Assembly: GCF_001894945.1 (NCBI RefSeq)
Contig: NZ_BCXE01000003.1
Location: forward strand, 1 to 64,000
Direction: 5' to 3'
From: Rhodococcus ruber NBRC 15591
Lineage (GTDB): Bacteria > Actinomycetota > Actinomycetes > Mycobacteriales > Mycobacteriaceae
DNA: 64,000 bases
How positions within the stretch are numbered: the stretch's first letter is position 1; the number at the start of each line of letters is the position of its first letter. The notes below the pieces were generated by a model. It did not search any database. It was not told the origin of the DNA and was given only the letters and a program-made list of their open reading frames with translations. The translations under genes were made by a program, and so were the position numbers. Of this stretch, positions 1 to 64,000 are shown in pieces.

Positions 1-1287
1 TCCGCGGACGACCTGCGAGCCGACCGCGACGCCATCGCCACCTGGGCGCGGATGACGTACGGCTGGATGGGCCGGTCCCCCGACTACAAGGCCTCCTTCC
101 TCGGCACGCTCGGCGCCAACGACGAGTTCTACTCGCCGTTCCAGGACAACGCCAAGCGCTGGTACCGCGAATCGCAGGAGAAGGTCCTGTACTGGAACCA
201 CGCCATCATCAATCCGCCGGTGGACCGGTCGCTGCCCCCGGACGAGGTGGGCGACGTGTTCATGAAGGTCGAGAAGGAGACCGACGCCGGCCTGATCGTC
301 TCCGGCGCCAAGGTCGTCGCCACCGGCTCGGCGATCACCAACTACAACTTCATCGCCCACTACGGCCTGCCGATCAAGAAGAAGGAATTCGCCCTGATCT
401 GCACGGTGCCGATGGACGCTCCCGGCATCAAGCTCATCTCGCGGGCCTCCTACAGCCAGAACGCCAATGTCGTCGGCTCGCCGTTCGACTACCCGCTCTC
501 GTCGCGCATGGACGAGAACGACGCCATCTTCATCTTCGACAAGGTGCTGGTGCCGTGGGAGAACGTGTTCATGTACGGCGACGTGGAGAAGATCAACGCG
601 TTCTTCCCGCAGTCCGGCTTCCTGCCCCGGTTCACCTTCCAGGGCTGCACCCGTCTGGCGGTCAAGCTCGACTTCATCGCCGGCCTGCTGATGAAGGCCC
701 TCGACGCGACCGGCGCCGGCGGGTTCCGCGGCGTGCAGACCCGCGTCGGCGAGGTCATCGGCTGGCGCAACCTGTTCTGGTCGCTGACCGAGTCGATGGC
801 CCGCGACCCCGAGCCCTGGATCGGGGACACCGTCATCCCGAAGCTCGAATACGGCCTGACCTACCGGATGTTCATGATCCAGGGCTACCCGCGCATCAAG
901 GAGATCATCGAGCAGGACGTCGCGTCGGGCCTGATCTACCTGCCCTCCTCCGCCGCGGACTTCAAGAGCCCCGAGGTGCGCCCGTACCTGGACAAGTACG
1001 TCCGCGGCTCGGACGGCATCACCGCGGTGGACCGGGTCAAGGTCATGAAGGCGCTGTGGGACTCGATCGGCTCCGAATTCGGCGGCCGCCACGAACTCTA
1101 CGAGCGCAACTACTCCGGCAACCACGAGAACGTCAAGGCCGAGCTGCTCTTCGCGGCGGAAGGCCGCGGGGACGTGTCCTCGATGAAGGGCCTGGCCGAG
1201 CAGTTCATGAGCGAGTACGACCTCGACGGCTGGACCGTGCCCGACCTGATCGGCAACGACGACGTCAGCGCCTACTACCGCAAGTAA
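1..1287 (+). CDS. HpaB/PheA1-family flavin-dependent phenol hydroxylase, oxygenase subunit (5' truncated)
   Basis: The reading frame is open from the first base, so the start lies outside the window; the next in-frame ATG, at 52, is internal. The protein matches the C-terminal three quarters of the 4-hydroxyphenylacetate 3-monooxygenase / phenol 2-hydroxylase oxygenase family: the conserved [15 protein letters not shown] block, then the acyl-CoA-dehydrogenase-like fold with [15 protein letters not shown] near the end. Members of this family use FADH2 from a separate reductase to ortho-hydroxylate phenols to catechols in the cytoplasm. No reductase is visible, so it may lie upstream. Its position beside an AraC regulator, guaiacol demethylase and benzoate dioxygenase fits a phenol- or alkylphenol-to-catechol role. 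The exact substrate is inference. Confidence 0.85.
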
Positions 1288-1357
1288 CCCCAGCTGCCGC
1301 GCGCGGGCGATCCCCTGCCGCCCGCGCGCGGCGTTCCACCCGCGAAGGAGTGCCGCG

Positions 1358-1849
1358 ATGACCACCGCATCGACGTTCGTCGTCCCCGCCCCGGTCCCGG
1401 AGTTCGACGCCGTGGTCCTCGGGCACTCCTTCGCCTCCCGGCGGGCGGCCACCCGCCTGCGCGACGAGGTGCGCTTGGCCGTGCTGGAGGCGGACGAGGC
1501 CACCGCCGCCCGCTACGACGAGGTCGACCACCGCTGGGAGATCGTCGACGGAGCGACCGTCGTCGCGCGCGCCAAGTTCGTCGTCGACGGGGACGGCACC
1601 CTCCCACTGCACGGCCGCGACGGTGCGCGGTGCACGGCAACCACGTTGACGGAGAATGGTTTTCCCAATCTCTTCCGGCCGGCCACCACCGCCCACCCCG
1701 ATCCCGTGGGATACACCGTCGCGTGCCTCGGTCACATGCGCGACTACGGCCACGACTACGTCGAGCGCCGCGCCCGGGTACCGATCTGCGACGACGACTT
1801 CCCGGAGTTGTCGTTCGACCGGCCCACCCCGCAGTTCTGGGTCGGGTAG
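1358..1849 (+). CDS. Short flavoprotein-monooxygenase-like protein, possibly a shrunken BVMO remnant
   Basis: A 163-aa frame with a good ribosome site (GAAGGAG, spacing about 7), 70 bases after the phenol hydroxylase and likely co-transcribed. I do not recognise a full-length family. The N-terminus (EFDAVVLGHSFASRRAATRLRDE) reads like a degraded Rossmann start of a Baeyer-Villiger or FMO enzyme, with the glycines of GxGxxG lost. The second half contains GFPNLFRP, which resembles the GFPNLF signature near the C-terminus of BVMOs. About 300 residues that would normally separate these two segments are missing. It is therefore probably a decayed or internally deleted monooxygenase, or a small derived protein of unknown role. 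Codon use is normal for the region and there are no stops, so it may still be expressed. Confidence 0.6.
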   Translation: MTTASTFVVPAPVPEFDAVVLGHSFASRRAATRLRDEVRLAVLEADEATAARYDEVDHRWEIVDGATVVARAKFVVDGDGTLPLHGRDGARCTATTLTENGFPNLFRPATTAHPDPVGYTVACLGHMRDYGHDYVERRARVPICDDDFPELSFDRPTPQFWVG

Positions 1850-1865
1850 GCCCACAGCGACACCG

Positions 1866-1911
1866 GTCCCGGACATCGACAGCCTTCGCGACGGTTGTCG
1901 ACGTCCGGGAC
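1866..1911. terminator. Bidirectional terminator between convergent genes
   Basis: Inverted repeat with 16-nt arms (GTCCCGGACATCGACA at 1866-1881 and its complement at 1896-1911, one mismatch) and a 14-nt loop. It lies between the stop at 1849 and the stop of the opposing AraC gene at 1919. Confidence 0.7.
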
Positions 1912-1918
1912 TGCTGTG

Positions 1919-2851
1919 TCACCGGCCGCGCAGCACCTGCGCCGGCGTCGTCCCGTAGCGCCGCTTGAACGCCGTGGCGAACCGTCCGGGGTGACCGAAA
2001 CCCCACCGGTAGGCCACGTCGGCGACCGTGACCGCCCCGGCGCCGGCAACCAGGTCGTCGTGCGCGCGGCTGAGCCGGATGTCGAGCAGGCACGCCGACG
2101 GGCTGGCCCCGACGTAGTCGGCGAACGCCTCCTGCAGGCGCCGGACGCTGGTCCCGGCCAGCTCGGCCATGTCGGCCGCGGTCCACGCCCGGGCGGGATC
2201 GTCGTTCAGGGCGTCGAGGACGCGGCGGACCATGCCCGGCCGCGGCGGAGCGGCCGGCCCGTCCTGCGGGGAGACGGCGAGGACGAACGCCGCGGTGACC
2301 GCCCCGGCGAGCTGGGCACCGACGATCGGGTTGCTCACCATCTCCAGGCCGCCGTCGAGCTGTTCGGACAGCGCCCGTACCAGCCCGTGCCATTCGCTCG
2401 CCGGGCCGGTCAGGTCCAGCTGGTCGGGCAGCACCAGCTTCGTGCGCACCGGCGAACCGAGGATCCGGTCGGCCTCCCGCTCCAGGTGGTCCCGGTCGAA
2501 CTTGACACCGAGAACGGAACACGTTGCGCCCCATCGGGTGATCATGCTCGGCGTGTCGGCCCGGAACACGGTGGCCTGACCGGGCGCCGACACGACCTCG
2601 CCGTGGCTGCCGCGCGACTCGAGCCGGCCGGTGAGCGGGATGTTCACCTCGTACGCGCCGGGATAGTCGCACGCGATCGCGACGTCGGCACCCCAGTGCA
2701 GGCGTCCGAGGGTCACCCCACCCAGGTCGACGGTCCGCAACGACAGCGCGGGCCGGTCCGTACCCGACAGATCGGTCAGCTCGTGCGGGAAGTACGCGTC
2801 CGCCACCGCCCGGGACGCGGCGTCCCAGTCTCCGATCTCGGCCGTGCTCAC
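1919..2851 (-). CDS. AraC-family transcriptional activator (GcoR/PheR-like)
   Basis: About 310 aa. The N-terminal half resembles the AraC-binding-like effector domain (AraC_binding_2 type). The last 100 residues form the double helix-turn-helix of AraC/XylS proteins ([22 protein letters not shown], then [30 protein letters not shown]). I chose the GTG at 2851 because the effector domain begins there ([16 protein letters not shown]); upstream in-frame starts at 2884 and 2920 would add 11 to 23 poorly conserved residues. It is divergent from gcoA, with 171 bases between the two starts. It also faces the phenol hydroxylase genes tail to tail. AraC proteins govern both guaiacol demethylase and phenol hydroxylase genes in related actinobacteria, so control of one or both is a reasonable inference. 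Confidence 0.85.
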
Positions 2852-3022
2852 ACCCCGAGAGTACGGATCGGAGACCCCGATCACACAAAGTCGCGCGATG
2901 TGTCCAGCCGCCGCGCACATCGTCTCGGCGCCGGCGTGACCCCCGTCATATGTTCCCGGTCACACGACGACGACCCACCCGGGCGTGCGTCGCGGCCGAC
3001 GACACATCCAGGAGCAGAACCC

Positions 3023-4234
3023 ATGACGAGCACCCTTTCGTGGATCGACGAGATCACCATGACCCAGCTCGAACGCAACCCGTACCCCGTGTACGAGCGG
3101 CTGCGCGCCGAGGCACCCGTCGCCTACGTGCCGGTGCTCGGCGCCTACGTCGCCTCGACCACCGAGGCCTGCCACGCCATTGCGACCAGCGGCGACTTCG
3201 AGGCCGTCATCACGCCCGCCGGTGGCCGCACCTTCGGGCATCCCGCGATCATCGGCGTCAACGGCGACATCCACGAGGATCTGCGCTCGATGGTCGAGCC
3301 GGCGCTGCAGCCGGCCGAGGTGGACCGGTGGATCGACGACCTGGTCCGGCCGATCGCCCGCCGGTACGTCGAGGCCTTCGAGTCCGACGGCAGGGCCGAC
3401 CTCATGGCCCAGTTCTGCGAGCCGGTCAGCGTCCGCGCGCTCGGCGACCTGCTCGGCCTGAAGGACGTCTCCTCCGACACGCTGCGCGACTGGTTCCACC
3501 GGCTGTCGCTGTCGTTCACCAATGCCGCGGTCGACGAGAACGGCGAGTTCACCAACCAGGAGCGGTTCGCGGACGGCGACCGTGCGAAGGCCGAGATCCA
3601 GGCCGTCGTGGACCCGCTGATCGACCATTGGATCGAGCACCCGGACGACAGTGCGATCTCGCACTGGCTGCACGACGGCATGCCGGAAGGACAGACCCGC
3701 GGCCGGGACTACATCTACCCGACGCTGTACGTGTTCCTGCTCGGCGCCATGCAGGAGCCGGGCCACGCGATGGGCTCGACCCTCGCCGGCCTGTTCACCC
3801 GGCCCGAGCAGTTCGAGGCCGTCGTCGACGACCCGGATCTGATTCCCCGCGCGATCGCCGAGGGCATGCGCTGGACGTCGCCGATCTGGTCCGCGACCGC
3901 GCGCATCGCGACCCGCGACACGACGGTGGCCGGAATCGACATCGCCGAGGGCACCGTGGTGATCCTGTCGTACGGCTCGGCCAACCACGACACCGGCAAG
4001 TACGACGCCCCCACCGCGTACGACCTGACCCGTCCCCCGCTGCCGCACCTGGCGTTCGGCGCCGGCAAGCACGCGTGCGCAGGCATCTACTTCGCCAACC
4101 ACGTGTGCCGCATCGGGCTCGAGGAGCTGCTCGAGACCATCCCCAACCTGGAGCGGGACACCGACGCCGACGTCGAGTTCTGGGGCTGGGGTTTCCGCGG
4201 CCCCACCGCGCTGCACGTCACGTGGGAAATCTGA
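3023..4234 (+). CDS. gcoA: Cytochrome P450 aryl-O-demethylase, CYP255A type (guaiacol/alkylguaiacol)
   Basis: A 403-aa P450. The heme loop [11 protein letters not shown] places the axial thiolate at Cys352, and the ExxR pair is Glu280/Arg283. Residues through the protein match the GcoA/AgcA family as I recall it ([21 protein letters not shown] near the start; [10 protein letters not shown] near the end). The I-helix reads [12 protein letters not shown] rather than the usual acid-alcohol pair, as in that family. Known members demethylate guaiacol or 4-alkylguaiacols to catechols, releasing formaldehyde. The start at 3023 has AGGAG at spacing about 8. It is followed after 26 bases by its reductase gcoB and diverges from an AraC regulator. 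Guaiacol versus 4-alkylguaiacol preference cannot be read from sequence with confidence. Confidence 0.93.
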
Positions 4235-4260
4235 CCTCGTCGAGCGATCAGGAAACTGCC

Positions 4261-5259
4261 ATGACCCAGCACACCGTCACCGTCGGCACCACCACCGTGC
4301 CGTGCGGACCCGATCAGACCGTCCTCGACGCCCTCCTCCGCGGCGGCGTGTGGATGCCCAACTCCTGCAACCAGGGCACGTGCGGCACGTGCAAGATCCG
4401 CGTCCGTTCCGGCTCGGTCGAGCACAACGCCTCGCCCGAGGACACCCTGCCGCCGACCGAGCGGGCCGACGGATTCGCCCTGGCCTGCCAGGCGACCGTC
4501 GGTGCGGACACCGTCGTCGAACCTCCCGCGGGCGAGCAGACCGCGGCCACGCACGTGCTGCGGGATCTCGTCGCCACGGTGACCGAGGTCCGCGACATCG
4601 CACGCGACACCCGGCGCGTCCTGCTCACCCTGGACACACCGCTCGAGTTCTCGGCGGGGCAGTACGTCGAGGTGACGGTGCCCGGCACGGATGTCCGGCG
4701 GCAGTACTCCCTCGCGAACCCGCCGAGCGAGCCGAAGCTGCTCGAACTGCACATCCGGCGCCGGCCGGGCGGGGTGGCCAGCGACGGATGGATCTTCGGG
4801 ACCGTCTCGGTCGGGGACCGGGTCGACGTCACGGGACCGTTCGGCGACTTCACCTTCGACGCCGAGTCGACGGGACCGATGGTTCTGCTCGCGGGCGGGA
4901 CTGGACTCGCACCGATGAAGAGCATCGTGCGGCACGCACTGGCGCTCGAACCGCACCGGGAGATCACCGTCTACCACGGGGTGCGTACGGCCGAGGACCT
5001 GTACGACGTCGCACTGCTGCGGGAATGGGAAGGCCAGTACCCGGGCTTCCGGCTGGTCACGTGCCTGAGTCGCGAGACCGGCGGCGACCGCGAGGGCTAC
5101 GCGACCGACGCGTTCGTCGAGGATGTGGCGTCGGCGAAGGAGTACACCGGCTACATCTGCGGCTCCGAGGCGTTCGTCGACAGCGCCGTCAAGGCGTTCA
5201 AGCGGCGACGGATGTCGCCGCGGCGGATCCACCGGGAGAAGTTCGTCTCGGCGGCGTAG
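4261..5259 (+). CDS. gcoB: Three-domain P450 reductase (2Fe-2S/FAD/NADH) of the aryl-O-demethylase
   Basis: A 332-aa protein. An N-terminal plant-type ferredoxin domain carries cluster cysteines C36, C41, C44 and C76. It is followed by an FAD-binding domain (RQYSLANPPSE) and an NAD-binding domain (LLAGGTGLAPMKSI). This single-polypeptide arrangement, with the ferredoxin in front, is typical of GcoB, which passes electrons from NADH directly to the GcoA heme. It starts 26 bases after gcoA, and its stop is followed immediately by a very strong terminator. gcoAB therefore form a closed two-gene unit, separate from the ben operon that follows. Confidence 0.93.
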   Translation: MTQHTVTVGTTTVPCGPDQTVLDALLRGGVWMPNSCNQGTCGTCKIRVRSGSVEHNASPEDTLPPTERADGFALACQATVGADTVVEPPAGEQTAATHVLRDLVATVTEVRDIARDTRRVLLTLDTPLEFSAGQYVEVTVPGTDVRRQYSLANPPSEPKLLELHIRRRPGGVASDGWIFGTVSVGDRVDVTGPFGDFTFDAESTGPMVLLAGGTGLAPMKSIVRHALALEPHREITVYHGVRTAEDLYDVALLREWEGQYPGFRLVTCLSRETGGDREGYATDAFVEDVASAKEYTGYICGSEAFVDSAVKAFKRRRMSPRRIHREKFVSAA

Positions 5260-5260
5260 T

Positions 5261-5312
5261 CGACCGGTGCGTCCTTTGGGCTGCCCCGGCAGCCCAAAGG
5301 ACGCACCGGTCG
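5261..5312 (+). terminator. gcoAB terminator, 25-bp perfect hairpin
   Basis: Left arm 5261-5285 and right arm 5288-5312 are exact complements with only two bases between them. The core is CCTTTGGGCTGCC and its complement. It begins one base after the gcoB stop codon and isolates gcoAB from benABCD. Confidence 0.85.
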
Positions 5313-5343
5313 ATTGAGGACCTCTTACCCTCCTGCCGAGGGT

Positions 5344-5359
5344 CCTAGGTAGGCCTAGG
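5344..5359. promoter_or_regulatory. CCTAGG direct repeat upstream of benA (candidate operator)
   Basis: Two copies of the palindromic hexamer CCTAGG separated by four bases, about 110 bases before the benA start, in the only upstream region of the benzoate operon. It could be the binding site of the LuxR-type BenR or part of the promoter. This is position-based inference only. Confidence 0.35.
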
Positions 5360-5466
5360 CATTTGCCTGGTGTGACTACGGCCACATGCTGGCAGTCTGA
5401 ATGGCAACGCGGAGACAGCCCCGCTCGCCATCCGGGGCCGACCGACACCCTTTCTGGAGGATCCCC

Positions 5467-6846
5467 ATGACCGAGACCCTGGACCACGTGCGCGCCGAAC
5501 TCGACGGCGCCCTCGTCGAAGACGCGGAGACCGGCCGATACCAGGTGCGCCGCAACATCTTCACCGACGAAGAGATCTTCGAGCTGGAGATGAAGCACAT
5601 CTTCGAAGGCAACTGGGTCTACCTCGCGCACGAGAGCCAGATCCCGAACAACGGGGACTACTTCACCACCTACATCGGCCGCCAGCCCATCGTGATCAGC
5701 CGCGACAAGGAGGGCGAGCTGCACTGCCTGATCAACGCGTGCAGCCACCGCGGCGCCATGCTGTGCCGCCGCAAGACCGACAACCGCACGACGTTCACGT
5801 GCCCCTTCCACGGCTGGACCTTCCGCAACAACGGCAAGCTGCTCAAGGTCAAGGACCCGCGCGACGCCGGCTACCCGGAACAGTTCAACAAGGACGGCAG
5901 CCACGACCTGACCAAGGTCGCCCGCTTCGAAAGCTACCGCGGGTTCCTCTTCGGCAGCCTGAACGCCGACGTCAAGTCGCTCGAGGAACACCTCGGCGAC
6001 ACCACCAAGATCATCGACATGATCGTCGACCAGTCCCCCGAGGGCCTCGAGGTGCTGCGCGGCTCCTCGACCTACACCTACGACGGTAACTGGAAGCTGC
6101 AGGCCGAGAACGGCGCCGACGGCTACCACGTGTCGGCCACGCACTGGAACTACGCGGCCACCACCGCCCGCCGCACCGCCGGCGAGTCGGCCAACGAGAC
6201 CAAGGCGATGGACGCCGGCACCTGGGGCAAGCAGGGCGGCGGCTACCACTCGTTCGACAACGGCCACCTGCTGCTGTGGATGTGGTGGGGCAACCCGCAG
6301 GACCGTCCGCTCTACCCGCGCCGGGCGGAACTCGCCGCCGAGTTCGGCGAGAAGAAGGCCGAGTTCATGGTCGGGGCGTCGCGCAACCTGTGCCTGTACC
6401 CGAATGTGTACCTGATGGACCAGTTCTCGTCGCAGATCCGGCATTTCCGGCCGATCTCGGTGGACAAGACCGAGGTCACCATCTACTGCATCGCCCCGAA
6501 GGGGGAGAGCGCCGAGTCCCGCGCCAACCGCATCCGGCAGTACGAGGACTTCTTCAACGCCACCGGCATGGCCACCCCGGACGATCTCGAGGAGTTCCGG
6601 TCCTGCCAGAAGACCTACCTGGCCAGCGCCGCACCGTGGAACGACCTGAGCCGCGGCGCGACCCACCAGCTGAACGGACCGGACCAGGTCGCGCTCGACC
6701 TCGGCATGAAGAACGTGCTGTCCAGCGGGGTGAAGACCGAGGACGAGGGCCTGTACCCGATCCAGCACGGCTTCTGGCTCGACAGCATGCGCAAGGCCGT
6801 CACGGCCGAGGCCGGCGCCGAGTCCACCGCCGCGAACGAGCGCTGA
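5467..6846 (+). CDS. benA: Benzoate 1,2-dioxygenase large (alpha) subunit
   Basis: A 459-aa Rieske non-heme iron oxygenase alpha subunit. The Rieske centre is C92-x-H94 and C112-x2-H115. The mononuclear iron site shows [11 protein letters not shown], giving ligands H221 and H226 with D218 as the inter-subunit bridge. It dihydroxylates benzoate to the cis-1,2-diol carboxylate with BenB and electrons from BenC. The start at 5467 follows GGAGGA with ideal spacing. It is the first gene of benABCDKRE; benB follows after 13 bases. Confidence 0.96.
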
Positions 6847-6859
6847 GGAAGACGAGAAC

Positions 6860-7363
6860 ATGACCACCGCAATGGAATTGACCCAGACCGACATCGAGCA
6901 GTTCCTCTACCGCGAGGCCCGTCTCCTCGACGACCGCGAGTTCGAGAAGTGGCTCGAGTGCTACCACCCGCAGGCCGAGTACTGGATGCCGGCGTGGGAC
7001 GACAACGGTGAGCTCACCACGGACCCGCAGCGCGAGATCTCGCTCATCTACTACCCCAACCGGGGCGGCCTCGAGGACCGGGTGTTCCGCATCCGCACCG
7101 ACCGCTCGTCCGCGACGTCGCTGCCGGAACCGCGCACCGGCCACAACATCACCAACGTCGAGATCCTCGAGCGCCGCGGCACGGAGATCGACCTGCGCCA
7201 CAACTGGTTCTCGCTGTACTACCGGTACAACACCACCGACACCTATTTCGGCACGACGTTCGTCACGCTCGACGTCTCGGGCGCCCAGCCGGTGATCAAG
7301 AAGAAGAAGATCGTGCTCAAGAACGACTACATCCACCACATCGTGGACGTCTACGTCGTCTGA
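6860..7363 (+). CDS. benB: Benzoate 1,2-dioxygenase small (beta) subunit
   Basis: A 167-aa ring-hydroxylating dioxygenase beta subunit with the cystatin/NTF2-like fold of the family. Typical segments are EAELLDDREFEKWL-like residues near the N-terminus (EARLLDDREFEKWLECY) and the C-terminal KKKIVLKNDYIHHIVDVYVV. It supports the alpha3beta3 assembly and carries no cofactor. It lies between benA and benC in the same transcription unit. Confidence 0.95.
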   Translation: MTTAMELTQTDIEQFLYREARLLDDREFEKWLECYHPQAEYWMPAWDDNGELTTDPQREISLIYYPNRGGLEDRVFRIRTDRSSATSLPEPRTGHNITNVEILERRGTEIDLRHNWFSLYYRYNTTDTYFGTTFVTLDVSGAQPVIKKKKIVLKNDYIHHIVDVYVV

Positions 7364-7396
7364 TCCACCCCCGATTCACGAAAGGAGGCCCGTGCC

Positions 7397-9004
7397 GTGA
7401 GTTTCCAGGTGGCATTGAGCTTCGAGGACGGGGTGACCCGCTTCGTCAAGTGCGGACCGAACGAGACGGTCGCCGACGCGTCGTACAAGGCGCGCATCAA
7501 CATTCCTCTCGACTGCCGTGACGGCGCGTGCGGTACCTGCAAGGCGCTGTGCGAGTCCGGCACCTACGACGGCGGCGACTACATCGAGGAGGCGCTGACC
7601 GACGACGAGGCCGAGCAGGGTTACTGCCTGCCGTGCCAGATGACGCCCGAGTCGGACCTCGTGCTGCAGATCGCCACGACCTCGGACGTCGCGAAGACCG
7701 CCGCCGCGACCTACACGGCGACGATCACCGACATCCGCCGCTTCTCCGACAGCACCGTCGGGTTCACCGTCGAGATCCCGAACCGCGACGAGCTGGTGTT
7801 CCTGCCGGGCCAGTACGTCAACATCACGGTGCCCGGCACCGGGCAGACCCGGTCGTACTCGTTCAGCACCGGCCCCAACGATCCGCACCTGTCGTTCCTG
7901 GTGAAGATCACCGAGGGTGGCCTGATGTCGGAGTACCTGCGCGACGGCGCCCAGGTCGGCGACACGCTCGAGTTCACCGGTCCGTTCGGCAGCTTCTTCC
8001 TGCGCGAGCGCACGCGGCCCGCGCTGCTGCTCGCCGGCGGCACCGGGCTCGCCCCGATCCTGGCCATCCTCGCCAGGATGCAGGAGCAGGACAGCGGCCT
8101 GCCGGTGCATCTGATCTACGGCGCCTCGTTCGATCAGGACGTCGTCGAACTCGACAAGCTCGAGGAGTACACGCGGTCGCTGCCGAACTTCACGTTCGAG
8201 TACTGCGTCTCCGACCCGGCCACTTCGGCCGCGAACAAGGGTTACGTCACGTCGCTGTTCGAGCCGAAGCACCTGAACGACGGCGATGTCGACGTGTACC
8301 TGTGCGGGCCGCCGCCGATGGTCGAGGCGGTGCGCACGCACTTCGACAGCGAGGGTCTCACCCCCGCCAACTTCTTCTTCGAGAAGTTCAACAACTCCGC
8401 GACGGGCGCCACCGGGCAGGCACCCGAGCCCACCGAGGCGGAGCGCGTCGCGGCCGAGAAGGCCGCCGCCGAAACCGGACTGCCGGTCTCGCTCGGGCCC
8501 GCGAACACCGTGGCACAGGACAACTACGAGATCGGCGAGGAGCACCCGCCCGTCACCGAGTCCGACGCCCAGTTCGACGCGCGCATGGCGCTCGAGCTCG
8601 GCGCGCTGGAGCTGACCATCGGCCGGCTCACCGACGCGCAACTCGTGGAGTTCCGGATTCTCGCCGAGGCGTCGACCGCGTCGATCGACCACGACCGCTT
8701 CACCGATGCGGGCGCGTTCACCGACACCAACGCCGCCTTCCACGAGTTCCTGTTCCGCTGCTGCGGCAACCCGGTGCTGCTCGAGGCGTACAACCGGCTC
8801 GAGGTGACGCAGCTGATGCGCAAGGTGCTGCGCACCGCGCAGTGGGTGGACGAGCAGGTTCCGCACGACCACCTGCAGATCGTGCGGGCGTTCGAACGCA
8901 AGGACCGCGCGGCGGCCCGCGATCTCATCGTCAGCCATGCCGAGCACGCCAAGGCGACGATGCGCCGCGCCATCGAGGACTCCGCGAAGGCGGAGATCGC
9001 GTGA
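7397..9004 (+). CDS. benC: Benzoate dioxygenase reductase BenC with C-terminal FCD-like domain
   Basis: A 535-aa protein; classical BenC is about 340 aa. Residues 1-95 form a plant-type ferredoxin domain (C40, C45, C48, C80). About 105-335 is the FAD and NAD reductase core (RSYSFSTGP; LLAGGTGLAPIL; CGPPPMV). A charged linker rich in Ala and Glu follows, and about residues 390-530 look like the FCD domain of GntR/FadR-type repressors. That region has His449, His492 and His514 where the FCD metal-site histidines are expected, and Asn445 in place of the usual Asp. The reductase moves electrons from NADH to BenAB. The extra domain suggests ligand sensing or a structural role, which is inference. 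GTG start with AAAGGAGG; the stop overlaps the benD start. Confidence 0.93.
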   Translation: MSFQVALSFEDGVTRFVKCGPNETVADASYKARINIPLDCRDGACGTCKALCESGTYDGGDYIEEALTDDEAEQGYCLPCQMTPESDLVLQIATTSDVAKTAAATYTATITDIRRFSDSTVGFTVEIPNRDELVFLPGQYVNITVPGTGQTRSYSFSTGPNDPHLSFLVKITEGGLMSEYLRDGAQVGDTLEFTGPFGSFFLRERTRPALLLAGGTGLAPILAILARMQEQDSGLPVHLIYGASFDQDVVELDKLEEYTRSLPNFTFEYCVSDPATSAANKGYVTSLFEPKHLNDGDVDVYLCGPPPMVEAVRTHFDSEGLTPANFFFEKFNNSATGATGQAPEPTEAERVAAEKAAAETGLPVSLGPANTVAQDNYEIGEEHPPVTESDAQFDARMALELGALELTIGRLTDAQLVEFRILAEASTASIDHDRFTDAGAFTDTNAAFHEFLFRCCGNPVLLEAYNRLEVTQLMRKVLRTAQWVDEQVPHDHLQIVRAFERKDRAAARDLIVSHAEHAKATMRRAIEDSAKAEIA

Positions 9005-9810
9005 GCGTCCTCCTGCCCGTAGGCACCGTGTATCCGGGCCGCTTCGACGGTCGGGTCGTCACCGTCACCGGCGCCGCGCAGGGCATCGGCCTCGTGGTCG
9101 CGACCCGCATCGCGGCCGAAGGGGGATCCGTGATCCTCGTCGACCGCTCCGAGCTGGTACACGAGGTGGCGAAGGAATTGCGCGAGAAGGGTTTCCAGGC
9201 GCACTCCGTCACCGCCGACCTCGAGGTGTTCGAGGGAGCGCAGTCCGCGATCGACGAGGCCCGGCAGCAGCACGGCCGCATCGATGTGCTCGTCAACAAC
9301 GTCGGCGGGACGATCTGGGCGAAGCCGTACGAGCAGTACACGCCGGAGCAGATCCAGGCGGAGGTGCAGCGGTCGCTGTTCCCGACGCTGTGGACGTGCC
9401 GCGCGGTGCTGCCGCATCTGATCGAGCAACGGTCGGGCACGATCGTCAACGTGTCCTCCGTCGCGACCCGCGGCGTCAACCGTGTCCCGTACGCCGCGGC
9501 CAAGGGCGGGGTCAACGCGATCACCTCCGCGCTCGCCCTCGAGGCCGCCCCGCACGGGATCCGGGTCGTCGCCACCGCCCCCGGCGGCACCGACGCCCCC
9601 GCCCGCCGGGTGGCGCGCGGCCCCGCCGCGCAGAGCGAGCAGGAAAAGGTCTGGTACCAGCAGATCGTGGACCAGACCGTCGACTCGTCACTGCTCAAGC
9701 GGTACGGCACGCTCGACGAGCAGGCCGCCGCGATCACCTTCCTGGCCTCGGACGAGGCCTCCTACATCACCGGCACGGTTCTTCCCGTCGCCGGCGGCGA
9801 CCCGGGGTAG
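9001..9810 (+). CDS. benD: 1,6-dihydroxycyclohexa-2,4-diene-1-carboxylate dehydrogenase
   Basis: A 269-aa short-chain dehydrogenase with the TGAAQGIG cofactor motif, NNVGG, and the catalytic Ser and YAAAK. It oxidises and decarboxylates the benzoate cis-diol to catechol with NAD+. The GTG start at 9001 overlaps the benC stop (GTGA), indicating translational coupling. The C-terminus VLPVAGGDPG is typical of BenD. A terminator follows directly. Confidence 0.95.
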   Translation: MSVLLPVGTVYPGRFDGRVVTVTGAAQGIGLVVATRIAAEGGSVILVDRSELVHEVAKELREKGFQAHSVTADLEVFEGAQSAIDEARQQHGRIDVLVNNVGGTIWAKPYEQYTPEQIQAEVQRSLFPTLWTCRAVLPHLIEQRSGTIVNVSSVATRGVNRVPYAAAKGGVNAITSALALEAAPHGIRVVATAPGGTDAPARRVARGPAAQSEQEKVWYQQIVDQTVDSSLLKRYGTLDEQAAAITFLASDEASYITGTVLPVAGGDPG

Positions 9811-9828
9811 CCACCCCGGTACCGCGAC

Positions 9829-9870
9829 GGGCCTCACCGGCAGGCCAGGGATCCCCTGCTGGTGAGGCCC
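9829..9870 (+). terminator. Hairpin after benD
   Basis: Arms 9829-9844 (GGGCCTCACCGGCAGG) and 9855-9870 pair with one mismatch around a 10-nt loop and are followed by a T-rich run. It may attenuate rather than stop transcription into benK, because benK, benR and benE follow in the same direction. Confidence 0.7.
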
Positions 9871-9919
9871 TCTTTCTGCCCTGTTTTCCTTGTGACCGCA
9901 CTCACAGACCGGAGCCGAC

Positions 9920-11266
9920 ATGGCCGACAACACAACAGCCTGGGCGAGTCCCCGGCACCGCAGCACCGTCATCTGGGTCGTCGCCCTCGCCACGCTGGCG
10001 ATCATCTTCGACGGCTACGACCTCGTCGTCTACGGGACGATCCTGCCCACACTGATGGCCGACCCCACCCAGATCGGAGCGATCTCCGCGCAGCAGGGCG
10101 GCGCGCTGGGCTCGTACGCCCTCATCGGCGTCATGGTCGGCGCCCTGCTCAGCGGCGCGTTCGGCGACCGGATCGGGCGCCGGAAGATGATGCTGATCAA
10201 CATCGTCTGGTTCTCCGTCGGCATGGGCGCTACCGCGATGGCCACCAGCATCACCTCCTTCGGCATCCTGCGCTTCTTCACCGGCATCGGCGTCGGCGGT
10301 CTCGTCGCCACCGCGGGCGCCGTGGTGGCCGAGTTCGCCCCGCCCGGAAAGCGGAACCTGTTCAACGCGATCGTCTACAGCGGCGTCCCCGCCGGCGGCG
10401 TCCTCGCCTCCCTGCTCGCCATCGTGCTGCGCGACGCCATCGGCTGGCGGGGCCTGTTCTGGATCGGCGCACTGCCCCTGGTGATCCTGCTGCCCCTGGC
10501 CCTGGTCAAGCTCCCCGAATCCCCGATGTGGCTGCAGGCGCGCGGACGGACGGACGAGGCCGCCGCGGTCTGCGACAAGTTCGGCCTCCCGCGGCCCACG
10601 ACCGTTCCGGCCCCGGCCGAGAAGGTCGGCTTCGCCGCCCTGGCCACCCGCCGCTACGCGTGGGGCACGACCCTGCTCGGACTGATGAGCTTCGCCGGGC
10701 TGCTGCTGACCTACGGGCTGAACACGTGGCTGCCGAAGATCATGGCCGACGCCGGCTACGACGCGAAGGGTTCGCTCGCATTCCTGCTGGTCCTCAACGG
10801 CGGCGCGATCATCGGCGGCCTCCTGGCCTCCCGGATCGCCGACGGCCGCGGCCCCCAGCCGGTCATCGCCACCACGTTCGGTCTCGCCGGACTGGCACTG
10901 ATCCTGCTCACCTTCGGATTCCCGCTGCCGGTCCTGCTGACCGCGGTGGCGATCGCCGGGGTCGGCACGATCGGCACCCAGGTGCTCATCTACGGGTTCG
11001 TCTCCAACTACTACGAGACGGCCGCGCGCGGTGCCGGCGTCGCCTGGTGCGCCGGATTCGGCCGGCTCGGCGGCATCTTCGGTCCCATCATCGGCGGCCT
11101 GCTCATCGGCGCCGGGCTGAGCAACGACGTGAGCTTCTACATCTTCGCCGGCATCGCCGTGGCCGGCGCCCTGGTGACGGTGTTCGTCCCCGTCCGGCAG
11201 GGTGCGCAGTACGTTGCCAGAACCCCGGAGGCCGCGGCGGCGAGCCCCACTACCGTGGAAGTGTGA
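9920..11266 (+). CDS. benK: Benzoate MFS transporter (AAHS family)
   Basis: A 448-aa membrane protein with about 12 hydrophobic segments. It has the aromatic acid:H+ symporter signatures: FDGYDLVVYG in helix 1 and GDRIGRRKMM between helices 2 and 3. It imports benzoate with protons. It follows benD after a hairpin. Its stop overlaps the GTG start of the LuxR regulator, so the two are translationally coupled. The order benABCD-K-R-E contains the same genes as the C. glutamicum ben locus. Confidence 0.93.
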   Translation: MADNTTAWASPRHRSTVIWVVALATLAIIFDGYDLVVYGTILPTLMADPTQIGAISAQQGGALGSYALIGVMVGALLSGAFGDRIGRRKMMLINIVWFSVGMGATAMATSITSFGILRFFTGIGVGGLVATAGAVVAEFAPPGKRNLFNAIVYSGVPAGGVLASLLAIVLRDAIGWRGLFWIGALPLVILLPLALVKLPESPMWLQARGRTDEAAAVCDKFGLPRPTTVPAPAEKVGFAALATRRYAWGTTLLGLMSFAGLLLTYGLNTWLPKIMADAGYDAKGSLAFLLVLNGGAIIGGLLASRIADGRGPQPVIATTFGLAGLALILLTFGFPLPVLLTAVAIAGVGTIGTQVLIYGFVSNYYETAARGAGVAWCAGFGRLGGIFGPIIGGLLIGAGLSNDVSFYIFAGIAVAGALVTVFVPVRQGAQYVARTPEAAAASPTTVEV

Positions 11267-13962
11267 CTCAACCCACCATGTTGGTCGGACGTACCCGGGA
11301 GCTCTCCGAGCTCGACCGTCACCTCGGCGAGGCGCGAGCCGGTTCACCCGTGCTCGCCCTCGTCGAGGGTCCGCCGGGTATCGGCAAGTCCGCTCTGGTG
11401 CAACGATTCACCGAGCTGCTCGACGACTGGCAGGTGCGCACGTCCGCGGGTGTCCCGTGGGAGGCGCGGCGCGCGTGGAGCACCGTCGAGCAACTGCTGC
11501 AGGCCCCCGCCACCGGACGTGATCCGGTGGAGGTGGCGCACGAGTTGTTGTCCCTGGTGAACGATCCCACCGTCCTCGTCGTCGACGACGCCCACTGGTC
11601 CGATTCCGAGTCGCTGCAAGCCCTGTCGTCGGCCGTCCGCCGGGCGCACGGCAGGCAGTTGCTCGTCCTGCTGGTGATCGTGGACCCGCTGCCGGACACG
11701 ATCCCGGACAGCACCCGGCAGGTGCTCGACCATCACCGTGCCGTCTCCGTGCACGTGGGACCGCTCGGGCCGCAGGACATCGCCCAGCTCGCCCTCGCCC
11801 GCATCGGGGTGGACCTGTCACCGTGGACCGCGCGGCGGCTGTTCGAGCACACCCACGGCACCCCCCGTCCGGTTCTGCAGTTGCTCGACGAGATCCCCCG
11901 TGACCAGTGGCAGCACTGGCAGGCCCGGTTCCCGGCCCCGCAGGAACGAGCGGGTGCCGTGCGCCGCACGCTGGACCGCTGCCCCGCCGAGACCCGGGCC
12001 CTCGTGGAGGCGGCGGCCGTCCTCGGCCCGGAATGCACCCTGACCCAGGCGGCGGCACTGGCCGGGCTGGCGGACCCGACCGCGGCGCTCGACGCCGCAC
12101 ACACCGCCGGAGTGCTGCGCCGGCGCGAACAGCGCGGCACGGTCACCCTCGTCTTCCCGGATCCGATGACCCGCGCCGCCGTCGCCGACGACATCGGTCC
12201 CGCCCGCTGGCGCGACCTCAACGCCCGCGCCGCCGAACTGGTCGACGACGAGGGGGCCGCGCTCACCCATCTGGTGTCCGCCACCGCCACCGCCGACGCG
12301 GACCTCGCAGACCGCCTCGACCGGTACGGCCGGCGCCGCGCCGCCGTCGGCGCCTGGTCGGATGCCGCCGAGGCGCTGATCGTCGCGAGCGGCATCAGCC
12401 CCGACCGCGACCAGCGCGCGCAGCGGCTGATCCGCGGTGTCGACGCGCTCACCGGCGCGGCGGACCTGCCCCAGGCGCTGACGTTCGTTCCGGCCGTCGA
12501 GACCGCGCCCGACGGTTCCATGCGCGACGTGGTGCTCGGCTATCTCGCCATTCAGCGTGGGCGGCAGGACGAGGCCGCCCAACTCCTCGGCCGCGCATGG
12601 CAACTGCTCCCGGACCCGGCCCGGGACCCGGACCTGGGGGCGATGATCTGCCAGCGCATGGTGCTGCACTCGCTGGCCCGGCTCGACGGGGCAGGCCTCG
12701 TCGAATGGGCCGACCGTGCGTCGTCCCTCGTCGCCGCGGACACGCCCGCCGCCGTCGAGTCGGCCGCGATCCGGGGGCTCGGCCTGGCCATGACCGGCCA
12801 CGTCGACGAGGCCCGCGCCTCGTACGCCGCGCTGCCGGAGAGCGTGCGGCTGGGCGCCCAGGGCCAGCGCATCCGCATGGCGGAGGGCTGGCTGGCGCTC
12901 GCGCTCGACGAGCCGGAGCGGGCCCGAGCGGAACTGGAGAGTGCGGAACCGACGGTCTTCCGCGGGGGATCGATCCGGATCTCGCTGTGGGCGCAGGCGT
13001 GGCTGGCCCGCACCGAGTTCGCGCTCGGCGCCTGGGACGACGCCGTCCGCACGGTCGACCGCGCCGCCGCACAGCTCGACACCGCGGGCCTGGATCTGCT
13101 TCGGCCACTGGTGCATTGGACGGGTGCCCAGGTGCATGCCCTGCGGGGCGACTGGACTCTGGCCCGCGAGCACCTGCGACGTGGCCGCGCGGGCGCCACC
13201 GACTACGCCGTCATGGTAGTCCCGGCCTGCCTCGCGGCCGCCCAGTGCGCCGAGGTCGCCGCCGACTACGACGGCGTCCTGCGGCACCTCGCGCCGCTCA
13301 CCGCGCATCGACGACAGGCGTTGGTGGAGCCGGGTTTCTGGCCGTGGCCGGACCTGTATGCGAATGCCCTCGTGATGACCGGACGCGTCGACGAGGCCGA
13401 CGAATTCCTCCGTCCGTTCGAGGACCTGGCCGGCTCGCGGGGGCACCTGTCCGCCCGGGCGCGGCTCGGATACGTGCGCGGACGGATCCACGGGGCGCGC
13501 GGGGACATCGACGCCGCACGCGAGACCTTCGAAGCGGCGCTCGAGAACCTGGCGACGTTGTCGTTGCCGTACGACCGGGCACGGGTGAACTTCGCGTACG
13601 GCCAGACGCTGCGGCGGGCCGGGCGGCGACGGGAGGCGGACGCGGTGATGCGCACCGCCCGGGAACTGTATGCGACGCTCGGCGCGACGGCGTACGTGCA
13701 GCGCTGCGACCGCGAGCTCAAGGCCGGTGGGTTGAAGGCGAGCGGCGACGGTACGCGCCGGTCGCACATGGATCTGGCGGCGTTGACGCCGCAGGAGAAG
13801 GCGGTCGCCGCGCTGGTGGCCGCGGGCAACACCAACAAAGACGTGGCGGGTGAGCTGTTCCTGTCGGTGAAGACGGTGCAGTACCACCTGACCCGGGTCT
13901 ACGCGAAGCTCGGCATCCGTTCGCGCAGCGAGCTCGCCGCCCGGTTCCGTGAGGAGGAGTGA
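11263..13962 (+). CDS. benR: Large ATP-binding LuxR (LAL) regulator of the ben operon
   Basis: An 899-aa LAL-family protein. Walker A is GPPGIGKS at residues 36-43 and Walker B is VLVVDDAHW around residue 105. A long TPR-like helical middle region follows, and the last 65 residues form a LuxR helix-turn-helix (LTPQEKAVAALVAAGNTNKD, then FLSVKTVQYHL). LAL proteins are activators that combine ATP and effector binding; the C. glutamicum ben genes are controlled by a LuxR-type BenR from the same genomic position. The GTG start at 11263 overlaps the benK stop. It should activate benABCDKE in response to benzoate or a product; the regulated promoter is most likely the region before benA. Confidence 0.88.
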   Translation: MTQPTMLVGRTRELSELDRHLGEARAGSPVLALVEGPPGIGKSALVQRFTELLDDWQVRTSAGVPWEARRAWSTVEQLLQAPATGRDPVEVAHELLSLVNDPTVLVVDDAHWSDSESLQALSSAVRRAHGRQLLVLLVIVDPLPDTIPDSTRQVLDHHRAVSVHVGPLGPQDIAQLALARIGVDLSPWTARRLFEHTHGTPRPVLQLLDEIPRDQWQHWQARFPAPQERAGAVRRTLDRCPAETRALVEAAAVLGPECTLTQAAALAGLADPTAALDAAHTAGVLRRREQRGTVTLVFPDPMTRAAVADDIGPARWRDLNARAAELVDDEGAALTHLVSATATADADLADRLDRYGRRRAAVGAWSDAAEALIVASGISPDRDQRAQRLIRGVDALTGAADLPQALTFVPAVETAPDGSMRDVVLGYLAIQRGRQDEAAQLLGRAWQLLPDPARDPDLGAMICQRMVLHSLARLDGAGLVEWADRASSLVAADTPAAVESAAIRGLGLAMTGHVDEARASYAALPESVRLGAQGQRIRMAEGWLALALDEPERARAELESAEPTVFRGGSIRISLWAQAWLARTEFALGAWDDAVRTVDRAAAQLDTAGLDLLRPLVHWTGAQVHALRGDWTLAREHLRRGRAGATDYAVMVVPACLAAAQCAEVAADYDGVLRHLAPLTAHRRQALVEPGFWPWPDLYANALVMTGRVDEADEFLRPFEDLAGSRGHLSARARLGYVRGRIHGARGDIDAARETFEAALENLATLSLPYDRARVNFAYGQTLRRAGRRREADAVMRTARELYATLGATAYVQRCDRELKAGGLKASGDGTRRSHMDLAALTPQEKAVAALVAAGNTNKDVAGELFLSVKTVQYHLTRVYAKLGIRSRSELAARFREEE

Positions 13963-13970
13963 GGAAGCGA

Positions 13971-15227
13971 ATGACAGCAGTCGACGAGAAGACCACTGCC
14001 CCCGGCGATACCGATCTGCTCGAGCGGCCTGCCCGGCCCCTCACCCGGCCGCGCCGGGTGCTGCGGGATCTCGGCGTCGAGTACGCGGCGAACGGCGTGA
14101 TCGGCCTGGTGTTCTCGTCGACGGGCCCGGTCGCGGTCGTCCTCGCGGCGGGAGCGGCCGGTGGGCTCGGCGCGGCCGAACTCGCGTCGTGGATCTTCGG
14201 GATCTTCGTTCTCAACGGGGTGCTGACGATCGCAATGAGCGTCGCCTACCGGCAGCCTCTCGGCTTCGCCTGGACGATTCCGGGCACGATCCTCGTCGGC
14301 GGATCGCTGGGGCACCTGTCCTGGCCGGAGGTGATCGGCGCGTTCCTGGTCACCGGCCTGCTGGTGCTGGTGCTGGGGGCGTCCGGACTGGTGCGACGGG
14401 TGATGGAGGCGCTGCCGATGCCGATCGTCATGGCGATGGTGGCGGGCGTCTTCCTGAAGTTCGGCGTGGACCTGGTGGCCGCGCTCGGCGCGGACGTCGC
14501 GATCGCGGCGCCCATGGTGCTGACGTTCCTGGCGTTGAGCGCGTTCGGGCGGATCGGCCGGTGGTTGCCACCGATCCTGGGGGCGCTGATCGCCGGGGCG
14601 GTGGCGGTGTCCGCGTCGGGGCGCTTCTCGCCCGCCCCGGGCGGATCGGGCATCTTCGCGTCGCCAGTCTTCACCGCACCGGTGTTCACCTGGACGGCGT
14701 TGCTGGAGTTGGTGATTCCCCTGGCGATCACCGTGCTGGTGGTGCAGAACGGGCAGGGCATCGCCGTGCTCACGGCGGCCGGGCACCGGCCTCCGATCAA
14801 CGTCACCACGATCGCGTGCGGGGTGTGGTCGCTGGGCGCGGCCTGCGTGGGTGCGGTGTCGACGTGCCTGACCGGCCCGACGAACGCGCTGCTCACCGCG
14901 TCCGGGGAGCGGAGCCGCCAGTACACGGCGGCCGTGTGCTTCGGGCTGTACTCGATCGTGTTCGGGTTGTTCGCGCCGCTGTTCGTGCGGTGGATGACGG
15001 CCGCGCCGGCAGCGTTCGTCGCGACCCTCGGGGGTCTGGCGATGCTGCGGGCGTTGCAGGGCGCGTTCGTGACGGCGTTCGCCTCGAAGTACACGATGGG
15101 GGCGCTGGTGGCGTTCGTCGTCACGGCCGCGAACGTGACGTTCTGGAACATCGGTGCGGCGTTCTGGGGGCTGGTGGCCGGGGTGCTCGTGTCGCGGCTG
15201 CTCGAGCGGGACGACTGGACCCGGTGA
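13971..15227 (+). CDS. benE: Benzoate/H+ symporter BenE
   Basis: A 418-aa BenE-family permease with about 11 to 12 hydrophobic segments, including FAWTIPGTILVGGSLGHLSWPE and VVQNGQGIAVLTAAGHRPPIN. It is a second benzoate uptake system beside BenK. The ATG at 13971 follows a GAGGA site; an in-frame GTG at 13959 overlapping the benR stop is the alternative start. It is the last gene of the ben operon and ends at a hairpin two bases downstream. Confidence 0.92.
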   Translation: MTAVDEKTTAPGDTDLLERPARPLTRPRRVLRDLGVEYAANGVIGLVFSSTGPVAVVLAAGAAGGLGAAELASWIFGIFVLNGVLTIAMSVAYRQPLGFAWTIPGTILVGGSLGHLSWPEVIGAFLVTGLLVLVLGASGLVRRVMEALPMPIVMAMVAGVFLKFGVDLVAALGADVAIAAPMVLTFLALSAFGRIGRWLPPILGALIAGAVAVSASGRFSPAPGGSGIFASPVFTAPVFTWTALLELVIPLAITVLVVQNGQGIAVLTAAGHRPPINVTTIACGVWSLGAACVGAVSTCLTGPTNALLTASGERSRQYTAAVCFGLYSIVFGLFAPLFVRWMTAAPAAFVATLGGLAMLRALQGAFVTAFASKYTMGALVAFVVTAANVTFWNIGAAFWGLVAGVLVSRLLERDDWTR

Positions 15228-15229
15228 CA

Positions 15230-15257
15230 CCGGCGGGTGCGCGAACGCACCCGCCGG
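15230..15257. terminator. Terminator shared by benE and the opposing Cys-rich gene
   Basis: Perfect 12-bp arms (CCGGCGGGTGCG at 15230-15241 and its complement at 15246-15257) around a CGAA tetraloop. It lies between the convergent stops at 15227 and 15261. Confidence 0.8.
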
Positions 15258-15260
15258 CCC

Positions 15261-15431
15261 TCAGCGACCGAACAGCGAGGAGAGGAAGCCGGACTTCGCC
15301 TCGGGAGCGGAGTCCTGGTCGCAGGTGCACCGCTCGGTGACCGCTACGGACTTCATCACGCTGTCGACGTGCTGGCCGCAGCCGCCCCAGCCGGTCTTTC
15401 CGCACTTGGAGCAGGTGACGGGGTAACACAT
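15261..15431 (-). CDS. Small Cys-rich CxxC protein (56 aa)
   Basis: A 56-aa protein with Cys-x4-Cys-x2-Cys at its N-terminus (CYPVTCSKCGKTGWGGCGQH), a further Cys pair (RCTCD) and the C-terminal tail SGFLSSLFGR. The arrangement suggests a zinc- or copper-binding small protein, as is common in actinobacteria; no function is established. The start at 15431 follows an excellent GAGGAGG site. About 40 bases upstream is an ATACCCCCTGGGGTAT palindrome resembling CsoR/CstR operators. This suggests induction by copper, another metal or reactive sulfur. Confidence 0.8.
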   Translation of the reverse strand: MCYPVTCSKCGKTGWGGCGQHVDSVMKSVAVTERCTCDQDSAPEAKSGFLSSLFGR

Positions 15432-15471
15432 GGGCGTCCTCCTCGGGGGATGATCGGAATCTGCCGTCAAT

Positions 15472-15487
15472 ATACCCCCTGGGGTAT
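15472..15487. promoter_or_regulatory. CsoR/CstR-like operator palindrome
   Basis: ATACCCCCTGGGGTAT is a near-perfect palindrome with the G/C tract and flanking ATA/TAT of CsoR-family operators. It lies 41 to 56 bases upstream of the Cys-rich gene start on the minus strand, where it could block that promoter. Confidence 0.55.
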
Positions 15488-15499
15488 GAATCATGCCAG

Positions 15500-15515
15500 T
15501 GTGCGCATGCGCACA
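15500..15515. promoter_or_regulatory. Perfect 16-bp palindrome between the Cys-rich gene and gpsA
   Basis: TGTGCGCATGCGCACA is a perfect palindrome in the divergent intergenic region, 13 bases from the CsoR-like site. It is an unassigned candidate operator. Confidence 0.4.
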
Positions 15516-15627
15516 TGCGGGACGACGGCGACAGAGGACGGGCAAACCGCGAAAATCCGGCGCCGGGACGGGCGAACTGACACCCTGAGGCCGTACCGTC
15601 CCTCCGCGCAGACAGGATCCACAACCC

Positions 15628-16635
15628 ATGGCACGTCCGGTTCGCGTCGTCGTCCTCGGTTCCGGTTCGTGGGGTACCACCGTCGCAGGACTGTCGGCTC
15701 GCAACACCCCGACCCTGCTCTGGTCCCGCAACCCGGACACCGCCCGGGAGATCGACGAGGAGCACCGCAACACCCGGTACCTCGGCGAGCGAACCCTGCC
15801 GGCCAACCTTCGCGCCACCTCGGACCTCCTCGAGGCCGCGCACGAGGCCGACGTGCTGGTGGTCGGGGTGCCGTCCCACGCCGTCCGCACCACCCTCGCC
15901 GAGATCTCGAACGAGGTGCGGGCCTGGGTGCCGATCCTCTCGCTGGCGAAGGGACTCGAACCGGGCACCCGCCTGCGACCGACCGAGGTGATCGGCGAAT
16001 GCCTGCCCGGTCACCCGGTGGGACTGCTGGCCGGGCCGAACATCGCCGGAGAGGTTGCCGACGGGATGGCGGCGGCCGCCGTGGTGGCCACCGCGGACGA
16101 ACGCGTCGCGGCGGCCCTGCAACCGCTGTTCGCCTCGAAGGTCTTCCGCGTGTACCGCAACACCGACGTCCTCGGCTGCGAACTGGGCGGGGTCCTCAAG
16201 AACATCGTCGCGATCGCGGCAGGCATGGCCGAGGGGCTGCGGGTCGGCGACAACACCCGGGCGATGGTGCTCACCCGGGGGCTCGCCGAGATGACCCGGC
16301 TCGGCGAGGTGATGGGAGCCAACCCGCGGACGTTCGCAGGCCTGACCGGGATGGGCGACCTGATCGCGACGTGCACGAGCCCCGCGTCGCGCAACCGCCG
16401 GATCGGCGAGGCCCTCGCGAGCGGACTCACCCTCGACGAGGCGGTGGCCCGGCTGGGCCAGGTCGCGGAGGGCGTGAAGACCGCCCCGACGGTGATGGAA
16501 CTCGCGCGCGAGTACGACGTGGAGATGCCCATCGCCGCCGAGGTCGAGGCCGTCGTGGCCGGCCGCCGCTCCCCCGCCGACGCGTACCGGGGACTGCGCC
16601 GCGTCACCCCGGGCAACGAGGAGGACGTGGTCTGA
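15628..16635 (+). CDS. gpsA: Glycerol-3-phosphate dehydrogenase [NAD(P)+]
   Basis: A 335-aa cytoplasmic GpsA family enzyme. The N-terminal Rossmann motif is [10 protein letters not shown]. The substrate region includes [13 protein letters not shown], and the C-terminal domain has the catalytic-lysine segment [21 protein letters not shown]. It reduces dihydroxyacetone phosphate to sn-glycerol 3-phosphate for phospholipid synthesis. The lipid-linked copy in actinobacteria usually sits in a different neighbourhood, so this may be a second copy; that is inference. Divergent from the small Cys-rich gene. Confidence 0.9.
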
Positions 16636-16690
16636 TCGGGAAATATCCGGCACTCTCGGACACGAGCAAGAAGGCGAAATACTTCCCGAT
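16635..16690. terminator. Inverted repeat after gpsA
   Basis: ATCGGGAAATAT at 16635-16646 and ATACTTCCCGAT at 16679-16690 pair with one mismatch around a 32-nt loop, overlapping the gpsA stop. It may be a weak terminator or an operator for the following monooxygenase; the long loop makes either use uncertain. Confidence 0.4.
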
Positions 16691-16725
16691 TTGCCTGGTG
16701 AACCCGCAACTTGCACACTGTTCAA

Positions 16726-18153
16726 GTGATCGAAGCCGAAGCACTCGTGGTCGGAGCCGGCTTCGCCGGGCTCGGTGCCGCCGCACACCTGCGGCAACGC
16801 GGACGCGACGTCCTCGTCCTCGAACGCGACGGCGCCCTCGGCGGGACTTGGCGCGACAACACCTACCCGGGGTGCGAGTGCGACATCCATCCCGCCCTGT
16901 ACTCGTACTCGTCCGCACCCCAGGCCGCCTGGGCCCGCGGCCGCGCGACCCAGCCCGAGATCCTCGCGCACCTGCACGCGTTCGCCGCAGAGAACGGACT
17001 CGCCGACGGGATCGTGTACCGCACGGCCGCCGTCGGATGCCGGTGGGACGAGACGACGGGCCGCTGGCACGTGCGCACCGACCGCGGCCCGGACTACGCG
17101 GCCCGATTCCTCGTCCTGGCCACCGGCGCCCTGAACGTCCCGCAGGTCCCCCGCCTCGACGGCTCCTTCGGCGGCCCCGCCTTCCACACCGCCCGGTGGG
17201 ACCACGACGCCCACCTCCCCGGGCGGCGCGTGGGCGTGATCGGGACCGGCGCGAGCGCCGCCCAGGTGATTCCGCATCTCGCGGACGTCGCCGACCACCT
17301 CACCCTGTTCCAGCGCACGCCCGCCTGGGTGCTGCCGCGCCGCGAACAGCGCCTGCCGCTGCCGCACCGGGCGCGCCGGACGGTCGAGTACTGGCGCGGC
17401 GAAGCGCTCGTCCCCGCGCTCACCGGGTCCGGCCGTCGGCTCACCCGCCTCGAGTCCCGGGCGCTGCGGCACCTGCACCGGCAGGTGCCCGACCCGGACC
17501 TGCGTCGCGTCCTGACCCCGCGGCACCGGATCGGCTGCAAGCGAATCCTGTTCTCCGACAGCTACTATCCCGCACTCGCCCGGGACTCCAGCACGGTGGT
17601 CACCAGCTCGATCGCGGAACTGCGCCCGCACGGCGTGCGCACCGCCGACGGCCGGGACCACGCGGTCGACGTCCTGGTGTACGCGACCGGATTCCGGGTC
17701 TCCGCCGCCCTCGCGGGCCTGCCGGTGGTCGGTCGCGACGGCCGCACCCTGCTCGAGCGGTGGGGCCGCGACGGCGCGTCGGCGCACCTGGGCACGACCG
17801 TGGCCGGGTTCCCCAACGCGTTCCTGCTCGGCGGTCCCAACACCGGGATCGGCCACACCTCGCTGCTGTTCATGATCGAGAGCCAGCTCCGCTACGTCGC
17901 CGCCGCGATGGACGCCGCCGACCGGGAGGGCGCCGCTCTCGAGGTGCGGGCCGCCGCGCAGCGGGAGTTCGCCGACGAGATGCGCCGACGCTCGTCGGGC
18001 ACCGTGTGGACCAGCGGGTGCCGGAGCTGGTACCTGGACCGCGGCGAGGTCAACCGGTCGCTGTGGCCGGCCTCGTCCTGGGGATACCGGCTCCGGACCC
18101 GGCGGTTCGACCGGGAGAACTACCTCACCGCCGGTCCCGCACGACGGGCCTGA
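16726..18153 (+). CDS. Flavin-containing / Baeyer-Villiger-type monooxygenase
   Basis: About 475 aa. The FAD Rossmann motif GAGFAGLG sits near residue 10. GTWRDNTYPGCECDIHP follows, then the FxGxxxHxxxW fingerprint (FGGPAFHTARW) and the second, NADPH-binding Rossmann motif (IGTGASAAQ). It probably uses NADPH and O2 to oxygenate a ketone or heteroatom; the substrate is unknown. A GTG at 16726 or a TTG at 16711 could start the protein; I prefer GTG because the family begins within a few residues of the Rossmann strand. It is shorter than the cyclohexanone-type BVMOs later in the window and resembles the type found beside nitroreductases and dehydrogenases. Confidence 0.85.
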   Translation: MIEAEALVVGAGFAGLGAAAHLRQRGRDVLVLERDGALGGTWRDNTYPGCECDIHPALYSYSSAPQAAWARGRATQPEILAHLHAFAAENGLADGIVYRTAAVGCRWDETTGRWHVRTDRGPDYAARFLVLATGALNVPQVPRLDGSFGGPAFHTARWDHDAHLPGRRVGVIGTGASAAQVIPHLADVADHLTLFQRTPAWVLPRREQRLPLPHRARRTVEYWRGEALVPALTGSGRRLTRLESRALRHLHRQVPDPDLRRVLTPRHRIGCKRILFSDSYYPALARDSSTVVTSSIAELRPHGVRTADGRDHAVDVLVYATGFRVSAALAGLPVVGRDGRTLLERWGRDGASAHLGTTVAGFPNAFLLGGPNTGIGHTSLLFMIESQLRYVAAAMDAADREGAALEVRAAAQREFADEMRRRSSGTVWTSGCRSWYLDRGEVNRSLWPASSWGYRLRTRRFDRENYLTAGPARRA

Positions 18154-18190
18154 ACGAGCGCTATACAGGTGCCTGTGCGACCCTGGTCAC

Positions 18191-18871
18191 ATGACGATCG
18201 ACCACGGCGCCTCGCTCTCGGCACTGCTCGACACCCGCTATTCCTGCCGGGCGTTCCTGTCCAAACCGGTACCCCGCGAGGACATCGAGACGATGCTGCG
18301 CATGGCGCAGCGCACCCCGTCCTGGTGCAACTCCCAGCCGTGGGAGGTCGTCCTGGTCGGCGGGGACGCCGTCGAGCGGCTACGGAGCGCGGTGTACGAG
18401 CAGGCGGCCTCCGGTCGGCTCGACCCGGACATCCCCGGCCCCGCCGAGTACCGCGGGGTGTACGCCGAGCGTCGCCGCGGCGCCGGTTACGCCCTCTACA
18501 ACAGCCTCGGCATCGCCCGCGACGACTACGCCCGCCGCACCGAGCAGATGCTCGAGAACTACCGCTTCTTCGGAGCCCCGCACGTCGCGATCGTCACGAC
18601 CGACAAGGCCCTCGGCACCTACGGCGCGGTCGACTGCGGTGGGTACGTCGCCACCCTGCTCCTCGCCGCGCAGGCCCTCGGCATCGCCGCCGTCCCGCAG
18701 GCCGCCGTCGCGATGACCGCCGGCGCCGTCCGCCGCGAACTCGGCATTTCCACCGAGCGCGACATCGTGTGCGCGATCTCCTTCGGATACGCCGACGAGA
18801 GCCACCCCGCCAACACCTGCCGCACCGACCGGGCGAGCCTGGACGACACCGTGCGGTGGGTGGAGGAGTAA
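18191..18871 (+). CDS. Nitroreductase-family FMN oxidoreductase
   Basis: A 226-aa nitroreductase fold protein. It has the N-terminal RYSCRAF, the FMN-binding segment RTPSWCNSQPWEVVLVGG and the C-terminal ISFGYADESHPANTCRT. It would reduce nitro compounds, quinones or enones with NAD(P)H. It starts 37 bases after the monooxygenase and is probably co-transcribed with it. The physiological substrate is unknown. Confidence 0.88.
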   Translation: MTIDHGASLSALLDTRYSCRAFLSKPVPREDIETMLRMAQRTPSWCNSQPWEVVLVGGDAVERLRSAVYEQAASGRLDPDIPGPAEYRGVYAERRRGAGYALYNSLGIARDDYARRTEQMLENYRFFGAPHVAIVTTDKALGTYGAVDCGGYVATLLLAAQALGIAAVPQAAVAMTAGAVRRELGISTERDIVCAISFGYADESHPANTCRTDRASLDDTVRWVEE

Positions 18872-18952
18872 CCACCCCAGGGGTCCTGGCCCGGGGCGCC
18901 CGGGCGACGGATGGTGGAACTCCCCACCTTCCACCGCCCGAGAGGACACCCC

Positions 18953-19537
18953 GTGCACCGCATCGAAACCGAGGAACTGCTCCGCCGATGGGTACCGCGC
19001 GCCGTCGCCGGTGAACCGCACGCCGTCGGCGTGGTGGTGAGTTCCGTTCGCCCCCATGTGCTGAACTTCTGCGCCGCACGCATGGACGAGGGGACCCGCG
19101 CGCACACCCCCGCCGAGGACGTCGCCCAGGAGGTGTGCCTCGCCCTGACCCGGGCGCTCCCGCGCTACCAGGATCGCGGTGCGTCGCTGCTGCGCTTCGC
19201 CTTCGGCATCGCCACGCACAAGGTCGCGGACGTCCGGCGCAAGGCCGCGCGCACCGTGACACCGCTGCACGACGTCGCCGGCCCCGGACCGGAGGAGGGC
19301 GTCCTCGACGAGGAACTGCGGTCCGCGGTCCGCCGGCAACTCGCACTGCTGCCGGAGCAGCAGCGCCGCGTGGTGCAGCTGCGGATCCTGCAGGGCTACA
19401 GCGCCGAACGCACCGCCGCGCTGCTCGGCACGTCGGTCGGCGCGGTCCGCATCGCCCAGCACCGGGCCCTGCAGCGAATCCGACTGCAGCTCAGTCGTGC
19501 TGAGCGCGCAGATACCGTCCGAAGTGCGGCACGGTGA
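18953..19537 (+). CDS. SigD-like ECF/group 4 sigma factor
   Basis: A 194-aa RNA polymerase sigma factor. Region 2 includes AEDVAQEVCLALTRALPRYQDRG and FAFGIATHKVADVRRKAAR. Region 4 is LALLPEQQRRVVQLRILQGY followed by GTSVGAVRIAQHRALQRIR. These segments resemble mycobacterial SigD. The GTG at 18953 follows AGAGGA; an ATG at 18911 would add 14 residues with no family support. No anti-sigma factor is adjacent, whereas mycobacterial sigD has one downstream. Its last 47 bases overlap the end of the opposing ATPase gene. Confidence 0.85.
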   Translation: MHRIETEELLRRWVPRAVAGEPHAVGVVVSSVRPHVLNFCAARMDEGTRAHTPAEDVAQEVCLALTRALPRYQDRGASLLRFAFGIATHKVADVRRKAARTVTPLHDVAGPGPEEGVLDEELRSAVRRQLALLPEQQRRVVQLRILQGYSAERTAALLGTSVGAVRIAQHRALQRIRLQLSRAERADTVRSAAR

Positions 19538-20678
19538 ATCCGATGAAGCCCCGCTCGGCGGAATAGATGAGCCCCTTCTTGATGAGTCCGTCGCGCGCGG
19601 GCGACAGCGACGCCGGCTTGCGACCGAGTTCGGCTGCGATCTTGGACGTCGCGACGGGACCGTCGTCGCCGGAGAGGTCGGCCATCGCGCGCATGTACTC
19701 GCGCTCGGCGGGCGTGGCGCGTTCGTACCGGGAGCCGAAGAACCCGACGGCCAGTTCCTCCTCGGCGGCGGGCGCGCCGACCCGCACGTCGTCGGCAGTG
19801 ATGGGGGTCGTCGCCGCGACGTCCCACGTCGCCTTGCCGTAGGCCTGGACGAAGTAGGGGTATCCGTCGGCGGTCTCGTAGAGCGCGTCGAGCGCTTCGG
19901 CCGTGAAGGTCACGCCCTCGCGCTCGGCCGGCGCGAGGAGCGCGACGTCGGCGGAGCCGCGGTCGAGCCGGTCGATCCGGTGGTAGCTGAACAGCCGCTC
20001 CGAGTAGCTCTTCGACGCGGACAGCACCGCCGGGAGGTGGGGCAGGCCGGCGCCGACCACGATGAGGGGCGCGGCGTCCTGGCTCAGTTCGTGACACGCC
20101 CCGCAGATCGCGGAGATGTCCCCCGCGCCGAGGTCCTGCATCTCGTCGACGAACAGCGCGATGCCCACCCCCACGTCGCGGGCGAGCCCGGAGGCGTCGA
20201 TCAGCAGCTCGACGAGATCGATCTCGAGGTCCCCGGTGTCGGCGCGCCCCTTGACGGCGGGGGCGTCGATGCCGGGCTGCCACCGTTCGCGCATGCCCTT
20301 GTCCGCGGTCGCCCGCAACGCGAACGACTTCAGCACGCCGAGGAAGTACTCGACCGATTCGGGGTGCGGGTGGGCCGGAGCGATCTCACGCACGGCCATG
20401 TGCAGCGCCGACGACAGCGGCCTGCGCAGGTCCTGATCGGGCCGGGCCTCGATCTTGCCGGTGCCCCAGCTCCGCGAGATCGCCGCGGAGCGAAGCTGAT
20501 TGAGCAGGACCGTCTTGCCGACGCCGCGCAGCCCGGTGAGCACGACGCTGCGTTCGGGTCGGCCGCGGGCGATCCGTTCGAGCACCACGTCGAAGGCGTC
20601 GAGCTGCTTCGCCCGGCCGGCGAGCTCGGGCGGACGCTGCCCCGCGCCGGGAGCGTACGGGTTGCGGACCGGGTCCAT
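19491..20678 (-). CDS. Orc1-like AAA ATPase of unknown role
   Basis: A 395-aa protein. Walker A (LTGLRGVGKTVLLNQL) lies around residue 50 and Walker B (GIALFVDEMQDLGAG) around residue 195. A C-terminal winged-helix-like segment follows (VATSKIAAELGRKPASLSPARDGLIKKGLI). It belongs to the ATP-binding proteins with an Orc1/Cdc6-like AAA module that are frequent in actinobacteria; their function is not established and may concern DNA or defence. The start is the ATG at 20678 (MDPVRNPYAPGAGQRPPEL); 33 further in-frame residues upstream look non-coding. The gene overlaps the sigma factor tail to tail by 47 bases. Confidence 0.8.
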   Translation of the reverse strand: MDPVRNPYAPGAGQRPPELAGRAKQLDAFDVVLERIARGRPERSVVLTGLRGVGKTVLLNQLRSAAISRSWGTGKIEARPDQDLRRPLSSALHMAVREIAPAHPHPESVEYFLGVLKSFALRATADKGMRERWQPGIDAPAVKGRADTGDLEIDLVELLIDASGLARDVGVGIALFVDEMQDLGAGDISAICGACHELSQDAAPLIVVGAGLPHLPAVLSASKSYSERLFSYHRIDRLDRGSADVALLAPAEREGVTFTAEALDALYETADGYPYFVQAYGKATWDVAATTPITADDVRVGAPAAEEELAVGFFGSRYERATPAEREYMRAMADLSGDDGPVATSKIAAELGRKPASLSPARDGLIKKGLIYSAERGFIGFTVPHFGRYLRAQHD

Positions 20679-20797
20679 CGGTCGATGGTAACGGCGTCGC
20701 GTACGGACGCCTCCCTCCTGCCGCCGCGTGTCGCGGATGCAGGCATTCGCATAATAGACTTTGACATTCGTTTGCAATAAGGCGTAGATGTTCCGGC

Positions 20798-22036
20798 ATG
20801 ACGTCCTCCCGAAGCCTCGCGCTCACCGCAGGGCTGGCCACCGTGCTCCTGGCCGGCTGCGCCACCGCGCTCCTGGCCGGCTGCGCCACCTCCACCGCCG
20901 ACGACACCGCCGCGCCCGCCACCACCTCGGCCGCGCCCGCCGAAGTCGCCGCCGCCGAGCCCCGGCTCGCCCTCACCTACGACGGGGGCGTCCTCGTCCT
21001 CGACGCGAACGACCTCGACGTCGTCGCCGATCTGCCGCTCGACGGATTCAACCGACTCAATCCCGCCGGCGACGGCCGGCACGTGTTCGTCTCCACCGCC
21101 GGCGGCTTCCGCGTCCTCGACACCGGCAGCTGGTCCGAACCCCACGGCGACCACGCGCACCACTACGCGGGCACTCCGGCACTCACCGACGTCGAGTTCG
21201 CCGCCACCAAGCCCGGGCACGTCGTCCGGCACGCGGGCCGGACCGTGCTCTTCGACGACGGCACCGGCCGCATCGACATCCTCGACCCCGCGGGGCTCGC
21301 CGACGGCAAGCCCCGGACCGACACGTACACCACTCCGGAAGCGCACCACGGCGTGGCGGTCGCGCTGGCCGACGGCAGCCTGATCGTCACCCTCGGCGAC
21401 AGCGAGTCCCGCACCGGCATCGCCGTGCTCGACGCCGAACGCCGGGAGGTCACCCGCAACGAGCAGTGCCCCGGCGTGCACGGCGAGGCCGTCGCCGCCG
21501 ACGAGACCGTCGTGCTGGGCTGCGAGGACGGCCTGCTCGTCTACCGTGACGGCACGATCACCAAGGTCACCTCGCCGGACCCGTACGGCCGGATCGGCAA
21601 CCAGGCCGGATCCGAGGAATCCCCCGTCGTTCTCGGCGACTACAAGAGCGATCCGGACGCAGAACTCGAACGACCCCAGCGTATTTCGCTCACCGATACG
21701 CGCACCGGCGAGCTGCGGCTCGTCGATCTCGGCACCAGCTACACGTTCCGCTCGCTCGGGCGCGGCCCCCACGGTGAGGCACTCGTCCTGGGCACCGACG
21801 GCGCGCTGCACGTGATCGACCAGAACAGCGGCGCGGCGGTCCGGCGCATCGACGTCCTCGCCCCGTGGACCGAACCCGACGAGTGGCAGTCGCCGCGCCC
21901 GGCCCTGTACGTGCAGGGTCACACCGCCTACGTCACGGACCCGGCGAGCAACGCGCTGCACGCGGTCGATCTCGACTCCGCCCAGGTGCGGACCGCGTCC
22001 CTGCCGCAGACCCCCGACGAGATCACCGGCACCTAG
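20798..22036 (+). CDS. aztD: AztD-like zinc-binding beta-propeller lipoprotein
   Basis: A 412-aa secreted lipoprotein. The signal peptide runs into two consecutive lipoboxes (LLAGCATALLAGCATS). The mature part is a WD40-like propeller of the AztD metallochaperone family, with the His-rich loop EPHGDHAHHY and repeated VLD and GDGRHV blades. AztD binds zinc and hands it to the periplasmic AztC component of an ABC importer; no znu/azt transport genes are adjacent here. A possible promoter (TTGACA at 20761, TAGATG about 18 bases on) precedes the ATG at 20798. An atypical A/T-rich stretch, ATTCGTTTGCAATA, could be a Zur site; that is weak. The symbol is by family resemblance. Confidence 0.8.
   Translation: MTSSRSLALTAGLATVLLAGCATALLAGCATSTADDTAAPATTSAAPAEVAAAEPRLALTYDGGVLVLDANDLDVVADLPLDGFNRLNPAGDGRHVFVSTAGGFRVLDTGSWSEPHGDHAHHYAGTPALTDVEFAATKPGHVVRHAGRTVLFDDGTGRIDILDPAGLADGKPRTDTYTTPEAHHGVAVALADGSLIVTLGDSESRTGIAVLDAERREVTRNEQCPGVHGEAVAADETVVLGCEDGLLVYRDGTITKVTSPDPYGRIGNQAGSEESPVVLGDYKSDPDAELERPQRISLTDTRTGELRLVDLGTSYTFRSLGRGPHGEALVLGTDGALHVIDQNSGAAVRRIDVLAPWTEPDEWQSPRPALYVQGHTAYVTDPASNALHAVDLDSAQVRTASLPQTPDEITGT
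20845..20890 (+). repeat. Tandem duplication of the lipobox coding segment
   Basis: A 22-nt sequence starting GCTCCTGGCCGG and ending GCGCCACC occurs at 20845-20866 and again, identical, at 20869-20890. The period is 24 bases, so eight residues (LLAGCATx) are repeated in frame and two lipid-attachment cysteines are created. Confidence 0.9.
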
Positions 22037-22050
22037 CCTCGCGGCTCTGG

Positions 22051-22097
22051 CCGAATGTCACACCGGTTCGATGACATCGAACCGGTGTGACATTCGG
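22051..22097. terminator. Long palindromic terminator, copy 1
   Basis: Perfect 23-bp arms at 22051-22073 and 22075-22097 around a single base. The arms start CCGAATGTCACACCGGTTCG. It lies between the convergent aztD and amiB stops. A near-identical copy is at 26635-26681. Confidence 0.85.
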
Positions 22098-22105
22098 TCC
22101 GGGAA

Positions 22106-23197
22106 TCAGGAGGGTTCAGGGTGACCGGGCGCGGCTCGGCGGGTCACCCGGATCCCGCCGTCGCCGGCGGTGACCGACAAGGTCAGTCGGGTGGAACCGT
22201 GCGGCCGATGCTCGAGCACCGCCGCTGCTATCGGTTCGGTCACCAGGTTTCGGATGGTGCGCCGAAGTCCTCGTGCTCCGTAGACCGGGTCGAATCCACG
22301 GGCGCAGACGAGGGCGACGACGTCGGATCCGATGTCGACCGCGATCGCTCGGCGGGCGAGCCGGCGTGTGACGATCTCGATCTCCCGGCGCGTCAGTTCC
22401 TCAGCCGTCCGGTCGTCGAACTCGTTCAGCACCACCGTGTCGTCGAGGCGGTTGAAGAACTCGGGATCGAAGAACCGTTCCACCGCGTTCCGAACGACGA
22501 CGCGGCTGCGCTCCGACCGTGGCCCCCATCCGGCGCGGCGAGCCAACCGCGCCCACGGGGCGCGTCGTCTTCGTGCCACCTCGCGGGATCCGAGGTTCGA
22601 CGTGAGGAACACGTAGCTGTTGCGGAACGAGATCGTCTGCTGGCCGTTGGCGAGCCGCAGTTCCCCGTGGTCGAGGATCTGCAGGAGCGCCCTCAGAACG
22701 GTGGTATCCGCCTTCTCCACCTCGTCGAAGAGCACGATTCCCGGGGTGTACGGGTCGCCTTCGATCCTGCTCCTGTCGAACAGCGTGAACGACTCCTTGC
22801 TGCCTGCGTACCCGGGTGGCGCTCCGGAGAATGAGGCGGCGTAGTGCTCTTGGGCGAGCGTGTTCATGTCGATCCGGCACATGTCGTCGGGTCCGGACCG
22901 CAGCTCCGCCGCGACTCGACGGACGAGTTCGGTCTTGCCGACGCCGGTGGGTCCGACGAGGAGGATGTTGGCGAGGGGACGTGTCGGGTCGTGCGCGCCG
23001 ACCCGTGCCAGCGACACGGCGCGGACGACCGCGTCGATCGCGGGCCGTTGCCCGACGATGCAGGCGTTGAGCCTGTGCGACAGCATCGTCGGATCCCCCT
23101 CGTCCGCTGGGGCGTCGGCCGGTTCCGCGACCTTCACCCGGGTGCGATTCTGGTCGTGGAACATGTCGGTGAGATAGGGCATCTGGGCTCCCGGCAT
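22106..23197 (-). CDS. amiB: Clp/HSP100-type AAA+ ATPase, AmiB-like
   Basis: A 363-aa protein with one AAA+ module of the ClpB/ClpX-D2 type. Walker A is VGPTGVGKTEL, Walker B is GIVLFDEVEKAD, sensor 1 is VFLTSNLGS, and the C-terminal small domain contains FDPVYGARGLRRTI. It lacks the first AAA domain and N-domain of ClpB. The Pseudomonas aeruginosa amidase operon (amiEBCRS) also encodes a Clp-like ATPase, AmiB, next to the amidase, and here the gene begins six bases after amiE. A role in amide transport or amidase folding is unproven in either system. Confidence 0.82.
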   Translation of the reverse strand: MPGAQMPYLTDMFHDQNRTRVKVAEPADAPADEGDPTMLSHRLNACIVGQRPAIDAVVRAVSLARVGAHDPTRPLANILLVGPTGVGKTELVRRVAAELRSGPDDMCRIDMNTLAQEHYAASFSGAPPGYAGSKESFTLFDRSRIEGDPYTPGIVLFDEVEKADTTVLRALLQILDHGELRLANGQQTISFRNSYVFLTSNLGSREVARRRRAPWARLARRAGWGPRSERSRVVVRNAVERFFDPEFFNRLDDTVVLNEFDDRTAEELTRREIEIVTRRLARRAIAVDIGSDVVALVCARGFDPVYGARGLRRTIRNLVTEPIAAAVLEHRPHGSTRLTLSVTAGDGGIRVTRRAAPGHPEPS

Positions 23198-23203
23198 CCG
23201 CGG

Positions 23204-24241
23204 CTACGCCTCGGCGGTCTCTTCGACGGGCAGCGAACCGACTCGGCAGTCGGCCACTCCCACTGTATCTCTCGTGATGGCCTCGACACGTTCCTGCGCC
23301 TTCCGAGCATCGGTCACCCACAGCTTGTAGAACTCGAACGGGCAGTCCGCGACCCCCTTGTCTCCGTCGCCGGCCGCGTGGACACCGGAGTAGCCGCGGT
23401 GCAGCAGCTTGAAGAGGTGGTTCTGCGACTGGTCGTTCTCGCGAGCGTCGCGGATGGCCGAGACCGACAGCTGGGCATACTGGATGCCGTACTCCTCTTC
23501 CCCGGTCTCCCCGAGGGTGCGTCCGTCGAATCCGATGATCGCCGAGTGCCCGAAATAGGAGTAGACACCGTCGAACCCGGCGGCGTTCGCGACGGCGACG
23601 TAGCAGTTGTTCGCCCACGCCATCGCCTTCGACATCAGCACCTGCTGGTCTTTCGCGGGGTACATGTAGCCCTGGCAACGCACGATCAGTTCGGCGCCCT
23701 TCATCGCGCAGTCACGCCAGATCTCCGGGTAGTTGCCGTCGTCGCAGATGATCAGGGAGATCTTCAGTCCCTTGGGACCGTCGGTGACGTGCGTGGTGTC
23801 CCCCGGGTACCAGCCCTCGATCGGGCACCAGGGCAGGATCTTGCGGTACTTCTGGACGATGTCGCCCCGATTGTTCACCAGGATCAGGGTGTTGTACGGC
23901 GGCTTGGCCGGGTGGTCTTCGTGCTGCTCACCGGTGATCGAGAAGACGCCCCACGTGTCGGCCTCCCGGCACGCCGCCGAGAAGATCGCCGTTTCGTCGC
24001 CGGGGATGGTCGCTGCAGTCGCGTACATCTCCTGCTCGTCGTACATGATTCCTTGCGTCGAGTACTCGGGGAACACCACCAGGTCGAGTCCGGGCAGACC
24101 CGACTTCATCCCGATCATCATGTCGGCGATGCGTCGTGCGTTGTCGAGCACCCCGGCCTTGTCGTGCAGGCGCGGCATCTTGTAGTTGACCACCGCCACG
24201 CCGACGGTGTCGCTGCTGGAGGAGATGTCTCCGTGTCGCAT
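23204..24241 (-). CDS. amiE: Aliphatic amidase
   Basis: A 345-aa nitrilase-superfamily enzyme that is very similar along its length to Pseudomonas AmiE as I recall it ([37 protein letters not shown]). The catalytic triad falls at Glu59, Lys134 and Cys166, the same numbers as in the Pseudomonas enzyme. It hydrolyses short aliphatic amides such as acetamide to the acid and ammonia in the cytoplasm. It is transcribed after amiS and before amiB. Confidence 0.95.
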
Positions 24242-24283
24242 ATCGTGCTCCTTCTTCGAGTTCGCCCGGCGCGGTCGCCGGGC

Positions 24284-24922
24284 TCAGTTGTGGACGGGAC
24301 CGTATTGGGGGGAAGGCTTTTCGTCGGGACGAGCGGATGCAGGGAAGCCGAGCGCAGCGGCGATCCCCACGAGGACGGCGAGGACCGACGCCCACCCGGC
24401 CGCGGTGAACGCGGTGGCGTGGAGGCTGCCGGTCAAGGCGAGGAACGCCGGGACGGTACATGTCGGCTGGCTGAGGAGGATCGCGACCCATCCCGTGAAT
24501 CGGGTGAGTCCGTCGAACCCGAGAGCGAGGACCAGGAAGAACAACGCCCACAGGAACGCCCACGAGAGCCAGATGACCCCGAAGACGGGGTCGCCGACGA
24601 CGGTGAACGACAACGCCGAGTAGACGAGGGCGGCGACCGCGACGAAGCCGGAGAACCATCCGATGCCCTGCGGCTCGAGTCCGGCCAGGTTCACGATTCC
24701 CACGTACAGATAGGTGAACCCGAACAGGTATAGGCCGGATGCGGCCAGAACGTCCGCCGTGTCCCCCTGGGCCTGGATCAGCAGGGCGGTAGGTATGACG
24801 CACTGCAGTGCGCCGACGAACAGGTTCAACACTGCAGCCGACCTGACAGGTACGACGGAGAGGAGCGTCAACCCGTTGACGAGGAGGACCGCTCCCACGT
24901 ACAGCAAACCGACATTGCCCAC
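24284..24922 (-). CDS. amiS: AmiS/UreI-family amide/urea channel
   Basis: A 212-aa protein with six or seven hydrophobic helices. It has the AmiS/UreI pattern: VGLLYVGAVLLVNGLTLLS at the start, then FTYLYVGIVNLAGL. It is a small channel for short amides or urea across the cytoplasmic membrane. I chose the GTG at 24922 because the first helix begins directly after it and GGCGAGG lies at ribosome-site distance; 21 upstream in-frame codons run through the operator region. First gene of amiS-amiE-amiB. Confidence 0.88.
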   Translation of the reverse strand: MGNVGLLYVGAVLLVNGLTLLSVVPVRSAAVLNLFVGALQCVIPTALLIQAQGDTADVLAASGLYLFGFTYLYVGIVNLAGLEPQGIGWFSGFVAVAALVYSALSFTVVGDPVFGVIWLSWAFLWALFFLVLALGFDGLTRFTGWVAILLSQPTCTVPAFLALTGSLHATAFTAAGWASVLAVLVGIAAALGFPASARPDEKPSPQYGPVHN

Positions 24923-24928
24923 CGGACA

Positions 24929-24966
24929 CCTCGCCTTACTTCCAAATGAAACTGTTTCGAATGAAA
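24929..24966. promoter_or_regulatory. amiS promoter operator: direct repeat TTYCRAATGAAA plus shared 15-mer
   Basis: On the plus strand TTCCAAATGAAA (24940-24951) and TTTCGAATGAAA (24955-24966) form a direct repeat with a 15-bp period. The minus-strand 15-mer TTTCATTTGGAAGTA (24937-24951) recurs, with one change, upstream of the marR gene (26126-26140). GGCGAGG also recurs and here acts as the amiS ribosome site. A likely binding site for the divergent MarR protein. Confidence 0.6.
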
Positions 24967-25002
24967 GTAGTGGCCCGCGCCACACATGTCAACGAGTGTT
25001 CG

Positions 25003-26076
25003 TCAGAACGACGTGAGGATCTCGAAGTCGACGCCGTCAGCGATGGACAGGTGAATCCTCTGTCGAGCCACTCCGTTTCGGAACTCGACCGGGCCTCGCG
25101 GTCCGTCGAACGCAGTCCCGTCCACCACGTCGTCGAGATCGGCCGTATCCGCCGTTCCGGCGCGGGCCACGAGACTGGCCAAGGTGTTCATGCCTTCGTA
25201 GCAGGACTCGGCGGCATTGTTCAGCGCGGGCGCGTGCGGTCCGTGCATCGCTACGTACCCGGTGAGCAGATCCATCGAGTCGGCGCCGACCAGGGAACGG
25301 AAGTAGGCGGCGGCGACGTAGAGGTTCTTCGTCGCCGCCGGCCCACTCGCAAGCAGCATGTTCTCTTCCATGAGAGGGCTGAATCGGACGACCCGGTCGG
25401 CGAGTCCTCGCCGCGCGAAGGCCCGGTTGAACTCGACGGCATCCTGGCCGACGAGGAGCATCACCACCCCGTCGCACCGGGAAGCCGCGACCGCGTCCAC
25501 GACATGTCTCATGTCGGCGCGCCCGAGGTCGACGAACGACTCGCCGACGATCTGCAGGTCGAACTCGTGCGCGTACATGCGTATCGCGCCGAGGGAACCG
25601 CGGGGCCATACGTAGTCGTCCCCGACGACGAACCAGCGCCGCGTCCCTACGTTCTCCCGCAGCCATTTCAGCGCAGGCGCGATCTGCTGCGCGGGGGTTT
25701 CGCCGCAGCAGTAGACGCCGCCTCGGCTCTCACCTCCCTCGTAGAGGGAGGTGTAGGCGTACGGAACGCGGCCGGTCACCACCGGGGCGATGGCATGACG
25801 CACGGACGAGATGTGCCAGCCGCTGACCGCATCGATCGCACGAGTGGACACGAGACGACGAATCTCGGTGGCGATCCGCCGGGGGTCGCCGCCTCCGTCC
25901 ACGATCTGGACACAGACCTCGCGACCGAGGACGCCGCCCGACGAATTCAGGTCGCGCGCCGCCAACTCGCTCACCGCTTCGCAGGACGGGCCGAACAGAC
26001 CGGCCGGCCCCTGCAGCGGCACGACCATGGCCACGCGCCACTGTGACGCGCGTGCACGATCGAGCACCGCGCTCAC
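25003..26076 (-). CDS. amiC: Amide-sensing periplasmic-binding-fold protein, AmiC-like
   Basis: A 357-aa protein of the branched-chain amino-acid/amide receptor fold (Peripla_BP_6). The first lobe includes VVPLQGPAGLFGPSCEAVSELA and the hinge region has FVVGDDYVWPRGSLGA. It has no signal peptide, so it is cytoplasmic, like Pseudomonas AmiC, which senses acetamide. In Mycobacterium smegmatis an AmiC homologue works with a MarR protein, AmiA. Start is GTG at 26076, divergent from marR with 106 bases between; 80 bases separate its stop from the amiS start. Confidence 0.85.
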   Translation of the reverse strand: MSAVLDRARASQWRVAMVVPLQGPAGLFGPSCEAVSELAARDLNSSGGVLGREVCVQIVDGGGDPRRIATEIRRLVSTRAIDAVSGWHISSVRHAIAPVVTGRVPYAYTSLYEGGESRGGVYCCGETPAQQIAPALKWLRENVGTRRWFVVGDDYVWPRGSLGAIRMYAHEFDLQIVGESFVDLGRADMRHVVDAVAASRCDGVVMLLVGQDAVEFNRAFARRGLADRVVRFSPLMEENMLLASGPAATKNLYVAAAYFRSLVGADSMDLLTGYVAMHGPHAPALNNAAESCYEGMNTLASLVARAGTADTADLDDVVDGTAFDGPRGPVEFRNGVARQRIHLSIADGVDFEILTSF

Positions 26077-26125
26077 GTCGATGCCCTCACGGCACCGCGG
26101 GCCACGACCCGCACGTAGGCTATCA

Positions 26126-26152
26126 TTTCACTTGGAAGTATTATTGGCGAGG
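26126..26152. promoter_or_regulatory. Operator in the amiC-marR divergent region
   Basis: TTTCACTTGGAAGTA at 26126-26140 matches 14 of 15 bases of the amiS-upstream element. It is followed at 26146-26152 by the same GGCGAGG. The position, 31 bases before the marR ATG and 50 from the amiC start, suits repression of both divergent genes. Confidence 0.6.
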
Positions 26153-26182
26153 CGCGAACTATGCAATAGCTCGGGGGCTGTC

Positions 26183-26626
26183 ATGTCGGACAAGGGTGTT
26201 GCCACCTCGATGGAAGCATCTGCGACGACCGCGCTCGTCCTCGCCGCACGCCTCGCCGCACAGTCGATCGAGACCGTCCTCTCGTCCGACGAGCTCAACA
26301 TGGACCACTTCCTCGTACTCGAGGCACTCGCGGTCCGGCCGGGACTGACGATGGCCGAACTGCGCGATCGGACCCGGACCCCGGCGCCGACACTCACTCG
26401 GGTCGTCGACCGCCTGGTCTCCGTTGCGGCGGTATACCGCGAGGTCGATGCCCACGATCGCCGGAAGACCCGGGTCTATCTGAGCGTGCGGGGCAAGAAG
26501 CTCTTCGACCGCCTCTCCGCGTCCGTTCGCGACGTCGAGCAGGCATGGCCGGGACCGCTCCCCGACGGCCTGCCCGATCACGTGCACCCGGTCCTCGCCG
26601 CGTTGGAGGAGGCCGCCGGCCGCTAA
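26183..26626 (+). CDS. amiA: MarR-family regulator of the amidase genes (AmiA-like)
   Basis: A 147-aa winged-helix protein. The recognition region is LTMAELRDRTRTPAPTLTRVVDRLV and the wing is DAHDRRKTRVYLSVRGKKLF, both typical of MarR. In M. smegmatis the acetamidase regulon is repressed by a MarR protein, AmiA, encoded beside amiC. The shared operator motifs upstream of amiS and of this gene support the same circuit here, including autoregulation. ATG at 26183; GGGGG lies about seven bases upstream. A convergent terminator follows. Confidence 0.82.
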   Translation: MSDKGVATSMEASATTALVLAARLAAQSIETVLSSDELNMDHFLVLEALAVRPGLTMAELRDRTRTPAPTLTRVVDRLVSVAAVYREVDAHDRRKTRVYLSVRGKKLFDRLSASVRDVEQAWPGPLPDGLPDHVHPVLAALEEAAGR

Positions 26627-26634
26627 CCTCGTGG

Positions 26635-26681
26635 CCGAATGTCACATGGGTTCGATGACATCGAACCGGTGTGACATTCGG
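26635..26681. terminator. Long palindromic terminator, copy 2
   Basis: Arms 26635-26657 and 26659-26681 pair at 21 of 23 positions around one base. The right arm is identical to that of the copy at 22075-22097. It lies between the marR stop and the convergent DUF4185-type gene. Confidence 0.85.
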
Positions 26682-26703
26682 TCCGGGCGCATGTGCGCGT
26701 GGT

Positions 26704-28134
26704 TCAACGGTCGAGTCTCGCCCGCAGCAGGAAGGTGTTGTAGTCCGACCACGTCGAGAGCATGAAGTACAGGTCCTCGTCCGTCGACCACGGATGCATG
26801 AACCCGCCGTACAGCTCGGGGTGCTGCTCCACCCCGACCAGCCGCGCGCTCTCCGACCACACCCCCTGGGGCGACTCCGCCTCCCGCACGACGATCGCGG
26901 CCTCGGCGGTGTCGAGGTACGTCATCTGCCAGCGGTCCGCGACGGCGTCGTAGCGCACGGACAACTCCCCGGCGGGGCCGTGCACGACGGGCGTCGCCGC
27001 GGTGTATCCGCCGACGGGGGTCCAGTTCCCGTCGCGCCAGTACTGGTAAGCGCGCGGCTCGAGCACCCGGCCCTCGGGCACCCGGGCCAGCGCCACCGCG
27101 CCGAGCCGGGTGTTGGGGGTGCCGAACAGGTACACGTAGCCGTGCGCCGGCACCGCCGCGGCCACCTGAAAGTTGGTGACGCCGAAGATGTTGTCCCACT
27201 TCGCATGCGGATCCTCGACCCAGGTGGAACCACCGTCGTCCGAGTACGCGACGCCCCCGTGGTTGGTCCACCACGTGCCGGGGATGCTGTTCCACGTCCG
27301 GATGGACATGTACGTCAGGTACTGGCGGCCGCCGATCGCGAATCCCGACGTCGGGATCGTGGTGATCTCGACGTTGTCGAGCTTGCGGCTGCCGAGGATC
27401 TCCGCGGCGTGGCATCGCGAGTCCTGGATCATCGAGTCGAAGTTCATCCCGTCCGTCAGGTCCCGGTCGGTGGAGAAGGCCAGCACGTTGCTGCGCCAGT
27501 CGCCGCCCTGCCCGCCCGGCGGATGGAAGCCCCGGCCGACGGTGTCGCCGAACGCGACGGCGATCCGGCCTGGCTCCGACTCCCACATGAGGCCGAGATC
27601 GGTGCCGTACACCTGCCAGCGCTTGTCCGTCCGGTTGACGGACCCGGCACCGGTCTGCTTCGCCACGGTGGCGACCTCGACGACGCGCGGAGCCGGAGGG
27701 GCGGGGACCCGCGGGGCGGGCTCGATCGGCGGGGTCTCGGGCGCCGGCGGTGGCGGCGGCGCGGCACCCTCCCCGGGCACCGGAATGCCGAGGTGGAAGG
27801 GGCTGGGCTTCAGGGCGATCCGGGGGAAGACCGGATCCGGATGGGCCGGCTCGTCGGTCAGGTCCGGGCACGGATCGGTGCACGGATCGACCGGCAACGG
27901 CGGTGGATCGATCCGTACCGGGTCCGGTTCCGGCGCCGGATACGGCACGGTGGTGATCACCGGATACGGCACCGGAATGTCGAGATCCTTCGGGACCAGC
28001 GACTCGTGCCGCCACGTGTCGCCGGCACACGGTCCGCTCCCCGGTACCCCGTCCGTCGCGGGCTCGTCGGCGCGGGCCGGCGTCGCCGCCAGCACCGCCA
28101 CGAGCAGGGCGATCGCCGACGCCTGCCACCTCAT
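26704..28134 (-). CDS. Secreted DUF4185-type beta-propeller protein
   Basis: A 476-aa protein. A Sec signal peptide (residues 1-22, ending ATPARA) is followed by a Pro-rich low-complexity region (about 30-155; runs of PPPPP and PAPPAP). The C-terminal domain (about 160-475) resembles DUF4185 proteins of mycolic-acid bacteria (LGLMWESEPGRIAVAFGDTVG; YGGFMHPWSTDEDLYFMLSTW). It is exported to the envelope or medium. The fold is probably a sialidase-like propeller, but no catalytic function is known. Confidence 0.78.
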   Translation of the reverse strand: MRWQASAIALLVAVLAATPARADEPATDGVPGSGPCAGDTWRHESLVPKDLDIPVPYPVITTVPYPAPEPDPVRIDPPPLPVDPCTDPCPDLTDEPAHPDPVFPRIALKPSPFHLGIPVPGEGAAPPPPPAPETPPIEPAPRVPAPPAPRVVEVATVAKQTGAGSVNRTDKRWQVYGTDLGLMWESEPGRIAVAFGDTVGRGFHPPGGQGGDWRSNVLAFSTDRDLTDGMNFDSMIQDSRCHAAEILGSRKLDNVEITTIPTSGFAIGGRQYLTYMSIRTWNSIPGTWWTNHGGVAYSDDGGSTWVEDPHAKWDNIFGVTNFQVAAAVPAHGYVYLFGTPNTRLGAVALARVPEGRVLEPRAYQYWRDGNWTPVGGYTAATPVVHGPAGELSVRYDAVADRWQMTYLDTAEAAIVVREAESPQGVWSESARLVGVEQHPELYGGFMHPWSTDEDLYFMLSTWSDYNTFLLRARLDR

Positions 28135-28279
28135 GGGTTCCCCTCCCGTGCGTCACGGCGCCGGACGGACCGGCGCCGCACAGGAGGGTACCGCCGGCGC
28201 GGCGCGGTGGCGTCGCACGCGGATCTGCGGCTTTATATCCCTGTCTCGGAAAATCCCGAGAGAAGCGAAGAATTCCGAA

Positions 28280-28708
28280 TCAACGGAAGTCGCCGGGCGT
28301 GTACTCACGGGGTTCCACCAGCACGAGCCAGTTGCCCGAGTTGTCCCGGAACACCGCCTCGACCCCGTAGGGACGCTCGGACGGCGGCTGGGTGAACTCG
28401 ACGCCCCTGGCCGTGAGCTCCTCGTACGCTGCGCGGCAGTCCGTGGTGCGGAGCCCGAAGCCGCCCATGGTGCCGTCGGCCAGCGCGCGACGAACGGCCC
28501 CGGCCATCTCCGGGTTCAGGGGTGGGCCGGGCACCATCAGCGTCACCTCGAGTTCCGGGTGGTCCGGGTGCGCGACGGTCACCCAGCGGAAGCCCTCACC
28601 CATCGCCACGTCGGCGGTTTCCACGAACCCCAGCGTGTCGAGGTAGAACTTCTTCGCCGCGTCCTGATCGGTGACATAGAGGGTCACCAGGGAGATGTTC
28701 GCGATCAT
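28280..28708 (-). CDS. Glyoxalase/VOC-family protein
   Basis: A 142-aa vicinal-oxygen-chelate protein. It has two beta-alpha-beta modules, ISLVTLYVTDQDAAKKFYLDTLGF at the N-terminus and VEAVFRDNSGNWLVLVEPRE at the C-terminus. Glu and His metal ligands are plausible but the substrate is unknown; possibilities are resistance, isomerase or dioxygenase-like roles. It lies 83 bases downstream of an AraC-type gene in the same direction and is probably its target. Confidence 0.85.
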   Translation of the reverse strand: MIANISLVTLYVTDQDAAKKFYLDTLGFVETADVAMGEGFRWVTVAHPDHPELEVTLMVPGPPLNPEMAGAVRRALADGTMGGFGLRTTDCRAAYEELTARGVEFTQPPSERPYGVEAVFRDNSGNWLVLVEPREYTPGDFR

Positions 28709-28791
28709 GGCGTGTCCTCCGGATCGGTGATGTGGCACGTCTCGACCGTAGAGCGACGGGCACGGTGCGAGCTTCTCCGAAATTGCGCAGT

Positions 28792-29199
28792 TCAGCGGAG
28801 GTCGCTCAGGCCGTGCATGAACACCCAGCAGCCCGGGATGCGCGGCGCCCCGGACTCGGCGAAGGCGGCCTGGTACTCGCTGGGGGTGACCCCGACCAGC
28901 TGACGGAACCTGGTGCTGAACGACCCGAGGCTGCTGTACCCGACGAGGTGACAGATCTCCGTCACGGTCAGATTCGTCGCGCGCAGCAGGTCCTGCGCCC
29001 GCTCGATGCGGCGTTCGGTGAGGTGGACGCCGGGCGTCTTGCCGTACACGGCGGTGAAGCAACGCAGGAAGTGGTACTTCGAGACCCCCGCGGCGGCGGC
29101 GAGCCCGGTGAGGTCGAGAGGTCGCGCGTACTCCCGGTCCGCGAGATCACGGGCGCGGCGCAGATGCGGCAGGAGCTCCTCGGGCACGCGGCGCGGCAT
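28792..29199 (-). CDS. Stand-alone AraC-type DNA-binding protein
   Basis: A 135-aa protein that consists almost only of the double helix-turn-helix of AraC (DLTGLAAAAGVSKYHFLRCFTAVYGKTP; LTVTEICHLVGYSSLGSFSTRFRQLVGVTP), like MarA/SoxS. It has no effector domain. Start ATG at 29199 (MPRRVPEELLPHLRRA); a start at 29223 is possible. It forms an operon-like pair with the following VOC gene. Confidence 0.83.
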   Translation of the reverse strand: MPRRVPEELLPHLRRARDLADREYARPLDLTGLAAAAGVSKYHFLRCFTAVYGKTPGVHLTERRIERAQDLLRATNLTVTEICHLVGYSSLGSFSTRFRQLVGVTPSEYQAAFAESGAPRIPGCWVFMHGLSDLR

Positions 29200-29274
29200 G
29201 CGGCCAGTGTCGCAGCGCCCCACGACAGGAATTTCTGTCCGTGTCTAGGCGACGGGGTAGAGACCGCGATTTCG

Positions 29275-29288
29275 TCACGACGTCGTGA
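29275..29288. promoter_or_regulatory. Perfect 14-bp palindrome before the AraC-type gene
   Basis: TCACGACGTCGTGA is a perfect palindrome about 76 bases upstream of the AraC-type start (minus strand) and about 150 bases upstream of the GT87 gene. Unassigned operator candidate in the divergent intergenic region. Confidence 0.35.
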
Positions 29289-29436
29289 TACACGACACAC
29301 GCCGAAACTGCCCGAACAGGACAAAGCGGCCGGAAACGTGCTGGGAGACCGGGCAACCCGCGTATCCGGCCCCGAAGGCAACGATTGTGTAACGTATCCG
29401 GGAGGTTCCTGTCCCGACAAGCGGAGGTGATCGTCC

Positions 29437-30663
29437 GTGCTGCTGTCCGAAGTTCGAGCCCGGCCCGGGTACTCGCTGCTCGTGGGGGCAGGGCTGCTCG
29501 TGTCGGCCGTGGTCGCAGGCATCCACCTCGAGAACGCTGTCACCGGATACCTGATGGACCTGTCGGTCTTCCGCGACGCGGGGTGGGCGTTCCTGCACCA
29601 CACCCCCCTCTACACCGAGGGCTTCCACACCAGTTCGGGCTTCCGCTTCATCTATCCGCCGTTCGCGGCGTTCCTCTTCGCCCCGCTGCCCCTGCTGAAC
29701 GCGACATTGATGCAGGTGCTGTGGACCGCAGGCCTGATCGGCCTGGTGTGGTGGGTGCTGAAGGTCTCGCTCGAGCACATGGACGTCCGTCGCGCGAACC
29801 TGGTCGCGACCGCCGGACTGGGCGTGGCGCTCTGGCTCGAGCCCATCCGCTCCAACTTCCTGTTCGGGCAGATCAACATCCTCCTCATGGCCCTCGTCGT
29901 CGCCGACGTCCTCGGCGTGATCCCGCAGCGGTTCCGCGGCGTCGGGATCGCCCTCGCCGCCGCGATCAAGGTGACCCCGGCCGCGTTCGGTGTGCTGTTC
30001 CTGCTCCGGCGGGACATGCCGTCGGCGGCGCGCGCCTTCGGTGCGTTCCTCGCCGTGGCGGGCTTCGCGTACTGGCTCCGCCCGGAGTCCTCCGTGTACT
30101 TCTGGACCACCGAGGCCTGGGCCACCGACCGGGCCGGGGACCAGGACTTCTTCCGCAATCAGGCGCTCAGCGGCCTGCTTGCCCGGCTGGGCGTCGAGGG
30201 GCACGCCTACACCGCCGCCTGGCTCGCGGGCGTCGCACTCGTCGTCCTCGGGGCGCTGTGGGCCGCCCACCGCTTCACCCGATCGGGCGAGCACGTCGTC
30301 GCGCTCGGGGTGATCGCGCTCGCGACCCTGCTCGCGGCGCCCATCGCGGTGACGCATCACTGGGCCTACAGCGTGCTGCTCGTCGCGGTCGCGCTGGCTC
30401 CGCGGTACCGCTCGTGGTGGCCCGTGCTGCTGCCGGCCGCGCTGGTCTTCCTCGTCGGGCCCAACTACCTGCTCGAGGACACCTCCACGCACGGCTGGGT
30501 CGAGTCGGCCATCCAGCAGACTCTCGGCAACGCCCAGTGCGTCACCGGACTCGTGGTGCTCGTCGCGGTGGCCGTCGCGGCCCGGTCCCGCCGTCCCGGC
30601 ACGGTTCCGGCACCGGCCGGCGCTCGCGCCGCTCAGCTCCAGAACGCCCCGGCCAGGACGTAG
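29437..30663 (+). CDS. GT87/DUF2029 polyprenol-phosphate mannosyltransferase-like membrane protein
   Basis: A 408-aa multi-pass membrane protein with about ten helices. After the first helix comes the GT-C acidic motif region (LMDLSVFRDAGWAFLHHTPLY), then FIYPPFAAFLFAPL and PIRSNFLFGQINILLMALV, as in actinobacterial alpha-mannosyltransferases that use polyprenyl-phosphate-mannose. These extend lipomannan, lipoarabinomannan or related glycans on the outer face of the membrane. GTG start at 29437. The 3' end overlaps the opposing azlD by 31 bases. Confidence 0.82.
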   Translation: MLLSEVRARPGYSLLVGAGLLVSAVVAGIHLENAVTGYLMDLSVFRDAGWAFLHHTPLYTEGFHTSSGFRFIYPPFAAFLFAPLPLLNATLMQVLWTAGLIGLVWWVLKVSLEHMDVRRANLVATAGLGVALWLEPIRSNFLFGQINILLMALVVADVLGVIPQRFRGVGIALAAAIKVTPAAFGVLFLLRRDMPSAARAFGAFLAVAGFAYWLRPESSVYFWTTEAWATDRAGDQDFFRNQALSGLLARLGVEGHAYTAAWLAGVALVVLGALWAAHRFTRSGEHVVALGVIALATLLAAPIAVTHHWAYSVLLVAVALAPRYRSWWPVLLPAALVFLVGPNYLLEDTSTHGWVESAIQQTLGNAQCVTGLVVLVAVAVAARSRRPGTVPAPAGARAAQLQNAPART

Positions 30664-30962
30664 ATCGCGGTTCCGGCGACGGTGCTCAGCGCCGCGCTCC
30701 GCCGCCACAGGTGCACCGCGACGGTTCCGGCGAGGCCCAGCACCGCCGGTAGCCACGTCGCCGGACCGACGTCGCGCAGCGTGTACATCACCAGGATGAC
30801 CATCACCCCGGCCGGCATCGCGCCGCCGAGGTAGCCCACCACGTCCGACTCCCGCAGCCGGGCGAGCGCGGCGAACGGGACCGCCCGCAGACCCACGGTG
30901 ACGACGAACATCGCGATCAGGGCACCGACGACGTAGCCGGCGCCCGGTACCGACTCAGGCAC
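30633..30962 (-). CDS. azlD: AzlD-like small subunit of a branched-chain amino acid exporter
   Basis: A 109-aa protein with about four hydrophobic segments, of the AzlD family (TVGLRAVPFAAL; GGAMPAGVMVILVMYTL). It pairs with AzlC to export branched-chain or hydrophobic amino acids. Its start overlaps the azlC stop by eight bases, indicating coupling. Confidence 0.88.
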   Translation of the reverse strand: MPESVPGAGYVVGALIAMFVVTVGLRAVPFAALARLRESDVVGYLGGAMPAGVMVILVMYTLRDVGPATWLPAVLGLAGTVAVHLWRRSAALSTVAGTAIYVLAGAFWS

Positions 30963-31647
30963 GGGCCACCTTGTTGCGGTAGACGAACCGCAGCAGCAGA
31001 TACGCGACGAACAGGCCCAGCGAGATCACCAGCATGCCGTCCTTCGACACGGTCACCCCGACGAGGCCGCACACCAGCGCGGCGGCCGACGCCGGCAGGT
31101 CGCGCCCGAGACGGAATGCGTCGAGCGCGAGCACGGCGAACAACGCCGTGAGGGCGAACTCCAGACCCGACAATCCCGCGGGCAGCGCCGCACCGACCAG
31201 GGCGCCCGCGGTCCCGGACGCGACCCACAGCAACTGGCACGTCGCCGCGACCGCGAGCATCCGCGCGCCGGTCAGCTCGTCGCGACGCTTGGTGGCGACG
31301 ATGGCGTAGGTCTCGTCCGTGAGGGCGTAGACGCCGTACGCCCGCCCGAGCCGGCTGCGGATCTTCTCCAGCGGAAAGGACAGTCCGTAGAACACGTGCC
31401 GGAAGTTCACCAGCAGGGTCGCCGCCGCGATCGACGCCACCGGGGTCACCGCACCGATCAGGCCGACGGCGAGGAACTCCATCGAGCCCGCGTAGATCAC
31501 CGTCGAAAAGACGGGCGCCCACCACCAGTCGAAACCTGCCTGCGTGAGCACGACCCCGAACGCGAGGCCGAGCGGGATCAGGCCGAGACCGACTGCCCAG
31601 GAGTCGCGGACACCCGTGCGGATCTCGGAGAGACGGCCATCTGCCAT
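30955..31647 (-). CDS. azlC: AzlC-like large subunit of a branched-chain amino acid exporter
   Basis: A 230-aa AzlC family permease with about seven helices, including PLGLAFGVVLTQAGFDWWWAP and the conserved NFRHVFYGLSFP. It is the transport subunit that works with AzlD. Its 5' end overlaps the 3' end of the upstream whiB gene by 70 bases on the same strand in another frame. Confidence 0.9.
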   Translation of the reverse strand: MADGRLSEIRTGVRDSWAVGLGLIPLGLAFGVVLTQAGFDWWWAPVFSTVIYAGSMEFLAVGLIGAVTPVASIAAATLLVNFRHVFYGLSFPLEKIRSRLGRAYGVYALTDETYAIVATKRRDELTGARMLAVAATCQLLWVASGTAGALVGAALPAGLSGLEFALTALFAVLALDAFRLGRDLPASAAALVCGLVGVTVSKDGMLVISLGLFVAYLLLRFVYRNKVARA

Positions 31648-31952
31648 GGCTCCAGGCTATGGGGTGACCTGCTCGCCCGGCGCAGCAGGATGCGGCGCTC
31701 CTCTTCCGACATCCCGCCCCAGATGCCGTGCCGCTCCCCGGCCTCGAGGGCGTGCCGGAGACACTGGGTCAGCACGGGACAGGACTGGCAGATTCGCTTC
31801 GCGGCGCGGACGCGGTCGGTGCGTGCCTCCCCGCGCTCGTTCTCCGGATGGAAGAACGTCGCGGCGTCGGCGTCCCGGCAGGCGGCCTGCAGCTGCCAGT
31901 CCCAGGACTCCGTGATCGCCGGGGGCAGGGTCAACAGCTTGGGCGCGGGCAT
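31578..31952 (-). CDS. WhiB-family iron-sulfur regulator (WhiB3/WhiD-like)
   Basis: A 124-aa WhiB protein. The four [4Fe-4S] ligands are Cys25, Cys55, Cys58 and Cys64. The GIWGG turn and basic tail (EEERRILLRRA) follow. The N-terminus (WDWQLQAACRDADAATFFHPE) is closest to WhiB3/WhiD as I remember them. These proteins sense redox/NO and bind sigma factor region 4. The last 23 codons extend over the start of azlC, an unusual overlap. A start downstream of 31647 for azlC is the alternative explanation. Confidence 0.88.
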   Translation of the reverse strand: MPAPKLLTLPPAITESWDWQLQAACRDADAATFFHPENERGEARTDRVRAAKRICQSCPVLTQCLRHALEAGERHGIWGGMSEEERRILLRRASRSPHSLEPWQMAVSPRSARVSATPGQSVSA

Positions 31953-31977
31953 AGGTTCTCCCTTCGTCAGGCGGCTC

Positions 31978-32033
31978 CGCCGCCGGTATGCCTTTTGGGC
32001 GGTCAGGGCAGCCCAAAAGGCACACCGGCGGCG
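31978..32033 (-). terminator. Terminator after fgd
   Basis: Arms 31978-32000 and 32011-32033 pair at 22 of 23 positions (core CCTTTTGGGC and its complement) around a 10-nt loop. It lies just downstream of the fgd stop and upstream of whiB. It resembles the gcoB terminator, which has CCTTTGGGC in its stem. Confidence 0.8.
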
Positions 32034-32042
32034 TCAGCCGCG

Positions 32043-33059
32043 TCAGGCCAACGCACGCAGGCGCGGCGCCAGATCACGCTCGAACAACTCCAGAAACCGC
32101 CGCTGATCGTGCCCCGGCGCATGGAACACCAGATGATTGAGCCCGGCCTTCACATACGCCCCGACCTGCTCGACCGCCTCGTCCGGATCCGACGCCACGA
32201 TCCACCGCCTGGCCACCTGCTCGATCGGCAACGCATCGGCAGCCGCCTCCATCTCGATCGGATCGTCGATCGAATGCTTCTGCTCCGGCGTGAGCGAGAG
32301 CGGCGCCCAGAACCGGCAGTTCTCCAACGCCCGCTCCGGATCGGTGTCGTAGGAAATCTTGATCTCGATCATCTTGTCGATCCCCGCCACGTCCCGGTCG
32401 GCCTTCGCGGCGCCCTCCGCCACCGCCGGCAACAGCTTCTCGGTGTAGAGCTCCATGCCCTTGCCCGAGGTGCAGATGAACCCGTCCCCCGCCCGGCCCG
32501 CATACCGCGCCACCACCGGACCGCCCGCCGCGATGTACACCGGAACCCCGCCCTCGGGCACGTCGTAGATCGACGCCCCCTTCGCGGCGTAGAACTCGCC
32601 CTCGAAATCGACCCGCTCCCCCGTCCACAACGCCCGCATCAGCCGCACCGACTCGCGCAACCGCGCGAAGCGTTCCTTGAACTCCGGCCACTGGCCTTCG
32701 TACCCGGTGGCGATCTCGTTGAGCGCCTCCCCCGTGCCCACCCCCAGCATGACCCGCCCCGGATACAGACACCCCATCGTCGCGAACGCCTGCGCGATCA
32801 CCGCCGGGTTGTACCGGAACGTCGGCGTCAACACACTCGTGCCCAGCTGCAACCGCGACGTGCGCTCGCCCACCGCGGTCATCCACGCCAACGAGAACGG
32901 CGCATGCCCCCCGCTGTGCCGCCACGGCTGGAAATGATCCGACACCGTCGCCGAATCCATCCCCCGCTCCTCCGCCAGCACCGCCAGCTCCACCAGCTCC
33001 CGCGGCCCGAACTGCTCCGCCGACGCCTTGTACCCCAACTTCAGACCCTGCGACACCAC
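32043..33059 (-). CDS. fgd: F420-dependent glucose-6-phosphate dehydrogenase
   Basis: A 338-aa luciferase-like protein that matches Mycobacterium tuberculosis Fgd1 nearly residue for residue as I recall it ([43 protein letters not shown]). It oxidises glucose 6-phosphate to 6-phosphogluconolactone and reduces cofactor F420 in the cytoplasm. GTG start at 33059 (or the adjacent GTG at 33056), with GAGGAG upstream. It marks an F420-using actinomycete. It is probably independent of the BVMO operon, from which it is separated by a hairpin. Confidence 0.95.
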
Positions 33060-33082
33060 GAACTCCTCGTCGTCGGAACCTC

Positions 33083-33147
33083 GGAAACGGCGGCAGGACG
33101 CGCCGCGGCGTGCAGCCGCGAATGCACGTCCTGCCGTTGTCGTTTCC
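33083..33147 (-). terminator. Imperfect terminator after the BVMO/esterase operon
   Basis: GGAAACGG plus CGGCAGGACG at 33083-33100 pairs with CGTCCTGCCG and CGTTTCC at 33127-33147, with a three-base bulge. It is directly downstream of the monooxygenase stop at 33150. Confidence 0.6.
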
Positions 33148-33149
33148 CG

Positions 33150-34760
33150 TTACTTGATGGCGAAACCGCGATAGCCGTCGGCTGCGACGTCGTCGCAGAT
33201 GTCACGGTAGGTGTTGAGCCCACCGACGTAGGACATGATCACCTGCGGCTTGCCCGGCACGTTGGCGCCCGTGTACCACGAGTTGCCTTCGGGGTAGAGC
33301 GTGCCCTTCGCCAGTTCGTTGTTCAGGTCGGTCCAGTCGTGCGTGTACGGTTCGAGCGCCTCGAACCGGCGGGCGCCGCGCTGCTCGAGTCGTTCGATGC
33401 AGTCGGCGGTCCACTCCACGTGCTGTTCGATCGCGCACACCACGTTGGTGAGCACGTTCGGACTGCCGGGGCCGGTGAGCATGAACATGTTCGGGAACCC
33501 GTCGACGGCGATTCCGAGGTACGTGACGGGGCCGTCCTGCCACTTCTCCTGCAGCGTCTGCCCGCCCACGCCGGAGATGTCCATCTTCAGCAGCGGACCG
33601 GTGATCGCGTCGAACCCGGTGGCGAGGACCACCGCGTCGAGCTCGTGCTCCACGCCCCCGGCCCGGATTCCCTTGTCCGTGAACTCCTCGAGCGGCGCCT
33701 CGCGCAGCGACACGAGCTCGACATTGTCCCTGTTGTAGGTCTGGAAGTAGTTGGTGTCCAGCGTGATCCGCTTGGCGCCGAGTGGATGGGTCCGCGGCGA
33801 CAAGCGTTCGGCGAGCTCGGGGTCCTGCACCACAGCACGGATCTTGCTGCGGAAGAACTCCGCGATGGTCTCGTTGGCCTCCCGATTGGTGAACAGGTCG
33901 GGGTAGGCGGCGATGAGGTCGATCGCCCGGTGCCGGTTCCACCGCTCCTCGTAGGTCGCCCACCGCTCCTCCGGGGAGTGATCGAGCGCGCTGACCTCGA
34001 GGGTGTCGGTGTACTGGCCCGACGGTGTGGTCTTCGAGGTCGCCTTGAAGGTCTCGATGTTCTCCTTGAACTCCCGCTTCTCGTCCTCGGTGAGGGGACG
34101 GTTGCCACAGTCGAGGCTGAACGCCGGCGTCCGCTGGAACACGGTCAGCTTCTCGGCCTGCTCGGCGACGAGCGGGATCACCTGGACGCCGGACGAACCG
34201 GTGCCGATCACCCCGACGCGCTTGCCGGTGAAGTCGACGCCCTCACTGGGCCAGTCGGCCGTGTGGTACGTCGCGCCGCGGAAGTTCGCCAGGCCCGGGA
34301 AATCCGGCGTCTGCGACGTGGACAGACAGCCGACCGCGGTGACGAAGTACTTGGCGACGGCGACGTCTCCGGAGTCGGTGGTGATCGTCCACCGGTCGGT
34401 GTGGTCGTCGAACCGAGCCGAGTCGACCCGCGTCCGGAACCGGAAGTGCTTCTTCACATCCAGCCGGTCCGCGGCGAAGTTCAGGTAGCGCAGGATCTCC
34501 GGCTGCGCGGGATAGCGCTCGGTCCACTCCCACTCGTCGATGAGCTCGGGCGAGAACGTGTAGGCGTATTCCATGCTGATGCAGTCGCATCGAGCCCCGG
34601 GGTACCGGTTCCAGAACCAGGTGCCGCCGACGCCCTCGGCCGCCTCGAAGGCGCGGACCGTCAGTCCCATCTCCCGCAGCCGATGCACCATGTAGATGCC
34701 GGAGAATCCGGCACCCACCACGATCGCGTCGAATTCCTCTGCCGCCTTCTCGAATCCCAT
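33150..34760 (-). CDS. Baeyer-Villiger monooxygenase (cyclohexanone monooxygenase type)
   Basis: A 536-aa class I BVMO. It has an N-terminal FAD Rossmann motif (GAGFSGIY), GGTWFWNRYPGARCD, the fingerprint FRGATYHTADWP with His166 in place, a second Rossmann motif (IGTGSSGVQ), and the C-terminal GFPNMFMLTGPGSPNVL. With FAD and NADPH it inserts oxygen next to a ketone to give an ester or lactone. I take the ATG at 34760 because GGAGG sits five bases upstream; an ATG at 34778 would overlap the preceding stop as ATGA. It follows an HSL-type esterase that could open the product, so the two form a ketone-to-hydroxyacid module. Confidence 0.92.
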   Translation of the reverse strand: MGFEKAAEEFDAIVVGAGFSGIYMVHRLREMGLTVRAFEAAEGVGGTWFWNRYPGARCDCISMEYAYTFSPELIDEWEWTERYPAQPEILRYLNFAADRLDVKKHFRFRTRVDSARFDDHTDRWTITTDSGDVAVAKYFVTAVGCLSTSQTPDFPGLANFRGATYHTADWPSEGVDFTGKRVGVIGTGSSGVQVIPLVAEQAEKLTVFQRTPAFSLDCGNRPLTEDEKREFKENIETFKATSKTTPSGQYTDTLEVSALDHSPEERWATYEERWNRHRAIDLIAAYPDLFTNREANETIAEFFRSKIRAVVQDPELAERLSPRTHPLGAKRITLDTNYFQTYNRDNVELVSLREAPLEEFTDKGIRAGGVEHELDAVVLATGFDAITGPLLKMDISGVGGQTLQEKWQDGPVTYLGIAVDGFPNMFMLTGPGSPNVLTNVVCAIEQHVEWTADCIERLEQRGARRFEALEPYTHDWTDLNNELAKGTLYPEGNSWYTGANVPGKPQVIMSYVGGLNTYRDICDDVAADGYRGFAIK

Positions 34761-34774
34761 GCCGGCCTCCGTCC

Positions 34775-35722
34775 TCATCGGGCGATGTCCGCGCCGGCGA
34801 GCACGTCCTCGACCGCTTCGACGACGTAGTCCATGCCGTCCTTGGCGCCCGGCAGGACGTTCACGAACTGGAAGAAGCCGTGCATCTGTCCGGTGAACAC
34901 CTTCTCGCGCACAGGGATCCCCGCCGAGCGGAGCGCCTCGGCGTACTTGCGGCCCTCGTCGTGCAGAACGTCGTGCTCGGCGAGCAGCACCGCGGCCGGC
35001 GCGACACCGGTCAGCGATTCGGCGTTGATCGGGGCGACCTCCCAGCGGGTGCGGTCCTCCGCCTCGGGCACGTACAGGTCCCAGAACCACACCATCGCGT
35101 CGCGGGTGAGCATGAGCTCGTTCGCGGGATCGAGGTAGCTGGGTGTGTCGAAGTCGCAGTCGATGACGGGGTAGGCGAGGAACTGCAGGGCGAGTTCGGG
35201 ACCGTTCTCCCGGACGGCGCGCTGCGCGACCACCGCTGCGAGGTTGCCGCCGGCGCTGTCACCGCCCACGATCAGCGGGGCGTCCGCGGCCGCGTAGGTG
35301 GCCCGGTTCGCCGCGAGCCACTGCAACGCGGCCCAGGCGTCGTCGGCGGCGGCGGGGAACAGATGCTCGGGGGCCAGGCGGTAGTCGACGAGGGCGACGG
35401 CGCAACCGGTGCGTTCGGCGAGCTGCCGTCCCAGCGTGTCGTAGCCGTCGAGGCTGCCGACCACCCAGCCGCCGCCGTGCAGGTAGACGATCACGCCGCG
35501 GGCGTCGCCGGTCGGGACCAGCACGCGAACCGGCACCTCGTGTCCGTCGGCACCGGGGACGGTGATGTCGTCGACTCGGGCCATCTCCGGTCCGGGGCCG
35601 CACAGCTCGATGAAGCCGTCGCTCAGCGTGCGCGCCTCCTGCGGGCTCATCTCGTGCAGCGGAGGGCCGCCTGCCTCGGCCATCTGGGTGAGGAACGCGG
35701 TGGTGGCGGAATCGAGGGCCAT
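34775..35722 (-). CDS. HSL-family alpha/beta-hydrolase (esterase/lactonase)
   Basis: A 315-aa hormone-sensitive-lipase family hydrolase. The oxyanion loop is HGGGW, the nucleophile elbow is GGDSAGGN, the acid lies in EHDVLHDEG and the base in GQMHGFFQ. It is cytoplasmic, with no signal peptide. Being the first gene of the two-gene unit with the BVMO, it is likely to hydrolyse the ester or lactone made by it; that is inference. The ATG at 35722 is preceded by AAGGAGAT. The promoter region upstream carries two copies of the 18-bp ATGCGCAT-core operator. Confidence 0.88.
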   Translation of the reverse strand: MALDSATTAFLTQMAEAGGPPLHEMSPQEARTLSDGFIELCGPGPEMARVDDITVPGADGHEVPVRVLVPTGDARGVIVYLHGGGWVVGSLDGYDTLGRQLAERTGCAVALVDYRLAPEHLFPAAADDAWAALQWLAANRATYAAADAPLIVGGDSAGGNLAAVVAQRAVRENGPELALQFLAYPVIDCDFDTPSYLDPANELMLTRDAMVWFWDLYVPEAEDRTRWEVAPINAESLTGVAPAAVLLAEHDVLHDEGRKYAEALRSAGIPVREKVFTGQMHGFFQFVNVLPGAKDGMDYVVEAVEDVLAGADIAR

Positions 35723-35818
35723 GGCATCTCCTTCGTGTGCGGCATGGGTTTCGACAGACGTCGACAACTCCCGATCGGATGCGCAGAGTCGGCGCCCAGC
35801 GAGTGATGCACATCACCA

Positions 35819-35836
35819 TAACCATACGCATGATTA
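35819..35836. promoter_or_regulatory. 18-bp catabolic operator, site 1
   Basis: TAACCATACGCATGATTA, near-palindromic, in the divergent region between the esterase/BVMO unit and the SMP-30 gene. It belongs to a five-member family with consensus close to TATCCATGCGCATKRTTA. Confidence 0.6.
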
Positions 35837-35863
35837 TTTGCAATACCGCGCGGCAGAGCCCTT

Positions 35864-35881
35864 TATCTATGCGCATGATTG
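35864..35881. promoter_or_regulatory. 18-bp catabolic operator, site 2
   Basis: TATCTATGCGCATGATTG, 45 bases centre to centre from site 1, on the SMP-30 side of the same divergent promoter. Two sites in one region suggest control of both directions. Confidence 0.6.
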
Positions 35882-35961
35882 GGCTAGCTTGGAAGAGAGT
35901 TCCGGGGGGCGTCTCCCCGCATCTGCCGTCTCCCCGCATCTACTACGGAAGGCCACCGACC

Positions 35962-36882
35962 ATGACTGCCGGAAACCAGGACACCGCGCTGCAGAGCCCC
36001 ATCGACACCGTCGTCTCCGACCGTGCCTTCCTCGAGTGCCCGCGCTGGCACGACGGACGGGTGTGGGTCTCGGATCTCTACCGGCACGAGGTGATCTCGA
36101 TCGGTTCCGACGGTGCGGTCACCGTCGAGGCCACCCTCCCCGGCGACGAGCCGTCCGGGCTCGGCTGGCTGCCCGACGGGCGCCTGCTCATCACCGCGAT
36201 GGAGTCCGGGCGGATCATGCGCCGCGAGCACGACGGCGAGATCGTCGTCCACGCCGATCTCTCCTCGGTCGCGACCGGCAAGCTCAACGACATGGTGGTC
36301 GCCGAGGACGGCACCGCCTACGTGGGCAGCTTCGGCTTCGAATTCAAACGCGACACCCCGATCGCGCCGGCCAACCTGATCCGCGTCGCGCCGGACGGCT
36401 CCTTCACCGTCGAGGCCTCCGACCTCCGCTTCCCCAACGGCATGGTGATCACCCCCGCCGGCACGCTGGTCGTCGCGGAGAGCATGGGCAACAAGCTGAC
36501 CGCCTTCGACATCGGGGCCGACGGCCGGCTCGATGGGCAGCGCACCTGGGCCGCGTTCGGACCGGACCTGCCCACCGAGTCGGTCAAGGCCGCGATGAGC
36601 GCCGCGGCCGTCGCGCCGGACGGCATCTGCCTCGACAGCGACGGTGCGGTGTGGGTCGCCGACGCTCTCCACCGGCGGGTCATCCGCGTCGAGGAAGGTG
36701 GCACGATCACCGCCGAGGTCGTGTTCCCGACCGGGGTGTTCGCGTGCATGCTCGGCGGGCCGGAAGGCAACACCCTCTACGCCTGCGCGGCGCCGAACTC
36801 CTCGGAGGCCGCCCGTCGTCATACGCGCGACGCGAGCCTGCTCGCCACCCGCGTCGGCGCCACCCACGGCGGTCGCCCGTAG
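35962..36882 (+). CDS. SMP-30/gluconolactonase-family lactonase
   Basis: A 306-aa six-bladed propeller protein of the SMP-30/gluconolaconase/LRE family. The metal site is suggested by the Glu in FLECPRWHDG, the Asn in KLNDMVVAEDG and the Asp in DSDGAVWVADALHRR. It probably hydrolyses a lactone, fitting its position opposite a BVMO/esterase pair. The ATG at 35962 follows GGAAGG. It is alone on its strand and ends at a strong convergent terminator. Confidence 0.85.
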   Translation: MTAGNQDTALQSPIDTVVSDRAFLECPRWHDGRVWVSDLYRHEVISIGSDGAVTVEATLPGDEPSGLGWLPDGRLLITAMESGRIMRREHDGEIVVHADLSSVATGKLNDMVVAEDGTAYVGSFGFEFKRDTPIAPANLIRVAPDGSFTVEASDLRFPNGMVITPAGTLVVAESMGNKLTAFDIGADGRLDGQRTWAAFGPDLPTESVKAAMSAAAVAPDGICLDSDGAVWVADALHRRVIRVEEGGTITAEVVFPTGVFACMLGGPEGNTLYACAAPNSSEAARRHTRDASLLATRVGATHGGRP

Positions 36883-36901
36883 GACGGCCCTCAGGACGTG
36901 C

Positions 36902-36936
36902 GAAAGGGCGGCGATTCGACGAATCGCCGCCCTTTC
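36902..36936. terminator. Bidirectional terminator, 17-bp perfect stem
   Basis: GAAAGGGCGGCGATTCG at 36902-36918 and its exact complement at 36920-36936 around one base. It lies between the SMP-30 stop and the opposing SnoaL-like stop at 36945. Confidence 0.88.
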
Positions 36937-36944
36937 CCGTTCGA

Positions 36945-37382
36945 TCAGTAGGGCGCGTACGCCGCCGCGGAGGCCGGCTGGTCGAGCACGCGGTCCACCG
37001 TGATGTCCTTGCGCTCGATGAGCAGCGCACCGTCGCGCTCGGCGAACGTGTCGGCGTAGCGACCGTACAGCCGCTGCGTGCCCTCGGGCCCGGCCACCGT
37101 CGCCTCGAAGTACGCGTCGACCCGCACCCGGCCGTCGCCCTCGCCGGTCACGCGGACGTTGGTGATCGCGTGACGGGAGAACTCCGCGCCGGACTCGGCG
37201 AAGGCGCGGTAGACCCCGAGGAACTCCTCCGGCCCCACATCCTCCTTGCCGTTCTGGATGATCGAAACGTCGTCCGTGATCAGGGCGCGCAGGGCGTCGA
37301 GGTCACCCTCGTCCACGGCGGATGCATACGCGTACATCAGGTCTTCCGCGCGGCGGGCGAGGTCGGGGGATACCGCAGTCAT
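36945..37382 (-). CDS. SnoaL-like/NTF2-fold protein 1
   Basis: A 145-aa protein of the SnoaL-like polyketide cyclase / ketosteroid-isomerase fold (LMYAYASAVDEGDLDALRALITDDVSI; ADTFAERDGALLIERKDITVD). Members act as isomerases, hydratases or accessory subunits; no catalytic residues can be assigned safely. ATG at 37382. It is the last gene of the P450 - ferredoxin reductase - aldehyde dehydrogenase run. Confidence 0.82.
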   Translation of the reverse strand: MTAVSPDLARRAEDLMYAYASAVDEGDLDALRALITDDVSIIQNGKEDVGPEEFLGVYRAFAESGAEFSRHAITNVRVTGEGDGRVRVDAYFEATVAGPEGTQRLYGRYADTFAERDGALLIERKDITVDRVLDQPASAAAYAPY

Positions 37383-37459
37383 GTCGGGTCCTTCGCTTTC
37401 GTCGGTGCCGGATACCGGGGTGCGCCCTCGTCGCGGACGCACCCCGCACCCGTCGTGGA

Positions 37460-38914
37460 TCAGGGAAGCTGGATCAGCTTGGTCTCGAAGAACGCATCGA
37501 ACCCTTCGATGCCGCCCTCACGGCCGAGACCGGACTGCTTGTAGCCGCCGAAGGGCTGCACGACGCACATCGCGTAGCCGTTGACGGAGATCTGCCCGGT
37601 GCGCACCCGTCGCGCGATGCTCTGGGCCAGCTCCTCGTCCTTCGCGTAGACGGAGCCGGACAGGCCGTAGTCCGAGTCGTTGGCGATGGCGACGGCCTCG
37701 TCGATCGAATCGAACGGGATCACCACCAGCACCGGTCCGAAGATCTCCTCCTGCGCGATGCGCATGTCGTTGGAGACGTCCGCGAACAGGGTCGGTTCGA
37801 CGTACCAGCCGCGGTCGAGGTGGGCCGGCTTGCCGCCGCCGGTCACCAGCCGGGCGCCTTCCTTCTTCCCGACCTCGATGTAGTCGAGCACCCGCGTCTG
37901 CTGACGTTCGGCGGCGAGGGGTCCGAGGACCGTGTCCTCGTCCCGCGGGTCACCGACCTTCACGCTCTCCATCACCGCCTTGATCGCCTCGACGACCTCC
38001 TCCTGGCGCTCACGCGGGACGATGATGCGGGTGAGGGCGGCGCAGACCTGCCCCGAATGACCGATGCCGCCGAACACCATGCCGGGCAGGAAGGTATCGA
38101 GGTCGATGTCGTCGGCGATGATCGCGGCCGACTTGCCGCCGAGTTCGAGGGTGACCCGCTTGATCCGCTCTGCGGCCCGGCTCATGACCACACGACCGGC
38201 CGCCGTGCTGCCGGTGAAACTGATCTTGTCGACGTCCGGGTGGCTGACGAGGTAGTCACCCACCTCCCGTCCTGCCGGGACGACGCTGATGACGCCCTCG
38301 GGCAGGCCCGCCGCGTCGAGCGCCTCGGCCAGCATCATCATGGTGACGGGTCCCTCCGGGGCCGGCTTGAGCACCACCGTGCAGCCCGCGGCGAGCGCAG
38401 GCGAGATCTTCAGCGAGCCGGTCGCGACGGGACCGTTCCACGGGACCACGACCGCGACGACGCCGATGGGCTCCCGCACGATCTTGCCGTGCCCGCCCTT
38501 CCAGGTGCGCTCCTCCTCGAACGCGAAACGCTCGTGGAACGTGGCCGCGTCGTCCCACATGTCGACGGCGTTCTGGTGGAACAGCGTGGACACCGCTGCG
38601 GGAGCGCCCAATTCGAGGGTGAAGGCCTCGGCCATCTCCGGGATCCGCTTCTTCACCTCGTTCCCGACGCGCACGAGGATCTCCGCGCGCTCGGCGGGCG
38701 TCATCCGCGGCCAGGGGCCTTCGTCGAACGCCTTGCGCGCCGCCGCGACGGCGCGGTCCATGTCGGCCTCGCGCGCCTCGGGCACGGTCGCGATGACCTC
38801 ACCGTTGATCGGGGAGATCACCTCGATCACCGCGTCGCTGGACGGCTCGACCCACGATCCGCCGATGAACAGCTTGTCGTAGCTCTTCAACTGGATGGGA
38901 GTGGCTGTGGTCAT
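37460..38914 (-). CDS. Aldehyde dehydrogenase
   Basis: A 484-aa NAD(P)-dependent aldehyde dehydrogenase. It has the oxyanion Asn segment VVVPWNGPV, the general-base Glu in VTLELGGKSA and the cysteine nucleophile in HSGQVCAALTR. The C-terminal PFGGYKQSGLGREGG is typical. It oxidises an aldehyde, perhaps formed by the P450 or alcohol dehydrogenase of the cluster, to an acid. It starts 63 bases downstream of the ferredoxin reductase, in one operon. Confidence 0.92.
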   Translation of the reverse strand: MTTATPIQLKSYDKLFIGGSWVEPSSDAVIEVISPINGEVIATVPEAREADMDRAVAAARKAFDEGPWPRMTPAERAEILVRVGNEVKKRIPEMAEAFTLELGAPAAVSTLFHQNAVDMWDDAATFHERFAFEEERTWKGGHGKIVREPIGVVAVVVPWNGPVATGSLKISPALAAGCTVVLKPAPEGPVTMMMLAEALDAAGLPEGVISVVPAGREVGDYLVSHPDVDKISFTGSTAAGRVVMSRAAERIKRVTLELGGKSAAIIADDIDLDTFLPGMVFGGIGHSGQVCAALTRIIVPRERQEEVVEAIKAVMESVKVGDPRDEDTVLGPLAAERQQTRVLDYIEVGKKEGARLVTGGGKPAHLDRGWYVEPTLFADVSNDMRIAQEEIFGPVLVVIPFDSIDEAVAIANDSDYGLSGSVYAKDEELAQSIARRVRTGQISVNGYAMCVVQPFGGYKQSGLGREGGIEGFDAFFETKLIQLP

Positions 38915-38977
38915 GCTGTGTTCCTCCACTCGACCGCGGACTCTCGCCACGGCGACTCGCTGGATGGGATGGGAGTA

Positions 38978-40168
38978 CTACTTCACTGCCGGCGCCGGCG
39001 CCTGCAGGGGCGCCGACAGATCCCGGATCGCGTCCGGATCCACGACGGCACGACGATCGATCGCCATGCGGGCTTGCACCATGTGCCGGGGGGAATCGAC
39101 GCTCAGGTGCGCGGTGAGCTGCTCGGCGGCATCGAACCAGGCCGCACCCCACTTGCCGTCCGCACCCTCCCGGAACACCATATCGTCGGATTCGCTTCTG
39201 TGTCCGACGAATTGGATCTTGTGCCCGAACTGGTCGCTCCAGAAGTACGGGATCGGGTCGAAGACGGGCGGCGACTGCGGCCGCAGGAGTGCACCGGCGA
39301 CCGTCGCCGGTCCGGTGCGCGCCTCGTCCCAGTGCTCACCACCGAGTCGTGTCCCGAACCGGGGCGACCAGCGCATCGCGACGTCGCCGACGGCGAACAC
39401 CGACGGGTCGGAGGTACGCAGCGACTCGTCGACGACGACCCCGCGATCGATCTCGAGACCGGAGCCGGTCAGCCAGCCCACGTCGGGCCGCACTCCGATA
39501 CCGGTGACGACGACGTCCGCCGGGAGCGCGGTGCCGTCGTCCAGCGTCAGTCCGCCGGGCGTGATCTCGCCGACGCCGGTGCCGCAGCGCAGATCGACCC
39601 CGTCCCACCACGCGTGCAGCCGCTCGGCCACCTGCGCGCCCAGCGGTCCCGCGAGCGGCCGGGGCCCGGCTTCCACGCAGGTCACCGAGCAGCCCAGAGC
39701 CAGTGCGGTCGTGGCGATCTCGGCGTTGATCCAGCCGGCACCGACGAGGACGACACGGGCTCCCGGGCGTAGCTCGGCGCGAAGACGCTCGGCGTCCGCG
39801 GCGGTGCGCAGCACGAGTTGCCGGCCGGTCCCGGGCAGGGTGACCGGGGCCGCGCCGGTCGCGACGACCAGCGCATCGTAGGAGTGCTCGCCGGCATCGG
39901 TGCGCACCACCCGGGCGGCGGTGTCGAGCGACCGGGCCCGGACCCCGAGGCGCAGTTCGACACCGAGCGCCGCGTAGTCGACGTCGAACGTGGTGTCCTG
40001 CGGCTCGGCGAGTGCGGACTTGCTCAGCGGCGGCCGGTCGTACGGCGGGGTGGGCTCGGCGCAGAGCAGTTCGAGCTCACCGTCGAAGCCTTCGGCGCGC
40101 AGCGCCTCACACGTGCGGAGCCCGGCGAGGCCGCCGCCGACGACGACGATTCTTCGGCCGTTGAACAC
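38978..40168 (-). CDS. NAD(P)H-dependent ferredoxin reductase of the P450 system
   Basis: About 396 aa, of the putidaredoxin/rhodocoxin reductase family. The first Rossmann motif is VVVGGGLAGLRTCEAL, followed by PYDRPPLSKS, then the NAD-binding motif VLVGAGWINAEIA and the FAD segment VFAVGDVAMRWSP. It transfers electrons to a small ferredoxin, presumably the one at 41622, which serves the P450 immediately upstream. I take the GTG at 40168, which follows AGGGGAA; a GTG at 40222 would add 18 non-conserved residues. Confidence 0.9.
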   Translation of the reverse strand: MFNGRRIVVVGGGLAGLRTCEALRAEGFDGELELLCAEPTPPYDRPPLSKSALAEPQDTTFDVDYAALGVELRLGVRARSLDTAARVVRTDAGEHSYDALVVATGAAPVTLPGTGRQLVLRTAADAERLRAELRPGARVVLVGAGWINAEIATTALALGCSVTCVEAGPRPLAGPLGAQVAERLHAWWDGVDLRCGTGVGEITPGGLTLDDGTALPADVVVTGIGVRPDVGWLTGSGLEIDRGVVVDESLRTSDPSVFAVGDVAMRWSPRFGTRLGGEHWDEARTGPATVAGALLRPQSPPVFDPIPYFWSDQFGHKIQFVGHRSESDDMVFREGADGKWGAAWFDAAEQLTAHLSVDSPRHMVQARMAIDRRAVVDPDAIRDLSAPLQAPAPAVK

Positions 40169-40225
40169 GGCGTTCCCCTGTCCTGTCGATGAATCGGATG
40201 ATGCGGTGGACGTGCTCGGCACCCC

Positions 40226-41470
40226 TCAGTACAGGGTGTAGTCCGACAGCACCCGCGGGCCCGGCGTGTAGGTGGCCGGGATCCGCTGCCAGCCCATGTT
40301 GGTGCCCTGGTGCGGGTACCGCTCGAGCGCGGAGAAGTCCACCTCGTAGTCGGGCATCCGCTCGAGAATCTGGCTGATGAGCGTCTTGGACATGTAGCGA
40401 CCGAGATGCGATCCGGCGCAACGATGTACACCGATCCCGAAGGCGGTGTGCCGGTTCGGCCACCGTTCGATGTCGATCTCGTCCGGGTTCTCGAAGAGCT
40501 TCTCGTCGCGGTTGGCCGACGACCACGACAGCAGCACCCGGTCGCCCTTCTTCATGGGGCAGCCCTGGAAGTCGGTGTCCTTGGTGACGGTCCGGGCGAG
40601 CGCCTGGGTGGGCGAGAAGTACCGCAGGAACTCCTCGACGGCGTGGTCCATCAGACTCGGGTCGTCGATCAACCGCTGACGCACGGCCGGGTGCTCCGCG
40701 AGCCACACGAGGGCCTGGCTCACCAGGGACGCGGTGGTTCCGACACCGCCGGCGAGCAGCAGATCGACGATCGAGTACATCTCGAAGTCGTTGAGCGGGC
40801 GGCCGTCGATCTCCTGCTGCACGAGGTAGCTGATGATGTCGTCGGTGGGGTTCTCGCGTCGTGCCCGGATGGTCTCGCGCATGCGATCACCCAGGTAGGG
40901 GAACTCGACCTCCATCGCGTGGCGGTAGTCGTCGCTTCCCGGGATGCCGGCGAGCGCCTGGTGGTGCGCATGGGAGTAGCGCTTCCAGTCGGCCAGGTCG
41001 AGGCCGAGCCAGTCCACCGTCACGATGGAGGGAACCGCGATGACCGAGGTGAGGTCGCATTGCCCGTCCTCGATCACGCTGTCGATGAACCCGGCGGTGT
41101 GGCGGTCGACGAGTGCCTTCATCCGCTCGACGGCCGCGGGCGCGGTGATCGGGTTGACGATCTTGCGGTACTTGCGGAACTCCGGGGGATCGAGCTCGAT
41201 GGGGATGTGGAAGTGCATCGGAGTCTTCGGGATGACAACCGAAAGGCCTTCTCCCCCATATTCGTTACGCGCCGACGAGAACGTCTCGTCGTCACGGGCG
41301 GCCTCGAAGACCGAGTCGTAGTCGCTGAGCACCCAGTACCCGCCGTGCGCCTCCGTCCAGGCGACTCGCTCGTTCTGGCGAACCTTGCGGTACGAGGCGA
41401 CCGGATCGGCAGAGTGCTCCTGCGAATTGTGGTCGAAGTTGATGACGGGGCAACGATTGCGGCTGTCCAT
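40226..41470 (-). CDS. Cytochrome P450 monooxygenase
   Basis: A 414-aa soluble bacterial P450. The heme loop FGIGVHRCAGSH gives Cys351 as thiolate ligand, and the ExxR helix is EEFLRYF. The I-helix reads LLAGGVGTTAS, with Gly244 where most P450s carry the acidic residue of the acid-alcohol pair. It would hydroxylate the cluster substrate using the divergent ferredoxin and the downstream reductase. I take the ATG at 41470 (AGGAGGG at spacing eight); 25 more in-frame codons upstream run into the promoter. A GntR-type box lies 36 bases upstream of this start. The CYP family cannot be named from memory. Confidence 0.92.
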   Translation of the reverse strand: MDSRNRCPVINFDHNSQEHSADPVASYRKVRQNERVAWTEAHGGYWVLSDYDSVFEAARDDETFSSARNEYGGEGLSVVIPKTPMHFHIPIELDPPEFRKYRKIVNPITAPAAVERMKALVDRHTAGFIDSVIEDGQCDLTSVIAVPSIVTVDWLGLDLADWKRYSHAHHQALAGIPGSDDYRHAMEVEFPYLGDRMRETIRARRENPTDDIISYLVQQEIDGRPLNDFEMYSIVDLLLAGGVGTTASLVSQALVWLAEHPAVRQRLIDDPSLMDHAVEEFLRYFSPTQALARTVTKDTDFQGCPMKKGDRVLLSWSSANRDEKLFENPDEIDIERWPNRHTAFGIGVHRCAGSHLGRYMSKTLISQILERMPDYEVDFSALERYPHQGTNMGWQRIPATYTPGPRVLSDYTLY

Positions 41471-41505
41471 CGCGTGGACCCTCCTGCGTCGGATCGGGCA
41501 TCTCC

Positions 41506-41521
41506 TGCTAATGGTTATAAC
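41506..41521. promoter_or_regulatory. GntR-type box 1 (P450/ferredoxin divergent promoter)
   Basis: TGCTAATGGTTATAAC; the inner TAATGGTTA is a near-palindrome. It matches 14 of 16 bases of the box at 42776 between gntR and the crotonase. Likely bound by the FCD-type GntR encoded at 41953-42690. Confidence 0.65.
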
Positions 41522-41621
41522 AGATGATATAGTAGTGTAGATCACACCGCCAGCCCGGCCATCAAATCAAATGTTCAACGAGCTGGCATCCTCGATATCC
41601 GGATGACGGAAGGAGCGACCG

Positions 41622-41819
41622 ATGAAGGTTGTTGTCGACGAGAACCACTGCCAGGGCCACGGGCTGTGCTTCATGACCTCCCCCCAGGTCTTCGCGCTGC
41701 GCGAGGAGGACGGCCACGCGTACGTCCTGCCCGGGGGCGACGACCCGGCCAACGAGCACGCCGCACGCGAGGCAGCCGCGTCCTGCCCCGAGCGTGCGAT
41801 CTCCGTCGTCACCGAGTGA
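41622..41819 (+). CDS. Single-cluster ferredoxin, P450 partner
   Basis: A 65-aa acidic ferredoxin. The N-terminal motif CxxHxxC (DENHCQGHGLC) and the C-terminal ASCPERAI are typical of the [3Fe-4S]/[4Fe-4S] ferredoxins that serve actinobacterial P450s; His replaces the second cysteine. It carries electrons from the ferredoxin reductase (38978) to the P450 (40226). GAAGGAG lies eight bases before the ATG. It is divergent from its P450 rather than downstream of it. Confidence 0.92.
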   Translation: MKVVVDENHCQGHGLCFMTSPQVFALREEDGHAYVLPGGDDPANEHAAREAAASCPERAISVVTE

Positions 41820-41848
41820 CGACGCCTTTCGATCGGCCGGCACACGAC

Positions 41849-41890
41849 GCAGGAAGGGGCCCCGGATACGTATCCGGGGCCCCTTCCTGC
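41849..41890. terminator. 42-bp perfect palindrome terminator
   Basis: Arms 41849-41869 and 41870-41890 are exact complements with no loop (GCAGGAAGGGGCCCCGGATA is the start of the left arm). It is located between the ferredoxin stop and the convergent gntR. Confidence 0.85.
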
Positions 41891-41959
41891 GCCTGCGGTG
41901 GGCCTCAGCCTTGCGCCTGCGGTGCGCGTCAGCCCTGCGCCCGCGGTGGGCCTCAGCCC
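41888..41959. repeat. Three tandem 24-bp units at the 3' end of gntR
   Basis: Units at 41888-41911, 41912-41935 and 41936-41959 share TGCGCCYGCGGTGSGCSTCAGCC with few changes. The third unit contains the gntR stop codon, so the two others look like duplications of the gene's last bases and stop into the intergenic region. Confidence 0.85.
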
Positions 41960-42690
41960 AGTGCGCGGTCCCACTGGATGACCTGATCGAGCAGGTCGGG
42001 GTACTTGCGCTGGGCATACCGCCGGTAGGCGTTGATGTGGTCGCGCATGCGTTCCTCGGAGCCGATCTCGTCCCCCTGGGAGAGCGACTCGTAGATCCGG
42101 GTGTGCGCGACGATGATCGCCTCGCGCCGGTGCGGTGGGTAGTCGATGCCGACCGCCGTGCCGTCCATGATGCCGAGCAGGGAATCGACCATGTACCCGA
42201 ACAGCGGATTGCCCGAGGACCAGGCGATCAGGTCGTGGAAGCTCTTGTTCGCCTCGAGGAACTCGTGCTGGTCACCGAGCGATCCGTGCATCCGGTCGAT
42301 GGTTTCCTTCAGATCGACGAGCGTCTCGCCGCTGATGCGCTGGGCGGCCAGCCGGCTGATCATCGGCTCGAGGGCGGTGCGCGCCTCGATGATGACGCTG
42401 AACGGGGCGTCCTTGAGCTGCATGAGGAGGATGAGCGAACTCGCAAGATGGGACGCGTCGGGGTCCAGCATCACCGGCCCGCCTCTCGGTCCCGGCTTGA
42501 GAGCGATGACCCCCTGGAATTCCAGCAATCGCAGGGCTTCCCGCAGTGTGCCACGACCGATCTCGTACTTCTCGAGCATGATCCGCTCCGACGGCAGCAG
42601 ATCGCCCGCCGCCAGATTCTGCCTGGTCGCGTCCCTGATGATGTGCTGCGCCACCACCATGGCCGCTTTGGGCGCCCGTCCTGTGATCAT
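41953..42690 (-). CDS. FCD-type GntR regulator 1
   Basis: A 245-aa FadR/FCD-subfamily GntR protein. The N-terminal winged helix is LLPSERIMLEKYEIGRGTLREALRLLEFQGVI. The FCD effector domain has the D/N-x3-H type ligand region (ANKSFHDLIAWSSGNPLF) and later His residues. It is paralogous to the regulator at 43858. The box TGCTAACGATTATAAC lies 86 bases upstream of its start and another copy stands before the P450. It probably represses the P450 operon, the ferredoxin, the crotonase and itself, released by a CoA ester or acid intermediate; the ligand is inference. Confidence 0.88.
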   Translation of the reverse strand: MITGRAPKAAMVVAQHIIRDATRQNLAAGDLLPSERIMLEKYEIGRGTLREALRLLEFQGVIALKPGPRGGPVMLDPDASHLASSLILLMQLKDAPFSVIIEARTALEPMISRLAAQRISGETLVDLKETIDRMHGSLGDQHEFLEANKSFHDLIAWSSGNPLFGYMVDSLLGIMDGTAVGIDYPPHRREAIIVAHTRIYESLSQGDEIGSEERMRDHINAYRRYAQRKYPDLLDQVIQWDRALG

Positions 42691-42775
42691 CGCGCCTTCT
42701 CCTCCCCGGAGCGCCCGCCGGCTCGGGAACGCCGTCCGGAGCGGACACTCCCCACTTCCCGCCGAGCCAAAATAA

Positions 42776-42791
42776 TGCTAACGATTATAAC
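42776..42791. promoter_or_regulatory. GntR-type box 2 (gntR/crotonase divergent promoter)
   Basis: TGCTAACGATTATAAC with inner near-palindrome TAACGATTA. It sits 86 bases before gntR and about 100 bases before the crotonase start, suited to autoregulation and control of the divergent gene. Confidence 0.65.
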
Positions 42792-42891
42792 GTACAGTTC
42801 GTGTGTCGGGCCGGAAAAGATGCGCCGAGCGAGCCGCATCTCCCAGGTACCCAGCCCAGCCGAACCGTGAACCTCGATCGAAGGAGTTCCG

Positions 42892-43677
42892 ATGAGCAGC
42901 CCCGCCTCCACCACCACGAGCGTCGTTCTCGACTCGGTCGACTCGAGCCTGTGGATCCGGCTCAACCGGCCCGAGCGCCGCAACGCGTTCGACGCCGAGA
43001 TGTGCGCGGTCATGGTCGACGCGCTCCACAACGCCACCGAATACCGCTCGGTGGTCATCACCGGATCCGGTGGAAGCTTCTGCGCCGGCGGGTCGCTCGG
43101 ACAGCTCAGTCAGCCGACCGTCAAGGAACTGCGCGGTCTCTACCGGTCCTCGCTCGAACTGTTCGACGCGATCCGCACCTGCCCCCGGCCGGTCGTCGCG
43201 GCCGTCAACGGTGCCGCGGCGGGCGGCGGCAACGAGCTGGTGGTGGCCTGCGACCTCGCCGTCGCCGCCCGCTCGGCGACCTTCGGGCAGACCGGCCCCC
43301 GCGTCGGTAGTTCTCCGGTCAGCGGCGCCACGAACGTGATGGGCGTTCAGATCGGCGAGAAGCGCGCCAAGGAACTGTCGCTGCTGTGCCGGCGCTACCC
43401 GGCCGAGCGCGCGTACGAGATGGGACTGGTGAACGAGGTGGTCGACGACGAACTCCTCGAGGAATCCGTCCGTTCGCTGTGCCGCGAGTTCGAGGCACTG
43501 AGCCCGCGGTACCTCGAGATCACGAAGGTCAGTTCGAACATCTGGTGGAACTCCGCCCGGGACTCCTTCAGCAACGGCCTCGGCATGCTCGTCCAGGCGA
43601 TCGGCAGCGCCGACATGGTCGAGGGCGCGCAGGCATTCCTGGAGAAGCGCAAGCCGCAGTTCCCGCCCGCCGAATAG
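42892..43677 (+). CDS. Crotonase-family ring-cleaving hydrolase/enoyl-CoA hydratase, BadI/MenB-like
   Basis: A 261-aa crotonase. The first oxyanion segment is GGSFCAGGS and the second is AAVNGAAAGGGNELVVACD. The C-terminal half resembles MenB and 2-ketocyclohexanecarboxyl-CoA hydrolase (BadI): FGQTGPRVGSSPVSGATNVM, then CRRYPAERAYEMGLVNEVV and the tail LEKRKPQF. BadI opens a beta-keto cyclohexane CoA thioester. A similar ring cleavage here would fit an alicyclic pathway, but simple hydration is possible. AAGGAG precedes the ATG. Divergent from gntR 1 across GntR box 2. Confidence 0.83.
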   Translation: MSSPASTTTSVVLDSVDSSLWIRLNRPERRNAFDAEMCAVMVDALHNATEYRSVVITGSGGSFCAGGSLGQLSQPTVKELRGLYRSSLELFDAIRTCPRPVVAAVNGAAAGGGNELVVACDLAVAARSATFGQTGPRVGSSPVSGATNVMGVQIGEKRAKELSLLCRRYPAERAYEMGLVNEVVDDELLEESVRSLCREFEALSPRYLEITKVSSNIWWNSARDSFSNGLGMLVQAIGSADMVEGAQAFLEKRKPQFPPAE

Positions 43678-43694
43678 ACACACGTTCGATAATG

Positions 43695-43740
43695 GTGCAC
43701 ATCAATGTGCACAATCGCGTGCACAATGAGTACAGTGCAC
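43695..43740. promoter_or_regulatory. Array of four GTGCAC palindromes before gntR 2
   Basis: GTGCAC occurs at 43695, 43707, 43719 and 43735, spaced 12, 12 and 16 bases, within an A/T-richer stretch immediately after the crotonase stop and 118 bases before the second gntR. Regular spacing suggests cooperative binding on one face of the helix. Confidence 0.55.
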
Positions 43741-43857
43741 ATTTCGGATCGACCGGGGACGTCGCCCAGCCGATCCGCCGACACGGCGAGCACCCGCTCC
43801 GCCGTGAGAGCCTCCGCTTCCCGGAAGTCAGGAGGCCGAGAGGCTGAGGAGGCTTTC

Positions 43858-44607
43858 GTGGCTGCAATGTCGAGAGGCCCGAAGACGTCGCTGGTGGTAG
43901 CCCAGCAGATCGTCCGGGATACGGCGCGAAAAGGTCTGCAGCCCGGGGACCTGCTGCCCCCGGAGAAGGCGATGCTCGAGGAGTACCAGATCGGCCGCGG
44001 GACCCTGCGCGAGGGACTGCGGCTGCTCGAGTTCCAGGGCATGATCGCCCTCAAGCCGGGACCCAAGGGCGGTCCCGTCCTCCTCGACCCCGACGCGTCC
44101 CACCTGGCGAGCACCATCATCCTGCTGATGCAGCTCCAGAACGCCTCCCTCAACACCATCGTGGAGGCGCGCACCGCCCTCGAGCCCGTCATCTGCCGCC
44201 TGGCCGCCGAGCGGATCAGCGACGAGAACCTGCAGGAGCTGAAGCAGTCCGTCGACCGGATGCAGCAGTCGTTCGACACCGCGGACATCGACACGTTCCT
44301 CGAGACGAACAAGCAGTTCCACGACGTCATCGCCTGGTCCACCGGCAACGCGCTCTTCGGCTACCTGACGGACGCGCTGCTCCGGATCACCGGCGGCACG
44401 GTGATGGGCGTCGACCATCCCGCCCCGCTGCGGGAGACGACGCTCAAGGCGCACACGCAGATCTACGAGGCGCTGAATTCGCACGACGCGGACCTGTCCG
44501 AGGACCGGATGCGCGACCACATCAACGAGTACGTCCGCTACGCCGAGCGCAAGTTCCCCGAACTCCTGAGCCAGGTCCTGCCCTGGAACCAGGCGCTCGG
44601 CGGCTGA
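43858..44607 (+). CDS. FCD-type GntR regulator 2
   Basis: A 249-aa paralogue of the regulator at 41953. The winged helix is LLPPEKAMLEEYQIGRGTLREGLRLLEFQGMI, and the FCD domain contains TNKQFHDVIAWSTGNALFGYL. The GTG at 43858 has GAGGAGG six bases upstream and gives a protein the same length as its paralogue. An earlier in-frame ATG at 43705 would add 51 residues and run through the GTGCAC array, so I reject it. It may control the transcription units with the 18-bp operator or the GTGCAC array; neither is proven. Confidence 0.87.
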   Translation: MAAMSRGPKTSLVVAQQIVRDTARKGLQPGDLLPPEKAMLEEYQIGRGTLREGLRLLEFQGMIALKPGPKGGPVLLDPDASHLASTIILLMQLQNASLNTIVEARTALEPVICRLAAERISDENLQELKQSVDRMQQSFDTADIDTFLETNKQFHDVIAWSTGNALFGYLTDALLRITGGTVMGVDHPAPLRETTLKAHTQIYEALNSHDADLSEDRMRDHINEYVRYAERKFPELLSQVLPWNQALGG

Positions 44608-44644
44608 CCACGACCGTCGGCGACGTCCGGCGACACGGACCCCA

Positions 44645-44682
44645 GCGGGCCCGCACCGAGCACCGGCTCGGCGCGGGCCCGC
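44645..44682 (+). terminator. Terminator after gntR 2
   Basis: GCGGGCCCGCACCGAGC at 44645-44661 pairs with 44666-44682 with one mismatch around ACCG. Confidence 0.8.
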
Positions 44683-44750
44683 CGTCGTTGCGGGCCGTCC
44701 CGCCGCCCGCCCGGCCTCCCGCGCCCCCGCTTCCCTCGCGCTATTGCTTA

Positions 44751-44768
44751 TATCCATGCGTATGGTTA
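44751..44768. promoter_or_regulatory. 18-bp catabolic operator, site 3
   Basis: TATCCATGCGTATGGTTA, with CCATGC/GTATGG nearly perfectly palindromic, about 110 bases before the alcohol dehydrogenase start that opens a five-gene operon. Confidence 0.65.
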
Positions 44769-44874
44769 TGGTGATAGCGATCACATGCACACATCGCGAT
44801 CACATCCGTCGAGCCCGCGCCGGAGCCCTGCCCCGGCCGCCGCTCGCGCCTTCACCCCGTCACGAGGAGAAGCC

Positions 44875-45996
44875 ATGAAGACCATCGGAGCGCTGCTGTG
44901 GGAGCCGGGAACCCGGTCCGGTTGGAGCGTCGAGGAAATCGAGATCGATCCCCCCAAGAGCCGGGAGGTGCGGGTCAAGCTCGCCGCCTCCGGCATCTGC
45001 CACAGTGACGACCACGTCGACACCGGCGACATCCCCCTCGACTGGGCGCCGATCATCGGTGGCCACGAAGGCGCCGGCGTGATCGAGGAACTCGGCCCGG
45101 ACGTCACCGGTTTCGAGGTCGGCGACCACGTCGTCCTGTCCTTCCTGCCGTCCTGCGGCCACTGCAAGATGTGCACCATCGGCCGTTCCAACATGTGCGA
45201 GATGGGTGCCGGCGTGCTCGCGGGCTACGCACCCGACGGCACGCACCGCGTCCACGCCCGCGGCCAGGGCGTCGGCCCGTTCTCCTACCTCGGCACCTTC
45301 TCGCCGTACGTCGTGGTCAACATCGACTCGTGCGTGAAGATCGGCAAGGACATCCCGCTCGACAAGGCCGCGCTCATCGGCTGCGGCGTGCCCACCGGCT
45401 GGGGATCGTCCGTCTACGCGGCCGACATCCAGCTCGGTGACACCGTGGTCGTCATCGGCACCGGCGGTGTGGGCATGAACGCCGTCCAGGGCGCCCGGCA
45501 CAAGGGCGCCAAGAACATCGTCACGATCGACCCGGTCGAGTTCAAGCGCGACCAGGCGAAGATCTTCGGTGCCACCCACACCACCGAGAACTTCGACCAG
45601 TGCCGCGAGGTCGTCGATCAGCTCACCGACGGCCAGGGCGCCGACGTCGTCATCATCACGGTCGACATCGCCTACGGGCACCTGCTGAACCCCGCCCAGG
45701 AGATGACCCGTCGCGGCGGCACCCTGGTGCTCACCTCGGCGGCGCCGGTCACCCAGCGCGACGTGCCGTTCGACCTGTTCACCTTCGCGATGTCGGGCAA
45801 GCGCCTGCAGGGCACCCTGTACGGCACCACGACGGCGCGCCGCGACATCCCGCTCATCGCCGACATGTACCGCCGCGGCGAGTTCAAGCTGGACGAGCTG
45901 GTCACCAAGACCTACAAGCTCGAGGACATCAACACCGCGTTCAAGGATCTCCGCGACGGCAAGAACATCCGCGGCGTCATCATGTACGACGACTAG
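44875..45996 (+). CDS. NDMA/mycofactocin-type zinc alcohol dehydrogenase
   Basis: A 373-aa zinc-dependent medium-chain alcohol dehydrogenase. The catalytic zinc site is Cys42, His64 and Glu65 plus a later Cys; the structural zinc site is Cys94, Cys97, Cys100 and Cys108. The Rossmann motif is VVVIGTGGVGMNAVQGA. It matches the NDMA-dependent alcohol dehydrogenase subfamily of actinobacteria, whose tightly bound NAD is re-oxidised through mycofactocin rather than free NAD. It would oxidise a hydroxylated intermediate to an aldehyde or ketone. ATG at 44875 with GAGGAGA; first gene of ADH-SnoaL-SDR-FMO-SnoaL. Confidence 0.9.
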   Translation: MKTIGALLWEPGTRSGWSVEEIEIDPPKSREVRVKLAASGICHSDDHVDTGDIPLDWAPIIGGHEGAGVIEELGPDVTGFEVGDHVVLSFLPSCGHCKMCTIGRSNMCEMGAGVLAGYAPDGTHRVHARGQGVGPFSYLGTFSPYVVVNIDSCVKIGKDIPLDKAALIGCGVPTGWGSSVYAADIQLGDTVVVIGTGGVGMNAVQGARHKGAKNIVTIDPVEFKRDQAKIFGATHTTENFDQCREVVDQLTDGQGADVVIITVDIAYGHLLNPAQEMTRRGGTLVLTSAAPVTQRDVPFDLFTFAMSGKRLQGTLYGTTTARRDIPLIADMYRRGEFKLDELVTKTYKLEDINTAFKDLRDGKNIRGVIMYDD

Positions 45997-46102
45997 ATCG
46001 GCACGCGCGACTGCGCGGGTGATCCGCGCCCGGCACCCGGGCCGGGACGGAGTCGACACTCCGTCCCGGCCCGTCCGTGTACCTCCGACAGGAACAGAGC
46101 CG

Positions 46103-46648
46103 ATGACTGCCTCGAACCTCGCGGACCTCGATTCCGCCGCCCTGAGCCGCCTCGTCGCCAAGGACGAGATCCGGGATCTCGCAGGGCGTTACGCCCTGGC
46201 CGTCGACGACCACGACATCGACGCCGTCCTGTCGATGTTCACCGAGGACGGTGTCTTCGAGGTCGCCGGCACCGAACTGTGCGGCCGTGAGCAGATCCGC
46301 CCCTTCTACGTCTCCAGCATGGACCGTTACCACACCATGCTGCACACCCCCGAGATCCACCTCGTCACGATCGAAGACGACTCGCACGCAAGCGGAATCA
46401 TGACCGGCCACGCCGAACTGGCCGTCCACGACACGCTGATGATGACCGCCTTCCGCTATCGGGACCGGTACGTGCGGCGGGACAGCACATGGCTTTTCGA
46501 AAGACGCACCGTATCGTTCATGTACGCGGTACCGTTCGAGTCGATGGGCTCGAGTTTCCGTACCACCAAACGGATTCGGTGGCCCCAGACCCGATACACC
46601 GAAGCCGACTATCCGGAGTCGGCTCCCACCTGGAACACCTACCGCTGA
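46103..46648 (+). CDS. SnoaL-like/NTF2-fold protein 2
   Basis: A 181-aa SnoaL_4-type protein (DEIRDLAGRYALAVDDHDIDAVLSMFTEDGVFEVAG; FRYRDRYVRRDSTWLFERRTVSF), with a longer C-terminus than its relatives. ATG at 46103 with AGGAACAG upstream. Second gene of the alcohol dehydrogenase operon. It may isomerise or dehydrate a ring intermediate, or serve as an accessory protein; nothing in the sequence decides. Confidence 0.83.
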   Translation: MTASNLADLDSAALSRLVAKDEIRDLAGRYALAVDDHDIDAVLSMFTEDGVFEVAGTELCGREQIRPFYVSSMDRYHTMLHTPEIHLVTIEDDSHASGIMTGHAELAVHDTLMMTAFRYRDRYVRRDSTWLFERRTVSFMYAVPFESMGSSFRTTKRIRWPQTRYTEADYPESAPTWNTYR

Positions 46649-46687
46649 CGGCGGATCGGGCCCGTCGGCGGCCCCGAAGGAGCAGCT

Positions 46688-47530
46688 ATGACAGGACGGG
46701 TAGCAGGTAAGGTCGCGTTCATCACGGGGGCGGCCCGCGGCCAGGGACGCAGTCACGCGATCCGCCTCGCCGAGGAGGGCGCCGACATCGTCGCTCTCGA
46801 TGTCGCCGAGGAGATCGAGAGCGTCACCCGCTTCTACCCCGGCGCCACCGAGGAGGACCTGGCCGAGACGGTGCGCGCCGTCGAGGCCCTCGACCGCCGG
46901 ATCATCGCCCGCAAGGCCGACGTCCGCAACTTCGACGCCGTGAAGGCCGTCGTCGACGAGGGCATCGCCGAACTCGGCCGGATCGACATCGTCGCCGCCA
47001 ACGCGGGGATCTTCCTCTTCGGCGACGAGACGCACCTCGTCACCGAACGCGACTGGGACGACGTCCTCGACATCAACCTCAAGGGCGTGTGGCACACCTG
47101 CAAGGCCGTCACCCCGCACCTGATCGAGCAGGGCACCGGTGGCTCGATCGTCATCACCAGCTCCACCGCAGGCCTGAAGGGCACGCCGAACGTGGCGCCC
47201 TACACCGCGAGCAAGCACGCCGTGGTCGGCCTGATGCGCACGCTGGCACTGGAATTGGGGCCGCACGGCATCCGCGTCAACACCGTGCATCCCACCGGCG
47301 TCGCCACGGACATGATCCTGAACGAATCCTGCTTCCGGCTGTTCCTCCCGGACGTGGAACATCCCACGCAGGAACAGGCCGCACCGGTCTTCGCCACCAC
47401 CAACGTCCTGCCCGTGCCGTGGATCGAACCGATCGACATCTCCAACGCGGTGCTCTACCTCGCCTCCGACGAGGCCCGGTACGTCACCGGCACCGAACTC
47501 AAGGTCGACGCCGGCTACACCCTGCGCTGA
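46688..47530 (+). CDS. Mycofactocin-type short-chain dehydrogenase 1
   Basis: A 280-aa SDR. The extended nucleotide motif GKVAFITGAARGQGRSHAIRLAEEGADIVALD, the insertion after residue 40 and YTASK identify the mycofactocin-coupled SDR subfamily, which keeps its NAD bound. It would oxidise a secondary alcohol to a ketone, which the adjacent monooxygenases could use. AAGGAG precedes the ATG. A paralogue is at 54849. Confidence 0.9.
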   Translation: MTGRVAGKVAFITGAARGQGRSHAIRLAEEGADIVALDVAEEIESVTRFYPGATEEDLAETVRAVEALDRRIIARKADVRNFDAVKAVVDEGIAELGRIDIVAANAGIFLFGDETHLVTERDWDDVLDINLKGVWHTCKAVTPHLIEQGTGGSIVITSSTAGLKGTPNVAPYTASKHAVVGLMRTLALELGPHGIRVNTVHPTGVATDMILNESCFRLFLPDVEHPTQEQAAPVFATTNVLPVPWIEPIDISNAVLYLASDEARYVTGTELKVDAGYTLR

Positions 47531-47555
47531 TCCGGCCGGACGAACGGGAGACCTC

Positions 47556-49352
47556 ATGACCGCAAGACTCGACACCCCGCGTCTCGATCCCGCCCGCCCC
47601 GCCGAGGTCGCCGAGCGCTGGCTCGCGGATTTCGCCGATGCACTCCGGTCGGGCGGTACCGGCGACTATCCGGATGCTCTCGCCACCGACGCATGGTGGC
47701 GCGACCTGCTCGCCTTCACCGGTGATCTGCGCAGCCTGCACGGCGAATCGGCGATCCGCCCGCTGCTCACCGGCGCGGCGGACCTCGAGGTCCGCGACGA
47801 GGCACTCGATTCCGCCGCCCCGCCGGTTCTGCTGCCCACCGGCGACGGTCCGCCGGTGATACAGCTGCTCTTCCGCCTCACCGTCCGCTTCGGACAGGTC
47901 CGTGGCGTCGCGCGCCTGACCCCGGACGAGACGGACCGCTGGCGAGCGATCGCCGTGCTGACGGCCCTCGACAGTCTCGCCGGGGCCGAACCGGCTGTCG
48001 GAGAACGTCGTCCGATCGGCGCCCCGGAACCCGGGGAACGCGTCACCGCCCACTGGGGCGACCGCCGCCGTCTCGCGAACGAGTGCGCCGACCGGGATCC
48101 GGACGTCCTCGTGATCGGTGCCGGGCATTCCGGCCTCGGACTCGCCGCCTACCTGGGCGCGATGAACGTGCACACGCTCGTCGTCGAACGCAACGAGCGC
48201 GTGGGCGACAACTGGCGCAACCGGTACGACTCGCTGGTGCTGCACGACCCCGTGTGGTCGAACCATCTGCCGATGATGCCGTTCCCACCCACCTGGCCCG
48301 TGTTCACCCCGAAGGACAAGATGGGTGACTGGCTCGACATCTACGCCCGGGCCCTGGAACTGAACGTGTGGACGCGCACGGAACTGGTGAGTGCCTCGTA
48401 CGATCCGGCGACGAGGCGCTGGGAGGTGCTCCTCGACCGCGGCGGCGAACGGCGCGTACTGCATCCACAGCACGTGGTCCTGGCCACCGGACTGAGCGGC
48501 ACCGAGCCGCTCGTCCCGGACATCCCCGGGACCGGAGAATTCGCGGGCGAACTGCTCCATTCCGGCCGGTACGCGACGGACCCCCGACGGAGCGGCCGGA
48601 ACGTCGTCGTCATCGGCACCGGGAACAGCGGCCACGACATCGCGCAGGACCTCTACAACACCGGCGCGAACGTGACCCTCGTCCAGCGGGGTCCGACCTA
48701 CGTCGTCGGCGGCACCACCGTGGTCGACGTCATGCTGAAGCCGGCCTACGGCGAGGACACCGCACCCACCGAGATCGCCGACCTCGTCGGGGCGTCGTTC
48801 GCGCGACGGGACGAGGGATTCGTCGACGGTCTGCGTACCGCGGTCGCGGCGATGGCCGACATCGATCGTGATCTGCTCGATGCCCTGAGCGCCCGGGGAT
48901 TCCGCCATCACCTGGGCGACGGCGGGACCGGAGCGATGAACCTCTTCCTCACCCGCAACGGCGGCTACTACATCGACGTCGGCGCCTCGCGGCTCGTCGC
49001 GGACGGGTCGATCGGGCTGGTCGCCGGGAAGACCGTCGAACGATTCGTCCCCGAGGGTGTCATGATGTCGGACGGCACCGTCCTGCCCGCCGACACCGTC
49101 GTGTTCGCCACCGGATTCCGGGGCATTCTCGACACTGCCCGCCGCGTCCTGGGCGACGCGGTCGCCGACCGGTGCGGACCGGTCTGGGGCCTCGACGACG
49201 AGGGCGAGATCCGGTCGGTGTGGCGACGTTCCGGCCACGACCGGTTCTGGTTCAGCGGCGGCAATCTCACGTTCGCCCGGATCTACAACAAGTACCTCGC
49301 ACTGCAGATCAGAGCCGACCTGGACGGCATCGACCTGCCGTCCGTTCCCTGA
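47556..49352 (+). CDS. FAD monooxygenase with N-terminal NTF2-like domain
   Basis: A 598-aa protein. Residues 1 to about 150 look like a SnoaL/NTF2-like module (WLADFADALRSGGTGDYPDAL; LLFRLTVRFGQVRGVARLTP). The rest is a flavin monooxygenase of the FMO/YUCCA type, with an FAD motif near residue 186 (IGAGHSGLGLA), ERVGDNWRNRYDSLVLHDP and an NADPH motif near 351 (VIGTGNSGHD). The C-terminus has ATGFRGILDTARRVLG. It uses NADPH and O2; ketone or heteroatom oxidation is possible. It lacks the GGTWxWNRYPG of the two classical BVMOs nearby. Starts 25 bases after the SDR. Confidence 0.88.
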   Translation: MTARLDTPRLDPARPAEVAERWLADFADALRSGGTGDYPDALATDAWWRDLLAFTGDLRSLHGESAIRPLLTGAADLEVRDEALDSAAPPVLLPTGDGPPVIQLLFRLTVRFGQVRGVARLTPDETDRWRAIAVLTALDSLAGAEPAVGERRPIGAPEPGERVTAHWGDRRRLANECADRDPDVLVIGAGHSGLGLAAYLGAMNVHTLVVERNERVGDNWRNRYDSLVLHDPVWSNHLPMMPFPPTWPVFTPKDKMGDWLDIYARALELNVWTRTELVSASYDPATRRWEVLLDRGGERRVLHPQHVVLATGLSGTEPLVPDIPGTGEFAGELLHSGRYATDPRRSGRNVVVIGTGNSGHDIAQDLYNTGANVTLVQRGPTYVVGGTTVVDVMLKPAYGEDTAPTEIADLVGASFARRDEGFVDGLRTAVAAMADIDRDLLDALSARGFRHHLGDGGTGAMNLFLTRNGGYYIDVGASRLVADGSIGLVAGKTVERFVPEGVMMSDGTVLPADTVVFATGFRGILDTARRVLGDAVADRCGPVWGLDDEGEIRSVWRRSGHDRFWFSGGNLTFARIYNKYLALQIRADLDGIDLPSVP

Positions 49353-49383
49353 CCCATCCCCTCGAGTACACGGAGACCGACAC

Positions 49384-49806
49384 ATGCGCGCCGACGACAT
49401 CAACGAGATCATCCGCGTCACCCACCTCTACGCCCGGGGTCTCGACCGGTTCGACCCCAAGGAAGCCCTGTCCGCCTTCGCACCCGACGGGGTGTGGGAC
49501 GCCAGCGCCGTGGGCCTGACCCGGTACGAGGGCCACGAGCAGATCCTCGACTTCTTCGAGCGGGACGCACAGGCGGTGGACAAGCAGTTCCACATCATCA
49601 CCAATCACGTGATCGACTTCGAGGACGACGACCACGCCACCGGTACGAATTACGTCTTCTCCGAAGCGGAGATGAAGAACGGCGCCGCCATCAAGGCGAT
49701 CGCACTCAACGAGGACCGCTACGTCCGCACCGCCGACGGCTGGAAGATCGCCGAGCGGATCATCACGGGTCTCACCACGCCGCAGATGGACGGCTTCGAC
49801 GCCTGA
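49384..49806 (+). CDS. SnoaL-like/NTF2-fold protein 3
   Basis: A 140-aa SnoaL_4-type protein (HLYARGLDRFDPKEALSAFAPDGVWDASAVG; DGWKIAERIITGLTTPQMDGFDA). Last gene of the alcohol dehydrogenase operon, 31 bases after the monooxygenase and followed by a terminator. Function unknown. Confidence 0.84.
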   Translation: MRADDINEIIRVTHLYARGLDRFDPKEALSAFAPDGVWDASAVGLTRYEGHEQILDFFERDAQAVDKQFHIITNHVIDFEDDDHATGTNYVFSEAEMKNGAAIKAIALNEDRYVRTADGWKIAERIITGLTTPQMDGFDA

Positions 49807-49827
49807 CCACGACGGCGAGATACGCGG

Positions 49828-49859
49828 CCGGGGTGGGGACTTCGCAGTCCCCACCCCGG
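49828..49859. terminator. Terminator between SnoaL-like 3 and the EthD gene
   Basis: CCGGGGTGGGGACT at 49828-49841 and its exact complement at 49846-49859 around TCGC, between convergent stops at 49806 and 49887. Confidence 0.82.
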
Positions 49860-49886
49860 TCGCGTGTCCCGGTCGGGTATCCCCGA

Positions 49887-50195
49887 TCAGATGTCCTTGG
49901 TGATCTCGTAGAAGTCGAACGAGACGCCGGCCTGCGCGAAGTTCTCGAGGTCGGCTGCGCCCTGCTGTCCTTCCGGCGACGCCATGTCCGCGAGCATGGC
50001 TTCCTTGCTGTCCCAGTCGCAGACCGCGACCAGGAAGTGCGGCGGGGTGCTGCCGTCGGGAGTGGAGCACACACCCCATTCGTAGTTCCGGATGCCCTGC
50101 TGCTTCAGTGCGAGCTTGGAGTGCACGTTGCGGTAGTGGTCGAGGAACTTCTCGGGATCCTCGGGGTGGTTGTAGGCGGCGACGAGTCGGTACAT
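49887..50195 (-). CDS. EthD-family small protein
   Basis: A 102-aa EthD/dimeric alpha-beta barrel protein (MYRLVAAYNHPEDPEKFLDHYRNVHSKLALK with the family DxHYxxxHxPL-like pattern). EthD-type proteins accompany P450 or monooxygenase systems, for example ether degradation, with no firm catalytic role. ATG at 50195 with AAAGAGG. Divergent from the second BVMO and probably controlled from the same promoter region. Confidence 0.82.
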   Translation of the reverse strand: MYRLVAAYNHPEDPEKFLDHYRNVHSKLALKQQGIRNYEWGVCSTPDGSTPPHFLVAVCDWDSKEAMLADMASPEGQQGAADLENFAQAGVSFDFYEITKDI

Positions 50196-50327
50196 GTGGA
50201 CCTCTTTCGATGATGGGTTCGGACATTCTCCGGGCGGCGGACCCGCACGCGGGATGGTGGAGTGGTCCCGCACGCAGCAAGAAGGCAGGAAAGCCCGCCA
50301 CATATATTCGCTTTCCGTCTTTGATTA

Positions 50328-50345
50328 TATCCATTCGCATTGATA
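50328..50345. promoter_or_regulatory. 18-bp catabolic operator, site 4
   Basis: TATCCATTCGCATTGATA pairs at seven of nine positions and lies in the divergent EthD/BVMO 2 region. Confidence 0.65.
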
Positions 50346-50485
50346 GAGTGATACCCGTCACAGACTTTTTTTCCGCGCCGGCCGATCAGCCGGGCGGATC
50401 ACGCTCCCGCCGGACCCACCGAATCCGCGAGTCCGGCGGCAACATCGGCACATCCGATCGAATCCCCAGTCAGAGAGGCCATCCG

Positions 50486-52111
50486 ATGACTGCAACTCCC
50501 ACCCCCACCGCCGCTACCGAGGTCGATGCCGTCGTCGTCGGCGCGGGCTTCGCAGGCCTGTACCTGCTGTGGAAGCTGCGCCGCCACGGTTACACCGCCG
50601 TCGCCCTCGACAAGGGCAAGGAGGTCGGCGGCACCTGGCACTGGAACCGCTACCCCGGCGCCCGCTGCGACGTGGACAGCCACGACTACTCCTTCGGGTT
50701 CGACGAGGATCTCGAGCAGGAGTGGGAGTGGAGCGAGCGTTACCCGTCGCAGCCCGAACTGCAGGCGTACCTCTCGCACGTCGCCGACCGGTTCGACCTG
50801 CGCCGCGACATCCGGCTCGAAACCGCCGTCACCGAAGCCCGATTCGACGATGGCGAGCAGAAGTGGCACGTCCGCACCGACCGGGGCGACGAGTACGTCG
50901 CTCGGTTCTGTCTCATGGCCGTCGGCTGCCTGTCGGTACCGAAGGACGTCGACGTCCCCGGCCTCGACAAGTTCCAGGGACCGATCTACCGCACCAGCGC
51001 GTGGCCGGAGGAGGGGGTGGACTTCACCGGTCTGCGGGTCGCCGCGGTCGGTACGGGTTCCTCCGGGGTGCAGGCCATCCCGGAGATCGCCAAGCAGGCC
51101 GGCACGCTGACCGTCCTCCAGCGCACCGCCAACTTCGTCATTCCCGCCCGCAACCACAAGCTCGACCCGGAGTTCGTCGCGAACGTCAAGGCGAACTACC
51201 GCGCGCGGCGCCAGGCCTGCCGGACCGCCGCCGCCGGCTGCATCCGCGACGACAACCCGAAGGCCGCGTACGACGTCAGCGACGACGAGCGGTGGGCCGA
51301 GTACGAGAAGCGCTGGCAGGGCGGCGGCATCGCCTTCCTCGGCGCGTTCGCGGACCTGATGGTGGATCAGCGGGCCAACGACTCGGTGTGCGACTTCGTC
51401 CGGGCCAAGGTCGACGAGATCGTCGACGATCCGGACGTCGCGGACAGCCTCAAGCCGTTCGGCTACCCGATGGGCGCGAAGCGGCCCGTCATCGGCACGG
51501 ACTGGTACGAGACGTTCAACCGCGACAACGTCGAACTGGTCGACCTGCGGAAGAAGCCCCTCGACAGCTTCACCGAGCACGGCATGCATCTCGCCGACGG
51601 CACCGAGTACGAGTTCGACGCCGTCGTGCTCGCCACCGGGTTCGACGCCTTCACCGGCGCGTTCACGCAGATCGACATCCGCGGCCGCGGCGGTCTGCCG
51701 TTGCGGGAGGCGTGGCAGGAGGGCCCGAAGACACACCTGGGCCTGGGCACCGCGGGCTTCCCCAACATGTTCATCATCGCCAACGTCGGCAGCCCGTCGG
51801 TGCTGTCGAACATGGTGACCGCCATCGAGCAGCACGTCGAGTGGACGGTCGAGACCATGGATCACATGCGCGAGCACGGACTGACCACGATCGAGGCCAC
51901 CGAGGAGGCGCAGAACGCGTGGGTCGAGACCGTGGAGGAGATCGCGAACATGACCCTGTGGCCGCAGGGTGAGTCGGGATCCTGGTACCGCGGGCAGAAC
52001 ATCCCCGGCAAGCCGCAGATCTTCATGCCCTACGCCGGCGGCATCGTGCTCTACGAGCAGACGTGGAACGAGGTCCGCGACGCGGACTTCAAGGGATTCG
52101 TCCTGGCCTGA
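50486..52111 (+). CDS. Baeyer-Villiger-type monooxygenase with altered fingerprint
   Basis: A 541-aa protein of the cyclohexanone monooxygenase class. It has VVGAGFAGLY, GGTWHWNRYPGARCDVDSHDY, GTGSSGVQAIPE, and GFPNMFIIANVGSPSVLSNM near the C-terminus. The BVMO fingerprint reads FQGPIYRTSAWP: Arg169 (CGC) replaces the normally conserved His (CAC). All other motifs are intact. That His is linked to coupling NADPH and peroxyflavin chemistry in studied BVMOs. This enzyme may therefore be a variant with different regulation or activity, or may function normally. ATG at 50486 with AGAGAGG. Monocistronic, ended by a hairpin. Confidence 0.9.
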   Translation: MTATPTPTAATEVDAVVVGAGFAGLYLLWKLRRHGYTAVALDKGKEVGGTWHWNRYPGARCDVDSHDYSFGFDEDLEQEWEWSERYPSQPELQAYLSHVADRFDLRRDIRLETAVTEARFDDGEQKWHVRTDRGDEYVARFCLMAVGCLSVPKDVDVPGLDKFQGPIYRTSAWPEEGVDFTGLRVAAVGTGSSGVQAIPEIAKQAGTLTVLQRTANFVIPARNHKLDPEFVANVKANYRARRQACRTAAAGCIRDDNPKAAYDVSDDERWAEYEKRWQGGGIAFLGAFADLMVDQRANDSVCDFVRAKVDEIVDDPDVADSLKPFGYPMGAKRPVIGTDWYETFNRDNVELVDLRKKPLDSFTEHGMHLADGTEYEFDAVVLATGFDAFTGAFTQIDIRGRGGLPLREAWQEGPKTHLGLGTAGFPNMFIIANVGSPSVLSNMVTAIEQHVEWTVETMDHMREHGLTTIEATEEAQNAWVETVEEIANMTLWPQGESGSWYRGQNIPGKPQIFMPYAGGIVLYEQTWNEVRDADFKGFVLA

Positions 52112-52124
52112 TGTCGGGGCCTCG

Positions 52125-52157
52125 CGCCGGGCGATCGCAACCAGCGATCGCCCGGCG
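52125..52157 (+). terminator. Terminator after BVMO 2
   Basis: CGCCGGGCGATCGC at 52125-52138 and its exact complement at 52144-52157 around AACCA, followed by CCTTTCG. Confidence 0.82.
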
Positions 52158-52281
52158 CCTTTCGCTGCGTCGCTCGTATCGCGCGGGTGGATCTCGCACC
52201 GAGCGGGAGGATCTCGCGCCGAAACGCGAGACGCGACGACGACAACCTCCCGCTCGACGCAGCAACATCCCGCTCATCGCC

Positions 52282-52340
52282 GACGGACACCGAAACGGGG
52301 GTGCAGGCCCGAAGCCCGCACCCCCGTCTCGGTGTCCGTC
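52282..52340 (-). terminator. Terminator of the acyl-CoA ligase operon
   Basis: 23-nt arms at 52282-52304 and 52318-52340 (one mismatch; GACGGACACCGA is the outer part) around 13 bases. It begins within the stop codon of the TMADH-like gene on the minus strand. The 120 bases between the two terminators hold nothing recognised. Confidence 0.82.
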
Positions 52341-54321
52341 AGATCAGCTTCGCGAGCGCGTACGCCTGACGGGTGGCGAACACCAGCCGCCGCGGCGCGT
52401 AGGCGTCACCGAGAATGTGCACCTCCCGCTCGCCCTCGGCCGCCGGGCCGTCCTCGAGACTCTCGTACAAGTCGGCGTCCCCGATGCCACCGCAGGCGAG
52501 CACCACCGAGTCGAAGCCGTCCACCTGGTAGGTGCGCCCCGAATAGACGTTGCGGGTGACGACCCCGGTCGGGGTGATCTCGACGACGTCCTCCATGAAC
52601 CGGTACTGCACGCCCTTCTCGTCGAGGCGCCCGAGGATCGCGCCCACGATGTAGCGGCCGAGCAGCTGCCCCGCGACCTGGGTCGCGTAGACGACGGTGA
52701 CGTCGTGCCCGCGATCGGTGAGGAAGTCGGCGAGCGACAGCGGCGGCATGTGGTCGTCCTGCGCGACGATCAGGACCCGCTTGCCGACCGCGGCGTCGCC
52801 GTTGAGGACGTCGCGGATGTCGGCGACATTGTCGCCGTAGACACCCGGGATGTCCGGGATCCGGCGGGTGGAGCCGGTGGCGACCGCCACCACGTCGAAT
52901 CCCGCGGACTCGATCTCCGCCTTCGTCGCCGCGTGCCGGTAGGCGACCTTCACGCCCGCCCGCTCGAGCCGGCGCTGCTGCCAGTCCAGGTACTTCTCGA
53001 ACATGTCGTACGTGGGGGCGTTGATCGCGGTGCGCAGTTGGCCGCCGAGCACGTCGGACGCCTCCCACAGCTCCACGTCGTGGCCCTTCTCCCGGGCCAG
53101 GGCCGCGAACTCCATGCCGGCCGGACCACCGCCGACGACGAGCACGCGCCTGGGGTCGGTCACGGTGGGCCACGGCCCGTCGACCTCGTTGCTGGTGACG
53201 GGGTTGACCGCGCAGCCGAACGGCAGCCCCTCGACGTAGCGGCGGCTGATGCACTCGTTGCCGCCGACGCAGGGCCGGATCTCGTCGACGCGGCCGGTGC
53301 GGACCTTCTCGACGATCGACGGCTCGGCGATGTGCGCACGAGCCATGCCGACGACGTCGGCGTCGCCGGCCGCGAGGATCCGTTCGGCGACATCGGGGTG
53401 ATTGATCCGGCCCGTGTGCACGACGGGCAGCGACACCGCCCGCTTGAGCTGCCCGGCGAGATCGCTCCACTGACCGGCCTCGTAGAAGTGCGGCTGGATG
53501 TAGGACGGGTTGCCCCACGGGCTGCCCACCACGCCGTGGAAGTAGTCGACGAGTCCGGTGCTCTCGAGGTACTGCGCGATCTCGACGGCGCCGTGGATGT
53601 CGTATCCGCCCGGCACCTCCTCACGCAGATTCAGGCGGATGCCGATGACCATGGACGATCCGATCACGTCACGGATGGCCCGCAGCACCTCGACCGGGAA
53701 CCGGCAACGGTTCTCGATCGAGCCCCCGTACTCGTCGTCGCGCTTGTTGGTCAGCGGCGACAGGAAGTACTCCAGCAGATCGTCGTGGTTCATGTGGAGT
53801 TCGACGCCGTCGAGACGTGCCTTCTGGGCCTGCTCTGCACAGAACTTGTACTGACCGACGAAGTAGGCGATCTCGTCCCGGTTCAGCTTGTGCGGAACGT
53901 TGTTGATCACCGGGGCGCTCAGGACCGACGACGCGCCGTGCGGCATACCGCCCTGGTGCACCATCTGCCCCGTCGCCACCGCACCCTCGGCGTGCAGGGC
54001 ATCGGAGTACGCCTGCACCCGTTCGACGAAGAATGGCAGGCTGTAGTGGCCTTCGACCGTGGCACCCACACCGGTGGGTTCGAACCCCGGGATCACCCCC
54101 GTGTTCGGCACCCACGCGCTGAGGCTGTCGAACCATGCGGCTCCGCCCCGGGCCCGGGACACGTAGTAGGCGAGGTTGCGTTCGGCGTCGGCCTCGGACC
54201 CGAAGATGTTGCCGATCGCCGACGCGTGCGGCGGCAGCACCACGCGGTTGCGCAGCTTCATCGGGCCGATCTGGAACGGCGAGAGCAGATGGGCGTAGGC
54301 GGAGTCCGGATCCGCGGTCAT
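52339..54321 (-). CDS. TMADH/2,4-dienoyl-CoA reductase-like flavoprotein with incomplete Fe-S motif
   Basis: A 660-aa protein. Residues 1 to about 340 are an old-yellow-enzyme FMN barrel (LLSPFQIGPMKLRNRVVLPPH; HMNHDDLLEYFLSPLTNKRDDEYGG). Residues 385-660 are an FAD/NAD-binding module (VLVVGGGPAGMEFAALAREKG). The cluster region between them reads C351-x2-G354-x2-C357-x12-C370: trimethylamine dehydrogenase has a fourth Cys where Gly354 stands. It may reduce an enoyl- or dienoyl-CoA or enone, or demethylate an amine; context favours the first. ATG at 54321. Last gene of the operon from 58575. Confidence 0.88.
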   Translation of the reverse strand: MTADPDSAYAHLLSPFQIGPMKLRNRVVLPPHASAIGNIFGSEADAERNLAYYVSRARGGAAWFDSLSAWVPNTGVIPGFEPTGVGATVEGHYSLPFFVERVQAYSDALHAEGAVATGQMVHQGGMPHGASSVLSAPVINNVPHKLNRDEIAYFVGQYKFCAEQAQKARLDGVELHMNHDDLLEYFLSPLTNKRDDEYGGSIENRCRFPVEVLRAIRDVIGSSMVIGIRLNLREEVPGGYDIHGAVEIAQYLESTGLVDYFHGVVGSPWGNPSYIQPHFYEAGQWSDLAGQLKRAVSLPVVHTGRINHPDVAERILAAGDADVVGMARAHIAEPSIVEKVRTGRVDEIRPCVGGNECISRRYVEGLPFGCAVNPVTSNEVDGPWPTVTDPRRVLVVGGGPAGMEFAALAREKGHDVELWEASDVLGGQLRTAINAPTYDMFEKYLDWQQRRLERAGVKVAYRHAATKAEIESAGFDVVAVATGSTRRIPDIPGVYGDNVADIRDVLNGDAAVGKRVLIVAQDDHMPPLSLADFLTDRGHDVTVVYATQVAGQLLGRYIVGAILGRLDEKGVQYRFMEDVVEITPTGVVTRNVYSGRTYQVDGFDSVVLACGGIGDADLYESLEDGPAAEGEREVHILGDAYAPRRLVFATRQAYALAKLI

Positions 54322-54326
54322 TTCGT

Positions 54327-54842
54327 TCACCCCTTGTTCGGTCGGGGCCCGAGCGAGCCGCCGCGTCCGTCGCCCGGCATCCTGGTCGAGTCGTGACTGA
54401 CCGCGATTCGGACGGGACGGACTTCCAGGACGACTCGGTTCGGGCTGTCCAGCAGGCGCTGGAAGGCTTCGGGATCGTTCGGAGCATGGCGCGCCGCGAA
54501 CGCCGGGTAGAACCAGCGTCTGGTCTCCGCGTCGGCGTGGACGGTGACACGGCCGCGGACGGCGAGCATCCTCCTGCCGGGCAGTCCGGTACCGGCATTT
54601 GAGATCACCAGCGTCACGCGGGGTTCGCGCGTCGCTGCCCGGACGTGGGCGCGGTCCTTCGCGGCGGTGAGCCAGAACCGGTCGCCGTGGTGCAGGTAGC
54701 TCATCACCACCCCGGCCGGCCACCCGGCCGCGGTGGTGAAGGCGAAGGTGCATTCGGTCTGCGCCGCTACGAGTTCGGCGATGCCGTCCTCGTCGACCCG
54801 TAGCGTGCGCAGGTCCTCGTTGTCGTCGATGCCGACGGCCAT
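54327..54842 (-). CDS. Pyridoxamine-5'-phosphate-oxidase-fold flavin/F420-binding protein
   Basis: A 171-aa split-barrel protein (FAFTTAAGWPAGVVMSYLHHGDRFWLTAAKDRAHVRAATREPRVTLVIS). The fold binds FMN, F420 or heme in actinobacteria. Its start is six bases downstream of the SDR stop and its stop is five bases before the next gene, so it is tightly embedded in the operon. F420 use is possible given fgd in the window, but not shown. Confidence 0.82.
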   Translation of the reverse strand: MAVGIDDNEDLRTLRVDEDGIAELVAAQTECTFAFTTAAGWPAGVVMSYLHHGDRFWLTAAKDRAHVRAATREPRVTLVISNAGTGLPGRRMLAVRGRVTVHADAETRRWFYPAFAARHAPNDPEAFQRLLDSPNRVVLEVRPVRIAVSHDSTRMPGDGRGGSLGPRPNKG

Positions 54843-54848
54843 CTCACA

Positions 54849-55688
54849 TCACTTCACGTATGCGCCGGCGTCGACCGGGAAGGTGACTCCGGTGACGTAC
54901 CGCGCCTCGTCGCTGCCGAGGAACAGCACCGCGTTGCTGATGTCGATCGATTCGACCCACGGCACCGGCAGCGTGTTCAGCGACATGAACCCCGGCATCG
55001 CCTTCTCCTGCGACGGCTCCGGATCCCCGGGCGAGAACATCCCGTACGTCCCGGGGTTCTGGATCATGATGGTGTCGACGTTCGTCGGGTGGATGGTGTT
55101 GACCCGGATGCTGTAGGGGCCCAGTTCGTTCGCCATGGTGCGCATGAGTCCGACGATGCCGTGCTTGGCCGAGACGTAGTGGGCGACCTGCTGGATGCCC
55201 TTGAGTCCGCCGATCGAACTGGTGAACATGATCGAACCCCCGCGGCCCTGCTCGATCATCGTGGGGATCGCGACGACGGCGGTGTTGTAGACGCCGGTGA
55301 GGTTGACGTCGATCATGTCCCGCCACTGCTCGGCGGTGAGCTCCCACGAGCGGCCGTAGGTGGCGATGCCGGCGTTGGCGACCACGATGTCGACGCCGCC
55401 GAGGTGCGCCACCCCGTCGTCGAAGGCCCGCTGCAGCGCCGCGCGGTCCCGGACGTCGGCGCGGTGGGCCACGATCCGGCGGTCGAGGGCCTCGACGAGC
55501 CGGACGGTCTCCTTCAGCTCGTCCTCGGTAGCCAGCGGGTAGTACGGGGTCACCGTGTCGATGTTCTCGCAGATGTCGACCGCGATGATGTCGGCGCCCT
55601 CCTCGGCGAGCCGCAGCGCGTGGCTGCGGCCCTGGCCGCGGGCGGCCCCGGTGATGAACGCGACCTTGCCTTCTACTCGTCCTGCCAT
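54849..55688 (-). CDS. Mycofactocin-type short-chain dehydrogenase 2
   Basis: A 279-aa SDR with GKVAFITGAARGQGRSHALRLAEEGADIIAVD and YVSAK, a paralogue of the protein at 46688. A bound-NAD enzyme that presumably oxidises a hydroxyl group of a CoA thioester or ring intermediate and needs mycofactocin for turnover. Fourth-from-first in the acyl-CoA ligase operon order (SnoaL, ligase, MaoC-N, MaoC, SDR). Confidence 0.9.
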   Translation of the reverse strand: MAGRVEGKVAFITGAARGQGRSHALRLAEEGADIIAVDICENIDTVTPYYPLATEDELKETVRLVEALDRRIVAHRADVRDRAALQRAFDDGVAHLGGVDIVVANAGIATYGRSWELTAEQWRDMIDVNLTGVYNTAVVAIPTMIEQGRGGSIMFTSSIGGLKGIQQVAHYVSAKHGIVGLMRTMANELGPYSIRVNTIHPTNVDTIMIQNPGTYGMFSPGDPEPSQEKAMPGFMSLNTLPVPWVESIDISNAVLFLGSDEARYVTGVTFPVDAGAYVK

Positions 55689-55718
55689 GGTTGACGCTCC
55701 TCTCGTGGAAAACGATGT

Positions 55719-56135
55719 CTAGTGATCGGCGGGGACCAGGACGGTCCCGGTGCCTTCGAGAACGCGCGCGCCGCCCAGGACGTCGAGCGTGAGATCGCAG
55801 CGCACCAGGAGGCCGTCGGCGGTGTCCTCGACGTCGGTCACCACCCCTGCGGCCCGCAGCCGGTCCCCCTCGAACACGTTGCCGAGGAATCGGAACCGGT
55901 ATCCGGTGACCCGGTCCACGCCGCCGGCCCAGGACCCGAGCATGGACACGACGTAGGCGATGTTGCTCGGCCCCTGATTGACCGTGCGCTCCCCGAGGCC
56001 CAGCGCAGCCGCGGCGTTCCGATCGAAATGGATCGGGTTCGGGTCGCGCATGAGCGCCGAGAGGGTCTTCATCCGGGCCGGATCCACCGCATCGACGGTA
56101 CGTTCGGGAATCTGCTGCCCGACAGCCGGTTTCAT
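55719..56135 (-). CDS. MaoC-like hydratase, catalytic-type subunit
   Basis: A 138-aa hot-dog protein. The hydratase-2 motif RDPNPIHFDRNAAAALGL supplies the Asp/His pair. Its start overlaps the stop of the preceding MaoC-like gene (ATGA). Together the two may form a heteromeric enoyl-CoA hydratase comparable in design to ChsH2/ChsH1 of steroid side-chain degradation; that is inference. Confidence 0.87.
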   Translation of the reverse strand: MKPAVGQQIPERTVDAVDPARMKTLSALMRDPNPIHFDRNAAAALGLGERTVNQGPSNIAYVVSMLGSWAGGVDRVTGYRFRFLGNVFEGDRLRAAGVVTDVEDTADGLLVRCDLTLDVLGGARVLEGTGTVLVPADH

Positions 56136-56599
56136 GAGATTTCTCCTCGGCGGGGGAACACGATCGAGTTGGTGGTGGAGGCGCACAGCGCCCCGTCCTC
56201 ACCGTGCAGGTCGAGGCGGTAGCCGACGATGTCGAAGACGCCGGTGCGCCGGCCCACCTTGCGCGTCGCGGAGACGATCTCGCCCGAGACGCGGTAGGTG
56301 CCGCCGACGCGCAGCGGCCGGTGCACGACCGTCTCGGTCTCGCCGGCCATCGGTCCGTCGGCCTCGGTGGCCCCGAACACGGCGAACAACTCGTCCCAGC
56401 TCCAGCCCATCGCGCCGGTGGCGACGAGGAACACCAGCACCGGGTGCGCGCCGCCGTCGGCGGGGTCGGCGAGCATGCTGTCGAGGACGAGGTGCACCCA
56501 CCACGGCTCGAGCGTGGCCTGCCCGCCCGGGAAGCGGGTGCCGACGAGGTCGGCGAGCTCGGCTTCGGTCGGCACCCGGCGTCCGGTGTCCACGGTCAT
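56132..56599 (-). CDS. MaoC-like/FAS1-dehydratase-type partner subunit
   Basis: A 155-aa hot-dog protein of the N-terminal MaoC (FAS1_DH) type (ATGAMGWSWDELFAVFGATEAD; VGGTYRVSGEIVSATRKVGRRTGVFDIV). It lacks the Asp/His hydratase motif, so it is probably the non-catalytic half that shapes the acyl pocket. Coupled by ATGA overlaps to both the upstream acyl-CoA ligase and the downstream MaoC gene. Confidence 0.84.
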   Translation of the reverse strand: MTVDTGRRVPTEAELADLVGTRFPGGQATLEPWWVHLVLDSMLADPADGGAHPVLVFLVATGAMGWSWDELFAVFGATEADGPMAGETETVVHRPLRVGGTYRVSGEIVSATRKVGRRTGVFDIVGYRLDLHGEDGALCASTTNSIVFPRRGEIS

Positions 56600-58152
56600 C
56601 GGGCCGCCGTCGTCTCGAGGTACGGGGCCCGCAGGTCCCGCTTCATGATCTTTCCGGTCGGCGCCTTCGGCAGGGCGTCGACGAAGTCCACCGAACGGGG
56701 CTTCTGGTAGGAGGCCAGATTCCGCTTGGCGGTGTCGATGATCTCCTGTTCGGTGGCGGTCTGCCCGGGCTTGAGGACCACGACGGCCTTGACGACCTCG
56801 CCCCACTCGTCGTCGGGGATGCCGATGACGGCGCATTCGAGGACGGCGGGGTGGGCGCCGATGGCCTCCTCGACCTGGATGCTGTAGATGTTCTCGCCGC
56901 CGGAGATGATCATGTCCTTGGCCCGGTCGACGATGTAGACGTAGTGGTCTTCGTCCCAGACCGCGACGTCGCCGGTCCACATCCAGCCGTCCCGCAGGGT
57001 CTGTGCGGTCAGTTCCGGCTTGTTCCAGTAGCCGAGCATGTTGGCTTCGGAGCGGACCACGATCTCGCCGGGGGTCTTGCCGTCCTTGGGGACCTCGTTG
57101 CCGTCGAAGTCGACGACCCGGATGGTGGTGCCGAAGCCTTCCCGGCCACAGGACTTGAGCCGGTGCTCGTTGATGCCGTTGACCGCGTCGAGGTGGTCCT
57201 CCTGGGACAGGAACGACATGGTCGTGCCCTCGGTCTGGCCGTACCCCTGGATGAGGGTGCAGGGGAACGCCTCGAGCGCGCTGCGGACGATCGCGGACGG
57301 CATCGGGCCGCCGCCGTACTGGATGTTGCGCAGGCTCGACAGGTCGTAGGAGTCGAAGTTCTCCACGGCCATCATCCAGTTCAGCATCGTGGTGATGCCG
57401 AGGAACGCCGAGACCCGCTCCGACTCGATGATCTCGAGCGCCTGCTTGGCCTCGAAATTGACCAGCACGACCGGACATCCGTGCTTCATGTAGTTCATCG
57501 AGAGGACCACCGGGATGTGGTACATCTGGCCGGTGAGCATGTAGACGTCGGTCGGCACGACCCGCTCGGCGACGGTCTGGTTGAGCATGCCGGCGGCGGC
57601 GCTGGTGTGCGAGTGCAGCGCACCCTTGGATTCTCCCGTGGTGCCGCCGGTGTAGAGGATGAAGAACGGGTCGTCTCCCCCGACGCTCGGCGTCCAGATC
57701 GGTTCGGCCGGGCTGGAACTCGCGAGCAGCTCCTCGTACGTCCCGTTACCCCCCGGACCGAACTCGAGCCAGTGGCCGACCGAGGCGGATCGGCTCAGTT
57801 CCTCGCCCACGGGACGGAATTCGGACGCGGTGATGAGCACCTTCGGGGTGGCGTCGGCGACGAGCCCGAGCAGGGACGGGGTCGCGAGCCGCCAGTTCAG
57901 CGGCTGCAGGATCAGTCCCGCGCGACCGACGGCGAAGAACAGCTCCTGGAACTCGATGCTGTTCTTGGTCAGGACGGCGACCCGGTCGCCCTTCTCGAGG
58001 CCGAGACCGCGCAGTCCGTTCGCCAGGCGCCGGACGCGCTCGTCGAGGGCGGCGAAGGTGATGCGCCGGTCGTTGGGGACGTCGTACAACGCCATGCGGT
58101 TCGGGGTGAGGGCGGCCCACTTGGCGGGGATGAGGCCCTGGTTCATCGTCAT
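56596..58152 (-). CDS. Acyl-CoA synthetase (ANL superfamily)
   Basis: A 518-aa AMP-forming ligase. The P-loop is ILYTGGTTGESKGALHSH, followed by QGYGQTEGTT, GWMWTGDVAVWDED and the C-terminal lysine in KAPTGKIMKRD. It activates a carboxylic acid, perhaps from lactone opening and aldehyde oxidation, as its CoA ester with ATP. The substrate is not predictable. The ATG at 58152 (MTMNQGLIPAKWAALTPNR) could be preceded by none better. Coupled to the downstream MaoC-type gene. Confidence 0.92.
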   Translation of the reverse strand: MTMNQGLIPAKWAALTPNRMALYDVPNDRRITFAALDERVRRLANGLRGLGLEKGDRVAVLTKNSIEFQELFFAVGRAGLILQPLNWRLATPSLLGLVADATPKVLITASEFRPVGEELSRSASVGHWLEFGPGGNGTYEELLASSSPAEPIWTPSVGGDDPFFILYTGGTTGESKGALHSHTSAAAGMLNQTVAERVVPTDVYMLTGQMYHIPVVLSMNYMKHGCPVVLVNFEAKQALEIIESERVSAFLGITTMLNWMMAVENFDSYDLSSLRNIQYGGGPMPSAIVRSALEAFPCTLIQGYGQTEGTTMSFLSQEDHLDAVNGINEHRLKSCGREGFGTTIRVVDFDGNEVPKDGKTPGEIVVRSEANMLGYWNKPELTAQTLRDGWMWTGDVAVWDEDHYVYIVDRAKDMIISGGENIYSIQVEEAIGAHPAVLECAVIGIPDDEWGEVVKAVVVLKPGQTATEQEIIDTAKRNLASYQKPRSVDFVDALPKAPTGKIMKRDLRAPYLETTAAR

Positions 58153-58167
58153 GGTGGCTCCGGAGGC

Positions 58168-58575
58168 TCAGTACGGGAGGTCGAGGGCGATGTGCCGCTT
58201 GGTGAGCACCCAGTCGCCTCCGCTCCTGGTCCATTCGTCCTCGTACTTGCCGGTGGACAGGGCCCGGAGGGCACCGTTCTCCGCGGAGGTGATGAGCAGG
58301 TACGACACGGTGCGGACGTTCTTCTCGTCGATCTCGTCGATCAGCAGATTGGTGGTGATGTGACGCCGCTGGTCGGTCTGGGACTCGTGGGCTCCGCGGA
58401 ACAGGCCCATGATCTCCTCGCGTCCGTTGAGCGGCCCGATGAGGTCGCCGTCGCCGATCTTCATGGTGAACACGGCGGTTTCACCGAAGACCCGCTCGAC
58501 ACCGTCCATGTCGCCGTCGTCGTAGGCGAGAGCGTAGCGGGCGAGGGCGTTTTCGATTTCGTTCCTGAGCGACAT
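58168..58575 (-). CDS. SnoaL-like/NTF2-fold protein 4
   Basis: A 135-aa SnoaL_4-type protein (ALARYALAYDDGDMDGVERVFGETAVFTM; GKYEDEWTRSGGDWVLTKRHIALDLPY). First gene of the seven-gene ligase operon, 15 bases before the ligase start. The 18-bp operator lies about 57 bases upstream. Confidence 0.84.
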   Translation of the reverse strand: MSLRNEIENALARYALAYDDGDMDGVERVFGETAVFTMKIGDGDLIGPLNGREEIMGLFRGAHESQTDQRRHITTNLLIDEIDEKNVRTVSYLLITSAENGALRALSTGKYEDEWTRSGGDWVLTKRHIALDLPY

Positions 58576-58631
58576 TACGACTACTCCTGCCGAAGGGAGG
58601 GGAGGGAGATGTGATGACAGTCACTTTATAC

Positions 58632-58649
58632 TAATCATGCGCATTGTCT
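58632..58649. promoter_or_regulatory. 18-bp catabolic operator, site 5
   Basis: TAATCATGCGCATTGTCT, in the promoter of the minus-strand ligase operon. It shares ATGCGCAT with site 2. Confidence 0.6.
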
Positions 58650-58690
58650 AGGGGTACGAAGACCCCGGTTTCCGCGCCGGGAGACGACGC

Positions 58691-59776
58691 TCAGCGTGAT
58701 TCGGACACGGTCCAGGTGTCGTGCCCGGTCAGCAAGGACTGCAAGGAGTCTCGTCGACGGGACTCGCCGGTGCGGGCGCTCTCGTTCTGCTCGCGCACGA
58801 GGTCGTCGTAGGTCGGGCGGGCGACGCTGCGGAACACGCCGAACACCGTGTGGTCGAGGTTCTGATCGGACAGTCGCGACAACGCGAACGCGTACTCCGG
58901 GTCGTCGGCGTGCGCATCGTGCACGACGATCGATCCCGGATCGGCCGACGCCGTGTCCACCACACGCAGACCGAATCCGTCACGGACGACGCACTTCTGC
59001 CCCTCCGCACCGAAGACGATCGGCTCACCGTGGCGCAGCGGGATCACCCTCTGCTCCGCGTCCTCCTTGCGCAGCACGTCGAACGACCCGTCGTTGAAGA
59101 TCGGGCAGTCCTGGTAGATCTCGACGAACGCGGTGCCCCGGTGCTCGGCCGCGCGGCGCAGCACGTCGGTGAGCCCCTTGCGGTCGGAGTCGAGCGCCCG
59201 GGCCGCGAAGGTGGCCTCGGCACCGAGTGCGAGGGAGAGCGTGTTGAAGGGGTGGTCCACCGAACCCATCGGGGTGGACTTGGTGACCTTCCCGACCTCG
59301 GACGTGGGCGAGTACTGCCCCTTCGTCAGCCCGTAGATCCGGTTGTTGAACAACAGGATCGTGAGGTTCACGTTGCGGCGCAGCGCGTGGATCAGATGGT
59401 TCCCCCCGATCGAGAGGGCATCGCCGTCACCGGTGACCACCCACACCGACAGGTCGGGCCGCGTGACGGCCAGGCCGGTCGCGATCGCCGGCGCGCGGCC
59501 GTGGATGGAGTGCAGCCCGTAGGTGTCGAGGTAGTACGGGAACCGGCTCGAGCAGCCGATGCCCGAGACGAACATCAAGTTCTCGCGGCGCAGCCCGAGT
59601 TCGGGCAGGAAGTTGCGGATCGCGGCCAGGATGACGTAGTCACCGCAACCCGGGCACCAGCGCACCTCCTGGTCGCTCGTGAAGTCCTTGGCCTTCTGCG
59701 GGGTGTCGGTCGTCGGGACGAGCGCGGTCGCGCTGAGTCCGAGATCGGTGCCCACCCGGCTGATCAACTCGGTCAT
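58691..59776 (-). CDS. korB: 2-oxoacid:ferredoxin oxidoreductase beta subunit (KorB type)
   Basis: A 361-aa TPP-binding subunit with the CPGCGDY and SGIGCSSRFPYY cluster cysteines and the TPP/Mg motif GDGDALSIGGNHLIHALRRN. With KorA it converts 2-oxoglutarate or a related 2-oxoacid to the acyl-CoA, passing electrons to ferredoxin. Its ATG overlaps the korA stop (ATGA). In mycobacteria KorAB is a CoA-dependent 2-oxoglutarate ferredoxin oxidoreductase that supports growth on lipids; placement beside this catabolic cluster fits acyl-CoA metabolism. Confidence 0.92.
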   Translation of the reverse strand: MTELISRVGTDLGLSATALVPTTDTPQKAKDFTSDQEVRWCPGCGDYVILAAIRNFLPELGLRRENLMFVSGIGCSSRFPYYLDTYGLHSIHGRAPAIATGLAVTRPDLSVWVVTGDGDALSIGGNHLIHALRRNVNLTILLFNNRIYGLTKGQYSPTSEVGKVTKSTPMGSVDHPFNTLSLALGAEATFAARALDSDRKGLTDVLRRAAEHRGTAFVEIYQDCPIFNDGSFDVLRKEDAEQRVIPLRHGEPIVFGAEGQKCVVRDGFGLRVVDTASADPGSIVVHDAHADDPEYAFALSRLSDQNLDHTVFGVFRSVARPTYDDLVREQNESARTGESRRRDSLQSLLTGHDTWTVSESR

Positions 59777-61710
59777 GCCGATTCCTCCTCGCGGTCCGGC
59801 GCCGGCCGGTACTCGGCCGCAGCCAGCGCCGCGGTGGTCTTGGCGTCTTCGAACTCGCGTAGGGTGCCGGCGAGCGCGGCATCGATCGCGTCGACGATCT
59901 CGTCGGCGAGAAAGGCCAGACCCTCGACCTTCGTCACCGGCTGGACGTCGACCAGGTAGCGCGCCCGCAGCACACTCGTCAGCTGCCCCAGATTCATCTC
60001 CGGCGCGATGACCGTGCGATACCGGCCGAGCACCTCACCGAGGTTGCGGGGCAACGGGTTCAGGTGCCGCAGGTGCAGGTGGGCGACCGCGGTGCCGCGG
60101 CGCCGGGCGCGGCGGCACGCCTCGCCGATCGGGCCGTAGGAACTGCCCCAGCCCACGATCAGCAGTTCGGCCTGCCCCGACGGATCGTCGACCTCGGCGT
60201 CCGGGACGGAGATCCCGTCGATCTTCGCCTGCCGCAGGCGCACCATCAGATCGTGGTTGGCGGGATCGTAGGAGATGTTGCCGCTGCCGTTCGCCTTCTC
60301 GAGGCCACCGAGCCGGTGCTCGAGGCCGGGAGTCCCGGGTATCGCCACGGCACGGGCGAGGGTCTCGCGGTCCCGCGCGTAGGGACGCAGGGGTGTGCCG
60401 GCGGCGTCCGGGCCGGTCTCGTAGTTCGGATCGATCGGGGCGAGCTCGTCGACCTGCGGGATCTGCCAGGGCTCCGAGCCGTTGGCGATGGCGCCGTCGG
60501 ACAGCAGCAGGACCGGCGTCCGGTACGTCAGGGCGATGTGGGCCGCCTCGACGGCCGTGGCGAAGCAGTCGGCCGGTGAGCGCGGCGCGAGCACGGCGAC
60601 GGGCGACTCGCCGTTGCGTCCGTACAGTGCCTGCAGCAGATCGGACTGCTCGGTCTTGGTCGGCAGGCCCGTCGACGGTCCGCCGCGCTGCACGTCGATC
60701 ACGACGAGCGGGAGTTCGGTCATGACGGCCAGGCCGATGGCCTCGCTCTTGAGGGCCAGACCCGGGCCGGAGGTGCTGGTGACACCGAGTGCGCCACCTA
60801 GAGAGGCGCCGACCGCGGCGCCGATCGCGGCGATCTCGTCCTCCGCCTGGAAGGTGGTCACGCCGAGACCGCGGTGCTTGGTCAGCTCGTGCAGGATGTC
60901 GGAGGCGGGGGTGATCGGGTACGTCCCGAGGAACACCTCGAGCCCGGACAGCTCACCGGCGGTCACCAGACCGTAGGCCAGTGCGGTGTTGCCGGTGATC
61001 TGCCGGTACGTGCCGGCCGGCAGGTCCGCCTTGGCCACCTCGAACGTCGTCGCGAACGTCTCGGTGGTCTCGCCGTAGTTCCACCCGGCCTGGAACGCGA
61101 GCAGGTTGCCCTGGGCGACCTGCGGTTTCTTGGCGAACTTGGTGCGCAGGAACTCCTCGATCCGCTCCACCGGCCGGTTGTACATCCACGACAGCAACCC
61201 GAGCGCGAACATGTTCTTCGCGCGCTCGCCGTCCTTGCGGCTCAGGCCGGCGGGTTCCACCGCCCCCACCGACAGGCTCGACATCGGAACCTGATGGATC
61301 ACGAACTCGTCGAGACTGCCGTCGTCGAGCGGGTTGGCGGCGTAGCCGACCTTGGAAAGGTTGCGCTTGGTGAACTCGTCGGTGTTGACGATGACGGTGC
61401 CGCCGCGCGGCAGGTCGTCGATGTTCGCCTTCAGTGCCGCCGGGTTCATCGCGACGAGGACGTCCGGTCGATCACCCGCGGTGAGGATGTCGTGGTCCGC
61501 GATCTGGATCTGGAACGACGACACGCCCGGCAGGGTGCCCTGGGGCGCCCGGATCTCGGCGGGGAAGTTGGGCTGCGTCGCGAGGTCGTTGCCGAACGCG
61601 GCCGCCTCGGAGGTGAAGCGGTCACCGGTCAGCTGCATGCCGTCGCCCGAGTCGCCCGCAAAGCGGATGACGACTCGCTCCAGCTTGGTGGTGTTCGCGT
61701 CCGTTGTCAT
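59773..61710 (-). CDS. korA: 2-oxoacid:ferredoxin oxidoreductase alpha subunit with fused gamma domain (KorA type)
   Basis: A 645-aa protein. An N-terminal gamma domain (VVIRFAGDSGDGMQLTGDRF; residues 1 to about 190) is fused to the pyrimidine-binding alpha domain (YPITPASDILHELTKHRGLGV; QRGGPSTGLPTKTEQSDL). The C-terminal domain contains VGWGSSYGPIGEA. This gamma-alpha fusion is typical of KorA in actinobacteria. First gene of korAB and 30 bases downstream of the acyl-CoA dehydrogenase stop, so the three may form one transcript. Confidence 0.92.
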   Translation of the reverse strand: MTTDANTTKLERVVIRFAGDSGDGMQLTGDRFTSEAAAFGNDLATQPNFPAEIRAPQGTLPGVSSFQIQIADHDILTAGDRPDVLVAMNPAALKANIDDLPRGGTVIVNTDEFTKRNLSKVGYAANPLDDGSLDEFVIHQVPMSSLSVGAVEPAGLSRKDGERAKNMFALGLLSWMYNRPVERIEEFLRTKFAKKPQVAQGNLLAFQAGWNYGETTETFATTFEVAKADLPAGTYRQITGNTALAYGLVTAGELSGLEVFLGTYPITPASDILHELTKHRGLGVTTFQAEDEIAAIGAAVGASLGGALGVTSTSGPGLALKSEAIGLAVMTELPLVVIDVQRGGPSTGLPTKTEQSDLLQALYGRNGESPVAVLAPRSPADCFATAVEAAHIALTYRTPVLLLSDGAIANGSEPWQIPQVDELAPIDPNYETGPDAAGTPLRPYARDRETLARAVAIPGTPGLEHRLGGLEKANGSGNISYDPANHDLMVRLRQAKIDGISVPDAEVDDPSGQAELLIVGWGSSYGPIGEACRRARRRGTAVAHLHLRHLNPLPRNLGEVLGRYRTVIAPEMNLGQLTSVLRARYLVDVQPVTKVEGLAFLADEIVDAIDAALAGTLREFEDAKTTAALAAAEYRPAPDREEESA

Positions 61711-61740
61711 GGGTTCCTGCCTCTGGTCCGCATTCTGCCC

Positions 61741-62964
61741 CTACGGGGCTTCCTTCACGAGCTGCTTGGCCAGCGAATCGAAGATCACCTCGGTGGAGCC
61801 CTCGTAGATCCGCATGGGACGCGCCTCCCGGTAGAGACGTTCGAGCTTGCCGCCGCGTACGAGCCCGAAACGGCCCATGATCTGCACCGACCGGTCGACG
61901 ACGCGGGCCGCCGCCTCGGTCGCTCCGACCTTCGCCATCGACGACAGGTGCAGGTTGGCGCGGGCATCGCGGGCCGAGGCGGCGGCCGCGCGGTAGGTCA
62001 GCGAGCGCGCCATCTCGATGTCGGTCCAGCAGGAGGCGAGGTGCTCGGGCACCGACCCCAGGCGCGCGAGGCTGACCCCGAAGCCCTCCCGGGACTTGGC
62101 ATGGGCGACGGCCTCGTCCAGCGCGGCCTGGGCCACGCCGACCGCGGCGCCGGCCACGGACACGCGGAACGTCGCGAGGGTGGCGAGGACGAGCCCGAAG
62201 CCCTTGCCCGGCTCCCCGATGCGGTTGCCCACCGGAACCTCGACGTTCTCGAGGATGACGTCGCTGAGCACGTGCGGCGCGATGATCTGGTGCGGGTGCT
62301 CGATGCGCAGGCCCGGCGCGTCGGCCGGGACCAGTACGAGGGAGTATCCGTCGCCCTCGCGGGCGAGGATGCTGTAGAAGTCCGCGTCGCCGCCGTTGGT
62401 GATGAAGGACTTGTGGCCGTCGACGACGAGCTTGCCGTCGCGCTCGACGACCGTGGTGCTGAGGGCCTTGAGATCGGATCCGACGTGCGGCTCGGTCAGG
62501 CCGAGCGCGGCCACCGCCTCGAGCCGGGCCACCTTGGGCAGCCACTCCGCCTTGAGTTCCTCGGACCCGCCGACGCTGATGCAGTAGCTGCCGATGCCCT
62601 GCATACCGAACATGGAGTCGAGGTGAGCGGACTCGGCGGCGAGGGCCTCGCGCACAATGGTCACCGCGAGGGAGTCGACCTTCTCGAAGCGGCCACCGTA
62701 GGCGGCCGGCACGACGACCTCGGTGAGACGGGACGCGGTCAGCCGCTTGCGGACGTCCGGGTCGAAACTGTCCGCCTCGTCGGCACGCGCGGCGACGTCG
62801 GCACACTCGGCCGCGAGGTCGCGGCCTTCCCGCTGGAGGTCGAGGTATCGCTGCGGCAGGGCGAACAGGTCCTGCTGGTCGTCACTCACCTTGTACTCCG
62901 TTCTGGCGATGCGTCCGCTCACCGGGGGCGCCACGGTGCTGTGACTCGGTGCGGTCTCGGCCAT
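61741..62964 (-). CDS. Acyl-CoA dehydrogenase
   Basis: About 407 aa. It has the N-terminal helical domain, the FAD-binding segment ALGLTEPHVGSDLKALST, HKSFITNGGDADFY, and the C-terminal catalytic-Glu region RIYEGSTEVIFDSLAKQL. It introduces the alpha-beta double bond in an acyl-CoA. Start uncertain: ATG 62982, ATG 62964 or a GTG at 62889; the GTG has GGAG upstream and fits the usual N-terminus, so the true protein may be 25 residues shorter. Divergent from the SDR at 63052; the intergenic CTATGATCACAATAG contains an inverted repeat that may be an operator. Confidence 0.88.
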   Translation of the reverse strand: MAETAPSHSTVAPPVSGRIARTEYKVSDDQQDLFALPQRYLDLQREGRDLAAECADVAARADEADSFDPDVRKRLTASRLTEVVVPAAYGGRFEKVDSLAVTIVREALAAESAHLDSMFGMQGIGSYCISVGGSEELKAEWLPKVARLEAVAALGLTEPHVGSDLKALSTTVVERDGKLVVDGHKSFITNGGDADFYSILAREGDGYSLVLVPADAPGLRIEHPHQIIAPHVLSDVILENVEVPVGNRIGEPGKGFGLVLATLATFRVSVAGAAVGVAQAALDEAVAHAKSREGFGVSLARLGSVPEHLASCWTDIEMARSLTYRAAAASARDARANLHLSSMAKVGATEAAARVVDRSVQIMGRFGLVRGGKLERLYREARPMRIYEGSTEVIFDSLAKQLVKEAP

Positions 62965-63051
62965 TGTCGTGAACTGGATCACTATCCGCTAATCTATGAT
63001 CACAATAGCAAGGAATTGGGTACCGTCAACCAGGACCAGCGGAGGAATTCG

Positions 63052-63846
63052 ATGACCGATTCAACGACCGGCCGGACCCGCCCGGGATTCGACCCCACGC
63101 GCGCGTTCGATCTCACCGACCGCACCGCGATCGTCACCGGCGGCAGCCGGGGCCTCGGCCGCGCCATGGCGTTCGGGCTGGCCCGGGCCGGCTGCGACGT
63201 CGTCATCGCCAGCCGTGACCTGGCCTCGTGCCAGGCCACCGCCGACGAGATCACCGAGGAGACGGGCCGCAAGACCCTCGCGCACTCGTTCCACGTCGGC
63301 AGGTGGGAGTCGATCGAGGAACTCGTCGACGCGGCCTACGACCACTTCGGGAAGATCGACGTCCTGATCAACAATGCAGGTATGTCCCCGCTGTACGACA
63401 GCCTCGACACCGTCAGCGAAACACTGTTCGACAAGGTGGTCGGAGTGAATCTCAAGGGCCCGTTCCGGCTCGCCGCACTCGTGGGAACGCGCATGGCGCA
63501 GGGCGACGGCGGATCCATTATCAACATTTCCAGCGCCGGGTCCGTCCACCCGCGGCCCGACATCCTGCCCTACGCCGCCGCCAAGGCCGGACTCAACGCC
63601 GTTACCATCGGCATGGCGCACGCGTTCGGACCCACGGTGCGCAGCAACGCGATCATGGCCGGCACCTTCCTCACCGACGTGAGCAACTCCTGGGACATGG
63701 AGGCCTTCTCACGGCGGGCGCAGAGCTTCGCCGCCAAGCGCGGCGGACAGCCCGACGAGATCGTCGGCGCGGCGCTGTACCTCGCGAGCGATGCGTCGAG
63801 TTTCACCACCGGTTCCATCGTCACCGTCGACGGCGGCCACCCCTGA
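63052..63846 (+). CDS. Short-chain dehydrogenase/reductase
   Basis: A 264-aa classical SDR with TGGSRGLG, NNAG, the catalytic Ser (INISSAGS) and YAAAK. It lacks the mycofactocin-type signatures of the other two SDRs and resembles 3-hydroxyacyl or gluconate 5-dehydrogenase-like enzymes. ATG at 63052 with a strong GGAGGAATTC site. Followed after 20 bases by a thioesterase, so acyl-CoA chemistry is likely. Confidence 0.88.
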   Translation: MTDSTTGRTRPGFDPTRAFDLTDRTAIVTGGSRGLGRAMAFGLARAGCDVVIASRDLASCQATADEITEETGRKTLAHSFHVGRWESIEELVDAAYDHFGKIDVLINNAGMSPLYDSLDTVSETLFDKVVGVNLKGPFRLAALVGTRMAQGDGGSIINISSAGSVHPRPDILPYAAAKAGLNAVTIGMAHAFGPTVRSNAIMAGTFLTDVSNSWDMEAFSRRAQSFAAKRGGQPDEIVGAALYLASDASSFTTGSIVTVDGGHP

Positions 63847-63866
63847 TCCGCCCGGAAGGACAAGAC

Positions 63867-64000
63867 ATGACCACCGCCACCACCGCCGTCACCCAGCAGC
63901 GCTTCCAGCTCGCCTACGGCGACTGCGACGCCGTCGGCATCTCGTACTTCGCGATCAACTACCCGTGGATGGAACGGACCTACAGCGTCTGGCTGCACTC
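63867..64000 (+). CDS. Hot-dog acyl-CoA thioesterase (3' truncated by window)
   Basis: Only the first 44 residues are present. LAYGDCDAVGISYFAINYPWMERTYSVWL matches the 4-hydroxybenzoyl-CoA thioesterase/YbgC family, where the Asp of GDCDAVG is catalytic. AAGGACAAG precedes the ATG. Probably co-transcribed with the SDR. Confidence 0.8.
   Translation, partial: MTTATTAVTQQRFQLAYGDCDAVGISYFAINYPWMERTYSVWLH

Follow-up and report, generated by a model that had tools for sequence, protein, structure and literature searches.

A large catabolic gene cluster of Rhodococcus ruber NBRC 15591 carries five copies of an 18-bp palindrome, TAWYCATRCGYATGRWTA (O), in four of its promoter regions, which raises the question of which protein reads O and with what effect on transcription. 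We addressed this question in a window of 64,000 nucleotides (the whole stretch of DNA that was analysed) and by comparison with other genomes. Judged from sequence, O is probably the operator of the cluster's own GntR/FCD regulators, which would repress from within the core promoter, with a CRP/GlxR-type regulator acting at an adjoining palindrome, B.

Results

The genes concerned are the following.

28792-29223: small AraC-type HTH protein
33150..35722, minus strand: esterase (34775-35722) and BVMO1 (33150-34760)
35962..36882, plus strand: SMP-30/gluconolactonase-like protein
41953..42690, minus strand: GntR1, GntR/FCD regulator and proposed O-binding protein
43867..44607, plus strand: GntR2, paralogue of GntR1 (63% identical)
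44875..49806, plus strand: ADH group (NDMA-dependent alcohol dehydrogenase, SnoaL, SDR, FMO-like, SnoaL), presumably a single transcript from gene order and strand
49887..50195, minus strand: EthD-domain protein
50486..52111, plus strand: BVMO2
52339..58575, minus strand: ligase group (SnoaL, acyl-CoA ligase, MaoC, SDR, OYE-type oxidoreductase, smaller ORFs), by order and strand probably one transcript

The O sites, with a weak relative, and the B sites lie as follows.

35803..35816, no strand assigned: B site GTGATGCACATCAC, 2 nt from O site 1
35819..35836, minus strand: O site 1, esterase-BVMO1 promoter, divergent from SMP-30; identical in Rhodococcus aetherivorans
35864..35881, no strand assigned: O site 2, 45 bp from O site 1, without an adjoining B site
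42770..42787, no strand assigned: weak O-like site (16.7 bits), flanked by GntR1 and enoyl-CoA hydratase; the same in R. aetherivorans
44751..44768, plus strand: O site 3, in the promoter that serves the NDMA-dependent alcohol dehydrogenase operon; R. aetherivorans differs by one substitution
44771..44784, no strand assigned: B site GTGATAGCGATCAC, 2 nt from O site 3
50328..50345, plus strand: O site 4, between EthD and BVMO2, inside a block fully conserved in R. aetherivorans
50348..50361, no strand assigned: B site GTGATACCCGTCAC, 2 nt from O site 4
58611..58624, no strand assigned: B site GTGATGACAGTCAC, 7 nt from O site 5; one central change in R. aetherivorans
58632..58649, minus strand: O site 5, SnoaL-ligase operon promoter; identical in R. 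aetherivorans

O is probably a cluster-specific operator

All five 18-mers that the original prediction had reported, at 35819, 35864, 44751, 50328 and 58632, are present. Its wording of the motif, with up to three mismatches, matches the first four (dinucleotide shuffles average 0.01), and site 58632 is three mismatches from the symmetrised pattern TAWYCATRCGYATGRWTA. The ends of O are AT-rich. By our gene calls every copy is intergenic (two between esterase and SMP-30, the others upstream of ADH, between EthD and BVMO2, and upstream of SnoaL-ligase), and the claim that copies occur in promoter regions and never in coding sequence thus stands for the start codons that we chose, while longer mechanical ORFs with earlier starts cover 35819, 35864 and 50328. 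The claim that the sites serve nearly every pathway gene outside the P450 operon was generous: four promoter regions are served, but no strong copy lies at P450, ferredoxin reductase, ALDH, SnoaL (36945), ferredoxin, either GntR gene or enoyl-CoA hydratase.

Across the genome (5.33 Mb, 56 contigs), TAWYCATRCGYATGRWTA with up to three mismatches occurs at 10 places, against 3 for a reversed control, and the five window sites are among them. The sixth match, C3:89042, is non-coding and lies further along the same contig, beyond the window; it was absent from the original prediction, as were the adjoining GTGA-N6-TCAC palindromes. The remaining four comprise two non-coding matches, one within a long open frame and one overlapping a gene start. 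We rejected the off-cluster matches as regulon members: their neighbours, named by reading translations and with those of the match on contig C19 left out, look unrelated (an MFS transporter, a MerR-type protein, an argC-like gene). The genome scan, proposed beforehand as a test, thus found matches that are not evenly spread through coding DNA, and a cluster-specific operator, as the sequence supports it, appears to be the right reading of the predicted catabolic regulon.

B is a predicted CRP/GlxR site

Four of the five O sites are adjoined by an exact GTGA-N6-TCAC palindrome of GlxR/CRP-like form. This pattern occurs 116 times in the genome, compared with 20 for its reversed control, and the genome encodes one cNMP-binding regulator (PF00027), which matches two CRP/FNR chains with E of about 1e-135 and 1e-113. 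We take these two chains to be CRP of M. tuberculosis and GlxR of C. glutamicum. By its sites and by the presence of a CRP/GlxR-type protein, B fits membership of a CRP/GlxR regulon; its resemblance to the sites of the cell's general carbon-source regulator suggests that B is a CRP/GlxR site. The pairing is rare elsewhere: of 33 O sites of at least 14 bits outside the window's own contig, 1 has an 8/8 match to B no more than 40 bp away, the null for this comparison being drawn from random positions rather than from intergenic ones alone.

Both elements are conserved in R. aetherivorans

Counting deleted bases as changes and ignoring insertions, 2 of 146 O and B positions differ in R. aetherivorans, against 119 of 765 elsewhere in these four intergenic regions (one-sided Fisher p=5e-8). 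The 45-bp spacing of O sites 1 and 2 is kept despite one insertion and one deletion in between, and O site 4 sits in a fully conserved block of an alignment with 79% overall identity. The predicted conservation in orthologous promoters is therefore borne out in R. aetherivorans, with the O-B composite in none of the other members among the 17 of the genus searched. Allowing one mismatch and a 2-nt gap, the composite occurs in 2 of 18 genus genomes (our own included) and in 2 of 401 genomes of the family, which are a sample of a larger group, the same two in each case. With only two genomes carrying it, a search for the composite could not name the regulator; a search by regulator homology did.

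O lies between promoter-like hexamers

At the esterase, ADH and BVMO2 promoters, and at the ADH promoter of G052 (another genus of the family, which retains O and B there with a 2-nt gap), –35/–10-like hexamers stand at one fixed offset from O; the offsets were chosen after inspection of the window promoters. For the ligase region a promoter scanner found TAGACA-16-TAAAGT, and at 9 of 12 it found none in the other three window regions. In four promoters (esterase-BVMO1, ADH, BVMO2 and ligase) O would thus have a –35-like hexamer on one side and a –10-like hexamer on the other, a position from which a bound GntR dimer would block RNA polymerase. B, placed where the –10 element ends and across the presumed start, would be the site of the genome's single CRP/GlxR-type regulator and may add general carbon-source control, most simply as further repression. 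MerR-type promoters have spacers of 19–20 nt. The spacers that we propose are 16–17 nt, and we rejected a MerR-like activation from within the spacer. O site 2 was likewise rejected as part of an SMP-30 promoter, with no fitting hexamers at the same offsets.

It is also conceivable, though unlikely, that GntR1/2 activates at O, or that O and B are activator sites for starts located elsewhere. The scanner's failure to find a promoter around O in three of four regions would agree with activation, as would the absence of the hexamer offsets at most other O sites compared (for example L075, L076, L077, L079, O site 2 and 89042). There is precedent as well: GlxR is described as activating or repressing depending on site position (PMC7652997), and C. 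glutamicum GntR1/2 as repressing gntP and gnd while the ptsG site fits activation (PMC2230225). Against this, the same offsets recur at three window promoters and at the G052 ADH promoter, and the BVMO2 block that is identical in R. aetherivorans runs from the TTGATT hexamer to just past B, with drift downstream.

The motif travels with a GntR/FCD subfamily

GntR1 and GntR2, labels taken from the original prediction that merely coincide with the C. glutamicum names, both combine a GntR winged helix (PF00392, 40.3 and 37.3 bits; cut-off 27) with an FCD domain (PF07729, 85.5 and 86.8 bits; cut-off 24.3), placing them in the FadR/FCD subfamily, and share a GRGTLRE stretch in the HTH. The start of GntR2 is our choice, and the frame upstream carries an indel in R. 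aetherivorans. NanR (NCBIfam PRK03837) is the best NCBIfam model for both, yet at 107.3 and 109.8 bits they fall far below its cut-off of 260 bits and do not belong to NanR.

With a matrix built from the five window sites alone, we scanned 15 loci of GntR1/GntR2 homologues in 14 genomes. Eleven sites of at least 20 bits lie in 8 of the 15 loci, whereas 12 control stretches, taken from 11 of these genomes, have none (highest 16.3) and 400 column-permuted palindromic matrices average 0.125 sites (maximum 4). The best scores within 300 bp upstream of the regulator sum to 184 over the 15 loci, against 57±16 (0 of 3000 permutations), in a set where L071 and L072 are of one genus and L076 and L077 of one genome. 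GRGTLRE occurs in 14 of these loci and GRATLRE in L079. Seven loci lack a site of at least 20 bits, the upstream score stays under 20 at 11 of the 15 loci and under 8 at five, and around the L078 regulator (45% identical, with GRGTLRE too) nothing exceeds 6.7 bits in 20 kb.

A second set of 19 loci is partly related to the first (L109, L110, L115 and L116 of g23, and L104, L106 and L108 of g34, are first-set congeners), and 18 of the 19 are non-redundant by a crude ungapped comparison, although the upstream site is the same in L109 as in L110, and in L115 as in L116. Upstream scores summed over the 18 reach 123 against 28±19 (0 of 3000 permutations), 8 of 18 upstream regions have at least 12 bits (permuted maximum 5), and 6 of 19 loci contain a site of at least 20 bits (permuted mean 0.02, maximum 2). 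None of the 18 upstream regions reaches 18 bits, and at a 15-bit cut the observed 3 are equalled by 6 of 3000 permutations. In both sets, then, the motif accompanies the regulator in other genomes, with summed scores above all permuted matrices and, in the first set, with sites that the control stretches lack. The association has gaps: no O occurs in the 14-kb locus of an Aldersonia GntR2 orthologue (90%), in a genome with 6 pattern matches, hardly more than the 5 for the control. In G052 the single match over threshold is 73% identical to GntR1.

An alternative binder of O would be the AraC-type protein encoded at 28792-29223 or some unlinked regulator, with the GntR genes as mere catabolic neighbours. 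We regard this as quite improbable. The GntR2 promoter has no O site and that of GntR1 only the weak one, and homologue loci frequently have other catabolic genes in common as well as GntR. However, O-like sites of at least 20 bits lie 34–125 bp upstream of the regulator match at 4 of the 15 loci (L071, L072, L075 and L079); L075 has no other match (E<=1e-10) to proteins of the window's contig, and the sole other shared match of L033 is a 32% CoA-transferase. Moreover, eight loci of more distant FCD regulators (31–41% identity), several near catabolic genes, have no site of at least 18 bits (best 16.8); they are 8 of 30 listed matches from a plasmid tblastn with GntR2, in which 592 records were found and identity is 41% at best among the matches listed. 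A plasmid tblastn with BVMO2 gave about 52% identity at best among the matches listed. The binder had been proposed to be GntR2 or a regulator outside the window; the comparison points to the GntR1/GntR2 subfamily, with GntR1 slightly ahead.

That the five copies are functionless chance matches of AT-rich promoter DNA has next to no likelihood: AT-rich ends and the generally higher scores of intergenic DNA would favour it, but the shuffle expectation, the conservation against R. aetherivorans and the failure of permuted matrices of the same composition and symmetry all oppose it.

Discussion

Our data are best explained if O is bound by GntR1, and probably also by its paralogue GntR2, and if binding of a pathway metabolite to the FCD domain then releases the regulator. 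In addition, GntR2 may have a second operator of canonical spacing, a GTGCAC array at its own promoter.

O departs from the operators of this subfamily. The FadR-subfamily consensus is described as a palindrome in which GT and AC boxes flank a short centre, NyGTM-N0-1-KACNy (PMC4494728), and O does not fit it: of 32 sites only 1 has GT-N0-4-AC within its central 10 bases, and it is not one of the five in the window. The remaining 27 were chosen by the window matrix and are hence not independent on this point. O resembles in this respect the operators of NanR and BioR, GntR-family proteins that the same paper places outside the GT-N-AC consensus, but it is an 18-bp palindrome with a CATRCGYATG core, neither the TGGTATAW repeat nor the TTATMKATAA of those proteins (PMC4494728). 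None of the open-licence papers listed in our literature searches describes the O operator.

A close parallel is C. glutamicum, where GntR1 and GntR2 control the gluconate regulon and the gntP and gntK promoters are reported to be bound by GlxR as well (PMC2230225). As there, two FadR-type GntR paralogues, one catabolic regulon and GlxR-type sites come together; unlike there, where operators fit TNGTNNNACNA and serve another pathway, O does not fit that sequence and the window pair is tied to O by comparison alone (PMC2230225). C. glutamicum gabTDP (PMC7652997) likewise combines a pathway regulator with GlxR, whose site lies downstream of the start and is proposed to repress, but that regulator is PucR-type, whereas in the window only 2 nt separate B from the specific operator at three promoters.

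We consider the chances evenly balanced for the broader proposal that a thinly but broadly spread FCD-type branch of GntR regulators reads an operator outside the GT...AC rule (about TAAYCATGCGCATGRTTA), joined here with CRP/GlxR sites as a composite switch over a P450/BVMO cluster. The comparison connects a DNA motif with a regulator subfamily across several actinobacterial families, and O would be an operator that does not follow the consensus known for the largest GntR subfamily. Regulation of the P450/BVMO cluster becomes testable with short DNA fragments and, BVMOs and P450s being useful catalysts, knowing the switch would help to find the inducer and the substrate.

Results

All five 18-bp palindromes of the original prediction (O1 to O5, symmetrised form TAWYCATRCGYATGRWTA) were found in the window, and an exact GTGA-N6-TCAC palindrome (B, a GlxR/CRP-like element with six occurrences in the window) adjoins four of them. 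These elements and the two GntR/FCD regulator genes are:

35819, palindrome O1, with B at 35803
35864, palindrome O2
44751, palindrome O3, with B at 44771
50328, palindrome O4, with B at 50348
58632, palindrome O5, with B at 58611
41953..42690, - strand, GntR1
43867..44607, + strand, GntR2

A whole-genome scan, as proposed with the original prediction, was run with up to 3 mismatches to the symmetrised form; it returned 10 places, and the reversed control returned 3. Of the 10, five are the window sites, a sixth lies farther along the same contig (C3:89042), and four are off the contig, two non-coding and two touching coding sequence. With 6 of 10 places on its contig and few elsewhere, O is mainly a feature of this cluster. 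Strong O sites precede the groups esterase-BVMO1, SMP-30, ADH-SnoaL-SDR-FMO-SnoaL, EthD, BVMO2 and SnoaL-ligase-MaoC-SDR-OYE, and the contig continues to 92.6 kb with more P450-, ligase-, acyl-CoA dehydrogenase- and thiolase-like genes (named from translations). The nearest structures to the first P450 by sequence are CYP125/CYP142 and P450cin, hints of a cyclic or terpenoid-like substrate that prove nothing. NDMA-dependent alcohol dehydrogenases are linked with mycofactocin, and the one at 44875-45996 (TIGR03989, 515 bits; NCBIfam cut-off 440) suggests a mycofactocin-linked oxidation step.

At the esterase, ADH, BVMO2 and SnoaL-ligase promoters O comes first, then B, then the gene, with a gap between O and B of 2 nt at three and 7 nt at the ligase promoter; an exact B within 7 nt was found for a fraction of 0.0003 of 15,000 positions drawn at random from the examined loci. 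Across the genome GTGA-N6-TCAC occurs 116 times versus 20 for the reversed control, as expected for a global regulator. The single cNMP-binding protein encoded there matches two PDB CRP/FNR chains (E about 1e-135 and 1e-113), which we take to be M. tuberculosis CRP and C. glutamicum GlxR. Two further GTGA-N6-TCAC palindromes on the contig have no O site, one at 62969-62982, at the start of an acyl-CoA dehydrogenase ORF, and one at C3:64420-64433.

The O-B composite (up to 1 mismatch) was found in 1 of 17 other genus members searched and in 2 of 401 family genomes, our own included. In the second genome, presumably that of Rhodococcus aetherivorans DSM 44752, the cluster is 92-93% identical and split over two contigs. 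Conservation in orthologous promoters, which the prediction had put forward as a check, is seen there: over four promoter regions 2/146 positions of O and B are changed versus 119/765 of the remainder. At the BVMO2 promoter an identical block starts at the TTGATT hexamer and ends shortly after B in an alignment 79% identical as a whole, the 45-bp O1-O2 spacing is kept despite one base gained and one lost in between, and the C3:89042 site has an equal score.

GntR1 and GntR2 are 63% identical and have a common GRGTLRE stretch. With GntR1 as query, 13 of 394 genomes of the class, our own included, gave matches at E≤1e-45. About 20 kb around each of the 13 non-own matches (11.9 and 13.5 kb for two), completed with Aldersonia and Dactylosporangium loci, made 15 loci (278,026 bases, 14 genomes), which were scored with a matrix from the five window O sites only. 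Eleven sites of at least 20 bits are spread over 8/15 loci, against none in 12 control stretches (11 of the 14 genomes, 238,811 bases) and a mean of 0.125 with column-permuted matrices. Summed over the loci, the best scores within 300 bp before the regulator match come to 184 versus 57±16 for permuted matrices, none of 3000 reaching it. O-like sites lie upstream of the match at distances of 76 bp (L071 and L072), 125 bp (L075) and 34 bp (L079). The Dactylosporangium locus has an O-like palindrome (17.4 bits) followed by a SnoaL-like frame, so named from reading the frame, and then the GntR gene.

Searches of 397 genomes of the order and 396 of the phylum added a second set of 19 loci, some from congeners of the first. 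Over 18 of these the summed upstream score is 123 versus 28±19 (0/3000 permutations higher); 8/18 upstream regions reach 12 bits, 3/18 reach 15 bits (equalled by 6/3000 permutations) and none reaches 18 bits. Within about 3.7 kb, 6/19 loci contain one or more sites of 20 bits or higher at any position. In eight loci taken from more distant FCD regulators no site reaches 18 bits.

Counting against a GntR-O link, 7/15 first-set loci lack sites of at least 20 bits, one locus (L078) has no O-like site throughout 20 kb, GntR2's own promoter has no O site and the Aldersonia GntR2 orthologue has no O nearby. In G052, a genome from another genus of the family, a single match passes the threshold (73% identity to GntR1), and an O-B pair is retained at the ADH promoter. 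This favours GntR1 as the candidate O binder. The original prediction had named GntR2 or a regulator outside the window; here GntR1 is slightly preferred, and GntR2, with the same helix stretch, may share the sites.

Other elements lie near the regulator genes. Four GTGCAC palindromes upstream of GntR2 (43690-43745; at 43695, 43707, 43719 and 43735) are unchanged in R. aetherivorans, and one precedes the Aldersonia GntR2 orthologue (L032 3277); the array has GT-N2-AC spacing, which O has not, and the entire window holds 25 GTGCAC. A G(A/G)TTATAAC element, possibly a further operator, is common to the P450/ferredoxin (41513-41521) and GntR1/hydratase (42783-42791) intergenic regions; both copies are unchanged in R. 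aetherivorans, the former carrying little weight since it lies within a 99% identical stretch.

Discussion

Toward the gene, TTGCAA (esterase), TTGCTT (ADH) and TTGATT (BVMO2) stand before O, and O runs into TATGGT, TATGGT and TAGAGT, each at a spacing of 17; at the ADH promoter of G052 the hexamers are TTTACA and TATGGT. The ligase promoter (TAGACA-16-TAAAGT) is the sole one of the four regions to pass a promoter scanner at 9 of 12, no promoter being accepted at the esterase, ADH and BVMO2 regions. The hexamer offsets relative to O are not met at most other O sites compared, so this layout is cluster-specific at best. If the hexamers are promoters, O would fill the spacer and B would lie over the end of the -10 and the start, and a dimer on O would shut out RNA polymerase. 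With B at the presumed transcription start, repression by CRP/GlxR is suggested, a role also put forward for GlxR at gabTDP in C. glutamicum (PMC7652997).

In C. glutamicum the gluconate genes are described as one catabolic regulon under two FadR-type paralogues and GlxR (PMC2230225), a design like that proposed for this cluster, but with a different operator. FadR-subfamily operators have GT...AC around a short centre, NanR and BioR being known exceptions, each with its own other motif (PMC4494728). This core is present in 0/5 window O sites and 1/32 sites overall, 27 of the 32 being outside sites chosen by the window matrix. The two-paralogue and GlxR design is thus already known, and the departure would be an operator without GT...AC.

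Several loci among L067-L073 carry thiolase, SDR, enoyl-CoA hydratase, acyl-CoA dehydrogenase, ligase or CitE-like genes, resembling those of the contig, beside the GntR homologue. Since contig-type genes recur beside GntR homologues in different families, part of the pathway probably predates this Rhodococcus cluster.
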